Positions 1 to 64,000 of a DNA stretch of 64,000 nucleotides are shown piece after piece. Each line of letters begins with the position of its first letter. The stretch's first letter is position 1. The DNA is from Victivallales bacterium (GTDB taxonomy: Bacteria; Verrucomicrobiota; Lentisphaeria; Oligosphaerales; Oligosphaeraceae): assembly GCA_017554445.1 (NCBI GenBank), contig JAFZIJ010000081.1, forward strand, positions 1 to 64,000, read 5' to 3'. Under the pieces are notes generated by a model. It saw only the letters and a list, made by a program, of their open reading frames with translations. It was not told the DNA's origin and made no database searches. Made by a program: the position numbers and the translations under genes.

Positions 1-3000
1 GCGGTCATGGCGGATGAATTGCTGACATGGCATACGTCCAAGGCGGCGGCGTTCGAAGCCGCCGCGGCGAGTGACAAACTGGTGCTCATGGTTGGTGGAC
101 GCGACACCTGCATGAACACGAACTACTTCCGCAACACGGTCTGCGAGACGGCAGACATCAAGGCGACGCTGCTGGCAGGATACGAACTGTGGTACACCAA
201 TGTGGACACGTCATCGGAAAGCAGTCAATACCGAAGCGGGTTGGGCAACACGCTGCCATTCATAGCGATCATCGACCCAGTACAAGACAACCGATTGAAA
301 GGCCACGGCGGCCCCATGTCAATTACCGATGCGAGAATCTTCTTCGATCCCTGCACGCCAATATTCAGCCTGTCTGAATACACTGTTTATACAACCGGCA
401 CGACACAGATGCTGGAGCTTTCCACTCTCAGGGGCGGACTCGACATCCGTTATCGCTTTGACGATACGGCACCGACGATATCCGACATGCTTTACACGGA
501 GGCAATCCCGCTGACGGCGACAACGACCGTCTCCGCCCGCGCCTTCGAGAACGGGGAGCCCGTCAGCACCACGGAGACGATGACCTTCACCTTCCAGGAG
601 CAAGTGGCGACTCCCGTGATCAACAGGCCGCCGAACGGCTATTGTTTCCTCCCCTATAATGCCACGGCGACATGCGCGACGCCTGGTGCGACGATACGTT
701 ACCGTTTGGACAACTACATACCCTCAGCCAGCAGCCTCGTTCTTCCCGCCGAGGGCGTGTCTATAACCGCATATACACCTTTTATCGTCGTGGCCTTCAA
801 GGATGGCATGAAGGCTTCAGACTATGCTTTCACATATTTGGATGTTGTGAATGATATTGACGGAGCGTCGGCGGTCGTCACCGGAGACGTGCAAGTTGGA
901 TCGCCATCCCGTTCCACATCTTGGCTCGTCCAGAACAGCACCTACAACAGCGCACCCTCCGCTTTGCAATCCGGCGACATTTCATCTGGCAGCTCCTCTA
1001 TCATGGCCGCCAAAGTCAACGGCCCCGGCAGATTGTCATTCTGCTGGCGGGCATCGACGGAAGATCGGTACCGCGCCTCTCTTTCCTTATATATTGACGG
1101 TGATAATATGGCCTCCATTTACGGGTCAGACAACTGGGGACAAAAGGAATTTACAATCACAGGTTCAGGCGACCATGTTCTTGTCTGGACATATTATAAA
1201 TACAGTAACTTCTCTGGTAGCGGCGGATACGCATGGGTCGATGACATCGTCTGGACGCCAATAGATGCCGATACGCTTTTATCCATCGCCATTGATGGTG
1301 CGGCGAGCATCGCAAGTGGTTCCACGGAGTCATACACTTGTACGGCGACATGGGGTGACGATTCGCAGACGACAGTCACTCCGACATGGAGTCTTTCCTC
1401 TACAAACTATGCTTCTGTCGATGCAACAGGCAAGGTGACGAACAAGAATACAACCGGTGTGGACCAGACTGTGACGTTGAATGCAGTCTATACACATAAT
1501 GGCGTGACGGAAACGGCTTCCAAGATCATAACATTGACAAAACGGTCTTTGATATCAATCGCCGTCGACGGTCCAGATTACATCGACAGCGGTGCTTCCG
1601 CAACTTATTCATGTACGGCAACTTGGAGTGACGGGGAGACTACGGAGGTGAGACCAACTTGGGATCTCAATTCATGGACTTATGCTAATATCAACACCAA
1701 TGGCAGGGTGGTAAATCAGAATACGACAGAGAAAGACCAGACCGTGACATTGACTGCTGCATATACATTCAACGGCGTAAGTAAAACAGTGACGAAAAAT
1801 GTAACGCTGAAGAAACGCGAATTGCAGTCCATTACCATCAACGGAATGGATACAATATATGCCGGAGATACTGTAACATATTCCTGCTCGGCTAGTTGGA
1901 GTGACAGAACGACAACCGTAGTCATACCCGCATGGAGTCTTTCCTCCACTCAATACGCGTCCGTTGACGCCGATGGCAAAGTGACGCACAGGAATATGAC
2001 GGATAAAGACCAAACCGTAACACTGACTGCAAGCTATACGGTTGGCGATGTAACAAAGACGGCGACGAAAGTCATCACGCTTGCGAAACGGACGCTGACA
2101 TACCTCGCTATCAACGGCGATTCTACGATTTCCAGCGGCTCCTCGGCGACCTATACTGGTACGGCGACATGGAGCGACGGGGCGACTACGACAGTCACGC
2201 CGACATGGAGCCTTTCTAATTCGGCAATTGCCTCGGTTGACACAACGGGCAAGGTCACGAACAAGAACACGACAGACTCTGACTATAACGTGACGTTGAC
2301 TGCAACTTATACACAGGACGGCATTACGAAGACAGCTTCAAAAACCATTACGCTTGTAAGGCGTACTCTGGCGTCCATTGCCATCAATGGAAACAATACA
2401 ATTTCCAGCGGTGGAAAGGAAAATTATACGTGCACCGCGACATGGAGCGACGGGGCGACTACTACGGTGACACCGACATGGAGTCTTTCTTCTTCTGAAT
2501 ATGCCTCCATTGACGCAGAAGGCAAAATGACGAACAAGAATACAACGGAGACGGAAAAGGAAGTGACGTTAAAAGCAAGTTATGAGTATGGAAGCATAAC
2601 GAAAACGGCGAGCAAAGTTGTCACACTATCGAAGCGTCTCCCCGCATCCATGACGATTGTCGGCGACGATACGATTTCAAACGGCAGTATTTTGGAATAT
2701 GTCTGCATGGTCACATGGAGCGACGAAACGGTGTCACGTGTCACGCCGGACTGGAGTCTCTCCTCAACTGACTACGCTTCCGTTGACGTAAATGGAAGAG
2801 TGCGGAATCTGAATTCAACGGACAATGACCAATCCGTTACGCTGACCGCAAACTTTTCCTTCAGCGGCGTTACAAAAACAGCTTCCAAAACCATAACGTT
2901 GGCAAAACGGATATTGGTGTCGATTGACATCGAGGGAGATGATACAATTTCTGTTGGTGGTATGGTGGCATATATATGCAAGGCGAAATGGGGGTATGGA

Positions 3001-6000
3001 GGAACCACGGAAGTTACGCCAACTTGGAGTGTTTCCAATACGGATTTCGCTTCTGTTGACGCAGCAGGCAAGGTGACAAATCGAAACACGACGGCGTATG
3101 ACCATGCGGTGATGCTGGCCGCTACCTATACATATGACGGTGTTACGAAGACAGCCTCAAAGAACATCACGTTGACGAAACGGACGCTTGTATCAATCGC
3201 CATTGAAGGTAGTGATATGATTCCAAGCGGCGGTGTCGTGGCTTATACCTGCAAGGCAACTTGGGACGACGCGGATACCACAGCGGTTACGCCGACATGG
3301 ACTCTTTCTTCCACAACATATGCCTCTATTGATGCGAATGGTTGGTTGAAGAACATGAATTCGACACCTACGGAGCAGACGGTGTCGTTGACAGCGAATT
3401 ACACTGTTGGCGATGTGACAAAGACGGCTACGAAAATCGTCACGCTTGCGAAGCGGACACTCGCATCCATATCTGTCAACGGTGATGACATTATTCCCAG
3501 CTGCGGTATTTCGACGTACATTTGTACCGCAACATGGAATATAGGAGAAAGTACCACGGTCATACCGACGTGGAGCCTTTCCTCCACAAATTATGCCTCC
3601 GTTGGAACTGACGGCAAAGTAATAAACAAGAATGCGACGGACAATGACCAGACCGTGACACTGACCGCGAGTTATACGGTTGGCGACGTGACAAAGACGG
3701 CTACGAAAGTCGTCACGCTAGCGAAACGGACGCTGACAGACATCGCCATTGACGGCGACACGGTCATCCCCACAGGCGGCACTGCAACCTACACGTGCAC
3801 GGCTACTTGGAGCTATGGCGACTCTACTGCCATTACACCGGCATGGAGTCTTTCCTCTACGACTTATGCTTCTGTTGACGTTGCCGGCAAGATTGTGAAC
3901 AAGAACACGACGGACAATGACCAGACCGTGACGCTGACCGCCAGCTGCACGGTTGGCGATGTGACAAAGACGGCCACGAAAGTCATCACGCTTGCGAAGA
4001 GGACTCTGACGGACATCGCCATTGACGGCGATATGACGATTCCCACTGGCGGAGTTGCAAATTACGTATGCACGGCTACTTGGAGCTATGGCGAAGCCAC
4101 GACGGTCACGCCGACGTGGTCAGTTGCTCCGACGACCTATGCTTCTGTGAGCACGGCGGGAGCCGTGACGAACCAGAACACGACGACGGCAGACCAGACG
4201 GTGACGCTGACCGCCAGCTACACGCTTGATGGAACGACGAAGACAGCTACGAAGAGTATCACATTGGCGAAGAAGACGCTAGTAGCCATCGCCATCGCAG
4301 GCGACGCGACCATCGCGACAGCCAGTAGCGCAACTTATACATGTACGGCTACTTGGAGCTATGGCGACTCCACGGCGGTTACGCCGACGTGGAGTCTTTC
4401 CGCTACGACTTATGCCTCCGTCGATGCTGACGGCAAGGTGGTGAACAAGAACACGACGGATGAAGACAAGACCGTGACCTTGACCGCCAGCTACAAGGTT
4501 GGCGATGTGACAAAGACAGCGACAAAAGACATAAAGTTGTCGAAACGTACATTGCAAAACATTGTAATCGATGGTGATACGACGATTCCCACTGGCGGAT
4601 TTGCAAGCTACACATGCACGGCGATATGGAGCTATGGAGATCCCACGACAGCCACACCGGCATGGACTCTTTCCAACACAACCTACGCCTCCGTTGATGC
4701 AACGGGCAAGGTGATGAACAAAAATACGACGGGTGAAGACCAGACGGTGACGCTGAACGCGACCTTCACGAGCGGCGATATTACCCAAACATCGGCAAAA
4801 GACATCAAGCTTGCGAAGCGGACGTTGGAAGGCATCACGATCGACGGTGTCTCCAGAATCGCCAGCGGCGAGGCTTCAACTTATTCCTGCTCAGTGACAT
4901 GGAGCGACGGCACGACATCGAAGGTTAAGCCGGAGTGGAGCCTTTTAGACAGTCCCTATGCCTCCGTTGACGTGGACGGCAAGGTGACGAACAAGAATAC
5001 GACAGGAGAAGACAAATCGGTGATGCTTGTCGCGAGCTATGTGTTTGGCGATGTGACGAAGAAGGCACAAACGAATATAATCCTTTCAAAGCGGACGTTG
5101 TCTGAACTATCCATTGCCGGTGATGGCATCATTCCCAGTGGTGGTGCGGCGACATACGTCTGCATCGCTACTTGGAGCGATGGCGAACAAAGCAATGTCG
5201 TACCGACGTGGAGCCTTTCATCCACAAAATATGCTACCGTTGATGCTGACGGCAAGGTGACAAACAAGAATACGACGCTCGAAGACCAGACACTGACGTT
5301 GACGGCCGCCTACACGTTTGGCGATGTGACAAAGACGGCATCCAAGACCATTGTGTTGACAAATCGTTCGCTTGTATCCGTCTCCATTGCAGGGGATGAT
5401 GTGATTCCGAGCGGCGGCGTGGCAACCTACGTCTGCACGGCGACATGGAGCGACGGCACGACGTCAACGGCGACGGCGGCATGGAGTATTGCGCCGGCGG
5501 TTTACGTTTCAGTTGATGCCACGGGCAAAGTGACGAACCGCAATACGACGGCGACGGACCAGACGGTGACGTTGACCGCAAGCTATGAAGCCGGAAATGT
5601 GACGAAGACAACAACGAAAATCATCACGCTTGAGAAGCGCTCTTTGGAGAACATCGTCATTGACGGCGATGCGACGATTGCCACCGGCGGAACAGCAAGT
5701 TACACAAGCACGGCTGTTTGGAGCTATGGCGATTCGACAGCCATTACACCGACATGGAGCCTTTCATCCACTAATTACGCATCCGTTGACGCCACGGGCA
5801 AGGTGACGAACAAAAATGCGACGGACAATGACCAGACGGTGACGCTGACAGCGAGCTACACGGTCGGCAACGTGACAAAGACAGCCACAAAAGTCATTAC
5901 ATTGTCGAAACGTACGCTGACGGAGATTGTCATTGAAGGCATCGTGACAATCGCCAGCGGCGAAACAGCAAACTACACGTGCAAGGCGACATGGAGCTAT

Positions 6001-9000
6001 GGCGATTCGACTGCCATCACGCCGACATGGAGCCTTACCTCAACGACTTACGCCTCCGTTGACGCCACGGGCAAGGTGACGAACAAGAATGCGACGGACA
6101 ATGACCAGACGGTGATACTGACCGCAAGCTATACGGTTGGCGACGTGACAAAGACATCTTCAAAAGTCATCACGCTTGCTAAGCGAACACTGACGGATAT
6201 CGCCATTGACGGCGACACGACCATTCCCACTGGCGGCGCTGCAAACTATACGTGTACAGCGACTTGGAGCTATGGCGACTCTGCGGCTGCTGTTCCTGTA
6301 TGGAGTCTTTCCGCTACGACTTATGCCTCCGTTGATGCTGACGGCAAGGTGGTGAACAAGAATTCGACGGACAATGACCAGACGGTGACGTTGATGGCGA
6401 GCTATACGGTCGGCAATGTGACGAAGACGGCTACGAAAGCCATCACGCTTGCGCAACGGACGCTGATGGATATTGCCATAGACGGCGACGCGACAATTGC
6501 CAGTGGCGGCGTCGCAAGCTACGTATGCACGGCGACTTGGAGCAGTGGCGATCCTACGGAGGTCACACCGACGTGGAGCCTTTCCGCTACGACTTATGCT
6601 TCCGTTGATGCAAACGGCAAAGTTTCAAATAAGAATGCGGCAGACGAAGACCAGACGGTGACGTTGACCGCAAGCTACAAAGTCGGCGATGTGACAAAGA
6701 CAGCGATAAAAGTCATAACGCTAGCGAAACGGACATTGGAAAACATCGCCATTAACGGCGACTCGGTAATTCCCACCGGAGGATTTGCCACGTACACGTG
6801 TACCGCGTCTTGGAGCGACGGCGATCCTACGGCGGTCATGCCGAATTGGAGTCTATCCTCAACGACTTATGCAACCATTGATCCTGACGGCAAGATTGTG
6901 AACAAGAACACGACGGATGAAGATCAGGCCGTTACGCTTTCTGCAAGCTATACAGTCGGCGATGTGACGAAGACTGCATCCAAAGTCGTCACGCTTGCGA
7001 AACGGTTGCTGACGGAGATCGCCATTGACGGTGACACGGTCATTCCCACTGGCGGAACTGCAACCTACACGTGTACGGCAACTTGGAGCTATGGCGACTC
7101 TACTGCCATTACGCCGGCATGGAGCCTTTCCGCTACGACTTATGCCTCCGTTGACACTGACGGCAAGGTGACGAACAAGAATATGACAAACGACGACCAG
7201 ACCGTAACGCTGAAAGCAAGCTACACGGTCGGCGACGTGACAAAGACAGCTGCGAAAGTCATCACATTGTCGAAGCGGTCTTTGGAAAACATAGCTATTG
7301 ACGGCGACGCGACGATTCCCACTGGCGGAACCGCAAGTTACATTTGCACGGCGACATGGAGCTGTGGTGATCCCACGGTGTTCACGCCGGCATGGAGCCT
7401 TTCCGCTACGACTTATGCCTCCGTTGACGCTGACGGCAAGGTGACGAACAAGAATATGACAAACGACGACCAGACCGTAACGCTGAAAGCAAGCTACACG
7501 GTCGGCGACGTGACAAAGACGGCTACGAAAGTCATCACGCTTGCGAAACGGATGCTTAAGGACATTGCCATTGACGGTGACGCAACGATTGCCAGTGGCG
7601 GAACAGCAAGCTACATATGCACGGCGACATGGAGCAGTGGCGATTCCACAGCGGTCAAGCCGACATGGAGCCTTTCTTCCGCAAATTACGCCTCCGTTGA
7701 CGCTGACGGCAAAATTACAAATAAGAATACGACGAATGAAGACCAGGCGGTGACACTTACAGCTAGCTACACAGTCGGCAACGTGACCAAGACAGCCACA
7801 AAAGTCATCACGTTGTCGAAACGCACGCTGACGGACATTGCCATCAACGGCGACACGACGATTGCCACCGGCGGAACTGCAACCTACACGTGCACAGCTA
7901 CTTGGAGCTATGGTGATCCCATGGCGGTCACGCCGGCATGGAGCCTTTCGTCTAGCGCCTATGCTTCCATTGACGCTGACGGCAAGGTAACGAACAAAAA
8001 TGCGACGGACAATGACCAAACCGTGACGCTTAAGGTCAGCTACACAGTCGGCGACGTGACCAAGACAGCGACAAAAGTCATCACATTGTCGAAACGCACA
8101 CTGACGGACATCGCCATCAACGGCGATGCGGCAATTGCCACCGACGGAACTGCAACCTACACGTGCACGGCAACTTGGAGCTATGGCGATTCCACGGCGG
8201 TCACGCCAGCATGGGGCCTTTCCTCCATGACCTATGCTTCCATAGACGCTGGCGGCAAGGTGACGAACAAGAATGCATCGGACAATGACCAGACGGTGAC
8301 ATTGACTGCGAGCCTCACGGTCGGCGACGTGACGAAGACGGCGACAAAAGTCATCACGCTGTTGAAGCGGTCGCTGACCGACATTATCATCGCTGGAGAC
8401 GATAACATCCCCACTGGCGGAGTTGCAAGTTACATTTGCAGGGCAACTTGGAGCTATGGCGACTCTACCGCCATTACGCCGGCGTGGAGCCTTTCCTCCA
8501 CGACCTACGCTTCCATTGACGCTGACGGCAAGGTGACGAACAAGAATGCGACGGACAATGACCAGACCGTCACATTGATGGCGAGCTGCACAGTCGGCGA
8601 CGTGACGAAGACAGCGACAAAAGTCATCACGTTGTCGAAGCGGACGTTGATGGACATTACCATTGCCGGTGACATGACGATTGCCAGTGGCGGTACTGCC
8701 AGCTATACGTGTAAAGCAACTTGGAGCTATGGCGACTCTACCGCTATTACGCCGATGTGGAGTCTTTCCGCTACGACATATGCCTCCATTGACGCTGACG
8801 GAAAGATTGCGAACAAGAACACGACTGACAATGACCAGACGGTGACACTGGCTGCAAGCTACACGGTCGGCGATGTGATGAAAACTGCGACAAAGGAGAT
8901 CATTCTTGCAAAGCGTACGCTTGTTGAACTTTCCATTATAGGCGACGGCATCATTCCCAGTGGTGGTGCATCAACCTATATTTGCACGGCGGCATGGAGC

Positions 9001-12000
9001 GACGGCGAGCATACCAATATTGTGCCGGCATGGAGTCTTTCCGCCACAAATTATGCCATCGTTGACGCTGACGGAAAAGTGACAAACAAGAACACCACGG
9101 ACAATGACCAGACCGTGACGCTTATGGCAAGCTACACATTTGGCGATGTGACGAAGACGGCATCCAGGACCATTACCTTGACGAATCGCACGCTTGTATC
9201 CATCTCCATTGCGGGGGATGATGTGATTCCAAGCGGCGGCGTGGCAACCTACGTCTGCACGGCGACATGGAGCGACGGCGCGACGTCAGCCGCGACGGCG
9301 GCGTGGAGTCTTGAGCCAGCGACATACGGTTCAGTTGATGCATTGGGCAAGGTGACGAACCGCAATACGACGGCGACAGACCAGACGGTGACATTGACCG
9401 CGAGCTATGAAGCCGGAAAAGTGACGAAGACAGCGACAAAAGTCATCACGCTGTCGAAACGGACGATGGTGGACATTGTCATTACCGGCGACTCGGCCAT
9501 TGCCACTGGCGGATCTGCAAGTTACACGTGCACGGCAACTTGGAGCTATGGTGATGCGACCGCCATTACACCGACATGGAGACTGTCCTCCACCAATTAC
9601 GCCTCCGTTGACGCCACGGGCAAGGTGACGAACAGGAATGCAACGGACAATGACCAGACGGTGACGCTGACGGCCAGCTACACGGTCGGCGACGTGACAA
9701 AGACAGCCACAAAAGACATCACGTTGTCGAAACGCAAGCTGACGGACATTGCCATCGACGGAGACGCCAACATCCCCACTGGTGGAACAGCAAGCTACAT
9801 TTGCACGGCGACATGGAGCAATGGCGATCCCGCGGCGGTCACGCCGACGTGGAGCCTTTCTTCCACTAATTACGCCTCCGTTGACGCAACGGGCAAGGTG
9901 ACGAACAAGAATGCGACGGACAAAGATCAGACGGTGACTCTGACTGCGACCTATATGTCAAGTGATGTGACCAAGACAGCGACAAAAGTCATCACGCTGT
10001 CGAAGCGGACTCTGACGGCTATCGCCATCACCGGCGAAACGACGATTGCCAGTGGAAAGGTTGCAAGCTACGCTTGTACTGCAACTTGGAGCTATGGCGA
10101 CACCACGGCGGTCACGCCGACATGGAGCCTTTCCGCGACCACACATGCCTCTGTGGACGCTGACGGCAAAGTTGCGAATAAGAATACGACGAATGAAGAC
10201 CAGGCGGTGACGCTTACAGCCAACTACACAGTCGGCAATGTGACCAAGACGGCGACAAAAGTCATCACGCTGTCGAAACGGACGCTGACGGAAATTGTCA
10301 TTGATGGTATCGCGACGATTGCCAGCGGCGAAACTGTAAACTATACGTGTACTGCAACTTGGAGCTATGGCGATTCCACGGCGGTCACGCCGGCATGGAG
10401 CCTTTCCTCCACGACCTACGCTTCCATAGACGCTGACGGCAAAGTGACCAACAAGAATGCGACGGACAATGACCAGGCGGTGACGCTTGCGGCCACCTGC
10501 ACAGTCGGCGACGTGACCAAGACGGCGACAAAAGTCATCACGCTGTCGAAACGCACGCTTACGGAAATTGTTATCGCCGGAGATGATATCATCCCCACTG
10601 GCGGAGTTGCAAGCTATACGTGCACAGCGAGTTGGAGCTATGGCGATTCCACGGCGGTCACGCCGACATGGAGCCTTTCCTCCACGGCCTACGCTTCCAT
10701 TGATGCTGACGGAAAGGTGACGAACCGAAACACGACAGACGAAGACCAGACGGTCACATTGAATGCCAGTTATGAAGCCGGAAATGCAACGAAGGCGAAT
10801 TCAATAGTCATAACGCTTGCTAAACGGACATTGGAATCCGTTGCCGTCGAAGGTGATGAGATTATTCCTACTGGTGGAGTTGCAACCTACTTATGTACAG
10901 CGACATGGAGCTATGGAGATTCCTCGGCGGCCATACCGACATGGACTCTTTCCAACACGACCTATGCCTCTGTTGACGTAACAGGCAAGGTGACAAACAA
11001 GAACACGACGGACGAAGACCAGACGGTGCTGTTGACGGCAAGTTACACAGTCGGTGATGTGACGAAGACCGCGACGAAAGTCATCACGTTGTCAAAACGC
11101 ATGCTGACAGACATCACCATCAACGGCAATACGGCGATTGTCAGCGGTGGATTTGTAAGCTACACATGCACGGCGACATGGAGCAGTGGCGAATCCACAA
11201 CGATTACGCCGACGTGGAGTCTTTCCTCCACCAATTTTGCAAACGTTGACATGATTGGCAACGTGACAAACACGAATACGACAGGTGAAGACCAGATGGT
11301 GACGCTTACGGCCAGCTACTCGGTCGGCGATGTGACGAAGACCGCGACAAAGGAGATTGTTCTTGCAAAGCGTACGCTTGTTGAACTATCTATTGCCGGC
11401 GACGGCATCATTCCCAGTGGAAGTGCTGTAAGCTACACGTGCACGGCTACTTGGAGCGATGGCGAACAAAGCAATGTCACACCGACGTGGAGCCTTTCAT
11501 CCACCAATTATGCCTCCGTTGACGCTGACGGCAAGGTGACGAATCGGAATACGACGGACGAAGACCAGACGCTGATGTTGACGGCCAGCTATAGGTTTGG
11601 CGATGCGACAAAGACAGCATCCAAGACTATTACCTTGACGAATCGTACGCTTGTATCTATTTCCATTGCAGGCAATGACACGATCCCAAGCGGCGGCGTG
11701 GCAACCTACGTCTGCACGGCGACATGGAGCGACGGCGCGACGTCAGCCGCTACGGCGGCTTGGAGTATTGAGCCAGCGGCATACGCTTCAGTTGATGCAT
11801 CGGGCAGGGTGACAAACCGCAATACGACGGCGACGGACCAGACGGTGACATTGACCGCAAGCTACGAGGCGGGAAATGTGACGAAGACCGCGACAAAAGT
11901 CATCACGCTGTCGAAACGGACGATAATGGACATTGTCATCACAGGCGACTCGACAATCGCCAGTGGCGAAATGGCAACCTACGTCTGCACAGCGACTTGG

Positions 12001-13428
12001 AGCTACGGCGATTCCAAGGAGGTAAAGCCGACATGGAGCCTTTCCTCCACGGCCTATGCCTCCGTTGACGCAGAAGGCAAGGTGGCAAACAAGAATCTTA
12101 CAGACGAAAACCAGACAGTAACGCTGACAGCCAGCTATACGTCTGATGACGTGACGAAGACGGCGACTACAATCATTACGCTGTCGAAGCGGATGCTGAC
12201 TGAGATTGCCATCACCGGTGACGAGACGATTCCCACTGCTGGAAATGCAACTTACGTATGCTCAGCGAAATGGAGCAGTGGCGACCCCACGGCGGTCATG
12301 CCGATGTGGAGCCTTTCCTCCACAAATCATGCCTCCGTTGACGCGGATGGCAAGGTGGTGAACAAGAACACGACAGACGCCGACCAAACGGTGACGTTGA
12401 TAGCGAGCTATACTGTCGGCGACATGACGAAGACCGCGACAAAAGTCATCTCGCTTGCAAAGCGGACGTTGACGGAAGTCGTTGTCAATGGTGATGAAAC
12501 CATCGACTGCGGAAAATCTGCAAGCTACGCCTGCACAGCGATTTGGAGCTATGGTGAATCTACTACGGTCACGCCATCGTGGAGCCTTTCCTCCACGACC
12601 AGCGCCTCCGTTGACAAAGCGGGCAAAGTGACGAATCAGAACACGACGGATAAGGACCAAATGGTGACATTGACCGCAACCTATACATCGAATGACGAGA
12701 CAAAAACAGCGACGAAAGTCATCACGCTGTCGAAGCGGACGCTGATGGAAATCGTTGTCAATGGTAATGAATTCATCGACGGTGGAAAATCTGCAAATTA
12801 CACCTGCACAGCGATTTGGAACTATGGCGAATCTACTTTGGTCACGCCTGTCTGGCGTCTTTCATCCAATGCTTACGCCTCCGTTGACGCAGACGGCAAG
12901 GTGACAAATAAGAATATGACGACGAAAGACCAGACCTTGGCGCTGACTGCCGTTTTCTCCGACGGCGATGTGACAAAGACGGCCTCCATCGATATTACGT
13001 TGAAATGCGTTGCAGAACTGGTTCAGATTCTGAAACTGCATCCGGGGTGGAATATGGTGGCGTTGACGCAACCCCTGAAAGACAATGCTGACGGAGTGCA
13101 GAAGTTCCTCTCGTTGAGACCGATGATGTTGTCAGCGGATCGCAGTTCTTTTGTCATCTGTGGCGATGCGACGGCGGTGAAGCCTGGCGTTGGTTATTGG
13201 GTGTACAGCAGAAGCAGACAGTCGATCGAACTTGCTCAGGATATGGAAACGCCTGTGTCTCAAGTAAATCTGACGCACGGTTGGAATTTCGTCGGAATAT
13301 TGGAGGATTCCGATTGGAAATCATCTGACGTGATTGTCTGGGCTTGGGTGAACGGTCGGTTCAAGCAGATCGACAAGTCTGACATGCGTGCAGGACGTGC
13401 ATACTGGGTATATTACATTCATCAATAA
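1..13428 (+). CDS. Giant secreted multi-domain protein with 43 Big-like repeats (5'-partial)
   Basis: The frame is open to base 1, so this is the C-terminal 4475 residues of a larger protein. The ATG at 7 aligns with an internal Met of the paralogue at 21040 (RVMEDEPLVW there, AVMADELLTW here), so it is not the start; a signal peptide and C10 protease probably lie upstream. Visible order: thioredoxin-like fold without CxxC (about 1-120), two chitobiase/hexosaminidase C-terminal-like modules (about 125-285), a lectin-like beta-sandwich ending in WVDDIVWTP (about 285-420), 43 Ig-like Big_2-type repeats of 91 residues (426-4338), and a C-terminal twofold module with GWNMV...GYWVYSR and GWNFV...AYWVYYI. 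No PEP-CTERM, LPXTG or T9SS tail is visible. The composition is Ser/Thr-rich, as expected for an extracellular stalk. A cell-surface or secreted adhesin/protease role is inferred. The next paralogue begins 56 bp after the stop. Confidence 0.85.
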   Translation, partial: AVMADELLTWHTSKAAAFEAAAASDKLVLMVGGRDTCMNTNYFRNTVCETADIKATLLAGYELWYTNVDTSSESSQYRSGLGNTLPFIAIIDPVQDNRLKGHGGPMSITDARIFFDPCTPIFSLSEYTVYTTGTTQMLELSTLRGGLDIRYRFDDTAPTISDMLYTEAIPLTATTTVSARAFENGEPVSTTETMTFTFQEQVATPVINRPPNGYCFLPYNATATCATPGATIRYRLDNYIPSASSLVLPAEGVSITAYTPFIVVAFKDGMKASDYAFTYLDVVNDIDGASAVVTGDVQVGSPSRSTSWLVQNSTYNSAPSALQSGDISSGSSSIMAAKVNGPGRLSFCWRASTEDRYRASLSLYIDGDNMASIYGSDNWGQKEFTITGSGDHVLVWTYYKYSNFSGSGGYAWVDDIVWTPIDADTLLSIAIDGAASIASGSTESYTCTATWGDDSQTTVTPTWSLSSTNYASVDATGKVTNKNTTGVDQTVTLNAVYTHNGVTETASKIITLTKRSLISIAVDGPDYIDSGASATYSCTATWSDGETTEVRPTWDLNSWTYANINTNGRVVNQNTTEKDQTVTLTAAYTFNGVSKTVTKNVTLKKRELQSITINGMDTIYAGDTVTYSCSASWSDRTTTVVIPAWSLSSTQYASVDADGKVTHRNMTDKDQTVTLTASYTVGDVTKTATKVITLAKRTLTYLAINGDSTISSGSSATYTGTATWSDGATTTVTPTWSLSNSAIASVDTTGKVTNKNTTDSDYNVTLTATYTQDGITKTASKTITLVRRTLASIAINGNNTISSGGKENYTCTATWSDGATTTVTPTWSLSSSEYASIDAEGKMTNKNTTETEKEVTLKASYEYGSITKTASKVVTLSKRLPASMTIVGDDTISNGSILEYVCMVTWSDETVSRVTPDWSLSSTDYASVDVNGRVRNLNSTDNDQSVTLTANFSFSGVTKTASKTITLAKRILVSIDIEGDDTISVGGMVAYICKAKWGYGGTTEVTPTWSVSNTDFASVDAAGKVTNRNTTAYDHAVMLAATYTYDGVTKTASKNITLTKRTLVSIAIEGSDMIPSGGVVAYTCKATWDDADTTAVTPTWTLSSTTYASIDANGWLKNMNSTPTEQTVSLTANYTVGDVTKTATKIVTLAKRTLASISVNGDDIIPSCGISTYICTATWNIGESTTVIPTWSLSSTNYASVGTDGKVINKNATDNDQTVTLTASYTVGDVTKTATKVVTLAKRTLTDIAIDGDTVIPTGGTATYTCTATWSYGDSTAITPAWSLSSTTYASVDVAGKIVNKNTTDNDQTVTLTASCTVGDVTKTATKVITLAKRTLTDIAIDGDMTIPTGGVANYVCTATWSYGEATTVTPTWSVAPTTYASVSTAGAVTNQNTTTADQTVTLTASYTLDGTTKTATKSITLAKKTLVAIAIAGDATIATASSATYTCTATWSYGDSTAVTPTWSLSATTYASVDADGKVVNKNTTDEDKTVTLTASYKVGDVTKTATKDIKLSKRTLQNIVIDGDTTIPTGGFASYTCTAIWSYGDPTTATPAWTLSNTTYASVDATGKVMNKNTTGEDQTVTLNATFTSGDITQTSAKDIKLAKRTLEGITIDGVSRIASGEASTYSCSVTWSDGTTSKVKPEWSLLDSPYASVDVDGKVTNKNTTGEDKSVMLVASYVFGDVTKKAQTNIILSKRTLSELSIAGDGIIPSGGAATYVCIATWSDGEQSNVVPTWSLSSTKYATVDADGKVTNKNTTLEDQTLTLTAAYTFGDVTKTASKTIVLTNRSLVSVSIAGDDVIPSGGVATYVCTATWSDGTTSTATAAWSIAPAVYVSVDATGKVTNRNTTATDQTVTLTASYEAGNVTKTTTKIITLEKRSLENIVIDGDATIATGGTASYTSTAVWSYGDSTAITPTWSLSSTNYASVDATGKVTNKNATDNDQTVTLTASYTVGNVTKTATKVITLSKRTLTEIVIEGIVTIASGETANYTCKATWSYGDSTAITPTWSLTSTTYASVDATGKVTNKNATDNDQTVILTASYTVGDVTKTSSKVITLAKRTLTDIAIDGDTTIPTGGAANYTCTATWSYGDSAAAVPVWSLSATTYASVDADGKVVNKNSTDNDQTVTLMASYTVGNVTKTATKAITLAQRTLMDIAIDGDATIASGGVASYVCTATWSSGDPTEVTPTWSLSATTYASVDANGKVSNKNAADEDQTVTLTASYKVGDVTKTAIKVITLAKRTLENIAINGDSVIPTGGFATYTCTASWSDGDPTAVMPNWSLSSTTYATIDPDGKIVNKNTTDEDQAVTLSASYTVGDVTKTASKVVTLAKRLLTEIAIDGDTVIPTGGTATYTCTATWSYGDSTAITPAWSLSATTYASVDTDGKVTNKNMTNDDQTVTLKASYTVGDVTKTAAKVITLSKRSLENIAIDGDATIPTGGTASYICTATWSCGDPTVFTPAWSLSATTYASVDADGKVTNKNMTNDDQTVTLKASYTVGDVTKTATKVITLAKRMLKDIAIDGDATIASGGTASYICTATWSSGDSTAVKPTWSLSSANYASVDADGKITNKNTTNEDQAVTLTASYTVGNVTKTATKVITLSKRTLTDIAINGDTTIATGGTATYTCTATWSYGDPMAVTPAWSLSSSAYASIDADGKVTNKNATDNDQTVTLKVSYTVGDVTKTATKVITLSKRTLTDIAINGDAAIATDGTATYTCTATWSYGDSTAVTPAWGLSSMTYASIDAGGKVTNKNASDNDQTVTLTASLTVGDVTKTATKVITLLKRSLTDIIIAGDDNIPTGGVASYICRATWSYGDSTAITPAWSLSSTTYASIDADGKVTNKNATDNDQTVTLMASCTVGDVTKTATKVITLSKRTLMDITIAGDMTIASGGTASYTCKATWSYGDSTAITPMWSLSATTYASIDADGKIANKNTTDNDQTVTLAASYTVGDVMKTATKEIILAKRTLVELSIIGDGIIPSGGASTYICTAAWSDGEHTNIVPAWSLSATNYAIVDADGKVTNKNTTDNDQTVTLMASYTFGDVTKTASRTITLTNRTLVSISIAGDDVIPSGGVATYVCTATWSDGATSAATAAWSLEPATYGSVDALGKVTNRNTTATDQTVTLTASYEAGKVTKTATKVITLSKRTMVDIVITGDSAIATGGSASYTCTATWSYGDATAITPTWRLSSTNYASVDATGKVTNRNATDNDQTVTLTASYTVGDVTKTATKDITLSKRKLTDIAIDGDANIPTGGTASYICTATWSNGDPAAVTPTWSLSSTNYASVDATGKVTNKNATDKDQTVTLTATYMSSDVTKTATKVITLSKRTLTAIAITGETTIASGKVASYACTATWSYGDTTAVTPTWSLSATTHASVDADGKVANKNTTNEDQAVTLTANYTVGNVTKTATKVITLSKRTLTEIVIDGIATIASGETVNYTCTATWSYGDSTAVTPAWSLSSTTYASIDADGKVTNKNATDNDQAVTLAATCTVGDVTKTATKVITLSKRTLTEIVIAGDDIIPTGGVASYTCTASWSYGDSTAVTPTWSLSSTAYASIDADGKVTNRNTTDEDQTVTLNASYEAGNATKANSIVITLAKRTLESVAVEGDEIIPTGGVATYLCTATWSYGDSSAAIPTWTLSNTTYASVDVTGKVTNKNTTDEDQTVLLTASYTVGDVTKTATKVITLSKRMLTDITINGNTAIVSGGFVSYTCTATWSSGESTTITPTWSLSSTNFANVDMIGNVTNTNTTGEDQMVTLTASYSVGDVTKTATKEIVLAKRTLVELSIAGDGIIPSGSAVSYTCTATWSDGEQSNVTPTWSLSSTNYASVDADGKVTNRNTTDEDQTLMLTASYRFGDATKTASKTITLTNRTLVSISIAGNDTIPSGGVATYVCTATWSDGATSAATAAWSIEPAAYASVDASGRVTNRNTTATDQTVTLTASYEAGNVTKTATKVITLSKRTIMDIVITGDSTIASGEMATYVCTATWSYGDSKEVKPTWSLSSTAYASVDAEGKVANKNLTDENQTVTLTASYTSDDVTKTATTIITLSKRMLTEIAITGDETIPTAGNATYVCSAKWSSGDPTAVMPMWSLSSTNHASVDADGKVVNKNTTDADQTVTLIASYTVGDMTKTATKVISLAKRTLTEVVVNGDETIDCGKSASYACTAIWSYGESTTVTPSWSLSSTTSASVDKAGKVTNQNTTDKDQMVTLTATYTSNDETKTATKVITLSKRTLMEIVVNGNEFIDGGKSANYTCTAIWNYGESTLVTPVWRLSSNAYASVDADGKVTNKNMTTKDQTLALTAVFSDGDVTKTASIDITLKCVAELVQILKLHPGWNMVALTQPLKDNADGVQKFLSLRPMMLSADRSSFVICGDATAVKPGVGYWVYSRSRQSIELAQDMETPVSQVNLTHGWNFVGILEDSDWKSSDVIVWAWVNGRFKQIDKSDMRAGRAYWVYYIHQ
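1276..13014 (+). repeat. 43 tandem coding repeats of 273 bp
   Basis: Units begin with Leu-x-x-Ile and run through GD-x-x-I, YxCxATWS, TPxWSLSS, YASVDAxGKV, NKNTT, DQTVTLTASY and KTATKVITL-x-KR. Checked unit starts are 1276 (unit 1), 5098 (15), 8920 (29), 11377 (38) and 12742 (43). All differ by exact multiples of 273 bp, so no net indel has accumulated. Units 22 and 23 are almost identical DNA from 7111 to 7247 against 7384 to 7520, with one mismatch, which indicates recent duplication or gene conversion. Confidence 0.95.
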
Positions 13429-13484
13429 TCTCATATTAAGAAAAACTGTTCCATAAATATTTTAGAAAAATCGTGAGAATCATC

Positions 13485-16400
13485 ATGACTTCCATCAGAA
13501 AGAAACATTGGATTGCCTGTTTTCTGTTCTTCAGCATCATTTTCACTGCCATTATGCATGCAGCAGAAGTCAGCGAAAACGAGATACTTGCGGCGGCACG
13601 GAAATGGATTGCGGACAATGCCATGTTCCAGGCTGATCTGCCAAACGCCGTTCCTGAAAAGGCCGTGCAGATGGCGGATTTCGAAGGGAAGCCCATGCCG
13701 TTGTGGCGTGTCGATCTGCAGCCGACTGGTTATCTGGTCATGTCGGCGGACGACACGCTTCCGCCGGTCGTGGCTTTTGGAACAAAATCGTCCTTCGACA
13801 TGCCGCCCGCTCATCCTCTGCCCGCCATGTTGAACCGCCAAGGCGAGATTTTCCAAGATGAACTAAAGAAGCCGAAGACCCGCGGAAATGAACTGGCAGC
13901 GGAGAACCAGTCGCGTTGGAACGCGTTGCTCGGCCGTACACGGGCGGAATCCGTCACGCCTTCGAAAATCATCACAGAGCCTTTGGTAACAACGATTTGG
14001 GATCAATCCGCGCCATACGACTACATCTGTCCGACAGATGGCAGATATCTCCATCGTGGCATCACTGGATGTGTTCCGACCGCGTTTTCGCAAATCCTGA
14101 AATTCCATGAATGGCCGCCGCGAGGGGAGGGGAGCATCAGCTACACAGACGATCAAGGCAATGTGAAAGGTGAACTTCGGGCGGATTATTCCTTCCCTTA
14201 TGAATGGGAGTTGATGCGAGATGATCAAACAGACAACTGGCATAATTACACATTTGCTTATCCTGAAAGAAACATCGACCGATCCGACTGGGCGGTTGCC
14301 CGCATGATGATGGAAATGGGAGCCTGTGCACAAGTGGACTATGAAGAGGACGCTACAGGCGGATACAGCTATTATTTCCAATTTTTGGTCACATCGAACC
14401 TTTGGTATAAGGATACTGTTGAATACGGGGATACCAGATCACAGTATATCGGCTATGTCCCACAGGAAACGCTGTATACACGGATACGTGAAGACATGGT
14501 TGCAGGACGGCCGTCGATATTGACATATACTGGCCACGCTTTTGTAGGAGATGGTCTTGGCACGATGGGAGGCCTCGACTACTATCATATAAATTACGGT
14601 TGGAGTGGATACCACAATGGCTGGTATCTGTTGACGGATGGCTATAAATCAACGGTCATCGTCTCCGCCACGACAGGCATTGAGCCTAGACCCGTTGCGA
14701 TGTTCAAGCCGATGTCCGTCGAGCAACCTGCCGCCTTCACGCTGGAATGGGACTTCCCGAAACGGTTGAAGGCGGAGGCCTTCCGCTTGACGAAAATCAC
14801 CGGCGACCACAGCTTTGTGGTCAGTTCCACCATCGATGGAACCGCCAGAAGCTTCAATGTCAGCGGCCAGTCAGGCACTGCGACCTACACGCTGGAGGCG
14901 ATGATCGGCGGAAACTGGCAGGAAGTCTCCGAAGGCGTCACCGTCACCGTCAAAGCCAATCCGACCCCTATGCTTGAACTGATGGTCGACGACGAGTTGA
15001 ACAGCGTGGCCGGCCGGCCGTTCTCGACGTTGGTGGTGGCCAACAACACATTGAAGAGCCTGTCCGTTTCATGCAGCCGTCCCGACATGCTTGCAAACTC
15101 ATCCATATCCGTCACTGGCAGCGGAATTAGCCGTACCATCCGCCTGACGCCGAATAAAAATCTGGCTGGCAACGCGGTGCTTTATCTGACGGGTGTCGAT
15201 ACGGCAGGAAACACAGCCAAGAAGACGGTTCTCCTGCGCGTTCTGGAAAACGAAGTGGTCTGGCAGACAAGCTATATCGACGCGTTTACGAACGCCTTGC
15301 TGAAAGGCAAGATGGTTCTTCTGGTGGTTGGTAGAGAAAAAGACGCCAGTACGGCCTCCTTCCTTAACAAAGTCTGTGAAGACGAAGACATCAAGGCCAA
15401 TCTGCTGGCAAACTTCGAGCTCTGGTTTTCAGATGTGGATATTTCCTCGGATCATGAATATTATGTTTCTGATTTGGGCTATACGTTTCCGTGCTTTGCC
15501 ATTTTTGATCCGAGTGCGCCGGAAAAGAGTCTCCGCTCACACGCCGGCCCTATGACCGTCGCGGAAGCGTCGCTGTTCCTGGACACGCTTCTGCCATATT
15601 TCAGTTTGCAGGATGAGATATTGGCCGCCGGCAGGACGCATGACCTTGAATTGTCCGTCCTCGACAGAAATGCCGAAATCCGTTATCGCCTGGATGGCAA
15701 GGAACCGACTGCCAATGACACGCTTTACGTATTGCCAATTCCTCTGTCGGCGCCGACAACTGTCTCCGCCCGCGCATTCAAGTACGGGCTGCCTGTCAGC
15801 GACACGGTCACAAAATCCTACACGTTCCTGCCTCAAGTCGCCACGCCGATACTTAATGTGGAAGGGCAGAAATACTTCTCCGACCTCTTCCTTGTGACGG
15901 CGTACTGTTCCACGACTGGCGCGACAGTACGATACACGACTGATGGGACCATTCCGACGGCGACGAGCCCTGTGTTCCCTGCGGGCGATTTGCTTGTCAC
16001 GGAAAATACATCCCTTGCGGTACGGGCGTTTATGAACGGCATGAAGCCTTCGGAATGCGTATCCTGTGTTCTTTACAATGTAGGGGATGTCATCAAAGGC
16101 GACGGCGTTGAAATCGACGGTGAAGAGACGGACTGGTTTTTGCAGAAAAAGACCTATAACAGCGCGCCGTCCGCCATGCAATCAAAAGCCATTGGTGATT
16201 ATGATGTATCGACGATGGCTGTAAAAGCCATGGGAAGCGGGACAATTAAATTCCATTGGAAAGTCTCCTGCGAGGCTGATTATGACTATTTGGCATTTTA
16301 CATTGACAATGAGCTGAAAGCGATGATTACCGGAAATACGAACTGGGCTCAGAAGACGTTCAGTATCACAGGCGATGGCGAGCATACGCTAGTCTGGTGC

Positions 16401-19400
16401 TATATCAAAGATGTATGGAATGCGGAAGGCAGCGACTGTGGCTGGGTCGATGACATTGTCTGGACGCCGACGGTTGGCAAGACACTGGTTTCCATCAATA
16501 TCAACGGTTCCGCGTCCATCGCCAGCGGAGATACGGAGACGTATGTCTGTATGGCGAAATGGAACGACGGGACGACATCGCCCGTGACGCCGACGTGGAA
16601 TCTTTCATCCTCGCAGTATGCCAACCTTTCCAATGGCAAGGTGACGAACAAGAACACGACGGAAAAGGAGCAGACGGTGACGTTGAACGCCACCTATACG
16701 TCTGGCGGTGTGACAAAGACGGCTTCGAAGAGCATTACGCTGGCCAAACGCGGTGTGGCGTCCATCGTTATCATGGGAGATGCGTCGATCGCCAATGGCG
16801 CACGCGCAAACTATGTCTGCAAAGCGACTTGGAGCGATGGCGAAACGAAAAACATCAAGCCTGAATGGAGTCTATCCTCCACGCAATACGCCTCCGTCGA
16901 CGCGGATGGAAATGTGACGAACCGAAATACGACGGATAAAGACCAGACCGTTACGTTGACGGCGACCTACACGTCCGACGGCGTGACAAAGACGGTTTCC
17001 GTCGTCATCACGCTCTTGAAACGGACGCTTGTATCCATCTCCATTACAGGTGACAGCGAGATTGCGGGCGGTGAAACGTCGCCATATGTCTGTACGGCGA
17101 TATGGAGCGATGGCACTGCAATTTCCGTGATACCGACATGGAGCCTTTCTTCGACACAGCATGCATCCGTCGATGCGAACGGAAATGTGACAAACAGGAA
17201 CGCGACGGATAAGGATCAGACGGTGACGTTGAACGCCAGTTACACATCCGGCGGTGTCGTGGTCACTGCGTCCAAGAACATCAAATTGACGAATCGCTAT
17301 TTCCTGTCCATATCTATCGATGGCGACAACGTGATTTCATCGGGTGCCACGGCGGCATTTACTTGTGTGGCGACATGGAGCGACGGCGCGATGACGACTG
17401 TTCAGCCAACATGGACTCTTTCCTCCTTCCAGTACGCCTCTCTTGATGAAGACGGCAAAGTGACGAACAAAAACGCGACGGATACGGACCAAACCGTAAC
17501 GCTGAATGCCAGTTTCACATCTGGAGGAACGACCAAGACGGATTCCAGAGTCATCACGTTGGCGAGGCGGACGTTGAAGGACATTACCGTCAACGGAGAC
17601 GAAAAGGTCGTCAATTTCGGAACGGCGACGTATGTCTGCACAGCGTGGTGGAGTGTTGGCGAGCCGACGGAAGTGGCGGCGCAATGGCAACTTTCATCAA
17701 CGGACTATGCCACCGTTGATGAAGACGGCAAGGTGACGAACCAGAACGTGACGGACACAGACCAGAAGGTGACATTGACAGCGAACTACATACATGTCGG
17801 CGTGATGAAGACGGCCTCGAAAGACATCACGTTGGAGAAACGCTATCTGTCCTCCGTCGCCATTGAAGGCGACAGCATTATTCCCAAAGGAGCGATGGCG
17901 ACCTACACCTGCACGGCGATATGGAGCGACGGCGCGACTTCCGCCGTTACTGCGTCGTGGAGCCTTTCCGACACACAATACGCCACCGTTAGCTCGACTG
18001 GCAAAGTCGTGAACAAAAACACGTTGGAAACAGACCAGACGGTGACGCTGAACGCCAGCTATACGGTGGACGGCGTGACGAAGACGGCCTCCAAAGCCAT
18101 TACGCTGACCAACCGTTCGCTCGTATCCATTTCAATTTCAGGTGATAGCGTGATCCCAAGCGCTGCAGAGGCATCATATGAATGCACGGCGACATGGAGC
18201 GACGGCGCGACGAGCAAGGTGTCGCCGACATGGAAGATCTCTACCAATACCGCCGCCGTAGTTGACATGGCTGGCAAGGTTCTGAACAAGAACGCGACGG
18301 ATACAAACCAGACGGTGACATTGACTGCGGTTTGCCAGGCCGGCGCAGTGACGAAGACAGCGACCAAAGATATAACATTAAAGAAACGCATCTTTGAATC
18401 CATCTCCATAAAAGGCGACAATGCGATTCCGGCAGGAGACACCGCATCCTATGTCTGCATTGCAAATTGGAGCGTCGGCGAACCTACCGTGGTGACGGCT
18501 GCGTGGTCACTGTCTTCTATGACATACGCATACGTCGATACGCTTGGCAAATTGATGAACCGAAACACGACAGAAGATGATCAAACGGTGATGCTGACCG
18601 CCAGCCATACCCATGACGGCGTGACAAAGACAGATAGCAAGACAATTGTCCTGACAAAACGCTTATTGCTGGATATCACCATCACTGGCAACGCGACAAT
18701 CGGCAGCGGAACATCTGTAACTTACGTTTGCGATGCGAGTTGGAGCGACGGTGCGACCACCGCGGTCAAGGCCGTATGGAGCCTTGACTCCACGGAATTC
18801 GCCGCCGTTGACGCAAACGGCAAGGTGATGAACAAGAACACGATGGCGGACGACCAGAAGGTGACGTTGACGGCTACATTCACTTCCGGCGGCGAGACGA
18901 AGACTGAGTCGAAAGCCATTACGCTTGCGAAACGGACGCTGGCGGAGCTGTCCATCCTCGGCGACAACGCGATCTCGAATGGCTTCACGTCGGCCTATGA
19001 ATGCAAGGCGATATGGAGCGACGGCACGACAACGCGGGTCACGCCGAAATGGTCGCTTACCTCCACATTGCACGCTTCGCTTGATTCGACCGGCAGAGTG
19101 ACGAACAAGAATACGACATCTGAAAACCAGACGGTGACGCTAGTCGCGGACTTCCAGTCCGGCGACGTGACGAAAACGGCCACGAAATCGATCACGATGG
19201 TGAAGCGGACGTTGAAGAGCATCGCGATCAACGGCGTCGCCACGATCGCCAGCGGCGAGGCTTCAAGCTATTCCTGTATCGCGACTTGGAGCGACGACAC
19301 GACGTCGGAGGTCATGGCGGAATGGAGCCTTGACTCCACGGAGTTCGCCGTGTTGGAGGCTGGCGGCCGCGTGGTGAACAAAAACACGACTGACACGGAT

Positions 19401-20987
19401 GCGACGGTGGCGCTGACGGCGACTTTCGCCTACGGCGATGTGACGAAGACGGCCTTCAGGAGCATCAGGCTTGTGAAACGGACGCTGCTGTCAATCGCCA
19501 TCGCAGGCGATGACGCGATCCCAAACGCCGGATTCGCAACATACAGCTGCACACCGACTTGGAGCGATGGCGCGACGGATCCCGTGACACCGGCATGGTC
19601 GCTTTCCTCTACCCAGTACGCCTCTGTGGATGCGGAGGGAAAAGTCATGAATTTGAACACAACGGACACGGATCAGACGGTGAAGCTGACCGCTTCCTAC
19701 ACGTTCGCCGGCGCGACGCGGACGGCCACCATGACCATCAAGCTTGCGAAACGGACGATCGTGTCCATCGCCGTCGATGGAAAAGCAACCATACCGAATA
19801 ATATGACAGAAACCTATTCCTGCACGGCGACATGGAGCGACGGCACGACGGCGGCGGTGTCGCCGACATGGAGTCTTTCCTCCACGCGGTATTCATCTCT
19901 TGCGGCGGGCGGCAAGGTGACGAACCAGAATACATCCACAGCCGAACAGACGGTCACGCTGACGGCAAGTTACACATTCGGCGGCGTGACGCTGACGGCA
20001 GAAAAGACGATTGCCCTTACGCAAAAAGCAGTGGAATCCATCGCCATAAACGGCAAATCGAACATCGCCGGCGGTATGACGGCGTCCTATGCCTGCGTGG
20101 CGACATGGAGCGACGGGAATACATCCAATATCACGCCGGTATGGAGCCTTTCCTCCACGGAACATGCCTCCGTCACCGTGACAGGAAAAGTGACGAACCA
20201 GAATTCGACGGCAACCGTGCAGGAAGTGACGCTGATTGCAACTTATGTGGTTGGTGACAAGACATATACGAATGAAAAGGTCATTACGTTGGCCAGCCGT
20301 TCGCTGAACGGGATCACCATTGAAGGCGAAACGGTCGTCGCCACGAAATCTTCGGCAACATACGTCTGCAAGGCAACGTGGAATGTCGGCGATCCGACAT
20401 CTGTTTCGCCAGTCTGGAGCCTTTCTTCAAACGAATACGCCTCCGTTGACGCTAACTGCAAGGTAACGAATAAAAATATGACGATGGAAGACCAGACAGT
20501 GGCATTGACCGCCGTTTTCACAGTCGGCGACGTGACGAAGACGGCCTCCATCGACATTACGTTGAAACGCGTTTCCGAACTGGTTCAGATTCTGGAACTG
20601 CTTCCGGGATGGAATTTTGTGACATTGACGAAACAATTGAAAAACAATCCTGACGGCGTGCAGAAGTTCCTGGCGCTGAAGCCGATGAAGCTGTCGGCTG
20701 ATAATGGCGCCATTGTCATGTGCGATGACGGTGCATCTCTAAAGGCCGGAATCGGCTACTGGGTGTATAGCAGATCCAGGCAGTTGGTCGAACTCGTGCA
20801 GGATACGGAAGCACCTGTGTCTCAGGTAAATCTGAAACATGGCTGGAATTTCGTCGGGTTGACGGAGAATGCGGCATGGCCAGATTCCGCCATGGCAATC
20901 TGGAAGTGGCGGAATGGCCGCTTCATTCCTGTCGCGAAGGAAGATTTGCGTGTCGGATATTCTTACTGGGTTTATATAAACTACTGA
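13485..20987 (+). CDS. Secreted C10 (streptopain-like) cysteine protease with 15 Big-like repeats
   Basis: 2500 residues. I chose ATG 13485 over GTG 13473 because a GTGAG sequence lies at SD distance and the protein then starts with a clean signal peptide (1-26, basic MTSIRKK then a hydrophobic core). A Spi-like propeptide follows (about 28-130). The C10 protease spans about 160-405: nucleophile C196 in GITGCVPTAFSQILKFHEWP, H351 in TGHAFVGDG, then YYHINYGW. After it come an Ig-like linker, a thioredoxin-like domain (about 590-715) with no CxxC, two CHB_HEX_C-like modules, a lectin-like module, 15 Big-like repeats and the C-terminal GWN...YWVY module. Known C10 enzymes (SpeB, interpain) are secreted proteases with an N-terminal propeptide, so a secreted, self-activated protease on a long stalk is a reasonable inference. 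It is the middle of three paralogues; no terminator is seen between them. Confidence 0.88.
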   Translation: MTSIRKKHWIACFLFFSIIFTAIMHAAEVSENEILAAARKWIADNAMFQADLPNAVPEKAVQMADFEGKPMPLWRVDLQPTGYLVMSADDTLPPVVAFGTKSSFDMPPAHPLPAMLNRQGEIFQDELKKPKTRGNELAAENQSRWNALLGRTRAESVTPSKIITEPLVTTIWDQSAPYDYICPTDGRYLHRGITGCVPTAFSQILKFHEWPPRGEGSISYTDDQGNVKGELRADYSFPYEWELMRDDQTDNWHNYTFAYPERNIDRSDWAVARMMMEMGACAQVDYEEDATGGYSYYFQFLVTSNLWYKDTVEYGDTRSQYIGYVPQETLYTRIREDMVAGRPSILTYTGHAFVGDGLGTMGGLDYYHINYGWSGYHNGWYLLTDGYKSTVIVSATTGIEPRPVAMFKPMSVEQPAAFTLEWDFPKRLKAEAFRLTKITGDHSFVVSSTIDGTARSFNVSGQSGTATYTLEAMIGGNWQEVSEGVTVTVKANPTPMLELMVDDELNSVAGRPFSTLVVANNTLKSLSVSCSRPDMLANSSISVTGSGISRTIRLTPNKNLAGNAVLYLTGVDTAGNTAKKTVLLRVLENEVVWQTSYIDAFTNALLKGKMVLLVVGREKDASTASFLNKVCEDEDIKANLLANFELWFSDVDISSDHEYYVSDLGYTFPCFAIFDPSAPEKSLRSHAGPMTVAEASLFLDTLLPYFSLQDEILAAGRTHDLELSVLDRNAEIRYRLDGKEPTANDTLYVLPIPLSAPTTVSARAFKYGLPVSDTVTKSYTFLPQVATPILNVEGQKYFSDLFLVTAYCSTTGATVRYTTDGTIPTATSPVFPAGDLLVTENTSLAVRAFMNGMKPSECVSCVLYNVGDVIKGDGVEIDGEETDWFLQKKTYNSAPSAMQSKAIGDYDVSTMAVKAMGSGTIKFHWKVSCEADYDYLAFYIDNELKAMITGNTNWAQKTFSITGDGEHTLVWCYIKDVWNAEGSDCGWVDDIVWTPTVGKTLVSININGSASIASGDTETYVCMAKWNDGTTSPVTPTWNLSSSQYANLSNGKVTNKNTTEKEQTVTLNATYTSGGVTKTASKSITLAKRGVASIVIMGDASIANGARANYVCKATWSDGETKNIKPEWSLSSTQYASVDADGNVTNRNTTDKDQTVTLTATYTSDGVTKTVSVVITLLKRTLVSISITGDSEIAGGETSPYVCTAIWSDGTAISVIPTWSLSSTQHASVDANGNVTNRNATDKDQTVTLNASYTSGGVVVTASKNIKLTNRYFLSISIDGDNVISSGATAAFTCVATWSDGAMTTVQPTWTLSSFQYASLDEDGKVTNKNATDTDQTVTLNASFTSGGTTKTDSRVITLARRTLKDITVNGDEKVVNFGTATYVCTAWWSVGEPTEVAAQWQLSSTDYATVDEDGKVTNQNVTDTDQKVTLTANYIHVGVMKTASKDITLEKRYLSSVAIEGDSIIPKGAMATYTCTAIWSDGATSAVTASWSLSDTQYATVSSTGKVVNKNTLETDQTVTLNASYTVDGVTKTASKAITLTNRSLVSISISGDSVIPSAAEASYECTATWSDGATSKVSPTWKISTNTAAVVDMAGKVLNKNATDTNQTVTLTAVCQAGAVTKTATKDITLKKRIFESISIKGDNAIPAGDTASYVCIANWSVGEPTVVTAAWSLSSMTYAYVDTLGKLMNRNTTEDDQTVMLTASHTHDGVTKTDSKTIVLTKRLLLDITITGNATIGSGTSVTYVCDASWSDGATTAVKAVWSLDSTEFAAVDANGKVMNKNTMADDQKVTLTATFTSGGETKTESKAITLAKRTLAELSILGDNAISNGFTSAYECKAIWSDGTTTRVTPKWSLTSTLHASLDSTGRVTNKNTTSENQTVTLVADFQSGDVTKTATKSITMVKRTLKSIAINGVATIASGEASSYSCIATWSDDTTSEVMAEWSLDSTEFAVLEAGGRVVNKNTTDTDATVALTATFAYGDVTKTAFRSIRLVKRTLLSIAIAGDDAIPNAGFATYSCTPTWSDGATDPVTPAWSLSSTQYASVDAEGKVMNLNTTDTDQTVKLTASYTFAGATRTATMTIKLAKRTIVSIAVDGKATIPNNMTETYSCTATWSDGTTAAVSPTWSLSSTRYSSLAAGGKVTNQNTSTAEQTVTLTASYTFGGVTLTAEKTIALTQKAVESIAINGKSNIAGGMTASYACVATWSDGNTSNITPVWSLSSTEHASVTVTGKVTNQNSTATVQEVTLIATYVVGDKTYTNEKVITLASRSLNGITIEGETVVATKSSATYVCKATWNVGDPTSVSPVWSLSSNEYASVDANCKVTNKNMTMEDQTVALTAVFTVGDVTKTASIDITLKRVSELVQILELLPGWNFVTLTKQLKNNPDGVQKFLALKPMKLSADNGAIVMCDDGASLKAGIGYWVYSRSRQLVELVQDTEAPVSQVNLKHGWNFVGLTENAAWPDSAMAIWKWRNGRFIPVAKEDLRVGYSYWVYINY
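16485..20576 (+). repeat. 15 tandem coding Big-like repeats
   Basis: The first unit is 90 codons (one residue short at the YANLSNGKV segment). The next 14 are exactly 91 codons: unit 2 begins at 16755 and unit 15 at 20304, which is 13 x 273 bp. The units are visibly more diverged from each other than those in the 43-unit array, suggesting an older or less homogenised array. Confidence 0.93.
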
Positions 20988-21039
20988 TCAAATAAACGAA
21001 ACAATCACAAACTGAATAACTCTCAAATAGGAAAGAACC

Positions 21040-24000
21040 ATGCAACCTATCGGAAGAAAACTCTGTTCTATCGTCTGTTTATTAGTTGCATTTTCATTTC
21101 CTGTTTTACATGCAACGGAAGTCAGTGAGAACGAGATATTGGCGGCGGCAAAAAAATGGATTGCCACCAATGCTGTCTTTCTTTCCGAACTGCCGGACGC
21201 AGTTCCGGCAAAAGTTGTGCACTTGGCGGATTTCGAAGGGAAGGGCATGCCATTGTGGCGAGTCGATCTCAAGCCGACTGGATATCTCATCATGTCTGCG
21301 GACGATACGCTGCCGCCAGTCGTGGCTTTTGATACAAAATCGTCCTTCAACATGCCGGCGGGGCATCCGTTACATGCCATGCTTAAACGTCAAGGCGAGA
21401 TTTTTCAAAATGAACTGTCTAAACCGCAGATGCGCGGAGATGAATTGGCGTTGCAGAACCGGATGCGCTGGAACACGCTCCTCGGCCGTACGCGGGCAGA
21501 TGACGTCATGCCGTCAACGATTGTCACGCAACCACTTCTGGCGACAGCATGGCATCAAGATTCGCCATATAACTTTTTCTGCCCGTCAGGAGACACTTAT
21601 GGTGAACGTGCGATAACGGGATGCGTCGCAGTGGCGGTCGCACAACTGTTGAAATACCATGAATGGCCACCATCCGGCAAAGGCGTGAAGACTTTTTCGG
21701 ACAATGAGAGCGACATTCAAGCCACAATGAAGGCGGACTATTCCTTCCCGTATGACTGGAGTTTGATGACAGACGAATATGCGGCGGGAATGGACGAGAA
21801 AAACTATGGGGGGACAGAACTTTCTGTTGCCAGGCTGGTCATGGAGGCAAGTGTACTCGTTGAGGCGGATTACGATCTAGACAACACAACTGCCTTTTCC
21901 CATGACGTACATCAGCTGATGGCCCAGTATCTTGGCTATTCTGACTCCGCAGTTTATGGCGATTCTCGCCAAGGGTATATTGGATATATATCCCAGTCGA
22001 CGCTGTATTCCAGAATTCGTGCGGACATAGCGGCAGGGTACCCAGCCATTGTGGGATTCGAAGGGCATGCGTTCATCGCGGATGGTCTGGGCACCATGGA
22101 GGGTCAGGACTATTACCATTTCAATTATGGTTGGGGCGGTTTGCATGATGGCTGGTATTTGCTGACGGACGGTTTTGAGAACGATGTCGTCATCTGTGCT
22201 ACGACGAACATTCGGCCTTCTCCTGTCGCCGTCTTCAAACCGATGTCATGCGAGCAGACCTCCTCCTTCACGTTGTCATGGGACTTCCCGAAACGTCTTT
22301 CGGCGCAGGCATTCCGTTTGACGAAGACAACAGGTACGCGCGCGTACGAAATCATTAGTGATTCCATAGATGGAACAGCCCGAAGCTACAATTTGACGGG
22401 GCAGTCTGGAACAGCCGCTTACACATTGGAGGCGAAGGTAAACGGAAGCTGGCAGGCCGTTTCGGACAGTATGACGGTGACAGTCAAGACGGATCCCGCC
22501 GCCATGCTGGAACTGATAGTTGATGACAATTTGAAGAGTATCGGGAGCAGTCCGGTAACGACGATGATCACCGCAAACCATTCATTGGCAAACCTTACGG
22601 TGACAAGCAGCCGACCGGACATCCTGTCATCAAGCGGCATTTCCGTGACTGGCAGCGGCGCTTCCCGTACCGTGACGATGACACCCGTTCAAGGCAAAAT
22701 CGGCAATGTGCTTCTTTATTTGACCGCGGTCGATACCGCAGGCAATACCGTCAAGAAGACGGTGCTTTTGCGCGTCATGGAGGATGAACCGCTGGTCTGG
22801 CATACAGTCAAGGAGGAAGCGTTTTCTGAAGCAATGGAAAACGATAAAGTTGTCTTGATGTTGGCAGGAATCGATGGCGATGTAAACACCAGTAACTTCC
22901 GCAATAAAATCTGCGAGACAAGAGACATCAAGGCAAATCTTTTAGAAAACTATGTATTATGGTATGTCGATGCCAATAATTCCCATGATTATATCATGTA
23001 TGCAGATGGTCTCGGTCATTACCTGCCATTCATTGCCATCATCAATCCCGCTGATTCTGAAAATCGATTGAGCGGATATGGTGGTCCGGTAAATGTGGAG
23101 GAAGCACGTCAATTTTTGGATCCGGATTCTCCGTTTTTCAACTTGAGTGACATCGAAAGCTATACCATCGGTGTTGCCCAGGAACTGACAATGGCAACGA
23201 TTCACGATGGGCTTGAAATCCATTACCGTTTGGATGGCAACGTTCCTGGCATAAACGACATGTTATATTCGGGCCCCGTTTCCTTGGCGGCGCCTACCAT
23301 CGTTTCGGCTCGCGCTTTCAAAAACGGAGAACCAGTCGGTTATATTGTGACCAAGACTTATTCATTCTTGGAAAAGGTCGCCACGCCAGTCATAGAGTTC
23401 AGTACAAAGGGCGGCTACTTCTTTGGAACTTGCGTTGTGACAGCGACATGTGACACCGAAGGGGCGACCATTCGCTATATGACGACTAATATAATTCCTT
23501 CGATGAACAGCCCCGTACTGCCGAGCGAAGGCTTGACTCTAGACGCATATTCATATATCGTGGTCAAAGCTTTCAAAGACGGCATGACAGAATCCGATTA
23601 CGTCTATAAGTCAGTGGATGTTCTTGAGGAATTGGCCGATGCCCAGAATATCGTCACAGGTGACGTAAAAGTGGGTACACCATCACAATCCGCTGCCTGG
23701 TTTTCTCAATCCGACACAACCTATAGCAGTCCTACAGCCATGCAGGCATGCCGAACGGCAGATGTCGGTGATTCGAAAATGGTTGCGAAAGTTAGCGGCA
23801 TCGGAAAGCTAACCTTTTATTGGAAAGCAACTTCCGAATCAAATAACAGCCATCTTTACTTTTTAATAGATGGCGATTTTCAGAACGGCATCACCAATTC
23901 CTCCTGGACTCGGAAGGAATATCGAATTTCCGAATATGGAGAGCATTATCTGGAATGGTATTATGACAAGAAATACAGAAACGAAGACGCCAGTGGATGG

Positions 24001-25002
24001 GTCGATGACATTGTCTGGACGCCGTTAGACGCCGATTCGCTTACATCCGTCGTCATTGATGGTACGACAATGATTGCCTGCGGCGATGTGAAATCCTACA
24101 CATGCACAGCGGTTTGGAATGACGGTGACATGACGGTTGTCACGCCGACATGGAGCCTTTCCGATACAACCCACGCCACCGTTGATGCAGATGGCAAGGT
24201 GACAAATCAGAATATGACGGAGGCGGACCAGACGGTGACGCTGACGACAAGCTACGCATTTGGCAGCGTGACAAAAACAGCGACCAAAGTCATCACGCTT
24301 TCAAGACGGACACTGACGGACATTGCCATTGACGGCGATGGCATGATTGCTGTGGAAGGATCTGCAAGTTACACGTGCTCCGCAACTTGGAGCTATGGTG
24401 ACTCCACGCAGGTGTTGCCGACGTGGAGCCTTTCCTCCACCGCTTACGCGACTGTTGATGTGGATGGCAATGTGATGAATCTGAACACGACGGAGAGAGA
24501 CCAGACGGTGACATTGACGGCAAGTTATATGGTCGGAGACGATACGAAGACAGCGGCCAAAGAGATTACGCTGAAAGATCATCCATTCCCACGGCAAATG
24601 CTGAAACTGCATCCAGGCTGGAACATGGTGACGTTGACAAAGCCGTTGAAAAACAGGCTGGAGAGCGTACAGAAGTTCTTGGCATTGAGGCCAATTTCGT
24701 TTGATGCGGAAGTCAATTCCATGGTTGTATGCAATGACGCGACGTCCATAAAGATCGGAATCGGTTATTGGGTGTTCAGCAGGCAGAGTCAGACGGTTGA
24801 ACTCGTGCAGGATGCGGAACAGCCTGTGTTCCAAGTAGAAATGAAGCAGGGCTGGAATTTCATTGGAATGACGGAAGACGCGGCATGGACGGAATTCGCC
24901 ACGATAATCTGGGGCTGGCAAAACGGCCGCTTTATTCCAATGAATAATATGGAAAACTTACAGGTTGGAAAAGCGTATTGGGTGTATAGCGATAATGATT
25001 AA
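21040..25002 (+). CDS. Secreted C10 (streptopain-like) cysteine protease with 2 Big-like repeats
   Basis: 1320 residues; ATG 21040 has an AGGAAAG SD 7 nt upstream. Signal peptide 1-25 (cleavage near VLHA-TEV), Spi-like propeptide about 27-130, C10 protease about 160-395 with C195 (ITGCVAVAVAQLLKYHEWP) and H343 (GHAFIADG), followed by YYHFNYGWGG and DGWYLLTDGF. Ig-like linker, thioredoxin-like domain beginning near WHTVKEEAF (no CxxC), two CHB_HEX_C-like modules, lectin-like module ending WVDDIVWTP, two 91-residue Big-like repeats and the C-terminal GWNMV/GWNFIG module ending AYWVYSDND. Architecture matches the 15-repeat paralogue except for repeat number, so this is the minimal form of the family. 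Its stop faces the convergent sorting locus 64 bp away; I see no clear hairpin in that gap. Confidence 0.9.
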   Translation: MQPIGRKLCSIVCLLVAFSFPVLHATEVSENEILAAAKKWIATNAVFLSELPDAVPAKVVHLADFEGKGMPLWRVDLKPTGYLIMSADDTLPPVVAFDTKSSFNMPAGHPLHAMLKRQGEIFQNELSKPQMRGDELALQNRMRWNTLLGRTRADDVMPSTIVTQPLLATAWHQDSPYNFFCPSGDTYGERAITGCVAVAVAQLLKYHEWPPSGKGVKTFSDNESDIQATMKADYSFPYDWSLMTDEYAAGMDEKNYGGTELSVARLVMEASVLVEADYDLDNTTAFSHDVHQLMAQYLGYSDSAVYGDSRQGYIGYISQSTLYSRIRADIAAGYPAIVGFEGHAFIADGLGTMEGQDYYHFNYGWGGLHDGWYLLTDGFENDVVICATTNIRPSPVAVFKPMSCEQTSSFTLSWDFPKRLSAQAFRLTKTTGTRAYEIISDSIDGTARSYNLTGQSGTAAYTLEAKVNGSWQAVSDSMTVTVKTDPAAMLELIVDDNLKSIGSSPVTTMITANHSLANLTVTSSRPDILSSSGISVTGSGASRTVTMTPVQGKIGNVLLYLTAVDTAGNTVKKTVLLRVMEDEPLVWHTVKEEAFSEAMENDKVVLMLAGIDGDVNTSNFRNKICETRDIKANLLENYVLWYVDANNSHDYIMYADGLGHYLPFIAIINPADSENRLSGYGGPVNVEEARQFLDPDSPFFNLSDIESYTIGVAQELTMATIHDGLEIHYRLDGNVPGINDMLYSGPVSLAAPTIVSARAFKNGEPVGYIVTKTYSFLEKVATPVIEFSTKGGYFFGTCVVTATCDTEGATIRYMTTNIIPSMNSPVLPSEGLTLDAYSYIVVKAFKDGMTESDYVYKSVDVLEELADAQNIVTGDVKVGTPSQSAAWFSQSDTTYSSPTAMQACRTADVGDSKMVAKVSGIGKLTFYWKATSESNNSHLYFLIDGDFQNGITNSSWTRKEYRISEYGEHYLEWYYDKKYRNEDASGWVDDIVWTPLDADSLTSVVIDGTTMIACGDVKSYTCTAVWNDGDMTVVTPTWSLSDTTHATVDADGKVTNQNMTEADQTVTLTTSYAFGSVTKTATKVITLSRRTLTDIAIDGDGMIAVEGSASYTCSATWSYGDSTQVLPTWSLSSTAYATVDVDGNVMNLNTTERDQTVTLTASYMVGDDTKTAAKEITLKDHPFPRQMLKLHPGWNMVTLTKPLKNRLESVQKFLALRPISFDAEVNSMVVCNDATSIKIGIGYWVFSRQSQTVELVQDAEQPVFQVEMKQGWNFIGMTEDAAWTEFATIIWGWQNGRFIPMNNMENLQVGKAYWVYSDND
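24040..24585 (+). repeat. 2 tandem coding Big-like repeats
   Basis: Units start at 24040 and 24313, exactly 273 bp apart, with the same motif order as the other two arrays. Confidence 0.93.
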
Positions 25003-25066
25003 TCATTAATCACTTATGGAGTAGCGACATCACCTTTCTTCCAACGAAATCACACATCGGAGAACG

Positions 25067-26146
25067 CTATTTTATCATGATCGTGGACAAGATGTCCTTA
25101 AGTTGGCTTCGACTTTCATCTAAATCTTTACTGTCCATTATACCAAGCTGATATGAAGACCATATTTCGCTTTTCCGCCATAAACGGCGGAAGCAAATGA
25201 AATTGCCTGTGGAGACATTATCATTGCTGTACCAGACCCAGAGGAGTATTTTCGATTTACCCCACGATGCCTTAACCTCTGTGACGTTGAGTTTCTTTTC
25301 ATCAATCGTGATTTGAATTGGCTTCTCGGATTCAATTGTCCATCCTGATGACCTTAGGCAATGGGAGGCTGGATGGATCTCATGGATGTCATGATGGCAA
25401 TCGACTGTCAACAGTGTGAAATTGGCAGAAACCGTTGAATATTTGTAATGATGTGCGTCGCTGTACTTGAAGAAACGCTCGAAACTCTTGTCTTTGTCCA
25501 TTTCCATCCCTATGTATTTTCCGGCCACTGGCTGGAAAGAAACCTTGCAAGGCGCATAGGTTTTCGTTATATTTCCAATCATGAGCATCACCGCCGTGGC
25601 AGCTGTCATTGCCATGCAGAATACAACGATGTCCATTTTGGGTAGCCATGCGTAATGCCATATAAGTGATTCAAAAACAAGAAGAATAACCATTGCAAAA
25701 ATCTTTACCCAGAATGCAATTGCTGGTGTAATCCCCAGAAAAACGCTCATCCAGTAAACACTGCTTACGACTGATAGAAGAAGTATCATAAACGATGGCA
25801 GTAGATTGAAAGCAAGCCTGTTTCCGCACAGCATCCATATGTGCGACCACCAGAACATGATTGCGCATATGATCGCGCCCGAATTCAAGCTTATGACACG
25901 ACAAAAAACAAAACCGCACAGAAAACAAATATCTGCCAGGAGTATTTGCTTTTGGAAGACAGGCGCTGAATGCTCTGTGAAGACAAGAGCTACTAACGCA
26001 GACACCACGAAAGCTATGGCGAATATAAAATCTCTGTGGTCCATAGGGGATGTACGCCAGGCATTAAGAATGTATGGCACGCACAGTACAAGCGGAATGC
26101 AACCGAGAAATGCAACGATATAAAGAAGAAATCTCTTATCCTTCAT
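25067..26146 (-). CDS. Polytopic membrane protein with EpsI-like exosortase-associated domain
   Basis: About 359 residues from ATG 26146, chosen because GGGGG sits 7 nt upstream; ATG 26152 has only 1 nt spacing, and the open frame up to 26191 overlaps the exosortase further. Residues 1-205 form about seven hydrophobic segments. The soluble C-terminal part (about 205-340) carries EIHPASHCLRSSGW, which matches the H-x-P-x-x-C-L-x-x-x-GW signature of the EpsI domain usually found with exosortases, then a WVWYSNDN strand typical of the family. EpsI is often fused to the exosortase C-terminus; here it sits on a separate membrane protein. The start overlaps the exosortase end by 11 bp, indicating translational coupling. 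Probable role: partner of the exosortase in processing sorted proteins, which is family-level knowledge rather than proof. Confidence 0.72.
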   Translation of the reverse strand: MKDKRFLLYIVAFLGCIPLVLCVPYILNAWRTSPMDHRDFIFAIAFVVSALVALVFTEHSAPVFQKQILLADICFLCGFVFCRVISLNSGAIICAIMFWWSHIWMLCGNRLAFNLLPSFMILLLSVVSSVYWMSVFLGITPAIAFWVKIFAMVILLVFESLIWHYAWLPKMDIVVFCMAMTAATAVMLMIGNITKTYAPCKVSFQPVAGKYIGMEMDKDKSFERFFKYSDAHHYKYSTVSANFTLLTVDCHHDIHEIHPASHCLRSSGWTIESEKPIQITIDEKKLNVTEVKASWGKSKILLWVWYSNDNVSTGNFICFRRLWRKSEIWSSYQLGIMDSKDLDESRSQLKDILSTIMIK

Positions 26147-27014
26147 TTTCATTCCCCCGCAATGGCTTGCTGGCGTATGACAGCAATGCACCGGCCGCCC
26201 ACATGATCATCACCGCCAACAGCACTTGGAAATAGCCTAGACCTTCATGCCAGCCTGAGTACATTACGGCTTCGCCAACAGGCCATCGATACAGTATCAC
26301 GACCAAAACGAGCCTGATTGTATTTGCCAATATGACCGAAGGTATGCAGAATGAATAGTGCACGATGCGCCATACGAGAAGTTTCTGTTGGCGTTTGGCA
26401 AGGATATAACCAAGGAGAAGCAGGGCTTCAAACTGCTGAATGCCGCTGCATGCATCCGTGATAGACAAATCCACGTTATCCAGTTTCAGCACAGTCAGCG
26501 TGTTTGAAACTTTGAAGCCTAGCAATCTTAAAATCAATCCAGATGTTGCAGTTGCAATGATTCTGAGTGGATGGCTTACAGCAAGCATGATCTCGTTGTG
26601 CATTGGAATAAAAACACAGAACATGAAAAGCGGTATCGAAGCGAAAAGTGCCACCCGCCGCCCGGATGAAAACCACAACGGGGCAATCAATAAGAGCCAT
26701 AGACACCAGCACTGGCACCAACTGACGTCGATGTTCAATGGTGCAAGGGCCAGTAGAAAAAACAGAATCAGCACGCTCCATGCGGCAATAGAATCCTGTA
26801 CGCCTTGCGGTCCTGTCGGGCGGACATATATCTTATGGCATACGTCATATGAAATCAATAAGCCAAGAGCAAATAAAACTGCATGCGTCTCCCATTCACG
26901 CGAAATGATTCCGTTCCATGTCATGCATAGCGAGTATATGAATGCAATGGCAAGCGCAATATAAGTCGCGATGCTGAACCTCAACTTTGTAGAGACTGGC
27001 AAAGGGACATTCAT
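26136..27014 (-). CDS. Exosortase (transpeptidase-like membrane protein)
   Basis: 292 residues, about eight membrane segments. The three residues of the exosortase/archaeosortase active site are visible: C189 in TDACSGIQQ, R234 in LANTIRLV and H256 in GWHEGLGYF. Exosortases recognise C-terminal tripartite signals (short motif, membrane segment, basic tail) on secreted proteins, cut them and probably join them to a surface glycan or lipid. The start ATGA overlaps the stop of the TPR gene by 4 bp, and a GGAGG lies 4 nt upstream inside that gene. Likely substrates are the two proteins at 29572 and 30722. I cannot place it in a named Xrt subfamily from the sequence alone. Confidence 0.9.
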   Translation of the reverse strand: MNVPLPVSTKLRFSIATYIALAIAFIYSLCMTWNGIISREWETHAVLFALGLLISYDVCHKIYVRPTGPQGVQDSIAAWSVLILFFLLALAPLNIDVSWCQCWCLWLLLIAPLWFSSGRRVALFASIPLFMFCVFIPMHNEIMLAVSHPLRIIATATSGLILRLLGFKVSNTLTVLKLDNVDLSITDACSGIQQFEALLLLGYILAKRQQKLLVWRIVHYSFCIPSVILANTIRLVLVVILYRWPVGEAVMYSGWHEGLGYFQVLLAVMIMWAAGALLSYASKPLRGNENEG

Positions 27015-29275
27015 TCAGCCTCCGGCTTGTCTTGCTGTTCTATCGCTTCAATCTTTGCCAAATAACCAGCCGCCACCTCGTTGTCCTTGTCATGTTTCAA
27101 GAGCATATTGCATAAATGCAATGAGGAGGCATAGTGTTTCGCGTCAAATTCGTAAGCGATGTTCTTTTCCATCGCCCCAATCCAGATTTTTCGCCACTCC
27201 TCATCCTTGCTGTTCTCCCAGAGCGATACTTCGGAATAATCAAGGGTTTTCATCCAATCGCCTTCGGCGTGGAAGCATAAAGCAAGGAGTTTTTGGGCCT
27301 CTACCGCATTGGGTGCAATTTGAAGCGCCTTTTCGGCATACGATTTTGCCTTGGCGTTATCGTTCTTGTCCATATGCAAACTGGACAATATGATAAGCAC
27401 CCTAGGATATTTATCAAATTGCTGTGTAATCTTATCAAGCTTTTCAATAGCCTTGTCTGTTCGCTTGTTAGCTGCAAATTGCATGCCTGAAAAGAAAAGC
27501 AAGTTGTTATCAACAGTGTCAATTCTTTCAAGCATGTCAAGCGCCTTGTCCGTGGAACCATCCAGCAGTTCAAGCCCTGCATTGCAGAAGAGCTTTACTG
27601 GCTCAAGTTCTTTGTCGTCTTCAATCTTTTCTACAAGCTTCTTGAGATCGTCCTTGCGATTATTTCCAAAGCAGAACAGGAAGTATCTTGAGTAAGAATC
27701 AACCGTTCTGTCAGCTTCAAGTACCTGCCTGAATCTTTCAGCTGCTTCATCGATATTTCCTTGAAGGATAAATATATCGATGGCGAGCTTCTTAATGTTT
27801 AGAGGTATCTCATTGTTCTCTATCTTCTCGAGCTGATCAAGATATTTTGCCGCCTCTGCCATGTTATTTCGTGTATAGTTGAAAACAATCGCCACTTCCA
27901 GGCAAGTCGGATTGTTAGGAAGCAATTGCATATTCGACGTTAACTCCTTCTCCGACAATGAATTGTTCTGGAGTTTGCCGATCATGCTGACAAGATTCGG
28001 TAGAGAGTTGGAATCTTCTGCTAGATTCGCTTTTAGAAGGGCGTCAGCAAGAACAAATAGTTCTCTTGGGGATTCTCCAGCCTTCATCCTGTCCTGAAGG
28101 TAAACCACGATAAGCGAATGCACTTTTGCACGAAGGTCCAAGAACGGAGGAAAGCTTTGGAAATGGAGCAGATCCCTCACAAGGCTGTTTGTGTCATTAT
28201 TATGGACATCAACCAGTATCGAAATAAACGCAGCCAGGGCCGTATTCACATGGTCTTGTGATTGCAAAGGCTTGTAGGCTGCCGCCAGAGCGTTGTAGTC
28301 TTTCTTGGCAAGGGCATTAACGGATTCAAGGTAATATGTTGCCATGATGTTGTTCTTTCCTGACAACTGCTTCCACGTTTTGGCCAGTTTTTCTAGTTTC
28401 TCATATTGATTGGTGAAGAGCAACAGTTCACCCAAGATGATAGCTACATTACTGTTGTTATACTTTTGAGTGTACTTTTCGAACACATCAATGGCTTCCA
28501 CAAACTTTGAATGATTGCTGTAGAACTCACCGAGCATTGGCGCGCCTATAAAGAAGTTGATATCTGCAAGCTTCTTAAGATCCTCCTCCTCGCTTGCATA
28601 CTGGCGAGTCATCTTGTTAAGATTTGCTTGCGCCATTAAAGCCTCCTGGGCAATGATCACGTCCTCGGAGGAGGCAAGATCGCCCAGTTCTTTGAAAGCA
28701 TTCTCAAATGTCTGCTGCGCTGCAAAATGCGTTATTTTAATCAATCTCCCATACGGCTTGTCAAGCGCTTCTGGATTTTCCTTGATAATTTTATTCCATA
28801 GTTCAATGCCGTCATCTATTTCCTGGGACAATAGCAGGCAGTAATCAAGGACAAGTTGCTTATCAAGATCAAGATCCTTGTGCATCGTGTCAGTATATAG
28901 ATTGGTCACTCTTTTAAAGGCTCTCGCCCGCATGGCCATATTGACATAGTTCCGCTCATAATCCTTGTTCAGATTGTTCAAGCGGCATGCCTGACTCCAA
29001 TAAGCTGAACTCACAGCCCAGTTTCCCAGTGCGCAGTATATTTCCGCAAGTTTGGAAACCGCCATCTCGTTATCTGCATCCTTCTGTAGAACCTTTTTGA
29101 AGAGTTCTACAGCTTTGTCATAATCCTTGTTCTCATAGGCGTCAAGGGCGCTCTGCATCGTCTTGACATGCTCACGCGTCTTCACGGCATAATAGGAGAC
29201 TGGCACACCGACTCCCAGAAGTACAAGAAAGAGCAAAATAAGTATCAGAATTCTTTTTCTCCGGTCTTTCGTCAT
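27011..29275 (-). CDS. TPR-repeat membrane-anchored protein of the exosortase locus
   Basis: 754 residues: a short basic N-terminus (MTKDRRKR), one membrane segment (about 9-30), then helical repeats over the rest of the chain. TPR-like pieces are clearest near ALDAYENKDYDKAVELFKKVL (about 45-65) and AKSYAEKALQIAPNAVEAQKLL near the C-terminus. There is no lipobox, unlike the PrsT-type TPR lipoprotein often found in PEP-CTERM loci. It overlaps the exosortase start by 4 bp and is probably a periplasmic scaffold for the sorting or export step; that role is inferred from position. Confidence 0.75.
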   Translation of the reverse strand: MTKDRRKRILILILLFLVLLGVGVPVSYYAVKTREHVKTMQSALDAYENKDYDKAVELFKKVLQKDADNEMAVSKLAEIYCALGNWAVSSAYWSQACRLNNLNKDYERNYVNMAMRARAFKRVTNLYTDTMHKDLDLDKQLVLDYCLLLSQEIDDGIELWNKIIKENPEALDKPYGRLIKITHFAAQQTFENAFKELGDLASSEDVIIAQEALMAQANLNKMTRQYASEEEDLKKLADINFFIGAPMLGEFYSNHSKFVEAIDVFEKYTQKYNNSNVAIILGELLLFTNQYEKLEKLAKTWKQLSGKNNIMATYYLESVNALAKKDYNALAAAYKPLQSQDHVNTALAAFISILVDVHNNDTNSLVRDLLHFQSFPPFLDLRAKVHSLIVVYLQDRMKAGESPRELFVLADALLKANLAEDSNSLPNLVSMIGKLQNNSLSEKELTSNMQLLPNNPTCLEVAIVFNYTRNNMAEAAKYLDQLEKIENNEIPLNIKKLAIDIFILQGNIDEAAERFRQVLEADRTVDSYSRYFLFCFGNNRKDDLKKLVEKIEDDKELEPVKLFCNAGLELLDGSTDKALDMLERIDTVDNNLLFFSGMQFAANKRTDKAIEKLDKITQQFDKYPRVLIILSSLHMDKNDNAKAKSYAEKALQIAPNAVEAQKLLALCFHAEGDWMKTLDYSEVSLWENSKDEEWRKIWIGAMEKNIAYEFDAKHYASSLHLCNMLLKHDKDNEVAAGYLAKIEAIEQQDKPEAE

Positions 29276-29571
29276 CTTAACAATCCTGTTTTGTCAAAAT
29301 ACTTCTGGTTAGCCATGACCCGAAATGAAAAGCTTCAGGTATTGCTTGCAAAACTGAGCTTCTCATTTTCGCTCCACAAATATTATAATATCATCTTATT
29401 AGCATGCCTTGGACTGCTTATGTCTTTATAGAGCAAAACAATTATGCCACCGCCAGAAGGCGGTGGCATATGATTTTCTCTTAGAAATCTTGATTCGGAA
29501 ATCGCTGACATAGATTCATAAGGCAATATGCCCGATGATTATGTCAACCGACTAGCCGAATCAAATCACCA
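29276..29571. other. Intergenic region upstream of the TPR gene
   Basis: 296 bp without a gene. It contains a 12-bp perfect hairpin at 29443-29470 and a longer imperfect inverted repeat at 29323-29338 / 29353-29369 (AAATGAAAAGCTTCAG against CTGAGCTTCTCATTTT) about 50-95 bp upstream of the TPR start. I cannot pick a confident promoter. Confidence 0.5.
29443..29470 (-). terminator. 12-bp hairpin, candidate terminator
   Basis: TATGCCACCGCC, loop AGAA, GGCGGTGGCATA: a perfect GC-rich stem followed on the - strand by TAATTGTTTTG. It lies about 100 bp past the stop of the PVPG-CTERM gene at 29572. The + strand side is also T-rich (TGATTTTCTCTT), so it may act in both directions. Confidence 0.6.
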
Positions 29572-30576
29572 TCATGCTTTCTTGCGCTTCTTGGAAAACG
29601 CGACAGCAGTGCCGCCGATGACCATGGACAGCAAAAGTCCGGGAACCGGCTGGCCGGTGATTGAACCGCCATCGCTATTCGTAATGGTTGAGGGGTCTGT
29701 TCCCGTCTGATCGATAACCTGATCTATGAATTCCTCATAGGTCTGGCCATCGGAGCTTTTAATGGCACCAGCCAGAAAATACTCATAATGTTTTTGACCA
29801 TCTATTTGATTCTTGAAAAGGCAGAAATACTGGTCATCCTTGCCTCTGGAATCGGTATCGACATTGTTGATGAAAACAGTCGCACCATCAATGGCACCAG
29901 GAGTGGTCGTGTAGGTTTTGGTGACGGTCTCTGTCTTGTAAACAGCAGTTCCGTTGTGTCTTCTTTTTTGTTTATTTTCATCAATATAGTAATCTTTACT
30001 ATCACTTGTATATGTTTTGTTCCCAACTTTATGCTCATAGTGATCAATTTCCGTTGTCTGAACTTCTTGCCCCATTTTTGTGTAGAAGCCGATTGTGTCG
30101 CCTTTTTCGAAAATCACGGAATTGTTGGTCACGTCCGTCCCATCCACTGTCATCACCGCATGGGTGGCGGTGGGCTGTCCATCGACAATCTTATAATAAC
30201 CGAATTCAACGATATCCCCATAATTACTGGATTGTCCATCATACCTGGATGCAAAATCCGTCCAGATATAATCTGATGTGAATTCGAATGTGCCATTTTC
30301 GTATTTCCATCCCGTAATGTTATTTCCGTGTGCGTCAACACGTTCGTATGAGAGCATTTGGTTATTGTGGGCTGTGCCCCATGTGGCTCCAAATATTACA
30401 TCGCCCCTCTGATAATAGTAAGTTTGACCTACTTGTTCGCCTGCTTGTCTTCCCAATGTACCTTTGCCCTTCTCCCACGGTTGTGTACTATTATGCTGAA
30501 TTGCCACTGGTTCATCAGCAGCATTCACCATGCACGCAAAAATAACAACAATAACTGTCAAAAAGAATTTTTTCAT
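29572..30576 (-). CDS. Secreted protein with PEP-CTERM-like (PVPG) sorting signal
   Basis: 334 residues. Signal peptide 1-19 (MKKFFLTVIVVIFACMVNA). The body is Thr/Tyr/Asp-rich, beta-strand-like, with no recognised domain. The C-terminus is tripartite: TGQPVPG (P310-G313), a hydrophobic stretch LLLSMVIGGTAVAF, then SKKRKKA. This is the PEP-CTERM layout but with P-V-P-G in place of P-E-P. The neighbouring protein has TPG in the same context, and an exosortase is encoded about 2.6 kb downstream on the same strand, so this is a probable substrate. An AAGAGA sequence precedes the start. Function of the mature protein is unknown. Confidence 0.72.
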   Translation of the reverse strand: MKKFFLTVIVVIFACMVNAADEPVAIQHNSTQPWEKGKGTLGRQAGEQVGQTYYYQRGDVIFGATWGTAHNNQMLSYERVDAHGNNITGWKYENGTFEFTSDYIWTDFASRYDGQSSNYGDIVEFGYYKIVDGQPTATHAVMTVDGTDVTNNSVIFEKGDTIGFYTKMGQEVQTTEIDHYEHKVGNKTYTSDSKDYYIDENKQKRRHNGTAVYKTETVTKTYTTTPGAIDGATVFINNVDTDSRGKDDQYFCLFKNQIDGQKHYEYFLAGAIKSSDGQTYEEFIDQVIDQTGTDPSTITNSDGGSITGQPVPGLLLSMVIGGTAVAFSKKRKKA

Positions 30577-30721
30577 TGTATATCTCTTTTAAAGTTAATG
30601 GCTTAAAGTCTTGAACTCACAAATCTCCCGAATGCATGAAACAATCATGTCGGGATAGCCGAATACATAATTCGAATACGGTACAAGAGACGCTCTGCGA
30701 CTGCCGCAGGCGTCGCACGGG

Positions 30722-31147
30722 TCATAATCGAAGTTCAACCCGTTGCCATTTTAGCCAGCAAATTTCTTTAAATGGAATATAGAAAGCCAATGCATATTTG
30801 GATTCGTCCAGCAGCAAGAAGGAAAGGACACTCTCAAACAGCAAATCCAAATTCTTCTTGACACGGCGTCTCAGGCGGAGCATCAGTCGGACAAGACCGC
30901 CAGCCATCAGCAGGGAGAGCATGATTCCCGGTGTGGGCTGGCCGACTTTTCTGAGATCCTCTTCAGAAAACACGAAATCATGATCCTCGACATTATCGCT
31001 TGCCGTCACGTTGAGGACATCATACGCGAATGTTTCTGACGAGCGTGACAATGACGCTTCATCAGCTCGCGCAGTATCTTCCACAGCCATCAGGCCGCAG
31101 GGAAGAAGCAACGATAAAAGGATGATTATGGTTAAACTTTTTTTCAT
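30722..31147 (-). CDS. Small secreted protein with PTPG sorting-like signal and extended tail
   Basis: 141 residues from ATG 31147 (MKKSLTIIIL); this gives a normal signal peptide (1-21), whereas the frame opens at 31165. A short acidic mature part is followed by VGQPTPG (about 68-74), hydrophobic IMLSLLMAGGLVRLML and basic RLRRRVKK (91-98). The G-Q-P-x-P-G-x-x-L-S core matches the protein at 29572. Unlike normal exosortase substrates, which end a few residues after the basic patch, this one runs on 43 residues with another hydrophobic stretch (LLFESVLSFLLLD). Possible explanations are a lost stop, a frameshift, or a different topology. A 219-bp AT-rich gap lies upstream (31148-31366). Confidence 0.6.
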   Translation of the reverse strand: MKKSLTIIILLSLLLPCGLMAVEDTARADEASLSRSSETFAYDVLNVTASDNVEDHDFVFSEEDLRKVGQPTPGIMLSLLMAGGLVRLMLRLRRRVKKNLDLLFESVLSFLLLDESKYALAFYIPFKEICWLKWQRVELRL

Positions 31148-31366
31148 AGTCCGAATTTTCATCAACTGGGCAGTCCAGATTGACTATTTTTTCTAAAAAC
31201 TACGACACCTTACTAAAAACAACACATCAATAAAAATGGAATATTCATTTTAGTTTAATTAAAATAACACTATAAAATCAAATTACAAGTCAATAATTCA
31301 AAAAAATGAAAAAATGACATTTTATGGTTTAAATCTCAAACTCTTCTTCAAGTTTCAAAGGTCTTG

Positions 31367-33055
31367 TCAGCTTTTATCCTTATATATAAATAGTGATTTG
31401 ATGGCGGTGAAGATGGTCATGCCGCCGATGAAGAGGAATGGCAACGGGAAGAGCATGAACAGGGCGTTGAACCACGGGATTGCTCTGGAAATCACGGCTT
31501 CCGTTGGATTTGCGGGATTGACAAGACATGTGACTTCCTTTCCTTCCGTCATGTCGGAGACGATTTCCCGCATGGTGCCGACGCCGACGTTGCTGCTCAT
31601 GTCTGAACGGAAGAAGTCGTAGCGGTTGCTGGTGTAATGTGCTCCGTTGACGTCGTATTCATAATGGATATTGACGCGATACGTCGAACCGCCTTTGGAG
31701 CCGCGGCTGCTGTCGAGATGGCTTGAGACGATTCGCGCAGGCGTGGGCGTCCATCCACCGCTGGCGATGACGCCAGAGAGCGGTTTGATACAGAGCATCC
31801 ATGCCGCAAAGCTTCCTGCAACAAAGAACATCAGACCGAAAAAGACAAGGAAGATGACACCGCCAATGGTCTCTTTAGCAGAAGTTGTTGATGCAGAATT
31901 AGTTTTGTGTTTCTCGTCTAGCGGTTCCGTGACAGGCAGGCCGCTCTGTGCATCGACGAGCTGGAGGGAGAGCTTTTCGGCGAGCTGTTTCGCGTCGGCC
32001 AGCAGGAGCTTGTCCGCGCCATGGTCCATGATGTTGTAGCGGGAGCCGTCCTTCAAAGCGACATTCAGTTCATAGGAGTCATAGCTGCCGTTTTTGTTGT
32101 AAACACGTTCCTTGAGGATTTCCAGATGGTCCAATTGCTTTAAGGAAATGCCCGAACCGTCTCGCGTAAAGCCCTTTGGGTAGAACATGCCGTCAACCAT
32201 GTCGAATAGCGGGAAGGTTTTCTTCAGAATCATGGTGAGACTGCCGAGCAGGGCGATGCCGGCGAAAAGAGCGCCCATGATGAGCGCTGGCCAGAAAAGG
32301 CCGTCGGAGCTGAACAAGCCCATGCAGAAGATTCCTGTTCCGATGGCCATGAAAAGAATGTATCCAAGATGGAGTCTCCACGTCGCCTTGACGGTGATGG
32401 AATCCTGCCGGAAGACGAGACGCATGGATTGGAAACTGACACCGCCTGGAACAAGCGGGCCTTCGTGTTTGCCTGGAATGTCCACGTATGGTTCGCCTTG
32501 TTCGTCTTTAATGGAGAGCGCAAGATTTTGTGCGAGCTGTTTGGCGTCTTTCATGAAATTCTGGCGTCCTCCATGGGCCATGATATGGCGGCGGTTACCA
32601 TCCTTCATGACGGCGTTCAATTCATAGCAGAAGCCTGGAGACATTTCCATTTCAAGAATTTGCAGATGGTCGATGTCCTTCGTGGAGACGGCTGATTCGG
32701 CATGGCGGCGCCCTTGGGGATAGAACCTTCCGTTGAGCGTGTCGAACACAGGCAGATTGCGTGTGTTGAACAGGCAGTAGATGATACAGGTCAACGCGAT
32801 CAGTTCAAGGATGCTGCCAAGAATGAGAAATGGTATGGCAAAAATTTCAAAATCCAAAAGCGCAATGATGATGGGAACGCTTGATATCATTGCGAATACC
32901 AACAGGCCGAAAAAGAACCTCAATGTGTATCGCACAATGACATCGTCTCTGCGGAACACAAGCCGTTTCGTCTGTGTGGAAGACAGATTTTTGCTGAGAT
33001 GCTTTTTTTCTGTAGAAGGCGTAGGCGTTGATGATGGTTTGAAAGGTATTGGCAT
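31367..33055 (-). CDS. Membrane protein with internal duplication and C-terminal DUF3592 domain
   Basis: 562 residues. Two homologous halves are visible: about 30-195 and 205-375, each with LVFR-x-D, two membrane segments, P-[VL]-FD-x-[LV]-[ND]-G-x-FYP-[QK]-G, a [DQ]-HL-[QE]-IL segment, YELN-x-x-[ML]-KDG-[NS]-R and DAKQLA. The last third matches DUF3592: membrane segment, GWTPTPARIVSS, an extracytoplasmic beta region (YRVNIHYEYDVNG), CLVNPANP, then a final membrane segment. Function is unknown. The start has no clear SD. It lies upstream of the sorting locus on the same strand, but a 219-bp AT-rich gap makes co-transcription uncertain. Confidence 0.75.
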   Translation of the reverse strand: MPIPFKPSSTPTPSTEKKHLSKNLSSTQTKRLVFRRDDVIVRYTLRFFFGLLVFAMISSVPIIIALLDFEIFAIPFLILGSILELIALTCIIYCLFNTRNLPVFDTLNGRFYPQGRRHAESAVSTKDIDHLQILEMEMSPGFCYELNAVMKDGNRRHIMAHGGRQNFMKDAKQLAQNLALSIKDEQGEPYVDIPGKHEGPLVPGGVSFQSMRLVFRQDSITVKATWRLHLGYILFMAIGTGIFCMGLFSSDGLFWPALIMGALFAGIALLGSLTMILKKTFPLFDMVDGMFYPKGFTRDGSGISLKQLDHLEILKERVYNKNGSYDSYELNVALKDGSRYNIMDHGADKLLLADAKQLAEKLSLQLVDAQSGLPVTEPLDEKHKTNSASTTSAKETIGGVIFLVFFGLMFFVAGSFAAWMLCIKPLSGVIASGGWTPTPARIVSSHLDSSRGSKGGSTYRVNIHYEYDVNGAHYTSNRYDFFRSDMSSNVGVGTMREIVSDMTEGKEVTCLVNPANPTEAVISRAIPWFNALFMLFPLPFLFIGGMTIFTAIKSLFIYKDKS

Positions 33056-33101
33056 ATGTTACAGCCTGTGGCAGTGCTGATGGCTATATGTGTTAGGTAG
33101 G

Positions 33102-34817
33102 TTAATCTAGTCGGAAGAGGCGTGTTTCAAATTGCTGAAGCTCAATGGTCAGCGAATCTGTTTCCGACGGATTACCGACAGGAAGCAACGGTGTTACATA
33201 GCGTGTTTGCGGGAGGCGGAGGCGCTTTTCGCCAGCCGTGGCGGCATGGATGGCGAGATAGTGGTCATTCGCATAGATCACGTCATCGGAATCGCAATAG
33301 ACGAAGACATTCGCCGTCTTGTAGAGAGTGCGCAACGCGGCGGTGTCAAGAGACGGATTATTCTCATCCACAAGGAGATACTGCTTGTTTTCGGCTTTCA
33401 GTGTCGAAATGGCTTCAGCCATCGCCTCTGTCATGAAAGGCGCGAGCATGACAAATGCGCGGTAGCGGTTATGGATGGCGGAGAAGTCGGAGATATCGTA
33501 AATGGCGTATGGAGCGCCTGCAAGACCAAGGGGGCGGCGGCCATGATAGGCGATTTGCGTAGCCAGTGGCGACGAGCCGTCAAAATGCGAATAGTTCGTT
33601 TCGTCGATGAAGACGACGACCTGCGCGATGCTTTCGCGGTGGTCGTCCTGCATGGCGGTGATGGCGATGGTGCGCAAATCCTTCATTTCCTGCATCATGG
33701 CAGGTGTGGCATACCAGCCGCCCCACATGTCGAACCACCATGAATTCGTGCCGTGCGTCAATTGCCGCGCGATATTGGCGCGAAGCAGCCATCTGGAGAC
33801 TTCCGGCGATTTTGGACCAAGCCAGATGGGCTGTTCATAAGTGCCTGGAACAACGGAATTCGCGCGGCATTGGCCAGGAAATTTCGATAAATAGGTTCGC
33901 GTGTCCAGTTCGGTGAAATAGGCTTTGCCGTGGAGCAGGAGAGAGTCGAGAACGGTCATGCACGGCCAGTCCTGCCCCGGGCTGCGCGTGTTCATGTAGG
34001 AGGCTGGCGAACAGAGGAAATCGACGTTGTCGCTGGCGAGAATGGTCTTCATGGCCATGTGGCACGACATCCAATAGGGCGTTTCGAACGTGTAGCCGTA
34101 GAAACTGCCGACGGCGAGTTGGCGGTTGGTGCGCTTTTTCACGACGCCCGCCAGATAGACGATGTCTTCCGCCACGATCTGGTTGAGAAACTGGCGGTAG
34201 GCGACGGCGTCGTCTGAATGGCCGCCACGGGCAGCGAATTCATCACGGGAAGCTTTGCCGATACTGCCGCGTTGATCGAAGGAGAACCATTCCTCCGTGT
34301 TGCCGCTGGCGATTTGGTAACCGACGATATGGTCTTTCCATGGTTGTGATTCGACATGGTCAATCAGTTGCAGGAGAAAGTCTTCCGACTGTTTTCGCCA
34401 CTGCTTGGAGGAGAAGCATGCGCGGCGGCGATTCCCTTTGAAGCCTGCGTCGTTCAAATCGTCCGGATGCTCGTCCTCCCACCATTTCGGCAGCGACATG
34501 TTTACGCGCGGGAAGATCATGGCCTGCGGGCAGGCGGCGAGAATCTGCGCAACGGAGCGGTCGAAAACGCTGTAGTCCGCTTCGCCTTTGACATCGAAAA
34601 TGCCTGGCGAGAATGGCTTGATCTGTGACGTTTCGTTAATGGTCTGGCTCGCAAAATACGTTGCGAATGTGAAGAGCGTGTAGCCTGCATCCGCGAAGTC
34701 CTGATAGCGGTTGTTCTCTTCAAAATACGTGATATAGGCCATGCCGACCTGCGGCTGTTCGTTGACGAAAAGCGTTGGAACGCCGTGGTAATCGGCTATG
34801 CGGGAGGTGACTGACAT
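33102..34817 (-). CDS. Clan GH-A glycoside hydrolase, beta-galactosidase (GH42)-like
   Basis: 571 residues, no signal peptide, so probably cytoplasmic. TIM-barrel features: a substrate-tunnel strand MIFPRVNMSLPKWW (about 100-113), a candidate acid/base Glu at 175/176 in YQIASGNTEEW and a candidate nucleophile E303 in KAYFTELDTRTYL. The C-terminal part (after about 390) resembles a beta-galactosidase trimerisation/Rossmann-like domain with a short beta tail. The exact family is uncertain: GH42-like is my best reading. The ATG at 34817 has no SD but lies 14 nt after a strong hairpin. Substrate unknown. Confidence 0.65.
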   Translation of the reverse strand: MSVTSRIADYHGVPTLFVNEQPQVGMAYITYFEENNRYQDFADAGYTLFTFATYFASQTINETSQIKPFSPGIFDVKGEADYSVFDRSVAQILAACPQAMIFPRVNMSLPKWWEDEHPDDLNDAGFKGNRRRACFSSKQWRKQSEDFLLQLIDHVESQPWKDHIVGYQIASGNTEEWFSFDQRGSIGKASRDEFAARGGHSDDAVAYRQFLNQIVAEDIVYLAGVVKKRTNRQLAVGSFYGYTFETPYWMSCHMAMKTILASDNVDFLCSPASYMNTRSPGQDWPCMTVLDSLLLHGKAYFTELDTRTYLSKFPGQCRANSVVPGTYEQPIWLGPKSPEVSRWLLRANIARQLTHGTNSWWFDMWGGWYATPAMMQEMKDLRTIAITAMQDDHRESIAQVVVFIDETNYSHFDGSSPLATQIAYHGRRPLGLAGAPYAIYDISDFSAIHNRYRAFVMLAPFMTEAMAEAISTLKAENKQYLLVDENNPSLDTAALRTLYKTANVFVYCDSDDVIYANDHYLAIHAATAGEKRLRLPQTRYVTPLLPVGNPSETDSLTIELQQFETRLFRLD

Positions 34818-34830
34818 GTTTTTTTACGTG

Positions 34831-34864
34831 ATGCAGGAAATCAACGACCGTTGATTTCCTGCAT
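34831..34864 (-). other. 15-bp perfect hairpin between Mur ligase and glycosidase
   Basis: ATGCAGGAAATCAAC, loop of 4, GTTGATTTCCTGCAT. On the - strand it is followed by CACGTAAAAAAACATG, i.e. A-rich rather than T-rich, so it is not a classical intrinsic terminator. It sits in the leader of the glycosidase at 34817, 11 nt past the Mur ligase stop, and could affect translation or RNA stability. Confidence 0.7.
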
Positions 34865-34875
34865 AATTTGTTGAG

Positions 34876-36045
34876 TTACAGACTGTTGATGAAATTCGCG
34901 GCGAGTTTGGCGTCGCCCGGATAGGGATAGGTCACATTGCCGATGGTGATGGACGTCTCGGGCCCTTTGCCCGCGAGAATCAGGACATCGCCTTCGGCCA
35001 TGTCCTGCAAGGCTTTGCGGACGGCGCTTTCGCGATCCACAATGATTTCACATTTTCCGTTGTCGGCTTGGATCAGCTCCGCCAACGTGCGGCAAAGTTC
35101 GTTCGGATCTTCGTCGCGTGGATTGTCGGAAGTTACGTATGTCAGATCGGCGAGCAGGGCGCTTTCATGCGCCATGCCACGGCGACGTTCACCACGATTG
35201 CCGCCGACGCCGTAGAGGATGCGGATTTTGCCGTTGGGATGGCGGATGCGCATTTCGGTCAGCAAGGCGTTGAAGCTGATGGAGTTGTGGGCATAATCGA
35301 CAATGACCGTACGGCCATTTTTCGCGTAGGTTTCGCTACGGCCTGGAATCTTTGTCGCGGCGATGGCATTGGCCGCCACGGCGGGATTCAATCCCATCAG
35401 ATAGATTACGGAAAAGGCCGCCAATGCGTTGCTGACATTGTAGATGCCTGGCATGCCGACGGTTGCATGCGTCGTCCAGGCAGGCGTGACAACCGTGAAA
35501 GACATGCCGTCCACCGTCCGTTGGATATCTTTCGCATAAACGTCGGCACCGCTGTTTGGATTCGTGGAGAAGCTGATGACACGTTGGCCGTTGCCTTCCT
35601 GCGATGCCTTGACCATGTCGTCGAAGCAATCGACATCTTTGTTAAGGATGGCGTTTTCGTACCGCGCGACAATCTGCCGTTTGTAGTGATAGTATTCCTC
35701 CAACGAAGCGTGCTCTTCGACGGAACCGATGTGATCGGGCGCGAAGTTTGTGAAAACACCATACTTAAGCGGCAGGCCTGCTGCGCGGCCTTCCTTTTCG
35801 CCGATGCTGGAAAGTTCCAACGCGAAAGCGGCGCAGCCGTTGGCTTCGGCGCGTTTGACGGTGTTGTGGACGATGGGGGCGGGAGGCGTCGTGAAGCCTC
35901 CGTTGTCGATGTCGTCCTTTCCATCGAAGATGCCCATGGTCGAGACGAACGCGATCGGCTGGCTAATCGTGGCCTTGAGGGCTTCGTAGATGAAATGCGT
36001 GACAGTGGTGGTGCCTTTGGTTCCGGTGACAGCGATGATGTCCAT
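34876..36045 (-). CDS. Mur ligase-family protein lacking the MurE N-terminal domain
   Basis: 389 residues, shorter than MurE (about 490). It begins directly at the ATP-binding domain: P-loop GTKGTTT at 8-14, candidate carbamylated Lys in YYHYKRQIV (K122), VDYAHN (250-254) and GGNRGERRRGMA, with DNPR at 307-310, the motif that reads meso-diaminopimelate in MurE. The UDP-MurNAc-binding N-terminal domain is missing, and the strong SD (AGGAGAGAGGAAGAC) directly before the ATG argues that this start is real. It may ligate an amino acid to a non-nucleotide or recycled peptide substrate. Neighbours are carbohydrate genes rather than a dcw cluster. Confidence 0.75.
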   Translation of the reverse strand: MDIIAVTGTKGTTTVTHFIYEALKATISQPIAFVSTMGIFDGKDDIDNGGFTTPPAPIVHNTVKRAEANGCAAFALELSSIGEKEGRAAGLPLKYGVFTNFAPDHIGSVEEHASLEEYYHYKRQIVARYENAILNKDVDCFDDMVKASQEGNGQRVISFSTNPNSGADVYAKDIQRTVDGMSFTVVTPAWTTHATVGMPGIYNVSNALAAFSVIYLMGLNPAVAANAIAATKIPGRSETYAKNGRTVIVDYAHNSISFNALLTEMRIRHPNGKIRILYGVGGNRGERRRGMAHESALLADLTYVTSDNPRDEDPNELCRTLAELIQADNGKCEIIVDRESAVRKALQDMAEGDVLILAGKGPETSITIGNVTYPYPGDAKLAANFINSL

Positions 36046-36085
36046 GTCTTCCTCTCTCCTTTTTGTGTGGTGATTGTGTTGTATT

Positions 36086-36107
36086 TGGCCATGTCAGAGC
36101 ATGGCCA
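36086..36107. other. 8-bp hairpin between TIM-barrel gene and Mur ligase
   Basis: TGGCCATG, loop TCAGAG, CATGGCCA. It lies just downstream of the TIM-barrel stop in the direction of transcription, without a U tract. Possibly an RNA 3' end or processing site. Confidence 0.4.
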
Positions 36108-36118
36108 TCAAAATGATA

Positions 36119-36988
36119 TTAGCATCCTAATTTTCCGCGGAGGTTTTCCAAACTCCGCTGGAGGCTGTCGAAGGCGGGCAGGTCGCCTGAATCGCGTTCG
36201 ACGGCGTACCATTCGACGTTGGAGGCGCGGCAGGCGGGCAGGATGCGCTGCCAGTTGAGATTGCCGTCGCCTACTTCGCACATCTGCAGCGTGTTGCGGT
36301 TTTGCGCAAGGCGTATGTCCTTGAAATGCAACACGGGACAGCGGTTGGGAGTCGCTTCGATGTATTTGACGGGATCCGCTCCCGCGCGAGCGATCCAAAA
36401 CAGATCGAACTCGAACCAGACGGACGGCGACAGATTTTTCATCAGAAAATCAATCGGCAGGAAGTCTTCGCATTGCACAAATTCATGGGAATGATTGTGA
36501 TAGCCGATGGTGATGCCCGATCCTGCGAATCTTTCCGCGATGCCGTTGTAACGTTTCACGAAATTCTCCCACAGGGCGCGGTCCCATTTGACATCCTTTC
36601 CAGGGAAGAAGCCGCCGATTGCTACATACTTGCAATTCCACATCTTATGTTCGTCGATGACTTTGTTGGGATTGCGATCCATCTCGCCCATGCCCGTGTG
36701 GGTGACGGCGCATTGGAGGCCTTCGCCTTCCAAAATCTTCTTGATTTCCGTCGCGGCGATGGGGCCGTGGCCCGACAGTTGGACGCCGTCGTAACCCATC
36801 TTTTTTACTTTCGCGCAGGATTCCGCCAGCCCTGCCGACGTCTTCGTGAATTCGCGGACGGTGTACATCTGGGCGGCGAGAAGCGCTTTCTTCGGAGCGG
36901 GTTTCGCGGCGGCTTCCTGCGCTTTTACGTTGAGGCCGAGCGCCGCGGCACTCAGGCCCATGTATTTGAGCATGTCTCGTCTGTTCAT
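36119..36988 (-). CDS. Exported sugar phosphate isomerase/epimerase-like TIM-barrel protein
   Basis: 289 residues. The N-terminus MNRRDMLKYMGLSAAALGLNVKA has the RR-D-x-L-K pattern of Tat-type leaders. The rest is a xylose isomerase-like/AP endonuclease 2 TIM barrel: QMYTVREF (about 40-47), GYDGVQLSGHG, CAVTHTGMGEM, GYHNHSHEF with metal-ligand His residues, WFEFDLFWI and VLHFKDIRL. These proteins act on sugars or polyols, often with divalent metal. Upstream of the start is the largest 9-bp repeat array of the window; the SD is only AGAGAG. Confidence 0.78.
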   Translation of the reverse strand: MNRRDMLKYMGLSAAALGLNVKAQEAAAKPAPKKALLAAQMYTVREFTKTSAGLAESCAKVKKMGYDGVQLSGHGPIAATEIKKILEGEGLQCAVTHTGMGEMDRNPNKVIDEHKMWNCKYVAIGGFFPGKDVKWDRALWENFVKRYNGIAERFAGSGITIGYHNHSHEFVQCEDFLPIDFLMKNLSPSVWFEFDLFWIARAGADPVKYIEATPNRCPVLHFKDIRLAQNRNTLQMCEVGDGNLNWQRILPACRASNVEWYAVERDSGDLPAFDSLQRSLENLRGKLGC

Positions 36989-37002
36989 GGTTACTCTCTG
37001 TT

Positions 37003-37164
37003 CTGGATATTCTGGATATTCTGGATATTCTGGATATTCTGGATATTCTGGATATTCTGGATATTCTGGATATTCTGGATATTCTGGATATTCTGGATGG
37101 TCTGGATGGTCTGGATTTTTTAGAACTAAATTTCCAGAACTTCCAGAAAATCCAGAACTTCCAG
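37003..37164. repeat. 9-bp repeat array (13 copies CTGGA-N4) plus inverted array (4 copies TCCAG-N4)
   Basis: CTGGA occurs at 37003 and every 9 bp to 37111; the dominant unit is CTGGATATT. After a short spacer, TCCAG occurs at 37133, 37142, 37151 and 37160, again at 9-bp steps. The two halves are inverted relative to each other and can form a large imperfect hairpin. The array fills the gap between the phosphatase stop (37171) and the TIM-barrel start (36988). Confidence 0.95.
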
Positions 37165-37170
37165 TATTTT

Positions 37171-39012
37171 TTACTCCAGCATGATAGAGCGGAGTTTCGC
37201 GATATCGTCTTTCGTGAAGCCAAGCGAGAGGACGTAGTTCTCAACCTTCTCCGTCATGTTGGCGCCCGGCAGGGCGTCGAAGACTTTCACAAGATGGTTA
37301 AAGCGTTTTTCGTGGTTGAAGCCGACATCGCGGTTCCAGAAGCCTGTGACTTCCCAATCGAGATAAAGCTCTTCCAATTCCACGCCGAGCAGGGCGTTGA
37401 TGATGAAGGCAACGGCGCCCGTTCGGTCCTGTCCCGCAATGCAGTGGAAATCAATAGGATAGTTCTTTTCATCCAGGAAGACTTTGAAGACCTCCTTGAA
37501 GGCCGCCTTGCCGGAGGAGCTACCCATGCCGCCGTAGGCGGAGGAGGAGATGTGGAACCACTTGGCGGCGTCGCCCATGGGGGAGCCTTTCATGCCGAAG
37601 CATTCGGTGGAAGAACGGAGATCGATATCACTCTTGATGCCAAGGGTTTTCGTCATGTATTCTTTCATTTCGTCGTCGAGGCGGTTCTCGCCGGGCCTGA
37701 AGCCTTTTTCATATTTGTAGAGGTTTTTGAGATTGTCGGAATCGAAGGCGATCTGCTGCTTGAGGATTTCCGCGCGGGAGAGGGCCTTGCGCGGTTTGCC
37801 GCAGGCGAGGCCGCATTTCTTCGCATCGCTGAAGGCGACAACGGCGATGATGTTTTTGCCCTGCTTGACAGGGATGTCGATCGTGTTGTTGCGGACGCGG
37901 GCCTTCGAATGGCCGTTGCCCTGCCGCATGTAGTCGATGACTTTCACGTTGTTGACGGCCATGCACCAGTTCCAGTCTGCGGCGCAGCCGATCTGCATGT
38001 AGCCGTCGCGCGGCGATTCGAAGACCTGCATGAACAAGGCGAGCTTGCCGTCAGAAGGATTTTCGACGGACAGTTCGCCGTTGGCATCGACGGAGCGGAC
38101 GGTTTTGTTGGCGCCGAGGAAGGTGTCCGGAATATCCGTAAGTTTCAGGAATTCGGCGGCTTGACCAGTTTTAATCTTCCCTTCGGGGCAGAACGTCGTC
38201 CATTCGGGCGAGATGGAATAGCGGACGTATTCGACGGGCTGGACGTGGGCGAGTTCCGCCTTCGCCTTTTCGATACGATCTTTCAGAAGTGCTTCGTCTC
38301 CGGCGATTTCCGGATGTTCACCGATGGCCTCCAATTTGCTAAGGAAAAGGCGATGCGCGTTGTTGTTGAGGCCAGCCGTACGATAGACGATGCCTTGGCG
38401 GACGCGGCGGCCGTCCAAACCGACGCGGCCACCGAGATCACGGACATTCGGCACGCCGTTGATTTTCAACAAACGCGGAGCTTTTTCTTCCGTTGCGAAC
38501 GTCGCGACGGGGGAATCAAACGAACCGTTATCCGTGATGGCGGTGACCTTCCAATAATAGGTCATGGCGATTTTCAGATTGTTCAGTTCGAGTTTGGGCT
38601 CCGTGACGGCGACGGCGATGGAGGGAGCAAAATCCTTCTTTTCGGAAATGACGACTTGATAGGATTTTACATTGTCGGCGACGCTGTTCCATTGCAACGT
38701 GACGGTTTTCGGATGATAGCCTTGCGATTTCATCTCTTCGCGCTTTTTCGCATCCGCAAAATAGGCGATACGTTCGTCATGCGGCATGTTGACGTACTTT
38801 TTCTGAATCGTATGGAGCAACCGCATTACGGCGCCTTCTTTCGGAGCCGTGATGGTCACTTTTTCGACGGGATTGGCCTTGGGCGCTTCTGTGAGGGCGG
38901 TCACTTTCGGGCTGTTCGGATAGAAGAGGTAGATTGGCGCCTCTTGATCTGGAAGGGCGAAGACGGTCGCGCAGACGGCGAACAGCAGCAGAGAGAGGAG
39001 TTTCTTTTTCAT
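37171..39012 (-). CDS. Secreted tyrosine phosphatase-like protein with inserted domain
   Basis: 613 residues. Signal peptide about 1-19. Residues about 50-175 include a fibronectin type III-like module (VTLQWNSVADNVKSYQVVISE). The phosphatase begins with GVPNVRDLGG (187-195) and GIVYRTAGL, is interrupted by about 225 residues (roughly 220-445) and resumes at LGIKSDIDLRS (457-467). The catalytic loop HCIAGQDRTG has C524 and R530, fitting the Cys-x5-Arg signature. The insertion includes a beta-rich part (FMQVFESPRDGYMQIG...WNWCMAVNN) that resembles a ligand-binding sandwich. Family members are PTPs of the Y_phosphatase3 type; a phospho-sugar or phospholipid substrate cannot be excluded. Confidence 0.78.
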   Translation of the reverse strand: MKKKLLSLLLFAVCATVFALPDQEAPIYLFYPNSPKVTALTEAPKANPVEKVTITAPKEGAVMRLLHTIQKKYVNMPHDERIAYFADAKKREEMKSQGYHPKTVTLQWNSVADNVKSYQVVISEKKDFAPSIAVAVTEPKLELNNLKIAMTYYWKVTAITDNGSFDSPVATFATEEKAPRLLKINGVPNVRDLGGRVGLDGRRVRQGIVYRTAGLNNNAHRLFLSKLEAIGEHPEIAGDEALLKDRIEKAKAELAHVQPVEYVRYSISPEWTTFCPEGKIKTGQAAEFLKLTDIPDTFLGANKTVRSVDANGELSVENPSDGKLALFMQVFESPRDGYMQIGCAADWNWCMAVNNVKVIDYMRQGNGHSKARVRNNTIDIPVKQGKNIIAVVAFSDAKKCGLACGKPRKALSRAEILKQQIAFDSDNLKNLYKYEKGFRPGENRLDDEMKEYMTKTLGIKSDIDLRSSTECFGMKGSPMGDAAKWFHISSSAYGGMGSSSGKAAFKEVFKVFLDEKNYPIDFHCIAGQDRTGAVAFIINALLGVELEELYLDWEVTGFWNRDVGFNHEKRFNHLVKVFDALPGANMTEKVENYVLSLGFTKDDIAKLRSIMLE

Positions 39013-39017
39013 GGTTA

Positions 39018-39049
39018 CTGGACTTCCTGGATTTTCTGGATTAACTGGA
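39018..39049. repeat. 9-bp repeat array, 4 copies CTGGA-N4
   Basis: CTGGA at 39018, 39027, 39036 and 39045, exactly 9 bp apart, with degenerate spacers. It lies immediately upstream of the phosphatase start. Confidence 0.85.
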
Positions 39050-39188
39050 GATGGTTTATTACTTATAGTAAAATCAATGACAATATTTTAATATAGGATT
39101 TCATTTTATCAAGGAGAAAATGGATATGATTTGAAAAGCCAGTTGAAGACGGGTAAATTAAGGAAATATATAAAACAAAGCAACACGG

Positions 39189-39298
39189 GTAGTAAGGCCG
39201 TCTCGGCCTTGTCAAGGGCGGGGACGCCCTTGTTACCTCCAGCGTGGGAGTAGCAAGGCCGTCTCGGCCTTGTCAAGGGCGGGGACGCCCTCGTTACC
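39189..39298. repeat. REP-like doublet, each copy with two stem-loops
   Basis: Two copies 61 bp apart. Each has AAGGCCG-TCT-CGGCCTT (39194-39210; second copy from 39255) and then CAAGGGCG-GGGA-CGCCCTTG (39213-39232; one mismatch at the end of copy two). They lie in the divergent gap between the phosphatase and the amidohydrolase, ending 24 bp before the amidohydrolase start. Such G+C-rich dual hairpins resemble REP/BIME elements. Confidence 0.85.
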
Positions 39299-39322
39299 TT
39301 CAAAAAACAAAAGGAAAAAACT

Positions 39323-40480
39323 ATGAAACTGATTCGCGGCGGTTTGGTCAAGACGATGGCGTATGGCGACATCGAAAACGGGCAGATTCTCATCGACGGC
39401 AACAAAATCGCGGCCGTCGGAACGGATTTGGCTGTTCCTGAAAATACGGAAGTCATTGATGCGACGGGATGTATCGTGACGCCTGGCCTGATAGACGCGC
39501 ATACGCATATCGGCTTGCACGAATATGCCATCCGTTGGGAGGGCAATGACGTCAATGAAAGTTCCAAGCCGTTGACGCCGGACATGCGCGCTATCGACGG
39601 CATCAATCCGCGTGACGAACAATTCGATGACGCATTGGCGGCGGGCGTCACGACGGCCGCCATCGGGCCAGGCTCGGCCAACGTGGTCGGTGGCACATTC
39701 GCCGCGTTTAAGCTGTATGGCAATTATGTTGATGACATGGTCATCAAAGATCCCGTGGCGATGAAATGCGCGTTCGGCGAAAATCCGAAAGGCGCGCATG
39801 GTCAGAAGGGCCGTTCGCCTGTGACGCGCATGTCCGTCGCGGCATTGCTGCGCGGCTTGCTGATGAAGGCGAAACGCTACGTGGATGAAATCGCGGAATC
39901 AGAAAAGGACAAGACGAAGAAGCGTCCCTACGATCCAGAATTGGAGGCGATGGTTCCTGTGATTCGCAAAGAGATTCCGCTGAAAGTCCATGCGCATCGT
40001 GCAGATGACATGCTGACGGCGATTCGCGTCGCCCGTGAATTCGATGTGAAAATGACGTTGGACCATGTGACGGAAGGACATCTGATTGTCGATCGCCTGG
40101 CGAAAGAGCATTATCCCGTGCTGTGCGGTCCGTCGTTCGGCGGCAAATCAAAATTCGAATTGAAAGACAAGACATTTGCTACGCCTGGTATTCTGAACAA
40201 AGCTGGTCTGACCGTTTGCATCATTACGGACGCTCCTGTGACGCCGTTGAACTATCTCCCTCTGTGTGCGGGACTTGCGGTGAAGGCGGGCATGGACGAA
40301 GAGGCCGCTTGGCGAGCCATCACAATCAATCCCGCGCGGGTTCTCGGCCTTGAAAAGCGGATTGGTTCGCTGGAGGCCGGAAAGGACGCGGATATCGTTG
40401 TCTTCGACGCCAATCCGCTGCATGACATCCAGTATCATGCAAAATTCGTTTTGGTGAACGGCGAAATTGTGATGAAATAA
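39323..40480 (+). CDS. Metal-dependent amidohydrolase (imidazolonepropionase-like)
   Basis: 385 residues, cytoplasmic. A beta-sandwich opens the chain, then PGLIDAHTHIG gives metal ligands H60 and H62. Further candidate ligands are H223/H225 in VHAHRADD, H248 in LDHVTEGH and catalytic D303 in IITDAPV. The C-terminal GSLEAGKDADIVVFD is typical of the superfamily. AAAAGGA precedes the start by 8 nt. The substrate (cyclic amide, peptide or deacetylation) is not readable from sequence. A 9-bp repeat array follows, then the GHL6-like gene on the same strand. Confidence 0.8.
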   Translation: MKLIRGGLVKTMAYGDIENGQILIDGNKIAAVGTDLAVPENTEVIDATGCIVTPGLIDAHTHIGLHEYAIRWEGNDVNESSKPLTPDMRAIDGINPRDEQFDDALAAGVTTAAIGPGSANVVGGTFAAFKLYGNYVDDMVIKDPVAMKCAFGENPKGAHGQKGRSPVTRMSVAALLRGLLMKAKRYVDEIAESEKDKTKKRPYDPELEAMVPVIRKEIPLKVHAHRADDMLTAIRVAREFDVKMTLDHVTEGHLIVDRLAKEHYPVLCGPSFGGKSKFELKDKTFATPGILNKAGLTVCIITDAPVTPLNYLPLCAGLAVKAGMDEEAAWRAITINPARVLGLEKRIGSLEAGKDADIVVFDANPLHDIQYHAKFVLVNGEIVMK

Positions 40481-40482
40481 TT

Positions 40483-40525
40483 CTGGATATTCTGGAAGTT
40501 CTGGATATTCTGGAAGTTCTGGATG
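40483..40525 (+). repeat. 9-bp repeat array, 5 copies, last copy contains a start codon
   Basis: CTGGA at 40483, 40492, 40501, 40510 and 40519, with spacers TATT and AGTT alternating. The last unit reads CTGGATGAA, whose ATG (40523-40525) is the first in-frame start of the next gene. Confidence 0.92.
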
Positions 40526-42406
40526 AAAAATACCATGGATATATCCTCCCTCAAAAAACTGCGCACGTTTCTGTATGATGCGTATTGGCCGCCATTTGCG
40601 CCTGAACTGGCGTTTGACGCGAAGCGCGGCGCGGAATTGTGCCGCGCCGCCGGAGCGGATTCCGTCCGTTTCGGAAGTATCGGCAAATACGCATTTTATC
40701 CAAGCCATGTCTATCCGCAGCATCCAGATTTGAATGGACGTGATTTGCTGCAGGAGATGATCGACACAGGCATCAAAGTCGTGGCGTACATTCCTGTCGC
40801 GCATGGCGCGCCCGGCTGCTGGGTACGGGACGCATATCCACAATGGATCTGCCGTGACGATGACGGCCATGAATTGGAGCCGCGTGGACAGGCCAGCCAT
40901 TTCGGTGGCGAACGGCTTGTATCTCTTTGCGCGTTCGGTGATTATGAAGAGAAAATCTTGCAGGTCGTCGATGAGATTCTGTCGTACGACATCGTCGCCG
41001 TCTATCTGGACGGGCCGTATCAAGGCTGGTGCGTGGAAGACATGATTTGTCAGTGCCCCGCCTGCAAGGAGCGTTATCTGCGCGAAACAGGAAAGCCGTT
41101 GCCACGCAACGATGAAAAAGACCGTTGGGACGAATACCAGTTGTGGAAACGGAAGAATCTGCTGGAACTGTTACGGAAAATCCATGCCAAGGCGGCGAAA
41201 AAAGGCCTGCCGCTCATGATGAATCGAACGGCGGCGGCGTTCTGTGGAACGACGACGGAACTTGCGATGTTGGCTGAAGTTGACTGCTTTTTGATTGAAA
41301 ACAATCGCGGCGGCATCGCGGGAGCGAGTCTGGCCCATCTGCTAAGCAAGATGATTTGGAACTACACGAACGCGCATGCGCATCATCCGCGGCGGTCGGA
41401 CGCGCAATTCGAAGCGGCGACGCTCGCGAATGGATGGCGGACGATGGCCATCGGCGGCAGTCCCATTGTGTCGTACGCAGGCCGTTTCTTCCGTTCTGAC
41501 AAATACATCGGTTATATCAAGAAGATGTTTGAAAATGGGCCGGTTGATCCGTTTTATTTCGAGTCGGAACCGGAACGTTTCGCCTGCGTATTTTATCCAA
41601 ACGACGAACGGTTGCAGTCAAAAACGAAAGCGAAGGATGAGGCGTCTGGGCGGATTACGGACATGCTGGCGGCGCGTGGCATTCCCGTCATGGAACTGCC
41701 GGAAGCGTTGCTCGGTGCCGCAAGTGGCGAAACGGAATGGCGTTACGTCGCCGACATGATGCCGCCGTCCGCTTTGGACGAATTAAAGGTGATATTCATT
41801 TCGCGTGACATTACGCTGACGCCGCAACGGGAGGCATGGCTGAAGGCGTTCATCGAAAACGGCGGCAACGTCATCTTCAGCGGGCGGATTCCGCCCGCGT
41901 TTACAGGAGCGCAGCTCAAGCCGTTGGACGAACGGACGGAAAAAGCCTTCGAACTTCAGCGGTGGGGCGTAAAACGCTATGATTCCTATTTGATTGCCGA
42001 TTGGCATTACGACTGGATGACGCAGTCGGAATGTCGTGTCATGGAAGTGCCTGACGCGCAGGTGAAAGCGCAGAGCGTCCTGTTTGATCGGCAGGGTGAA
42101 ATCCGTTGGGATTCCGTCTTCGTCAAGGAGATGGGCCGTGGGCGGTTCATCATCTTCGATTCACCGATTGAACAGTTGCTGTCTGCTGACAATGAAGAAC
42201 TTGGGCGTTTCTTCCGCGATGTCGCGTTCATCGGTCAGACGATTCCGTTCGAACTGTTGGAAGCGGATGGCCCCGTCACGGCCTGTGTCTGGAAGCATTG
42301 CGTCATCATGACGGCGGCCCGGAAAACAAACGTGTCCTACCGTCTGCATGGAGAACGGCAGGACACGAAGGTTGTTGATGGTTGGATGGGCGTCTGTTTG
42401 AAATAA
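40523..42406 (+). CDS. GHL6-like putative glycoside hydrolase
   Basis: 627 residues from ATG 40523; ATG 40535 (MDISSLKKL) is a possible alternative. No signal peptide. N-terminal TIM-barrel of the hypothetical glycosyl hydrolase 6 type: GADSVRFG (about 45-52), VVAYIPVAHG, AVYLDGPYQGWC (about 160-171), CQCPACKERY and LMMNRTAA. The central to C-terminal part looks like a beta-galactosidase trimerisation-like Rossmann domain (IFISRDITLTPQREAWLKAFIENGGNVIFSG in two pieces), then a short beta domain. Catalytic residues are not certain; D in YLDGPY is a candidate. Two Cys-rich motifs may bind a metal. It likely acts with neighbouring glycosidases. Confidence 0.65.
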   Translation: MKNTMDISSLKKLRTFLYDAYWPPFAPELAFDAKRGAELCRAAGADSVRFGSIGKYAFYPSHVYPQHPDLNGRDLLQEMIDTGIKVVAYIPVAHGAPGCWVRDAYPQWICRDDDGHELEPRGQASHFGGERLVSLCAFGDYEEKILQVVDEILSYDIVAVYLDGPYQGWCVEDMICQCPACKERYLRETGKPLPRNDEKDRWDEYQLWKRKNLLELLRKIHAKAAKKGLPLMMNRTAAAFCGTTTELAMLAEVDCFLIENNRGGIAGASLAHLLSKMIWNYTNAHAHHPRRSDAQFEAATLANGWRTMAIGGSPIVSYAGRFFRSDKYIGYIKKMFENGPVDPFYFESEPERFACVFYPNDERLQSKTKAKDEASGRITDMLAARGIPVMELPEALLGAASGETEWRYVADMMPPSALDELKVIFISRDITLTPQREAWLKAFIENGGNVIFSGRIPPAFTGAQLKPLDERTEKAFELQRWGVKRYDSYLIADWHYDWMTQSECRVMEVPDAQVKAQSVLFDRQGEIRWDSVFVKEMGRGRFIIFDSPIEQLLSADNEELGRFFRDVAFIGQTIPFELLEADGPVTACVWKHCVIMTAARKTNVSYRLHGERQDTKVVDGWMGVCLK

Positions 42407-42445
42407 TAGGTCACGCTTCCGCGCGACCCACAGGATAAGAATGTG

Positions 42446-43771
42446 TTACGCTTCCGGGAACAACTTGCGGATGTTGCGGAAGTTGGCGTCCGCGATCATC
42501 TGGCCGAGAGCGGGCGTGGAGCGGACGGAGACGATCGGCGTCGATTCATAGCCGCCGCGGAGGAACGCCTCGAACGTCGGAATGTAGCCGACGGCGTCGT
42601 CGCAAAGCTCTGCGATGAAGGTATATTTGGCTTTGGACCATTTCTTGATTTCGAAGCCCCATTCGACGAACAGTTCGCCGGGCGCGCCGCAGAAGACGGC
42701 GTCGCCGAAACGCATGGCCTGGACTTCACGCTGGATGGTTCCTTCGTCGGAATACGCGTCATAGCGTTCCAACAGAGCGGCTTCCGCACCGCCGGGAGCG
42801 GTCGTGTTCTGTTTTGCGCGAGCCTGCGCAAGACGCATCTGGACGACGTAGTCGTTCTTCGGATATTTCGGCACGTCCAGAATTTCGCTGACGGTTCCAA
42901 TATCCACGGATTTGCTGGGATAGGCCTTTTCGATGATCGCCATGGCCTTGCCTGCGAACGCGCGGCCCATCTGTTCGGACTTCCAGACGCCTTTGCCCGG
43001 ATAAGGGCAGTTCTGCAAATACGGGCAGTGGTTGATGTTACCGCAGGCGCCCTGCACGTAGAGGACGATCAAATCGTCGCCATAGACTTTCTGCAACGTC
43101 TCTTGAATGACGGCTGGGAAGTCGGCGGAGATGAGCGTGCCGCCCGTGACGTCGATATGGACGGTGTAGTTACAGATGACGGCGAAAGGCTTGGCGTTGA
43201 GCTCTTCCTTGAAGACGATGGCGCCGAAAATGGGATCGATGTTACTGGCTGGGCCTTCGCACTTTAGCGCTCCGCCAGGGCCGAACTGCTCGGAACAGTT
43301 CTCCATGCGGAAACGGCGGACGAACGCGAGGCCTTCCTCCTGTTCCGTTCCAATGCACATGACGGCGTCTTTCTGGCTGTTGGCAGCATCAATGGCGGCC
43401 TGCGCGATGCGGGCGGGAACGCCTTCATAGTATTCTTCATTGCGCGGGCAGTTGGCGTTGGAGGGACGGAGATCCGGACCTGTGTGGGTATGCGTGGAGC
43501 AGATCATGACGTGAGATTCAAGAATGCCCGTGGCGTCATGGACGATTTTGCGGACACGCTGGCAGACTTCTGCCGTCATCGTGATTAGATCGCAGGTGAT
43601 GAGCGCGACGCGTTCGTCTCCCGTTCCAGCCACAATCGCCTTGGCGCGAAGGGGATGGATGATTCCTGTGGAGATGCGTTTGTTGAAGTAGCCCGCCAGG
43701 CATGTGCCGATGGGAGGCGTGATGTCGCTTTGCGCAACGCCGACTTTCAATGTTTTGATTTCATCTGCCAT
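42446..43771 (-). CDS. Neutral/alkaline ceramidase-like hydrolase
   Basis: 441 residues from ATG 43771, which has AAGGAG 8 nt upstream (ATG 43777 would leave only 2 nt). N-terminal motifs VGVAQSDITPPIGTCLAGY, VALITCDLITM and ICSTHTHTGPDL fit the neutral/alkaline non-lysosomal ceramidase N-terminal domain, with the His-x-His-x-x metal site. No signal peptide. In PVC and Bacteroidota genomes these proteins often occur with carbohydrate genes and need not act on ceramide. The gene begins within a few bases of the GH13 stop, so the two are likely co-translated. Confidence 0.8.
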   Translation of the reverse strand: MADEIKTLKVGVAQSDITPPIGTCLAGYFNKRISTGIIHPLRAKAIVAGTGDERVALITCDLITMTAEVCQRVRKIVHDATGILESHVMICSTHTHTGPDLRPSNANCPRNEEYYEGVPARIAQAAIDAANSQKDAVMCIGTEQEEGLAFVRRFRMENCSEQFGPGGALKCEGPASNIDPIFGAIVFKEELNAKPFAVICNYTVHIDVTGGTLISADFPAVIQETLQKVYGDDLIVLYVQGACGNINHCPYLQNCPYPGKGVWKSEQMGRAFAGKAMAIIEKAYPSKSVDIGTVSEILDVPKYPKNDYVVQMRLAQARAKQNTTAPGGAEAALLERYDAYSDEGTIQREVQAMRFGDAVFCGAPGELFVEWGFEIKKWSKAKYTFIAELCDDAVGYIPTFEAFLRGGYESTPIVSVRSTPALGQMIADANFRNIRKLFPEA

Positions 43772-43773
43772 GT

Positions 43774-46700
43774 TCATTTCTCCTTGTTGTTGGGTGGGGT
43801 GTCTATCCGTTCGAGAGAGAAGTCGTCAATCCATATTTTGCCGCGGTTGCCGTTAAGGCCGGCGGCGATTGAAATATTTGTAAGCCCTTCGGGAACCGTC
43901 AGTTCAACGGAGAATTGCTTCCAGTCAAACGCTTCCCGCGGGAAGGCAATCGACCGATATTCGACCGGTTTGCCTTCCCTGAAAAGCTCCAGTCGGAGCG
44001 TACCGTTCATCCAACCGATGGTGCCTGGCTGGATGTTGTCCGATTTTACCCAGCAGGATGCCTTCCAGACGGAGCCGACTGGCATAGCGGCAAGCGGAAT
44101 GGTTTGGCGGACAAGGCGGTATTCACCATCGTATCCTTCGATGCGGAGGGAAGTTTTGCCGCTGTGGGCGGTCATCGTATCCAATGCCGCGCCTTTGGGA
44201 AGATTCCAACTGGTGTTATGCGGGAAGAACTGGACAATTTCCTTAAGCCATTGTCTGTCAACATTTTCTTCAAAGTCTGGATTCTGGAGAGCGGATAGTT
44301 TAACGGAAGTTTGCTTTGCAAATGGCGATATTTCGGGAGCCGAACCGTCGTTTTCATGTGTTGTAAGACGGGTAGAGAAGAAGCACCATTGCCCGTATGC
44401 GTCGTTTTCCTGCGGCGGGCCGTCATGCCAGGCGATGAAGAAATTCTTGTTGTGCAGGAAGACGTTTGCGGGCGGCACGGGTGACTGCCAGTTGATATCC
44501 CTCAGCCGGAAATCACGGTTAAAGAATTCGCCTACGCCATTGCCTTTCCATTCCTTTCCATGAAAGCGTATTTCCTTGATGTCGAATGGATTGTAAGTGC
44601 CTTTCGTCTGCATGGAGCGCTTTGTGTCCGATTCTCCTTTCTGAAGGATTCCGTCATCGTTGAACATTGTGGCGGTGTATGGATTTTGGAAGCAAGTCGT
44701 CGCCATCCAGGCGGTGAAACTGCGGCTGCCTGCGGCTGGCTGGCGGTTGCGGATGCCACAGACAAAACCGATGGAAAGCAAGTCTTCATGGATGTGGTAT
44801 TCCGTATAATAGTCAATAGGCGAGACCATGATATTGAAACGGTTGAAGCCGCGCATCGTGCCGAGGAATTGCAGACGGATGGCGCCGTCTTCCATACGCG
44901 TGATGCGTGTGAACGGTTCGGCGGCGTCATTGGCGGAATAGGGGAGCCTGTCTTCGCCGAAGCCCGCGTCTGTATAAAGGCGTGCTTCCGAGATGAGGGG
45001 ATATGTCATTCCGCCCCAATGATGTTCTCCCGTGCTCCATTCAAGAAGGCTTCCGTTGCGTCCGATGCGGATTTTCTCCCATCCTGATTTGCTCTTGCAG
45101 ACATATTGGCCTGGCATGGATTTCCAAAACGTATCGAGTTGCGCCTTGTGGCTGAAGGAAGAAGGTTGCAGTTCGAGCGTGAACGGGCATGTCCCGAATT
45201 CCGGCACTTCATCCAGTTTTTCCGCGATGAAGACATGCGGAACATGGTCGTCTCCAACACGATCCAACAGGAAGACGGCGGCGGGAAGGGATTGTGGATT
45301 GAAGTGAAGCGTGATGGAACCGTCTTGCGTCGCGAACGTGATGTTGGCGTCATGCGGGGAAAGACCGAACGGCCAGAAGAGGGAGTTCCAAAGGACATTG
45401 CCGCCTTGTTTCATATAATAGATGTAGCGTACGACGCCGTTGCAGAGCGGATGGCGTGTGCGGAAACGATCGAACCAGACGCCGTTGGCGGCGGAGGCAG
45501 CCCAGTCACAAGGCATCCCTTCCGGAATGTCAAGCCGTAGCAACAATCCGTTTCCGATATTTGTGGATTTTGAATCGAATTGTGTGAAATCCGGCAAGGG
45601 TGTGCGTTTACCATCGTTCCCAATGGCGAACGCCTTTATGGCAAGTCGCTGATTCCCATGGTTTTCAATGAAGGATGGCGGTTCGGGCTTCAATTTTTCC
45701 GGTGCGCCGCCAAAACGATAGACGGCCATGCCAGATTCCGGCATGGGAAGTTCGAGAAAAGTGTACTCTTTTTCTAGAAGCGTAGTATGTCTTGCATGTA
45801 CATTGACAACTTTCCCATTGAGAACATCATAGACTTGCGTCGCTTGACGGAATGGTTCGGGCAGTTTGGAACTGTCGATGGAGATGAATTGACGAGGGTC
45901 CGGATAATAGGGGGAAAGTCCGACGACGGCGATGGACGCACGCGGGCCTTCGCCTTCTTTGTCCCATGCGTATTGTTCAGGCGGATTGACTGGCTGGTTG
46001 GCAGTACGTAATACGGCGAACACATCATCTGGCGTGTTGACGGCTAGATAATCTGCATCGCCGTCGCCCATTTCAACGAGCGAGTTGCGGATTTTGAAGA
46101 CCTTTTTAAAGAAATATCCATGCCCGTCCTCCATGTCCTGATAGACCATGGGAATGCCTGGAATCCAAGCGGATATGGCCATGGCGCGACGCATGCCGTC
46201 GGGACCGTACCAATATTCGGCGCGCAGGGAGTCATGGCTTTCGATATGGCGGAGACGGATTTGGCCGGGCAGATCCGTGCATTGCTGTTCATGGAGCCAG
46301 CGGCGCAGATCTTTAGCGAATGTTTCTGGATTTCTTTTGCGGAGGCCCTGCATCATGTCGTAGCAGAACGTGAAATCGTAGAGGCAGTCGCTGATGGAGC
46401 CGAAGACGTTGGAACCTGTTTCGGCAAGCGTCGCGGCGGCGGGATTGAATTCGCGCGAGCCGTCACGGATTGCCTTCTGCATGTTGATGCCACCTGGCGT
46501 CATTGACTGGCTGGCACGGGAATAGGGGATATCTGGATTCCAATTGGGAGTTTTGCTACTGCCGCAGGCGTCAATGCGATATCCGTCTATGCCATAGGTC
46601 TTGACGTAGTGGCGCGCGACGTCTTTCATGTAGTCGATCCAACTTGGCCAGTTGAAGTCGAAACACCAATAATGTAGTGTGGAGCCATCTTCCTGTTGGA

Positions 46701-47859
46701 GGAGCCATTCTGGATGCTGTTGGGCACGCGGATAGGTGTTTGAACCGCCATGCGGGACGATGTCTTGCAGGACATGCATGCCGAGTTCGTGGGCGCGATC
46801 GACAAGCTGTTTGTACTCCTCTGGCGTGCCGAGTCCATCCTGAAACTTATAGTAATCGCGTGGCCAATAACAACTTAAGTCTTCCAACGGAAGCAGCCAG
46901 ATGGCGTTGCAGCCGAGTTCGGCGATGCGGTCGAGTTGCTTGATGCTTGGGGCAAAGCCGCCCCAATCGGACCATAGGCTGCCGATGGAGCCTTTTGGAT
47001 GGAAGGAGTAGAGTGTGGCGCGGCGGACCCAGTCGGGACGATCGGCGGGAGGGACGAGGCCGCGATCGCGATGCCATTCATGGATGCGCGTCAAGGCGAT
47101 TTCCGAATGGTTGTCCTGCAACCAGAGCCAGTATTCGCCAAGTGGTTGGTAAACATTTGGTTGCATGTGGCCTTGGATGTCCGCGAAGAGGGAGGCGTCA
47201 ACGGCGTCGTCACGGTTTTCCAGCGTTGTGTTGCCACGATCGAAACCTGTTGCCAGTTCGTTGGTTAGGAAGAGGAGTGAACAGGTTCCGGAAAGTTGGA
47301 AGATGCAGACTCGTGAACCATTTCCCGCACGATGGACGGCATGGTCTGTGAGATTTTGGAAGGAGACCTCTTCGATGGTCGTGCGATTGGCTGGCAGGTT
47401 ATAGAACATGCCTTCAGCCATGGGAATACGGAACCACCGCTGCTGGAAATGGCGGATCTTGGACGGCTTATCGCCTGTCCAGGCGATTTCAAACCAACGT
47501 CTTAGCTGCTTTTTCTCAAGAAGAATCTGCGTGAAGACATGGACGGACCAATTGCCGCAGACGACATCCAGCCGCAACGTGTCGTCCGCCGTTTGGACGG
47601 CATTTTGCAATGTCCATTGGGAGTTTTCCGGTAGCCATGAGCCATCTTCGCCTTTGATGTTCATCCATGGCGTTGTTGGCTGCGCGACGGCGATGGTCTG
47701 CCCATTGTATTCAAGCTTCTGGATGGAGCCGTCCTGCGGCGAGAAGGCGACGTGTAAAGCGTCGCCGCCGAAAAGCAAGGCGTTGTCAGTCTTCTGGAAC
47801 GGAACGGCTTGCGAGAAGGCGATGATCGGCAGCAGGATGGCTAGAATTGTTTTGTGCAT
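43774..47859 (-). CDS. Secreted GH13 alpha-amylase-family protein with large beta domains
   Basis: 1361 residues from ATG 47859 (MHKTILAILLPIIAFSQA, signal peptide 1-17). The frame runs open to 48144, but that extension overlaps the SDR gene on the same strand and has no signal peptide. Beta-rich N-terminal domain (about 20-270), then the GH13 barrel (about 275-600): GCNAIWLLP, DIVPHG, nucleophile D430 in GYRIDACG, acid/base E480 in LAETGS and D543 in HIESHDS. The C-terminal 700 residues are beta-sandwich modules, the last carbohydrate-binding-like (GKIWIDDFSLERI). Length is over twice that of a typical amylase. Likely a secreted alpha-glucan or related glycosidase. Confidence 0.82.
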   Translation of the reverse strand: MHKTILAILLPIIAFSQAVPFQKTDNALLFGGDALHVAFSPQDGSIQKLEYNGQTIAVAQPTTPWMNIKGEDGSWLPENSQWTLQNAVQTADDTLRLDVVCGNWSVHVFTQILLEKKQLRRWFEIAWTGDKPSKIRHFQQRWFRIPMAEGMFYNLPANRTTIEEVSFQNLTDHAVHRAGNGSRVCIFQLSGTCSLLFLTNELATGFDRGNTTLENRDDAVDASLFADIQGHMQPNVYQPLGEYWLWLQDNHSEIALTRIHEWHRDRGLVPPADRPDWVRRATLYSFHPKGSIGSLWSDWGGFAPSIKQLDRIAELGCNAIWLLPLEDLSCYWPRDYYKFQDGLGTPEEYKQLVDRAHELGMHVLQDIVPHGGSNTYPRAQQHPEWLLQQEDGSTLHYWCFDFNWPSWIDYMKDVARHYVKTYGIDGYRIDACGSSKTPNWNPDIPYSRASQSMTPGGINMQKAIRDGSREFNPAAATLAETGSNVFGSISDCLYDFTFCYDMMQGLRKRNPETFAKDLRRWLHEQQCTDLPGQIRLRHIESHDSLRAEYWYGPDGMRRAMAISAWIPGIPMVYQDMEDGHGYFFKKVFKIRNSLVEMGDGDADYLAVNTPDDVFAVLRTANQPVNPPEQYAWDKEGEGPRASIAVVGLSPYYPDPRQFISIDSSKLPEPFRQATQVYDVLNGKVVNVHARHTTLLEKEYTFLELPMPESGMAVYRFGGAPEKLKPEPPSFIENHGNQRLAIKAFAIGNDGKRTPLPDFTQFDSKSTNIGNGLLLRLDIPEGMPCDWAASAANGVWFDRFRTRHPLCNGVVRYIYYMKQGGNVLWNSLFWPFGLSPHDANITFATQDGSITLHFNPQSLPAAVFLLDRVGDDHVPHVFIAEKLDEVPEFGTCPFTLELQPSSFSHKAQLDTFWKSMPGQYVCKSKSGWEKIRIGRNGSLLEWSTGEHHWGGMTYPLISEARLYTDAGFGEDRLPYSANDAAEPFTRITRMEDGAIRLQFLGTMRGFNRFNIMVSPIDYYTEYHIHEDLLSIGFVCGIRNRQPAAGSRSFTAWMATTCFQNPYTATMFNDDGILQKGESDTKRSMQTKGTYNPFDIKEIRFHGKEWKGNGVGEFFNRDFRLRDINWQSPVPPANVFLHNKNFFIAWHDGPPQENDAYGQWCFFSTRLTTHENDGSAPEISPFAKQTSVKLSALQNPDFEENVDRQWLKEIVQFFPHNTSWNLPKGAALDTMTAHSGKTSLRIEGYDGEYRLVRQTIPLAAMPVGSVWKASCWVKSDNIQPGTIGWMNGTLRLELFREGKPVEYRSIAFPREAFDWKQFSVELTVPEGLTNISIAAGLNGNRGKIWIDDFSLERIDTPPNNKEK

Positions 47860-47919
47860 AAGTGTTTTGTTTCTATAAGGCCAGACAGCTAGAAGGCTAG
47901 AGAATTTATTGCTTAACAC

Positions 47920-47947
47920 CATAAGCCATAAGCCTTTAGCCATAAGC
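47920..47947. repeat. 7-bp repeat array, 4 copies (CATAAGC)
   Basis: CATAAGC at 47920, 47927 and 47941 with one variant (CTTTAGC) at 47934. It lies in the 97-bp gap between the SDR stop and the GH13 start. Just upstream, two CTAGA motifs at 47889 and 47897 recall the 9-bp arrays. Confidence 0.8.
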
Positions 47948-47967
47948 ATTGCGCCGTTAGGCGCAAT
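47948..47967. other. 8-bp hairpin spanning the SDR stop codon
   Basis: ATTGCGCC, loop GTTA, GGCGCAAT. The SDR stop codon (TAA on the - strand, 47957-47959) lies in the loop. No U tract follows. Confidence 0.6.
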
Positions 47968-48721
47968 AAACGCCGCCATTGATGTCCAACGTGGCTCCTG
48001 TGATGAAGCCGTCGTATTCAGAGGCGAGAAACGCGACGGGACGGGCGACGTCTTCCGCGTTGCCCGCGCGGCCAAGCGGAATCTGCGAAACGGTGAGTGC
48101 GGCGGATTCTGCCGTCGTGTGGGTGTTATGAAAACGCGTGCCAAGCATCAGGCCTGGTGCGACGCAATTGACGCGAATCTTGCGGTCGGCGAGTTCGCCG
48201 GAAAGGGCACGTGTCCATGTGATGACGGCTCCCTTGCTGGTGCCATAGACCAACGAACCGGCATGGCCGCCTTTGCGGCCTGCCAGCGACGCGAGATTGA
48301 CGATACTGCTGCCTTCCGTGTTTTTCGCCAGATACGGAACGGCCGTCCGCGTGACATACATCATGCTCTTCAGATTGACCGACATGACTTTGTCCCAAAA
48401 TTCATCGGTGATGTCCGGTAGCCAGACGCGTTTGACAAGATCGCCCGTGTTGTTGATGAGAACGTCCAGACCGCCAAGAAAAGCGGCGGCGTCATGAACC
48501 ATTTTGACGGCTTGATCTTCTTTTGTGAGATCGGCCTGGAATGTGGCAGCACGTTGCCCAAGTGACTGGGACTGTTTGACTAATGCTTCAGCTCCGTCTT
48601 TGCTGCTGAAGTAATGGATGGCGACATCACAGCCTTGGCGGATCAATTCCCGGACGATTGCTTCGCCGAGGCCCTGACCACCGCCTGTAACCAATGCTTT
48701 CTTGCCTTTAAGTGAGCCCAT
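47957..48721 (-). CDS. Short-chain dehydrogenase/reductase (SDR, FabG-like)
   Basis: 254 residues from ATG 48721, which has AAAGGA 6 nt upstream; the frame opens at 48874, but that extension reads through the 9-bp repeat array. Rossmann glycine motif TGGGQGLG (about 12-19), NNTGD in place of NNAG, catalytic Ser in LASLAG, Tyr-x3-Lys as YGTSK, and the C-terminal GATLDINGG. It oxidises or reduces a sugar or polyol with NAD(P). The sialate esterase gene lies upstream on the same strand and the GH13 gene downstream. Confidence 0.85.
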   Translation of the reverse strand: MGSLKGKKALVTGGGQGLGEAIVRELIRQGCDVAIHYFSSKDGAEALVKQSQSLGQRAATFQADLTKEDQAVKMVHDAAAFLGGLDVLINNTGDLVKRVWLPDITDEFWDKVMSVNLKSMMYVTRTAVPYLAKNTEGSSIVNLASLAGRKGGHAGSLVYGTSKGAVITWTRALSGELADRKIRVNCVAPGLMLGTRFHNTHTTAESAALTVSQIPLGRAGNAEDVARPVAFLASEYDGFITGATLDINGGVYCA

Positions 48722-48749
48722 GGTTATTCCTTTGTGTTGGGGGATTATT

Positions 48750-48817
48750 CTGGAGGTTCTGGATATTCTGGATATTCTGGATGTTTTTGTGAAATCCAGT
48801 ACTTCCAGTAAATCCGG
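48750..48817. repeat. 9-bp repeat array (4 x CTGGA-N4) plus inverted array (3 x TCCAG/TCCGG-N4)
   Basis: CTGGA at 48750, 48759, 48768 and 48777; then TCCAG at 48795 and 48804 and TCCGG at 48813, each 9 bp apart. Same design as the array at 37003, in the gap between the sialate esterase stop (48831) and the SDR start (48721). Confidence 0.92.
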
Positions 48818-48830
48818 TAATCTTCCATTG

Positions 48831-50774
48831 TCATTGATCCGTTCTAAATGGTGCGGCGGGCAAGCCCGCCGCATTGTACAAACTGACGGGGGGATTCATG
48901 CCCCACGCATAGCGGATATATTGCGGCTGAGGAACTTGTGGCGATGATATGACCACGCTGTCGCCGTCGATCGTAGCATCGCACCACACGAACTTCTTAT
49001 CCGCTCCCGCGATTGCGAAGCCAGCGGCCTTTCCGTCTTTGAACTGCAAGCCGCCATACACATAATCAAAGTGGACACGGATTTTGCCATCCTCCACCGT
49101 CGCTGATTTGAACAGCGGGCCGCAGACTTCTATCGATGTGTCACCATAGCAGTCATGTCCTGCCCAGCGGGCCAGACGGCGGCCGACGTCCTGCTTGTTG
49201 TGCGGATGGACGTTCGCCTCTTCGCCGATGTCGATGGTGATCGCCATACCCGTATGCGGCAGCGACAACGCTTTCGCCTGTGATTCACGGAAAAACGCCC
49301 AGCCACCATGCGCGTTTGGATCGTTGTTGCGCGCCATGTAGTTCGGCAACTGCACGAAATAGAACGGCAGTGAATCGTCCTTCCAGTATTTCCGCCACGA
49401 CGTAATCAGCGCAGGGAACAGGATATCATGCTGCGGAGCGTTGCCCGCATTCGATTCGCCTTGATACCACAGGAAACCTTTCAGCGGCGTCCGCACATAT
49501 GGATGAACCATGGCGTTGAATAGTGCGAACGGCAGACGGTAGCCGCTAGGCAGATTGCGAGCCAATTTGCCTGGTTCGCGACCCGCTTCGACTTTGTATT
49601 TCCATGATGTCGCGAGTTTTATGCTCTTATTGCCCTGCTGGAGAGTCAGCGGCCTCGGATACGGCGGAAAGAAGCCGCCATGGCCGATTTCCACCGTGAT
49701 GCGTACCGCGATCGTGTTCTTTCCCGCATGCAACATCTTGCTGGAGAACGGATAGTTATGCGGAACCCATTCCCTTCCGTCATTCTGCTTGCGGCCGACT
49801 TCAATTCCGTTGACGTATGCGATACTGTTGTGCTGCACGAAACTCAACGCCAGCATCGATGGATGCGTAAAATCCCAGTCAGCAGGAACATCGACCGTTG
49901 AACGGAACCATACGGAGCCATCGATGTTCACGCCTTTCTGCTTAATGGACGACGGTACCGTCATGGACGGCCAATCGGAATCATCATATTCCGGTTTGGT
50001 CCATTCAAGGCATTCAGGCTTCACGCCCGGATCTTTGTAAATACCGTCGTGATAGACCTGCATGCGGACTTTGTCATACGCCGCCCAGTCCGGATATTCT
50101 TCCGGTTTCAAATCCTTCAACGGTTGCGGCAGACGTGAATCCGCACGCAAAACTTCCTCCGGAACATAGCATTCGCAACCAGCGGAACCGACCCCGCAGC
50201 TGATGATGGCGATCGGAACTTTGTAGCGTTCGATAATTTCCCGCGCAAAGAAATATGCAGCCGCTGAGAATTTGGGGGCGTTGTGCGGTGTGCAAAGCAG
50301 CCATTGGCCAACGCCTTCCGTCTGTGGCGTTGACGACAACGCGTGTGCGACGGTGAAAAAGCGCATCGTCGGATAATCCGCCTTGGCGATTTCCTCCCGT
50401 GCGTTCACGGCTTCGGGAAGCCGCAACTCCATGTTGGACTGTCCAGACGCCAGCCAGATGTCGCCGACTAGTATGTTCTTCAATACTAACTTGTTCTGGC
50501 CGGTGATGACCATCTCGCGCGGTTCGGAGGAAGCGGGCATTGGCTTCAGAACCGCCGTCCAATCGCCATTGGCATCCGCAGTCGCGTCGATCTTCTGACC
50601 GGCGAATTCCACCGTGACCAGTTCGTCCGGACTCGCTGTGCCATAGATTGGAACGTCGTGGTCTCTTTGCAGTAGCATGTTGTCCGCAAAAATCGGCGTC
50701 ACCGCCACATCCGCAACACTTGGCAAAGCCATCGTCGCCGCCAACCCCAGGAGAATCGTGTTCAATAGTTTCAT
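48831..50774 (-). CDS. Secreted sialate O-acetylesterase
   Basis: 647 residues from ATG 50774 (MKLLNTILLGLAATMALPSVA, signal peptide 1-21). Beta-sandwich first (about 25-100), then the SGNH hydrolase motif IWLASGQSNM with Ser113, a GCEC segment, and VHPHNKQDVG with a candidate catalytic His. A central jelly-roll inserts between (about 240-390: WFRSTVDVPADWDF). The family removes O-acetyl groups from sialic acids or other acetylated sugars, often on host mucins. A weak AAGG SD and an extended -10 (50827-50835) precede it, so it may start the SDR/GH13/ceramidase-like gene run. Confidence 0.85.
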   Translation of the reverse strand: MKLLNTILLGLAATMALPSVADVAVTPIFADNMLLQRDHDVPIYGTASPDELVTVEFAGQKIDATADANGDWTAVLKPMPASSEPREMVITGQNKLVLKNILVGDIWLASGQSNMELRLPEAVNAREEIAKADYPTMRFFTVAHALSSTPQTEGVGQWLLCTPHNAPKFSAAAYFFAREIIERYKVPIAIISCGVGSAGCECYVPEEVLRADSRLPQPLKDLKPEEYPDWAAYDKVRMQVYHDGIYKDPGVKPECLEWTKPEYDDSDWPSMTVPSSIKQKGVNIDGSVWFRSTVDVPADWDFTHPSMLALSFVQHNSIAYVNGIEVGRKQNDGREWVPHNYPFSSKMLHAGKNTIAVRITVEIGHGGFFPPYPRPLTLQQGNKSIKLATSWKYKVEAGREPGKLARNLPSGYRLPFALFNAMVHPYVRTPLKGFLWYQGESNAGNAPQHDILFPALITSWRKYWKDDSLPFYFVQLPNYMARNNDPNAHGGWAFFRESQAKALSLPHTGMAITIDIGEEANVHPHNKQDVGRRLARWAGHDCYGDTSIEVCGPLFKSATVEDGKIRVHFDYVYGGLQFKDGKAAGFAIAGADKKFVWCDATIDGDSVVISSPQVPQPQYIRYAWGMNPPVSLYNAAGLPAAPFRTDQ

Positions 50775-50826
50775 CGTCAAAGCCTTAATTTGTCTGTCTG
50801 TTCCCAAAAGTCATTTTATAAACTAT

Positions 50827-50835
50827 ATTATAGCA
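50827..50835 (-). promoter_or_regulatory. Extended -10 promoter element for the sialate esterase
   Basis: TGCTATAAT on the - strand, 53 nt from the start codon. A TTGACC lies only 10 bp upstream, too close for a standard -35, so this would be an extended -10 promoter. The 92-bp gap is divergent with the EamA gene. Confidence 0.4.
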
Positions 50836-50866
50836 TCATCTCGGTCAACATACCAAATATAACACA

Positions 50867-51769
50867 ATGAAACACACGAAAAACATCGTCATGCTTCTAT
50901 TGACGGCCATCATCTGGGGCTTTGCGTTTTGCGCCCAGAGCGCCGCCATGGATTCCATCGGGCCGCTCGCCTTCAATATGCTTCGTTCCATTCTCGGCGG
51001 ACTCGTCCTCATTCCCATCATTCCGTTTCTTGATCGCATCAAGTCACAGCAGGAGAAAGAGATAGAAAAGAGTTACCGCCGCAAAGACTTGCTGATAGGC
51101 GGATTGTGCTGCGGCGTCGCGCTCGGTACAGCCAGCGCCATGCAGCAGATCGGAATCAAATACACAACCGTCGGCAAGGCTGGTTTCATCACGGCCTGCT
51201 ACATCATTCTCGTGCCGATTTTCGGCATTTTCTTGAAGAAACGCTGTTCGTTTTTCGTCTGGATCAGTATTGTCATCGCCGTTGCAGGGCTTTATCTGCT
51301 GTGCATGAACGAAAGCTTCAGCATCGCCAAAGGCGACTTGTTCGTCATCGCCTGCGCGTTCCTATTTACGTTCCAAATCCTTTTTATCGACCACTTTGCG
51401 CCTAAATGCGATTGCGTCCGTCTGGCCTGCATTCAATTCTTTATCGCGGGAATTCTCAGCCTGATCGGCATGTTTTTCATGGAAGGAATGCCGCAACTTT
51501 CGCAGATCAAGGCGGCACTTCTTCCCATTCTCTATGCGGGCATCATGTCGTCGGGCGTCGCCTATACGCTGCAGATGGTCGGCCAAAAGAATTTCAATCC
51601 GACCATTGCTTCATTAATCATGAGCTTGGAATCGACGTTCGCCGCCATCGGCGGCTGGATGCTGCTTGGGCAGAAACTTACAGTCCGCGAACTTGGCGGC
51701 TGCGCGTTGATGTTTATCGCGATTATGCTTTCGCAGGTTCCGCAGAAGAACCCAAAAGCCGAAATCTGA
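50867..51769 (+). CDS. EamA/DMT-family transporter
   Basis: 300 residues with about ten membrane segments, in two EamA halves: IIWGFAFCAQSAAMDSIGPL at the start and YAGIMSSGVAYTLQMVGQKN...LESTFAAIGGWMLLGQ near the end, both typical of the drug/metabolite transporter family. Exports or imports a small metabolite; substrate unreadable. No clear SD. Its last 208 bp are overlapped on the other strand by the PIN gene. Confidence 0.85.
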   Translation: MKHTKNIVMLLLTAIIWGFAFCAQSAAMDSIGPLAFNMLRSILGGLVLIPIIPFLDRIKSQQEKEIEKSYRRKDLLIGGLCCGVALGTASAMQQIGIKYTTVGKAGFITACYIILVPIFGIFLKKRCSFFVWISIVIAVAGLYLLCMNESFSIAKGDLFVIACAFLFTFQILFIDHFAPKCDCVRLACIQFFIAGILSLIGMFFMEGMPQLSQIKAALLPILYAGIMSSGVAYTLQMVGQKNFNPTIASLIMSLESTFAAIGGWMLLGQKLTVRELGGCALMFIAIMLSQVPQKNPKAEI

Positions 51770-52230
51770 AAGAATAATGTAAGAGATTGTATCTGCCCGG
51801 TCAATACAGTGAGAGCCTCACGTGGGGAGAATACAGGAATGGGGCTTCCTGTGAAATGCTGCTGGTCACGTGTTACAATGCAACAGGCATCAATGGCGTG
51901 TGCGGATTGTATTTGTATGGCGTCTTCAAAATCATTGTAGGAAGCTATGGCTGCTCTGGCAAGAATGGTTGCATCTATGGGAGCAATTGTGAAAAGTTTT
52001 AGAAGGATTGAAATGGCTTGATACGCTTTTGCCTTGCCAGACTGTTTGGATACGATATAGAAAACATTGTTTACGGATATGGCGGATATGGCAAAGGAGA
52101 TGGGGCTGCTTTCAGCCATTTGCCAAAGATGAAGCGCTTCGTGAAAGAAAACGCCTCGTTTGAAAAAGAAGTCAAGCAGTACATTGGTATCAAGAAGAAC
52201 AGATGAGATAGGAGGCGCGTACATGTTCAT
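51562..52230 (-). CDS. PIN-domain toxin (VapC-like)
   Basis: 222 residues. The PIN domain occupies about 10-145: SSVLLDTNVLLDFF with D14 and D20, SAISVNNVFYIVSK (Asn-Asn is normal for the PIN_3 subgroup), acidic NDFEDA (100-103) and IVTRDQQHF with D122. These proteins are Mg-dependent ribonucleases, often cutting tRNA. The start overlaps the antitoxin stop by 4 bp. The frame continues about 75 residues past the PIN domain, antisense to the transporter gene, so the native stop may have been lost. The true C-terminus is uncertain. Confidence 0.75.
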   Translation of the reverse strand: MNMYAPPISSVLLDTNVLLDFFFKRGVFFHEALHLWQMAESSPISFAISAISVNNVFYIVSKQSGKAKAYQAISILLKLFTIAPIDATILARAAIASYNDFEDAIQIQSAHAIDACCIVTRDQQHFTGSPIPVFSPREALTVLTGQIQSLTLFFQISAFGFFCGTCESIIAININAQPPSSRTVSFCPSSIQPPMAANVDSKLMINEAMVGLKFFWPTICSV

Positions 52231-52493
52231 GCATCTCCAAGGCGTTGTAGGATTGCATCAGCCAGAGCATTTTTGTAATTCCAATTATCAGGAAGCGGAG
52301 GCAATTCATCAGCCAATTTAAGTGCTTGTTCCACAAGAGATTGTTTAACACGTAATGGCTTTGTTTCTTGTAACGTCTTGTGGCGTTTCAAATGCAATAT
52401 ATGGCCTTTGGGGGTGCGAAGAGGCTTGCGGGACAAAGGTGAAATGAAGATCGGTTGATTGATGCCTTGTATTGTGCGTTTTGTTTGTGTCAT
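52227..52493 (-). CDS. Putative antitoxin of the PIN module
   Basis: 88 residues, basic N-terminal half (TPKGHILHLKRHKTLQ) and acidic C-terminal tail (KLADELPPLPDNWNYKNALADAIL) that could wrap the toxin. It is not a recognised RHH, AbrB or Phd/YefM fold, so antitoxin status rests on gene order, 4-bp overlap with the PIN gene, a strong GGAGG SD 7 nt upstream and a readable promoter/operator. Confidence 0.65.
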   Translation of the reverse strand: MTQTKRTIQGINQPIFISPLSRKPLRTPKGHILHLKRHKTLQETKPLRVKQSLVEQALKLADELPPLPDNWNYKNALADAILQRLGDA

Positions 52494-52530
52494 TTATTAC
52501 CTCCAGTAAGTTTTGCTATCTGATATGTCT

Positions 52531-52559
52531 TTTATATTAGTATAATATAACCTTTTCAA
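52531..52559 (-). promoter_or_regulatory. Sigma-70 type promoter of the toxin-antitoxin operon
   Basis: TTGAAA (-35, 52559-52554), 17-bp spacer, TATAAA (-10, 52536-52531) on the - strand, followed about 30 nt later by GGAGG and the antitoxin ATG at 52493. Spacing and hexamers are close to consensus. Confidence 0.75.
52533..52549. promoter_or_regulatory. Palindrome inside the toxin-antitoxin promoter, candidate operator
   Basis: TATATTA-GTA-TAATATA, a perfect 7-bp inverted repeat overlapping the -10 and most of the spacer. Toxin-antitoxin operons are commonly autoregulated by the antitoxin or complex at such a site. Confidence 0.5.
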
Positions 52560-52583
52560 ATAACAAATCCGATTCTTGTAAAA

Positions 52584-52617
52584 AAATGGCGTTACGGATT
52601 AGTTCGTAACGCCATTT
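52584..52617 (-). terminator. Intrinsic terminator of the GH2-like gene
   Basis: 13-bp perfect stem (AAATGGCGTTACG / CGTAACGCCATTT), 8-nt loop, followed on the - strand by a T run (TTTTTTT). It lies 44 bp past the GH2-like stop at 52661. Confidence 0.9.
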
Positions 52618-52660
52618 AGCATGAAAAAAATAGTTTTGGATAATTTAAGTTATAGAAAAA

Positions 52661-55600
52661 CTACCACCGCATATCCGCATAGGGATCATCACGGTTGACG
52701 CGTTTATCCGTGTAGAGGAGAGCTGGGTCGGCCATTTGGGGATCCGGGCCGAAGTAAGCCGTCCATGATACGCCTGATTCAATGCCGCAATTGGCGAGAA
52801 CGATGGTCAGCAGACGTTCCGTCTTGACGCGTGTAAAGACCATGTCCTTCCGCCATTCCGGATCGAAATCTTCCGCGGCGGCGGAGAGCCAGACGATGCG
52901 GCCTTTTTCAATTGGAATATCTGCGATGACGCCTGTGTCGCTCTTCCAGCCGTCGTAGGTAATTTCGCTGACGACAGGGACTTCCAGCTTGCGGCGCCAA
53001 TGGATTTCGGCGGGCGAAACACCTGCGAAAACGGCGGGAAGGCGTGTGGAATCCAGATGGTTCTTCCAATGCGTCTCCTGCTTGACGGCGAAGCGGTTGC
53101 CAGTGGCGGCAACCAAAGCCTGCGCGTCTTCCGTGGAAAGGCCTGAAGCGACGATGGTTCCGCCGAAGATGAGGTAATCCTTCAGGGCTTCTCCAGCCTT
53201 TTCAATCTGCGGTTTGCAGCCGCGTTTCAGAAGCATAACCGTTTGTTGGGGCTTCTGCGGAATGGCGTTGATGTCAGCCATGATGCCTTGCTTGTATGTG
53301 GAAGGCGACATCGCGTAGGCGGCGAGATTCGTGAAAATCTTGTCAGCGACGGCGTCTTTTGCGATACGATCCGTGATGTCCAATTGGCAGAAAATCATAC
53401 GGCCGTTACCGCTAAATGTCTCCCAGAGAGCCATGTAGCGAAGATCAAAACCTGTATCAACTAGTGGATGGACACTGGTCTGATGCGGCTTTTCAACGAT
53501 GGTCGAAGCGACGACGCCGAGTTGCGAGCAGCGCCAGACGCGTTTCCAACGTTGGTCCGCATCAAGACTTTTGGGCGGTCCGGCAAGCGGGCCGAGCGAC
53601 GTCGCGCCGCGCCAATCGGCGAGATCTTCGTTGACCAAACCGTTCAGAATGGCGTGGTTCGGCTGGCGGATCCAGAGCTGCCGTGAGCCTGGCGTAAAGG
53701 CGCGGAAACCAAAGGATGTAAACAGAGCTTTGGCGTTCTGTTCAAAGACGATGACCGTCAATCCGCGATCGACTAGTCTAGGCAAGTCCTTCAATGCAGG
53801 AGCGTTGCAAACATTGTCCAACGATTCACAGCCGATGGCGAGGACTTGGAGATCACGCGGCAATGGCTTGTCTGGATCGAGTTTTGGTATCTTGATGCCC
53901 ATGCGTGAGAAGGCATCCGTCGTCTTGCCTGCAACATCCAGCAACCCCCATGACGGGAAGGCTGTGTTCCGTTTGACACGGGCCGGATAGAACTGAATGG
54001 CGAACGGTTTCACATCAAGCCAATTGTCTTTTGCTTTTATACTGGCGACATGCTTGGCTTTTACGGTGGCGACGAGCTTCGCCTCCGAACGGCCATTGAC
54101 TTTCGGAGCGGTGAAACGGATTTGCGAGGCACCGGATTCACCGGGCTGGACGACGACATCTTCCTGTCCATTTGCAATTTTCTGACCGTCCATGACACAT
54201 TCCCATTTGACATTGAATGTCATGGGATAGCGGTTGTCGTTGAGCAGGATGACAGATTTTTCGACGGATTCACCCGTGCGGAACGTGTGGTCTTGTGCAA
54301 ACCACTGATCGTCCGGACCGCCGATGTAGGCATAGAGCGGAGCGAGAAGTTGCGGCATGACTTTGCCGCGCAACGTCGGCTGGAAGTATTCCGCTTCTTC
54401 GGGGCGCCCAAGATCGTGGAGGGTACGGATTTCGCCGCCGCCGCCTTGATCATAGACCCACTGTGAACAATCATAGCCGGGTCTCTGGAGATTCGCCCAG
54501 TCCGTATTAAGCGGAACAGACGGAGGAAGTTGTCCAACAGATCCGGGGGCTGATTTCTTGATGAGACGCCGCCAGCAGTTCTCCCACGCGTTGACACCGC
54601 CGGAAATGCCCCATGTACGCCATGCTGGGATGAGGATTTCATAGACGCGTGATGAGCAGATGTCGAGAATCGGCGGATAGTTGTAGCAGAAATAGGGGTA
54701 GGATGAATACCAGACTTTTCTCTGCTGATGCCACTGGCGGGAGAGATAATCGACATAGTCGTCCTCTTCCAGATCGTAGGCTTTTTCGCCGAGCTGGATG
54801 GCGCCGTATTCAGTCATAACCGGTTCATTGGCCCACCATTGACGTGGATCGCGCATCTGGAAGTCGCCTGGATAAGGGATGGCGTGTTCGACCATGAACA
54901 ACGGCTTGTCGCCGTTCTGAGCCCAGACGCGCAGCCATTCGCGGAGATCCTGCTGTTCCGGCCAGCCAAGATAGTTATTTAACGTATAGAGTTCACCGAT
55001 CTTACCGCATGCGTGGTTATAGGTGGGACGGGTCGGATCAAGCATGCGGACGAAAGCGTTCGACTTGAGCATGGCGTATTCCTTCTTGACGGAAGGGGAA
55101 TCGGGATTGAAATCCATCTTGCCGTCGAGCAGAAGCGGATTTTGGTCTTGTGCATAGCAGTTGCCGTTCATGTTCATACGCCACATGACGAGTGACGGAT
55201 GGTTGATGACGCGGCGGACATCATGCTCGGCATGTTTGGTCCAATCATTCCATGCACGCGGTTCGTCAATGTCGCTGAAGAAGCCTGTGACGGGCAGCGG
55301 GCCAAGGCCGACGAGCATTCCTTCTTCATCACAAACTTCTAGGATATAGGGATTTGCGTCCGGTTTGCCGGGAAATGTCGAGTCTTCGATATAGACATAG
55401 TTGTAACTTGCAGCCATGGCCTTTTTAATCCAATGGCGCATGGCTTCCTTCGTATGCCAGTTGCCTTTGAAGGGCCAGTAGGCACATGGCTTCAAATTGA
55501 ACTTTATCCCGTTCAAGTAGAAGTATTTGCCATTGATTTTGAAATCGCGGAAACCAAAACGGATAGGTATCGTCTGATCCATGAGATCAACGCCTTTGAA

Positions 55601-56959
55601 GCAGGAAAGCGTCATCGTGTAGAGCTTCGGATTGGCGGGTTCCCACAGGACGGCGTCCTGCCATTTGTCCTTCGCGACGATTTGATCGCCCAACACTTTT
55701 CCGTTGATGGATTTGACGATTTTGTCGCCGTCATGGATGTCAAACCGCCACAGGAGGTCATCATTCGTCCTTTTGGTAAGGTTGGTCTTGACGGTGATGG
55801 TCTTCTCTGCCGTGTCCGTAATGATTGTGCAATCGTCGAACGTGTTTTCCTTCGGGAGGGAGCGAAGGAAAACATCACCGTTGATGCTAGTGGGCTGCTG
55901 AGTTGAACGCTTGATAACTCGAGGGAGGATGTTCACGGCGTTAATCGACTGCACAAACACACAGATTGGAAGAACTTGTCCAGGAACGACATATTCCGTG
56001 ACGTCCAACGAACCACCCTGGTAGCCAAGTTCGCCGATCTTCTTGTCGTTGCAGAACACGATGGCGTTTGTCGTCAATCTTTCAAAATCGAGTAAGATAC
56101 GGCGATTTTCCCAGAATTTCGGAATCATGATGTCACGGCGATACCATGCGAAATGCCTTCCGGCGGGATTTTCGCGGCCCGGATCGTCGTCATGGTAGAA
56201 AACGCCTTCATTCTTGAGGGCGGGCACTTTGGCGAAGCCCCATTTGTCATCTGCGGGAAGCGGTGGATCCTTGACGATCGGGCGGTCGACTTTGACGATC
56301 CGCAGATTGTCAAACCAAACCGTTCCTTTGACGCCGGTCTGCTTGCCGCGGTTGCGGCAGGCAATGAGCTTGATTTCTTTCGTATCGGCGGGGAGGCTGA
56401 TTTCAATGTCAAGCGTCTGCCATTTGTCAGAGAAGGGAATCTCCTTGCTGAGATGGCAGAAGTACTGCCAATGGCGTGAATCCTGTATTTCAATCTGAAT
56501 GGTTCCGATTTTAACTTGATTGAGGACATCGAGACGGACGTTCAGCTTGGTCTGCGACGGGATGTTTTTAAGCATCGTGTGGACGTGATAAAGATTCTCG
56601 TTCGGCGGAATGTCGAGATCGACTTTCAGGGCGCCATTGCCGGCCGTATGCTGCGACGGGTCGTATGACGCTTGGATAGTGCCATGGGCAGGGTCGCTGA
56701 TGACCCAGCGGTCCATGGATTCCGGGCCTGTCATCTTCAGCTCATGAACGGTATCGAGAATAACTTCATCTTGGTACTGCGAGGCTGAGCGGAACTGCCA
56801 TAAGCCATTGATGCAAACGGTTTCACGCAAGGCGGAAGACGTCTTCCACGCCTTCTCGTAGCTCCATTCGGGATAGGCGCCTTCAGGCAACGGCGGCGTG
56901 AAGGCGGAAACGACCATCAATGCGGAAAGAAATGAAAGCAATGAAATTTTTTTGTTCAT
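52661..56959 (-). CDS. Secreted GH2-like giant protein with altered active-site motif
   Basis: 1432 residues. Signal peptide 1-19. GH2-type layout: N-terminal jelly-roll with an inserted carbohydrate-binding-like segment (about 70-225, VWFDNLRIVKV), second sandwich (about 370-470), barrel from about 470 (FRDFKINGKYFYLNGIKF). The NHPS-x-V-x-W motif is present (586-593), but the Asn-Glu that follows it in GH2 enzymes reads Met597-Asn598, so the acid/base Glu is apparently missing. A candidate nucleophile remains at E691 (PLFMVEHA). The C-terminal half contains further Ig-like and glutamine-amidotransferase-like segments. It may use another residue, or bind rather than cleave. An intrinsic terminator follows. 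Confidence 0.72.
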   Translation of the reverse strand: MNKKISLLSFLSALMVVSAFTPPLPEGAYPEWSYEKAWKTSSALRETVCINGLWQFRSASQYQDEVILDTVHELKMTGPESMDRWVISDPAHGTIQASYDPSQHTAGNGALKVDLDIPPNENLYHVHTMLKNIPSQTKLNVRLDVLNQVKIGTIQIEIQDSRHWQYFCHLSKEIPFSDKWQTLDIEISLPADTKEIKLIACRNRGKQTGVKGTVWFDNLRIVKVDRPIVKDPPLPADDKWGFAKVPALKNEGVFYHDDDPGRENPAGRHFAWYRRDIMIPKFWENRRILLDFERLTTNAIVFCNDKKIGELGYQGGSLDVTEYVVPGQVLPICVFVQSINAVNILPRVIKRSTQQPTSINGDVFLRSLPKENTFDDCTIITDTAEKTITVKTNLTKRTNDDLLWRFDIHDGDKIVKSINGKVLGDQIVAKDKWQDAVLWEPANPKLYTMTLSCFKGVDLMDQTIPIRFGFRDFKINGKYFYLNGIKFNLKPCAYWPFKGNWHTKEAMRHWIKKAMAASYNYVYIEDSTFPGKPDANPYILEVCDEEGMLVGLGPLPVTGFFSDIDEPRAWNDWTKHAEHDVRRVINHPSLVMWRMNMNGNCYAQDQNPLLLDGKMDFNPDSPSVKKEYAMLKSNAFVRMLDPTRPTYNHACGKIGELYTLNNYLGWPEQQDLREWLRVWAQNGDKPLFMVEHAIPYPGDFQMRDPRQWWANEPVMTEYGAIQLGEKAYDLEEDDYVDYLSRQWHQQRKVWYSSYPYFCYNYPPILDICSSRVYEILIPAWRTWGISGGVNAWENCWRRLIKKSAPGSVGQLPPSVPLNTDWANLQRPGYDCSQWVYDQGGGGEIRTLHDLGRPEEAEYFQPTLRGKVMPQLLAPLYAYIGGPDDQWFAQDHTFRTGESVEKSVILLNDNRYPMTFNVKWECVMDGQKIANGQEDVVVQPGESGASQIRFTAPKVNGRSEAKLVATVKAKHVASIKAKDNWLDVKPFAIQFYPARVKRNTAFPSWGLLDVAGKTTDAFSRMGIKIPKLDPDKPLPRDLQVLAIGCESLDNVCNAPALKDLPRLVDRGLTVIVFEQNAKALFTSFGFRAFTPGSRQLWIRQPNHAILNGLVNEDLADWRGATSLGPLAGPPKSLDADQRWKRVWRCSQLGVVASTIVEKPHQTSVHPLVDTGFDLRYMALWETFSGNGRMIFCQLDITDRIAKDAVADKIFTNLAAYAMSPSTYKQGIMADINAIPQKPQQTVMLLKRGCKPQIEKAGEALKDYLIFGGTIVASGLSTEDAQALVAATGNRFAVKQETHWKNHLDSTRLPAVFAGVSPAEIHWRRKLEVPVVSEITYDGWKSDTGVIADIPIEKGRIVWLSAAAEDFDPEWRKDMVFTRVKTERLLTIVLANCGIESGVSWTAYFGPDPQMADPALLYTDKRVNRDDPYADMRW

Positions 56960-57013
56960 AAGACAGATGATGTTCTAAGTGAAAAATAATGATAAAACCG
57001 TAAAAATCCTTCA

Positions 57014-57049
57014 CTAGAAGCTCTAGAGACTCTAGAAAATCTAGAGAGG
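57014..57049. repeat. 9-bp repeat array with CTAGA core, 4 copies
   Basis: CTAGA at 57014, 57023, 57032 and 57041, exactly 9 bp apart. It is the same design as the CTGGA arrays with G replaced by A, in the gap between the GH2-like start and the aldo/keto reductase stop. Confidence 0.85.
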
Positions 57050-57063
57050 TTGGAAGAGAAAGT

Positions 57064-58305
57064 TCAATTCTGCTTGACTTCTTCTTCGACTTTCTTCAGC
57101 AGTGTGGGGATTTGCAGCTGCTGCGGGCATTTCTTGAGGCAGGATTCGCATTCAACGCAGGAATCCACGCGGGCATCGTCCGGAATGCCGTTGTAGCCAT
57201 TCTTGAACTGCCACTTGTTGTGGTTGAGTTTGAATTGGTTATAGAGTCCGAAGATGGTTGAGATTTCGACGCCGGCGGGGCAGGGCATGCAGTAGCGGCA
57301 GCCTGTGCAGGGGATGGCGCCCGCCTTGCGGTAGGCCTGGACGGCTTCGTCGAGAACTTTGCGTTCGTCATCGGTGAGTGGCTTGAATTCGGAGAACGTC
57401 TTGATGTTTTCTTCAAGATGCTCCATTTTCGTCATGCCGGAGAGAATGGTGAGGACGTTGGGCAGGGAGGCGACGAAACGGAACGCCCAGGCGGCGGTCG
57501 TCAGATTCGGATTGGCCTTCTTGAGAATGTCGTTCGCTTCCTGTGAAAGCGTTGCAAGTGCACCACCGCGAAGCGGCTCCATGATGACGACGGGGATGTT
57601 GCGCTCCGTGAGAATCTCATACTGTTCACGGGAATGGTAGAGTTCCCAGTCGAGAATGTTCAACTGGATCTGCGCGAAATCCCATGGGTAGGCGGAGGCG
57701 ATTTTCTTGAGGTTTTCGAATTTGTCATGGAAGGAGAAACCGATCTTGCGGACTTTGCCTTCGGCCTTCTTTTTCTGGAGAAAGTCCCACACATGGAGCT
57801 TAGTGGCCGTTTTCCAAACATTTGCGTTCATGTTGTGGAAGAGATAGAAGTCGAAGTAATCCGCTTTGCAACGTTCAAGCTGTTCATTGAAAATGCGTTC
57901 CACATCCGCTTCCGTTTTGCAGAGGCCGACGGGCATCTTGCTGGTCAGATAATAGGAATCGCGCGGAAACTTCGGAAGGATGTCACCGCAGAACTTTTCG
58001 GACTGGCCTTTATGGTAGAAATAGGCGGTGTCGAAATAGTTGATACCAGCTTCAAGTGCGCGTTTGACAAGGGCTTCGGCCTTTTCGTAGTCAATTTGGT
58101 CTCCTTGGGTGGGGAGACGCATCATGCCGTAACCGAGCAGCGGGACGGAGATATCCGTATTGCGCAGCGTGCGGCGTGCCACCTGCGGGCCGTTGGAGAG
58201 TGACGACACTTTATTGAGCTTCGGAGCTTCCTGCGCGACTAGCGATGTCACTTGCGTGGCGGCGGCTGAGGCGATGGCGGTTTTAAGGAAATCACGTCTG
58301 TTCAT
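57064..58305 (-). CDS. Aldo/keto reductase with C-terminal 4Fe-4S ferredoxin domain
   Basis: 413 residues. RR leader MNRRDFLKTAIASAAATQ (Tat-like). AKR barrel with the tetrad D92, Y97, K123 and H157 (YFDTAYFYHKG, TSKMP, LFHNMN). The C-terminal part carries two Cys clusters, CTGCRYCMPCPAGV and CVECESCLKKCPQQLQIP, giving probably two 4Fe-4S centres. The gene overlaps the polyferredoxin stop by 4 bp, so electrons probably pass between the two. Substrate unknown. Confidence 0.85.
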   Translation of the reverse strand: MNRRDFLKTAIASAAATQVTSLVAQEAPKLNKVSSLSNGPQVARRTLRNTDISVPLLGYGMMRLPTQGDQIDYEKAEALVKRALEAGINYFDTAYFYHKGQSEKFCGDILPKFPRDSYYLTSKMPVGLCKTEADVERIFNEQLERCKADYFDFYLFHNMNANVWKTATKLHVWDFLQKKKAEGKVRKIGFSFHDKFENLKKIASAYPWDFAQIQLNILDWELYHSREQYEILTERNIPVVIMEPLRGGALATLSQEANDILKKANPNLTTAAWAFRFVASLPNVLTILSGMTKMEHLEENIKTFSEFKPLTDDERKVLDEAVQAYRKAGAIPCTGCRYCMPCPAGVEISTIFGLYNQFKLNHNKWQFKNGYNGIPDDARVDSCVECESCLKKCPQQLQIPTLLKKVEEEVKQN

Positions 58306-59885
58306 TCTGTTTCAACTCCTTCTTGTTTGGGGATTGGGGATACGGTGATGGTTTTGTTTGGACAGATGGCTTGGCATGCGCCGCAACCGATACATAAATC
58401 TTTCGTCAATTTCGGGGCTCCGGTCTTTCGGAGGGTAATGGCCTTCGTCGGGCAGACTTCCGCGCATTTGCCGCATGGCTCGTCATCACGGAACACCTTG
58501 CAGTTCTTGTAGTTGATGGCGGCCTGCGCGATGCGGAGCTTCTGTTTTTCCGCAAGCGGGACAGGTATAATGGCACCCGTCGGGCAGATTTGCGAACAGC
58601 GGTTACAATCGTAGCCGCAATGGCTGTCTTCAAGATTCAGCGTCACGAAGCCATATCCTGTTGGCGACGGCTTGATGATCTTGGACGGACAGTTATGGAC
58701 GCAAAGCAAACAGGCCGTGCATCTTGACGCAAAACGCGACACATCGCCTGCACCAGGCGGGAGAATGAACTGCGGCTTGGCTTCTGCGGCATCTTCATCA
58801 TCTCCTTCCGCAGAAACTGCTGAAGTTTTCGCATCAAGCAACTGCTTCAGATAATGCTTGCCGACGGCTGCACTGACGCCAAGTCCAATCAGACCGACTG
58901 GAATGGAAAGCAGCAGTTCGCGTTTCGCCATGTAAGGCGTGGAAGGCCGAGATTCGTGCTGTTCATCCATGGGCTTGGCATCTTCCTGTGGTGCAGGTTG
59001 TTGGACGGCAACAGGACGCCCAAAATGGATGGCCCCCATAGCGCAGGCACCAAGGCAGTTCAGACAACGGACGCAGCGTGCGTTGTCGATACGGTGGTTC
59101 TCTAGGTCAATGCACCCTGCGTTGCAGGCTTTGACGCAACGGCCGCATTTAACGCATTTTCCCGAGATGGAAAGTTTGAACAGACCGATTCTGGAGACGA
59201 TGCCAAGCATCGTTCCAACAGGGCAGATCGCGTTGCAGAACAAACGCTTACGCCAAAGGGCGGCACCGATGATGACGATGACAGGCAAGATGGCGCCAAT
59301 GCCGTAGGACGACAGAAGACATCCTTTGGAGCAATTGTTTTCGGGAACATCAATTTTCGCTTCAGCGACACTTTTTTCCTCTTCTTCTGATTCATCGTTG
59401 TCATCTTTTTCAGCAGCGGCTTCATCTGATTTTTCAACAACGGCGGCTTTCGGTTGATTCCATGCGGCGAAGGGACGACCAAAATTAGAATACGGGTCTA
59501 ACATCTTGAAACCTAATGTCCAGCCGATGGCCAGCAGGCCGATGACAACACCCAGACAGATCGCCCGCGGGAATGCGAGATGTTTCGGCAATGGTTTGCC
59601 TTTCCGTCTGGACAGGAAAGCGACGATGTCCTGCGAAATGCCCAAGGGGCAGATGACAGAGCAGTAGAAACGTCCGAACAACAATGTGATAAGCAGGATG
59701 ACGATAAATGTCACCAGTGTGCCGACGGAAAACGCGGCGATGGTTTTCATCAGCGACGGCGCGGCCTGGATTTTCAGCAATACAGTTGCAGGCTGAAGCA
59801 GTCCGATAAACGCCAACGTAATGAGAATGAACACAATGGCGGCGATTCCGACACGGATTCTTTTAGGGGTGTTGTTCTTTTTCAT
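58302..59885 (-). CDS. Membrane polyferredoxin (NapH/RnfC-type 4Fe-4S protein)
   Basis: 527 residues from ATG 59885 (MKKNNTPKRIRVG); the frame opens earlier, but that part overlaps the DUF2752 gene. N-terminal membrane segments with FGRFYCSVICPLG and a second RLFCNAICPVG, both NapH-like. An acidic low-complexity linker (about 140-170) sits between. About six Cys clusters follow: CVKCGRCVKAC, CVRCLNCLGAC, CTACLLCVHNC, CNRCSQIC, CGKCAEVC and CIGCGACQAIC. It probably carries electrons across or along the membrane to the overlapping aldo/keto reductase. Confidence 0.82.
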   Translation of the reverse strand: MKKNNTPKRIRVGIAAIVFILITLAFIGLLQPATVLLKIQAAPSLMKTIAAFSVGTLVTFIVILLITLLFGRFYCSVICPLGISQDIVAFLSRRKGKPLPKHLAFPRAICLGVVIGLLAIGWTLGFKMLDPYSNFGRPFAAWNQPKAAVVEKSDEAAAEKDDNDESEEEEKSVAEAKIDVPENNCSKGCLLSSYGIGAILPVIVIIGAALWRKRLFCNAICPVGTMLGIVSRIGLFKLSISGKCVKCGRCVKACNAGCIDLENHRIDNARCVRCLNCLGACAMGAIHFGRPVAVQQPAPQEDAKPMDEQHESRPSTPYMAKRELLLSIPVGLIGLGVSAAVGKHYLKQLLDAKTSAVSAEGDDEDAAEAKPQFILPPGAGDVSRFASRCTACLLCVHNCPSKIIKPSPTGYGFVTLNLEDSHCGYDCNRCSQICPTGAIIPVPLAEKQKLRIAQAAINYKNCKVFRDDEPCGKCAEVCPTKAITLRKTGAPKLTKDLCIGCGACQAICPNKTITVSPIPKQEGVETE

Positions 59886-59886
59886 G

Positions 59887-60282
59887 TCAGTAGGTGGCTG
59901 GCGGAGCCAACAGAGTAAATGGATAGAAAGGGAGGTTCCGGCAGATGAAGAACAGGATGAAAACAGTGGCGACTGTGATCGCGAACGGCTTGTTGTATTG
60001 GAGCTTGGGATACTTCCAAATGAGCAGAGTGCAGACACCCATAGGAAACAGGATGGCGTTGTAGCGTATGGCTTTGAGCGGATGGCCATGGAGCAATGCG
60101 TGGACGGCTCGCGTGCCTCCGCAGCCCGGACAGTGCATGCCTGTGACTTCATGGAACGGACAACGCGGCATGAACCGCTGGATGGAGTTGCCCGGCTCCA
60201 TGGCGTAAACAGCCGCCAAGGCCGCGTTCATGAGAATCACGGCAGGTATGGTGAGGATCAGTTGTTTACGTGACAGTTTCAT
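59887..60282 (-). CDS. DUF2752 membrane protein
   Basis: 131 residues, three to four hydrophobic segments. The family signature is clear: RCPFHEVTGMHCPGCGGTRA, a leucine-rich stretch and a conserved N (RYNAILFP). Function unknown; such genes often neighbour CD225/dispanin-like genes, as here. The polyferredoxin starts 1 bp after its stop. Confidence 0.8.
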   Translation of the reverse strand: MKLSRKQLILTIPAVILMNAALAAVYAMEPGNSIQRFMPRCPFHEVTGMHCPGCGGTRAVHALLHGHPLKAIRYNAILFPMGVCTLLIWKYPKLQYNKPFAITVATVFILFFICRNLPFYPFTLLAPPATY

Positions 60283-60292
60283 TTGTCAATAA

Positions 60293-61756
60293 TCAATTTT
60301 GAGATTGCTGTTTCGACCGCCGTTGCTTTCTTTGCTCTTCCCATGTGTTTTCGAATTCAATTTTGTTCTGTTCAAATGATTTATTTAATTCTTCCGTCTT
60401 CTTCTTGAATTCCGCTTTTTTCTTCTCTAATTCTTCAATTATTTCTTTACTTAATATTTCTTTATTATCGGATGACTGCGGTTGGATATCGAGATTGACG
60501 TCGTTGTTCGATTGGTTTTGCTTGATGTTTTCCTGTATTTTTTCAACGGTTTTACTCAACTTACCGGATGATTGCGGTTGGATATCGAGCTTGACGCCGT
60601 TGTTCGATTGGTTTTGCTTGATGTTTTCCTGTATTTTTTCAACGGTTTCACTCAACTTTTTATCTTTGACTGAATCGTTCTCGACTTCCTCTTGTTGTAA
60701 AACGTCATCGTCATTAGAGATATTATCAGTTGGTATCATACTGAAAAGGACACCAGAGATAATAGAAATAATGACTGCAATTATTGTAATCTTCTTGGAA
60801 AGACTTGCATGCTTTTGGGCATTTTCAAAATCACCGCGCTTGAATTCGCCACCGGCAATCGCCGAAAGAACGATGGAGGCGATGGCTATCGGATTACAGC
60901 AGAGAATAAGAACAAGAATCGCCCAGACCAATCCAGTGCTGAAGTTGCCGTTAGTATTTGGTTGTTGTTGCGTCGGCGGTGTGAATGGCTGATAAACAGG
61001 CTGTTCTTTAATCGGCGGATTCGCCATGGGCGGAACTTGCGCCATGTTAATCGGTTGCGCCATTGGCGGCTGCTGTTGCTGATACGGCTTGCGCACGCCT
61101 GAGACAGGCTGGTTGTCGATATCCAGATTAGGCGGTAATTTTGAGCCGCTTCCGGGCTTGAAGGCCTTTGGCCGAATGGGTTGCGGTTCCTCTGTTTTCT
61201 CCGCTGGTTGTTGTGGCGCAGTCGGTTGCGGCGGCTCCGCAACGGGTGGCGCAGGTGGCGTAGGTGCAGAGGGCTGTGATGGCGTCGCAACCACTGGTAC
61301 AGGCGGAGGCGGCGGGTATATCCCTTTTGTGGTTCCTGTCAATTTTGACGCTTCTGTCGCAGTTGACGGTAGGGGAGGCGGAGTCGTGAAAGATGGCGGC
61401 GGCGGAGGAATCGCTGGCGTTGAAAGCGGCGTCGTCGGAATCGGCGGCGGAGGAGGAGTCGCTGGCGTTGAAAGCGGTGTCGTCGGAATCGGTGGAGGCG
61501 TGGCGAAAGATGGCGGCGGAGGTGGCGCAGACTGCGACACAGGCTGAGCCGTTGGAATCGGCGGAGGCGTGGAAGACAACGGTGATGAATACGATAGTCC
61601 GCTCGGCTTCGGCAACGGAGCGGACTCAGGCATGGACGATGACGGAAATTGCGTCTGTTGAGGCGATTGCGTCGTCGTTTCGACGGGCGTGCCGCAACCG
61701 CGGCAGACTTTGTCGCTTGCCGCGAGAATAAGACCACATTTTTTACAGATAGGCAT
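60293..61756 (-). CDS. Zinc-ribbon, proline-rich protein with CD225/dispanin-like membrane domain
   Basis: 487 residues. Zinc ribbon C4/C7/C18/C21. About residues 30-230 are low-complexity Pro-rich sequence, including a repeated PPPPIPTTPLSTPA unit. The CD225/dispanin-like membrane hairpin follows (TGLVWAILVLILCCNPIAIAS ... GEFKRGDFENAQKHASLSKK), then a C-terminal Gln/Asn-rich, coiled-coil-like tail containing a duplicated 32-residue unit. It stands 10 bp before the DUF2752 gene. Probably a membrane adaptor; no enzymatic role is visible. Confidence 0.75.
   Translation of the reverse strand: MPICKKCGLILAASDKVCRGCGTPVETTTQSPQQTQFPSSSMPESAPLPKPSGLSYSSPLSSTPPPIPTAQPVSQSAPPPPPSFATPPPIPTTPLSTPATPPPPPIPTTPLSTPAIPPPPPSFTTPPPLPSTATEASKLTGTTKGIYPPPPPVPVVATPSQPSAPTPPAPPVAEPPQPTAPQQPAEKTEEPQPIRPKAFKPGSGSKLPPNLDIDNQPVSGVRKPYQQQQPPMAQPINMAQVPPMANPPIKEQPVYQPFTPPTQQQPNTNGNFSTGLVWAILVLILCCNPIAIASIVLSAIAGGEFKRGDFENAQKHASLSKKITIIAVIISIISGVLFSMIPTDNISNDDDVLQQEEVENDSVKDKKLSETVEKIQENIKQNQSNNGVKLDIQPQSSGKLSKTVEKIQENIKQNQSNNDVNLDIQPQSSDNKEILSKEIIEELEKKKAEFKKKTEELNKSFEQNKIEFENTWEEQRKQRRSKQQSQN
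60471..60662 (-). repeat. Tandem 96-bp coding duplication
   Basis: Two copies 96 bp apart, from a GGATGA-CTGCGG start near 60471 and GGATGA-TTGCGG near 60567, encoding SKTVEKIQENIKQNQSNN and QPQSS twice. Few substitutions separate them, so the duplication is recent. Confidence 0.85.
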
Positions 61757-61760
61757 TTTT

Positions 61761-61829
61761 AGTGATTAGTGGTTAGTGGTTAGTGATTAGTGGTTAGTTG
61801 GGAATGCTGAATTATGAATTATGAATTAT
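61761..61829. repeat. Two 7-bp repeat arrays
   Basis: AGTGRTT in five copies (61761-61795) and GAATTAT in three copies from 61809, 61816 and 61823. They fill the gap between the heparinase-like stop (61826) and the zinc-ribbon gene, the second one running into the stop codon. Confidence 0.88.
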
Positions 61830-64000
61830 GGTTTTGTGGCGGGGATGAGCTTGAACCAGTCCAGATTCAAGCCGCCGCCCTTATCGTTGATGAATTCGAT
61901 GACATGGCTGCCTTTTTTCAGATCAAGAAACAATGGCTTTTGATCGGTGGCAGGATAGAGTTCCTTGAAATCGTTTTTGCCGTTGTTGCTCCATCCGCCT
62001 GTGTATGGGAAGAGGAAGGAGCCGTAGTCTTTTCCATCGACTTTCACAATGCGGCTGACACCATCGACGATGCCGCAACATGCCTTGAATTGAAGGAGAT
62101 ACGCACCGTCTTGCGGGATGGAGAATGTCCATGCAAGACGATGTCCGTTTGTGTCCCAAAGTTTCAAAGCGGTGCCGTCCGCGCCGAATTTTGGATCGGC
62201 GACGACTTTCTTCGCGTTAGCAGGAGCCGTCTCTTCTTTGAAATCTTCCGCCTGAACAAGAACGGCCTGTTCCATAACAGGCTTGTATGGCGTGATATCC
62301 GGAGCTTTGTAGAGATTCAGAAGATCAATCGGCAGTTCCGTCGCCTTGATGGTCCATGTGATGGAACCTTTTTCGACAGGCTGCTCCAACGTGGCGGAGA
62401 GGCGGTATGGGCCGAGCCTGTCGAATTGGAGAATCAATCGTTCCGTTTTGGCGGTGAAGGCGGTTGTCGCGGTGATATTGACATCCAGACAGGCATCCAA
62501 TGAGCCATAGATGAAATGGCGTTCAGGTTTGAATTCCTTCACGTTGCTACGGCTGATAAGAGCTGTGCTGAAGTCTTTCGGCTCCGTGTATTCGACGGCA
62601 TCCGTCACCGTGATGGTTTTGTTCGGACGGTTGAAGACGAACGTGCGGATGAGCGATTTGAGTTCGGGTACATCGTAGGCGGATGTCATGTCTATGACAA
62701 CGGTGTCCTGTTCAGCCGTGAAATCCGTCTTGAGGATGACTCCTTTCGCGGCTCTGCCTGTCCGTTGCAGTTTTCCTGCGGCGACTGGCACGCAATGGCC
62801 GAAGGAATTCAGTAGGCTGAATGTGTAGCGTTCTTTTCCAAATGTCTGGCGTGAATAGACTTCCGAACCTGGATCGATGATGAGACGGTCATTGTTCCAT
62901 GCGACCATGAAGGAACCGACATCATTGTGGTTATGATGTTCGGCATTGTGGCCGCCTTTGATGGCCGCGCCGAAAATTTTGCCGTCGGCATCCGTATGGC
63001 GGAAGATATAGATGCCCGAATCCGGAAATTCGGAGCGGATCGGATAGGGGGCGTCTTCCGGAAGCGCCTTAAGATATTCCGATTCATCGCTGAAGGCGAC
63101 AAGCGGCATGAACGGAAAACCGCAGTCCAGAACGTTGTCAGGCTTGACCTGCTTGCTAAGTGATTGCGGCCAATGACGTTGGATGATGACGAGATGCGCG
63201 GGGACAGGCCGTGCCCCAACGCCGCAGTCCGCGAATGCGGGGGCGATGCCGTCTTGTATCTGAATATTCTTCGCGAAGGCGGCGACGTTTGCGATATTGT
63301 CATAGCCTTCGAAGATGTTCATCTTGCCGTTCGTGACTTGCAGGATGTGTTCACCCATGGCTAGATAATGCCCGAAGCCGTAGCCCCAGTAGCCGAGGCC
63401 TTCGTTGCAATAGCCGTCAGGCGTGAAGCCGGAGAGGAAAGTTTTGTCCGAAAATTCCGTCGCCGCAAGCACTTCCGCACGCGTCATGCGGTCTTCGACG
63501 ATCGTGAGAATGCAGTTGACCATGTTGCCTGTGCAGACGGCCGTCCAGTTGCCGTTGCCGTACATCCAGCCATGGCCCTGTGTGTCGCCCGTGCGGATGG
63601 AATTAATGTACGGATCGACTGTGCGGCGGAAGATTTCGCGGCGGATGGCGGCACGCATTTCCGGTTTGAGCTTGTCTTGGAACCACCAATCAACGGTCGA
63701 TAGGTCGGACGCGCGTTCGGAGGCGAACAAATCCGCGTAGAATCGCGTCTGATTGAAATTGGTCAAACGAGAATCATGGGCGGGCAGAACCCAGCTCTTT
63801 TCATTCAGAATGGCATTGATTTCGCGTTCGAGAGCGGGCAGGAAGCGGCCTTTGTTTTCGAGGGCTTCCGCGACGGCGAACGTGAACAGCCGCGACTTCC
63901 GTTGGAAGTAGGGGCGTTCGTAGGTCTTGCGGTCGCCTGTCTTGTTGAATAATAGGTACTCTTCGTCCTTCAGTTCGGGCGGCTCGACTGGCATGTATTC
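61826..64000 (-). CDS. Heparinase II/III-like polysaccharide lyase (5'-partial)
   Basis: The frame is open to the window end (codons upstream of the ATG at 63994 are still open), so an N-terminal part and probably a signal peptide are missing. The visible part holds an alpha-helical domain (about 20-250 of the 722 counted from that ATG) and the heparinase II/III beta domain with GGHNAEHHNHNDVGSFMVAW and LIIDPGSEVY, the signature of the family. The C-terminal about 140 residues (VLVQAEDF ... HVIEFINDKGGGLNLDWFKLIP) are CBM35-like. The family cleaves acidic glycosaminoglycans or alginate by beta-elimination. Confidence 0.82.
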   Translation of the reverse strand, partial: EYMPVEPPELKDEEYLLFNKTGDRKTYERPYFQRKSRLFTFAVAEALENKGRFLPALEREINAILNEKSWVLPAHDSRLTNFNQTRFYADLFASERASDLSTVDWWFQDKLKPEMRAAIRREIFRRTVDPYINSIRTGDTQGHGWMYGNGNWTAVCTGNMVNCILTIVEDRMTRAEVLAATEFSDKTFLSGFTPDGYCNEGLGYWGYGFGHYLAMGEHILQVTNGKMNIFEGYDNIANVAAFAKNIQIQDGIAPAFADCGVGARPVPAHLVIIQRHWPQSLSKQVKPDNVLDCGFPFMPLVAFSDESEYLKALPEDAPYPIRSEFPDSGIYIFRHTDADGKIFGAAIKGGHNAEHHNHNDVGSFMVAWNNDRLIIDPGSEVYSRQTFGKERYTFSLLNSFGHCVPVAAGKLQRTGRAAKGVILKTDFTAEQDTVVIDMTSAYDVPELKSLIRTFVFNRPNKTITVTDAVEYTEPKDFSTALISRSNVKEFKPERHFIYGSLDACLDVNITATTAFTAKTERLILQFDRLGPYRLSATLEQPVEKGSITWTIKATELPIDLLNLYKAPDITPYKPVMEQAVLVQAEDFKEETAPANAKKVVADPKFGADGTALKLWDTNGHRLAWTFSIPQDGAYLLQFKACCGIVDGVSRIVKVDGKDYGSFLFPYTGGWSNNGKNDFKELYPATDQKPLFLDLKKGSHVIEFINDKGGGLNLDWFKLIPATKP

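Follow-up and report, generated by a model that had tools for sequence, protein, structure and literature searches.

The window analysed here covers the first 64 kb of C60, a contig of 98 kb in the 4.9-Mb assembly (234 contigs) of an uncultured, probably ruminal, Victivallales bacterium. It opens with three open reading frames lying head to tail on the + strand, with intergenic gaps of 44 and 52 bp. The first, A (1–13428), is open at the contig start and is represented by its C-terminal 4475 aa; B (13473–20987, 2504 aa) has its likely start at the ATG at 13485; C occupies 21040–25002 (1320 aa). In B and C a signal peptide is followed by a weak I69-type propeptide, a Peptidase C10 domain, a thioredoxin-like part, two CHB_HEX/Fn3-associated domains, a jelly-roll, a series of 91-aa aBig_2 repeats and a C-terminal GWN/GYW domain. 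Within the window, A has all of these modules from the thioredoxin-like part onward. Pfam matched Peptidase_C10, CHB_HEX_C_1/Fn3_assoc and aBig_2 and, weakly, Inhibitor_I69 and Thioredoxin_7. The middle part of the head occupies 10–1272 in A (assigned via its paralogues), 15252–16478 in B and 22786–24039 in C, all on the + strand; it contains thioredoxin-like as well as beta-sandwich regions, its MAM/CBM-type matches being of low TM-score, and its thioredoxin-like stretch is without CxxC. The initial annotation described three tandem C10-protease paralogues that share their modules and differ in repeat number (43, 15 and 2); a profile built from the repeats returned exactly these counts, and the three proteins do share one architecture.

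In a promoter/terminator scan, terminators were no commoner than in shuffled sequence. Functional partners upstream were considered and rejected, the conserved upstream genes encoding DUF2400 and NERD proteins with no obvious link to the trio. Elsewhere in the window, nine-base tandem repeats (TTCTGGATA and variants) occur between genes in up to 13 copies (37001–37164, 40480–40524 and 48746–48782), and two 96-bp direct repeats of 94% identity lie inside a gene (60465–60658).

The contig ends inside A, which is therefore truncated. The initial annotation had allowed that this first paralogue might lack the protease; its N-terminal part was found on contig C27 (bases 1–1863, − strand), with a readable signal peptide, as in B and C, and an intact C10 domain (C27:622–1227, − strand; Pfam E 2e-39, 137 bits). 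The C27 gene runs off base 1 of its contig, and, read as its reverse complement, C27 finishes with GCGGTCATG, the 9 bases that open the window; this 9-bp overlap is in frame and falls at the homologous place. In another genome of the same genus, G002, a single orthologous gene, X, lies between the genes of C27 and those found at 31–48 kb of the window, and a 681-aa protein on the C27 side is 98% identical there. Because X is flanked by genes of both contigs, we conclude that C27 and C60 are neighbours and that the join is real; A therefore does carry the protease. The two pieces of A were analysed separately. Loss of the protease from A is ruled out by the C10 domain and catalytic residues on C27, and an assembly artefact or chimera by the in-frame contig overlap together with the synteny bridge.

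The C10 domain of B (13998–14627, + strand; Pfam E 8e-35, 121 bits) has the catalytic Cys in GCVPTAFSQ, the His in GHAFVGDG, and NYGW; that of C (21550–22158, + strand; E 3e-41, 142 bits) also has its catalytic residues intact, and the GCV and GH/NYGW motifs are present in A, B and C alike. Among the heads compared, the catalytic Cys and His were kept in 16 of 16 and Asn-Tyr-Gly-Trp in 15 of 16. The nearest solved structures found by phmmer were the streptopain zymogen and interpain A. Matches of the propeptides of B and C to Inhibitor_I69 scored 23.5 and 21 bits, under the 25-bit cut-off. By their domain, A, B and C are members of peptidase family C10, and proteolytic activity is predicted for them. 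Genome-wide, Peptidase C10 matched four proteins: B, C, the C27 gene product and a giant protein of 6413 aa (C170:1507–20745), which carries a dockerin-like stretch. The gene for the giant is followed by one for a 3709-aa protein (C170:21114–32240), and both of these proteins end in the GWN/GYW domain.

The repeats are arranged as 43 units in A (1273–13008), 15 in B (16479–20573) and 2 in C (24037–24582), all on the + strand, so that the stalk lengths first proposed, about 3.9, 1.4 and 0.2 kaa, fit these numbers of 91-aa units. Each unit scores 105–144 bits against the profile, and nearly all of the 60 units keep to a register of exactly 91 aa, with almost no indels. Tandem Repeats Finder independently gave a 273-bp period in A with 71% matches. 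The array of A, at more than 11 kb, is an intact reading frame, and its longest exact repeat is 91 bp; its 43 units are the count in one assembly, in which a modest short-read miscount may be present. Mean DNA identity between units is 0.67 in A and 0.58 in B, with a maximum of 0.91. AlphaFold2 modelled the two repeats of C as well-formed Ig domains in series (pLDDT 93–98), for which the best PDB match by Foldseek was to the Big domains of Leptospira LigA (E 2e-11, ∼18% identity).

A tree places two genes as orthologues of B with support of 100: X, of 2599 aa with 16 repeats, and one in G004 that is interrupted by a contig break; in G004 this orthologue is the first gene after those of C27. 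B and X are the only orthologous pair in which repeats could be counted. Their numbers, 15 and 16, differ by one, but units 1–14 are in register: 13 of these units of B best match the same-numbered unit of X at the amino acid level, unit 8 being cut one residue out of register. Since the units inside B are only 48% identical in amino acids to one another, this matching order indicates that the array predates the species split and that its order has been kept. To judge from this alignment, the stalk of B is old and stable. Estimates of dN/dS between B and X, which are rough since dS nears saturation in the head, were ∼0.12 for the head and ∼0.23 for the stalk, pointing to purifying selection on both.

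A and C have a different history. Their heads are 70% identical to each other and 65% and 59% identical, respectively, to that of B, which by sequence makes them a separate paralogue pair at the locus; both are absent from the corresponding place in G002 and were either gained here or lost in the relatives. Units 10–40 of A are more alike than the others, with up to 91% DNA identity, and block copies (A15–17, A29–31 and A38–40) recur at lags of 9, 14 and 23 units. The block copies and the high identity point to a recently grown array in A beside a stable one in B; A alone appears to have expanded recently, by block duplication. The ‘natural series of stalk lengths’ first seen in the trio thus stands in so far as the number differs among the paralogues, but these are not three versions of one hypervariable gene.

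The C-terminal domain (13009–13425 in A, 20574–20984 in B and 24583–24999 in C, + strand) is made up of two GWN...GYWVY halves. It closes most of the proteins of the C10 relatives, and it has 17 matches in the own genome, non-protease proteins included, in most of which it lies at or within ∼35 residues of the C-terminus. At least three proteins of this genome (loci L105–L107) have it at an internal position, and it is therefore not a strict sorting tag. FGE-sulfatase-like modules follow it in one protein of this genome (L106, on contig C98) and in one of G004 (L042, C102:2026–8661), where the ORF ends inside the third such module. The predicted model of the domain was of low confidence, and a search of the PDB for the domain gave no convincing match.

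The proteins end in AYWVYYIHQ (A), SYWVYINY (B) and AYWVYSDND (C), and none of the three has a recognised anchor or sorting signal of the PEP-CTERM or T9SS kinds that were looked for: the exosortase (PEP-CTERM-like) motif, TM helix and basic tail are all wanting. For the T9SS sorting domain (TIGR04183/PF18962), C showed no NCBIfam match, in a scan that covered C alone of the three related C-termini, and B and C showed no Pfam sorting domain. A small exosortase locus lies directly after C (25067–30576, − strand). It encodes an EpsI-like protein, an exosortase (PF09721), a PrsT-like TPR protein and a single candidate substrate, which ends in PVPGLLLSMVIGGTAVAFSKKRKKA; the locus has a lower GC content (∼0.44–0.45) and is absent from the corresponding place in G002 (contig C68). 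Anchoring through this locus is ruled out by the C-termini of A, B and C and by its absence from G002. Of the ‘stalk’ of the initial annotation, the arrays of Ig-like repeats are confirmed, whereas their role as a stalk and display at the surface are presumed.

C10 proteins were found in 20 of the 29 genomes searched in the taxonomic family, in open frames of 496 to 6983 aa. Head and middle part together are complete in the own genus and in a single further one (g10), while a third (g8) has part of them. Between head and C-terminal domain, both conserved, the middle changes in kind: four aBig_2 units with FGE-sulfatase-like modules in one G004 protein (C102), LRR_5 arrays in another (C40) and in G024 (C90), other Ig-type domains in G017 (C63) and, in a further protein of G002 (C191), no rod at all. 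The enzyme head appears to be conserved and the presumed stalk exchangeable. These comparisons support a family with variable stalks, and the variation in length first proposed proves too narrow a description, for it extends beyond repeat number to the kind of rod.

We propose that A, B and C would be made as zymogens and act as secreted, possibly surface-held C10 cysteine proteases, in which the propeptide, protease, thioredoxin-like, Fn3-associated and jelly-roll modules would together make up a conserved working head. Between this head and the GWN/GYW domain, the aBig_2 repeats would stretch out as a rod of Ig domains; the GWN/GYW domain would most likely serve for docking to the surface of the cell or to its matrix, a role that is a guess from the position of the domain. 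If one Ig domain adds ∼4 nm of length, repeat number would set the reach of the protease at roughly 8, 60 and 170 nm in C, B and A, respectively. B would be the conserved core gene, with A and C as extra paralogues and the rod of A lengthened by block duplication. We consider this account as a whole, with anchoring presumed, about as likely as not. More tentatively, the wider set of relatives may represent a lineage-specific display system, in which one conserved C10 head and one conserved docking domain are combined with unrelated, exchangeable rods (2–43 Ig units, LRR_5, FGE-like or none), so that a single cell would present one protease at a number of fixed distances from its surface.

The rods could instead be adhesive, a reading that we consider rather doubtful. 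The Ig repeats would then be binding modules, making up a multivalent adhesin by which the enzyme is kept attached to a substrate, be it plant, mucin or another cell, and their number would tune avidity, not reach. Proteins of the LigA type bind host ligands through their Big_2-type repeats, so that the fold match to LigA favours binding, as do the CHB_HEX and jelly-roll/CBM-like matches in the head, which suggest contact with glycans. However, relatives replace the repeats with LRR_5, FGE-like modules or nothing while keeping the head, a pattern more in line with a spacer or exchangeable module than with a single dedicated ligand. It is less probable again that the proteases are cell-free, their repeats and C-terminal domain serving secretion, stability or matrix assembly instead of display on a stalk. 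C10 enzymes such as streptopain are released, and the search for a known cell anchor came up empty, both in keeping with a diffusible product; nevertheless, an extension of 43 domains would be costly for such an enzyme, and other giant proteins, too, carry the conserved C-terminal domain. Neutral drift by recombination, which would leave the 43 units of A functionally no different from the 2 of C, has in its favour the block duplications of A at lags of 9, 14 and 23 units, the count of 2 in C and the relative with no repeats at all, but is improbable given the 15 and 16 units of B and X kept in register across species at a dN/dS of ∼0.23 and the intact frame of an array of more than 11 kb in A.

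The three proteins can be set beside several known systems. The catalytic domain, with its Cys and His, is shared with the C10 family (streptopain, interpain A and Bfp of Bacteroides fragilis), as may be, to judge from a weak match below cut-off, an I69-type propeptide; to these A, B and C add the thioredoxin-like, Fn3-associated and jelly-roll modules, as many as 43 Ig repeats and a C-terminal domain of another kind. LigA and LigB of Leptospira, which are surface adhesins without a protease, have the same Ig-like fold class in series, although identity in the match is only ∼18% and the repeats of A, B and C are joined to a protease head. Porphyromonas C10 proteases bear a T9SS signal domain (PMC8861167).

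The closest concept is that of the Periscope Proteins (SasG, Rib, Sgo_0707 and CdrA), in which a functional domain is carried on an Ig-type rod of variable number, even over 40, with repeats of very high DNA identity whose number changes between strains (PMC8201768). A, B and C likewise place an N-terminal functional domain on tandem globular domains. Their repeats are, however, too divergent for that definition, the units of A averaging 67% DNA identity; the one countable orthologous pair, B and X, is nearly stable at 15 and 16; and A, B and C have a protease for a head and are without a known wall anchor. The open papers searched, whose incomplete coverage makes this a weak negative, held no description of a C10 protease on a variable stalk, and the open literature searched yielded no paper on C10 in Kiritimatiell*. 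The novelty claimed at the outset for a streptopain-type protease on a variable stalk therefore holds among those papers, but functional domains on Ig rods of variable length are already known (PMC8201768).

The locus brings into family C10 a lineage from a little-studied gut group, one whose C-terminal domain had gone unrecognised. If the proposed role of the rods holds, it would amount to a natural ruler experiment, in which a single cell has one protease in three versions that differ mainly in the length of their rods (2, 15 and 43 domains); together with the relatives that carry other rods, it would make the tuning of surface enzymes by reach testable.
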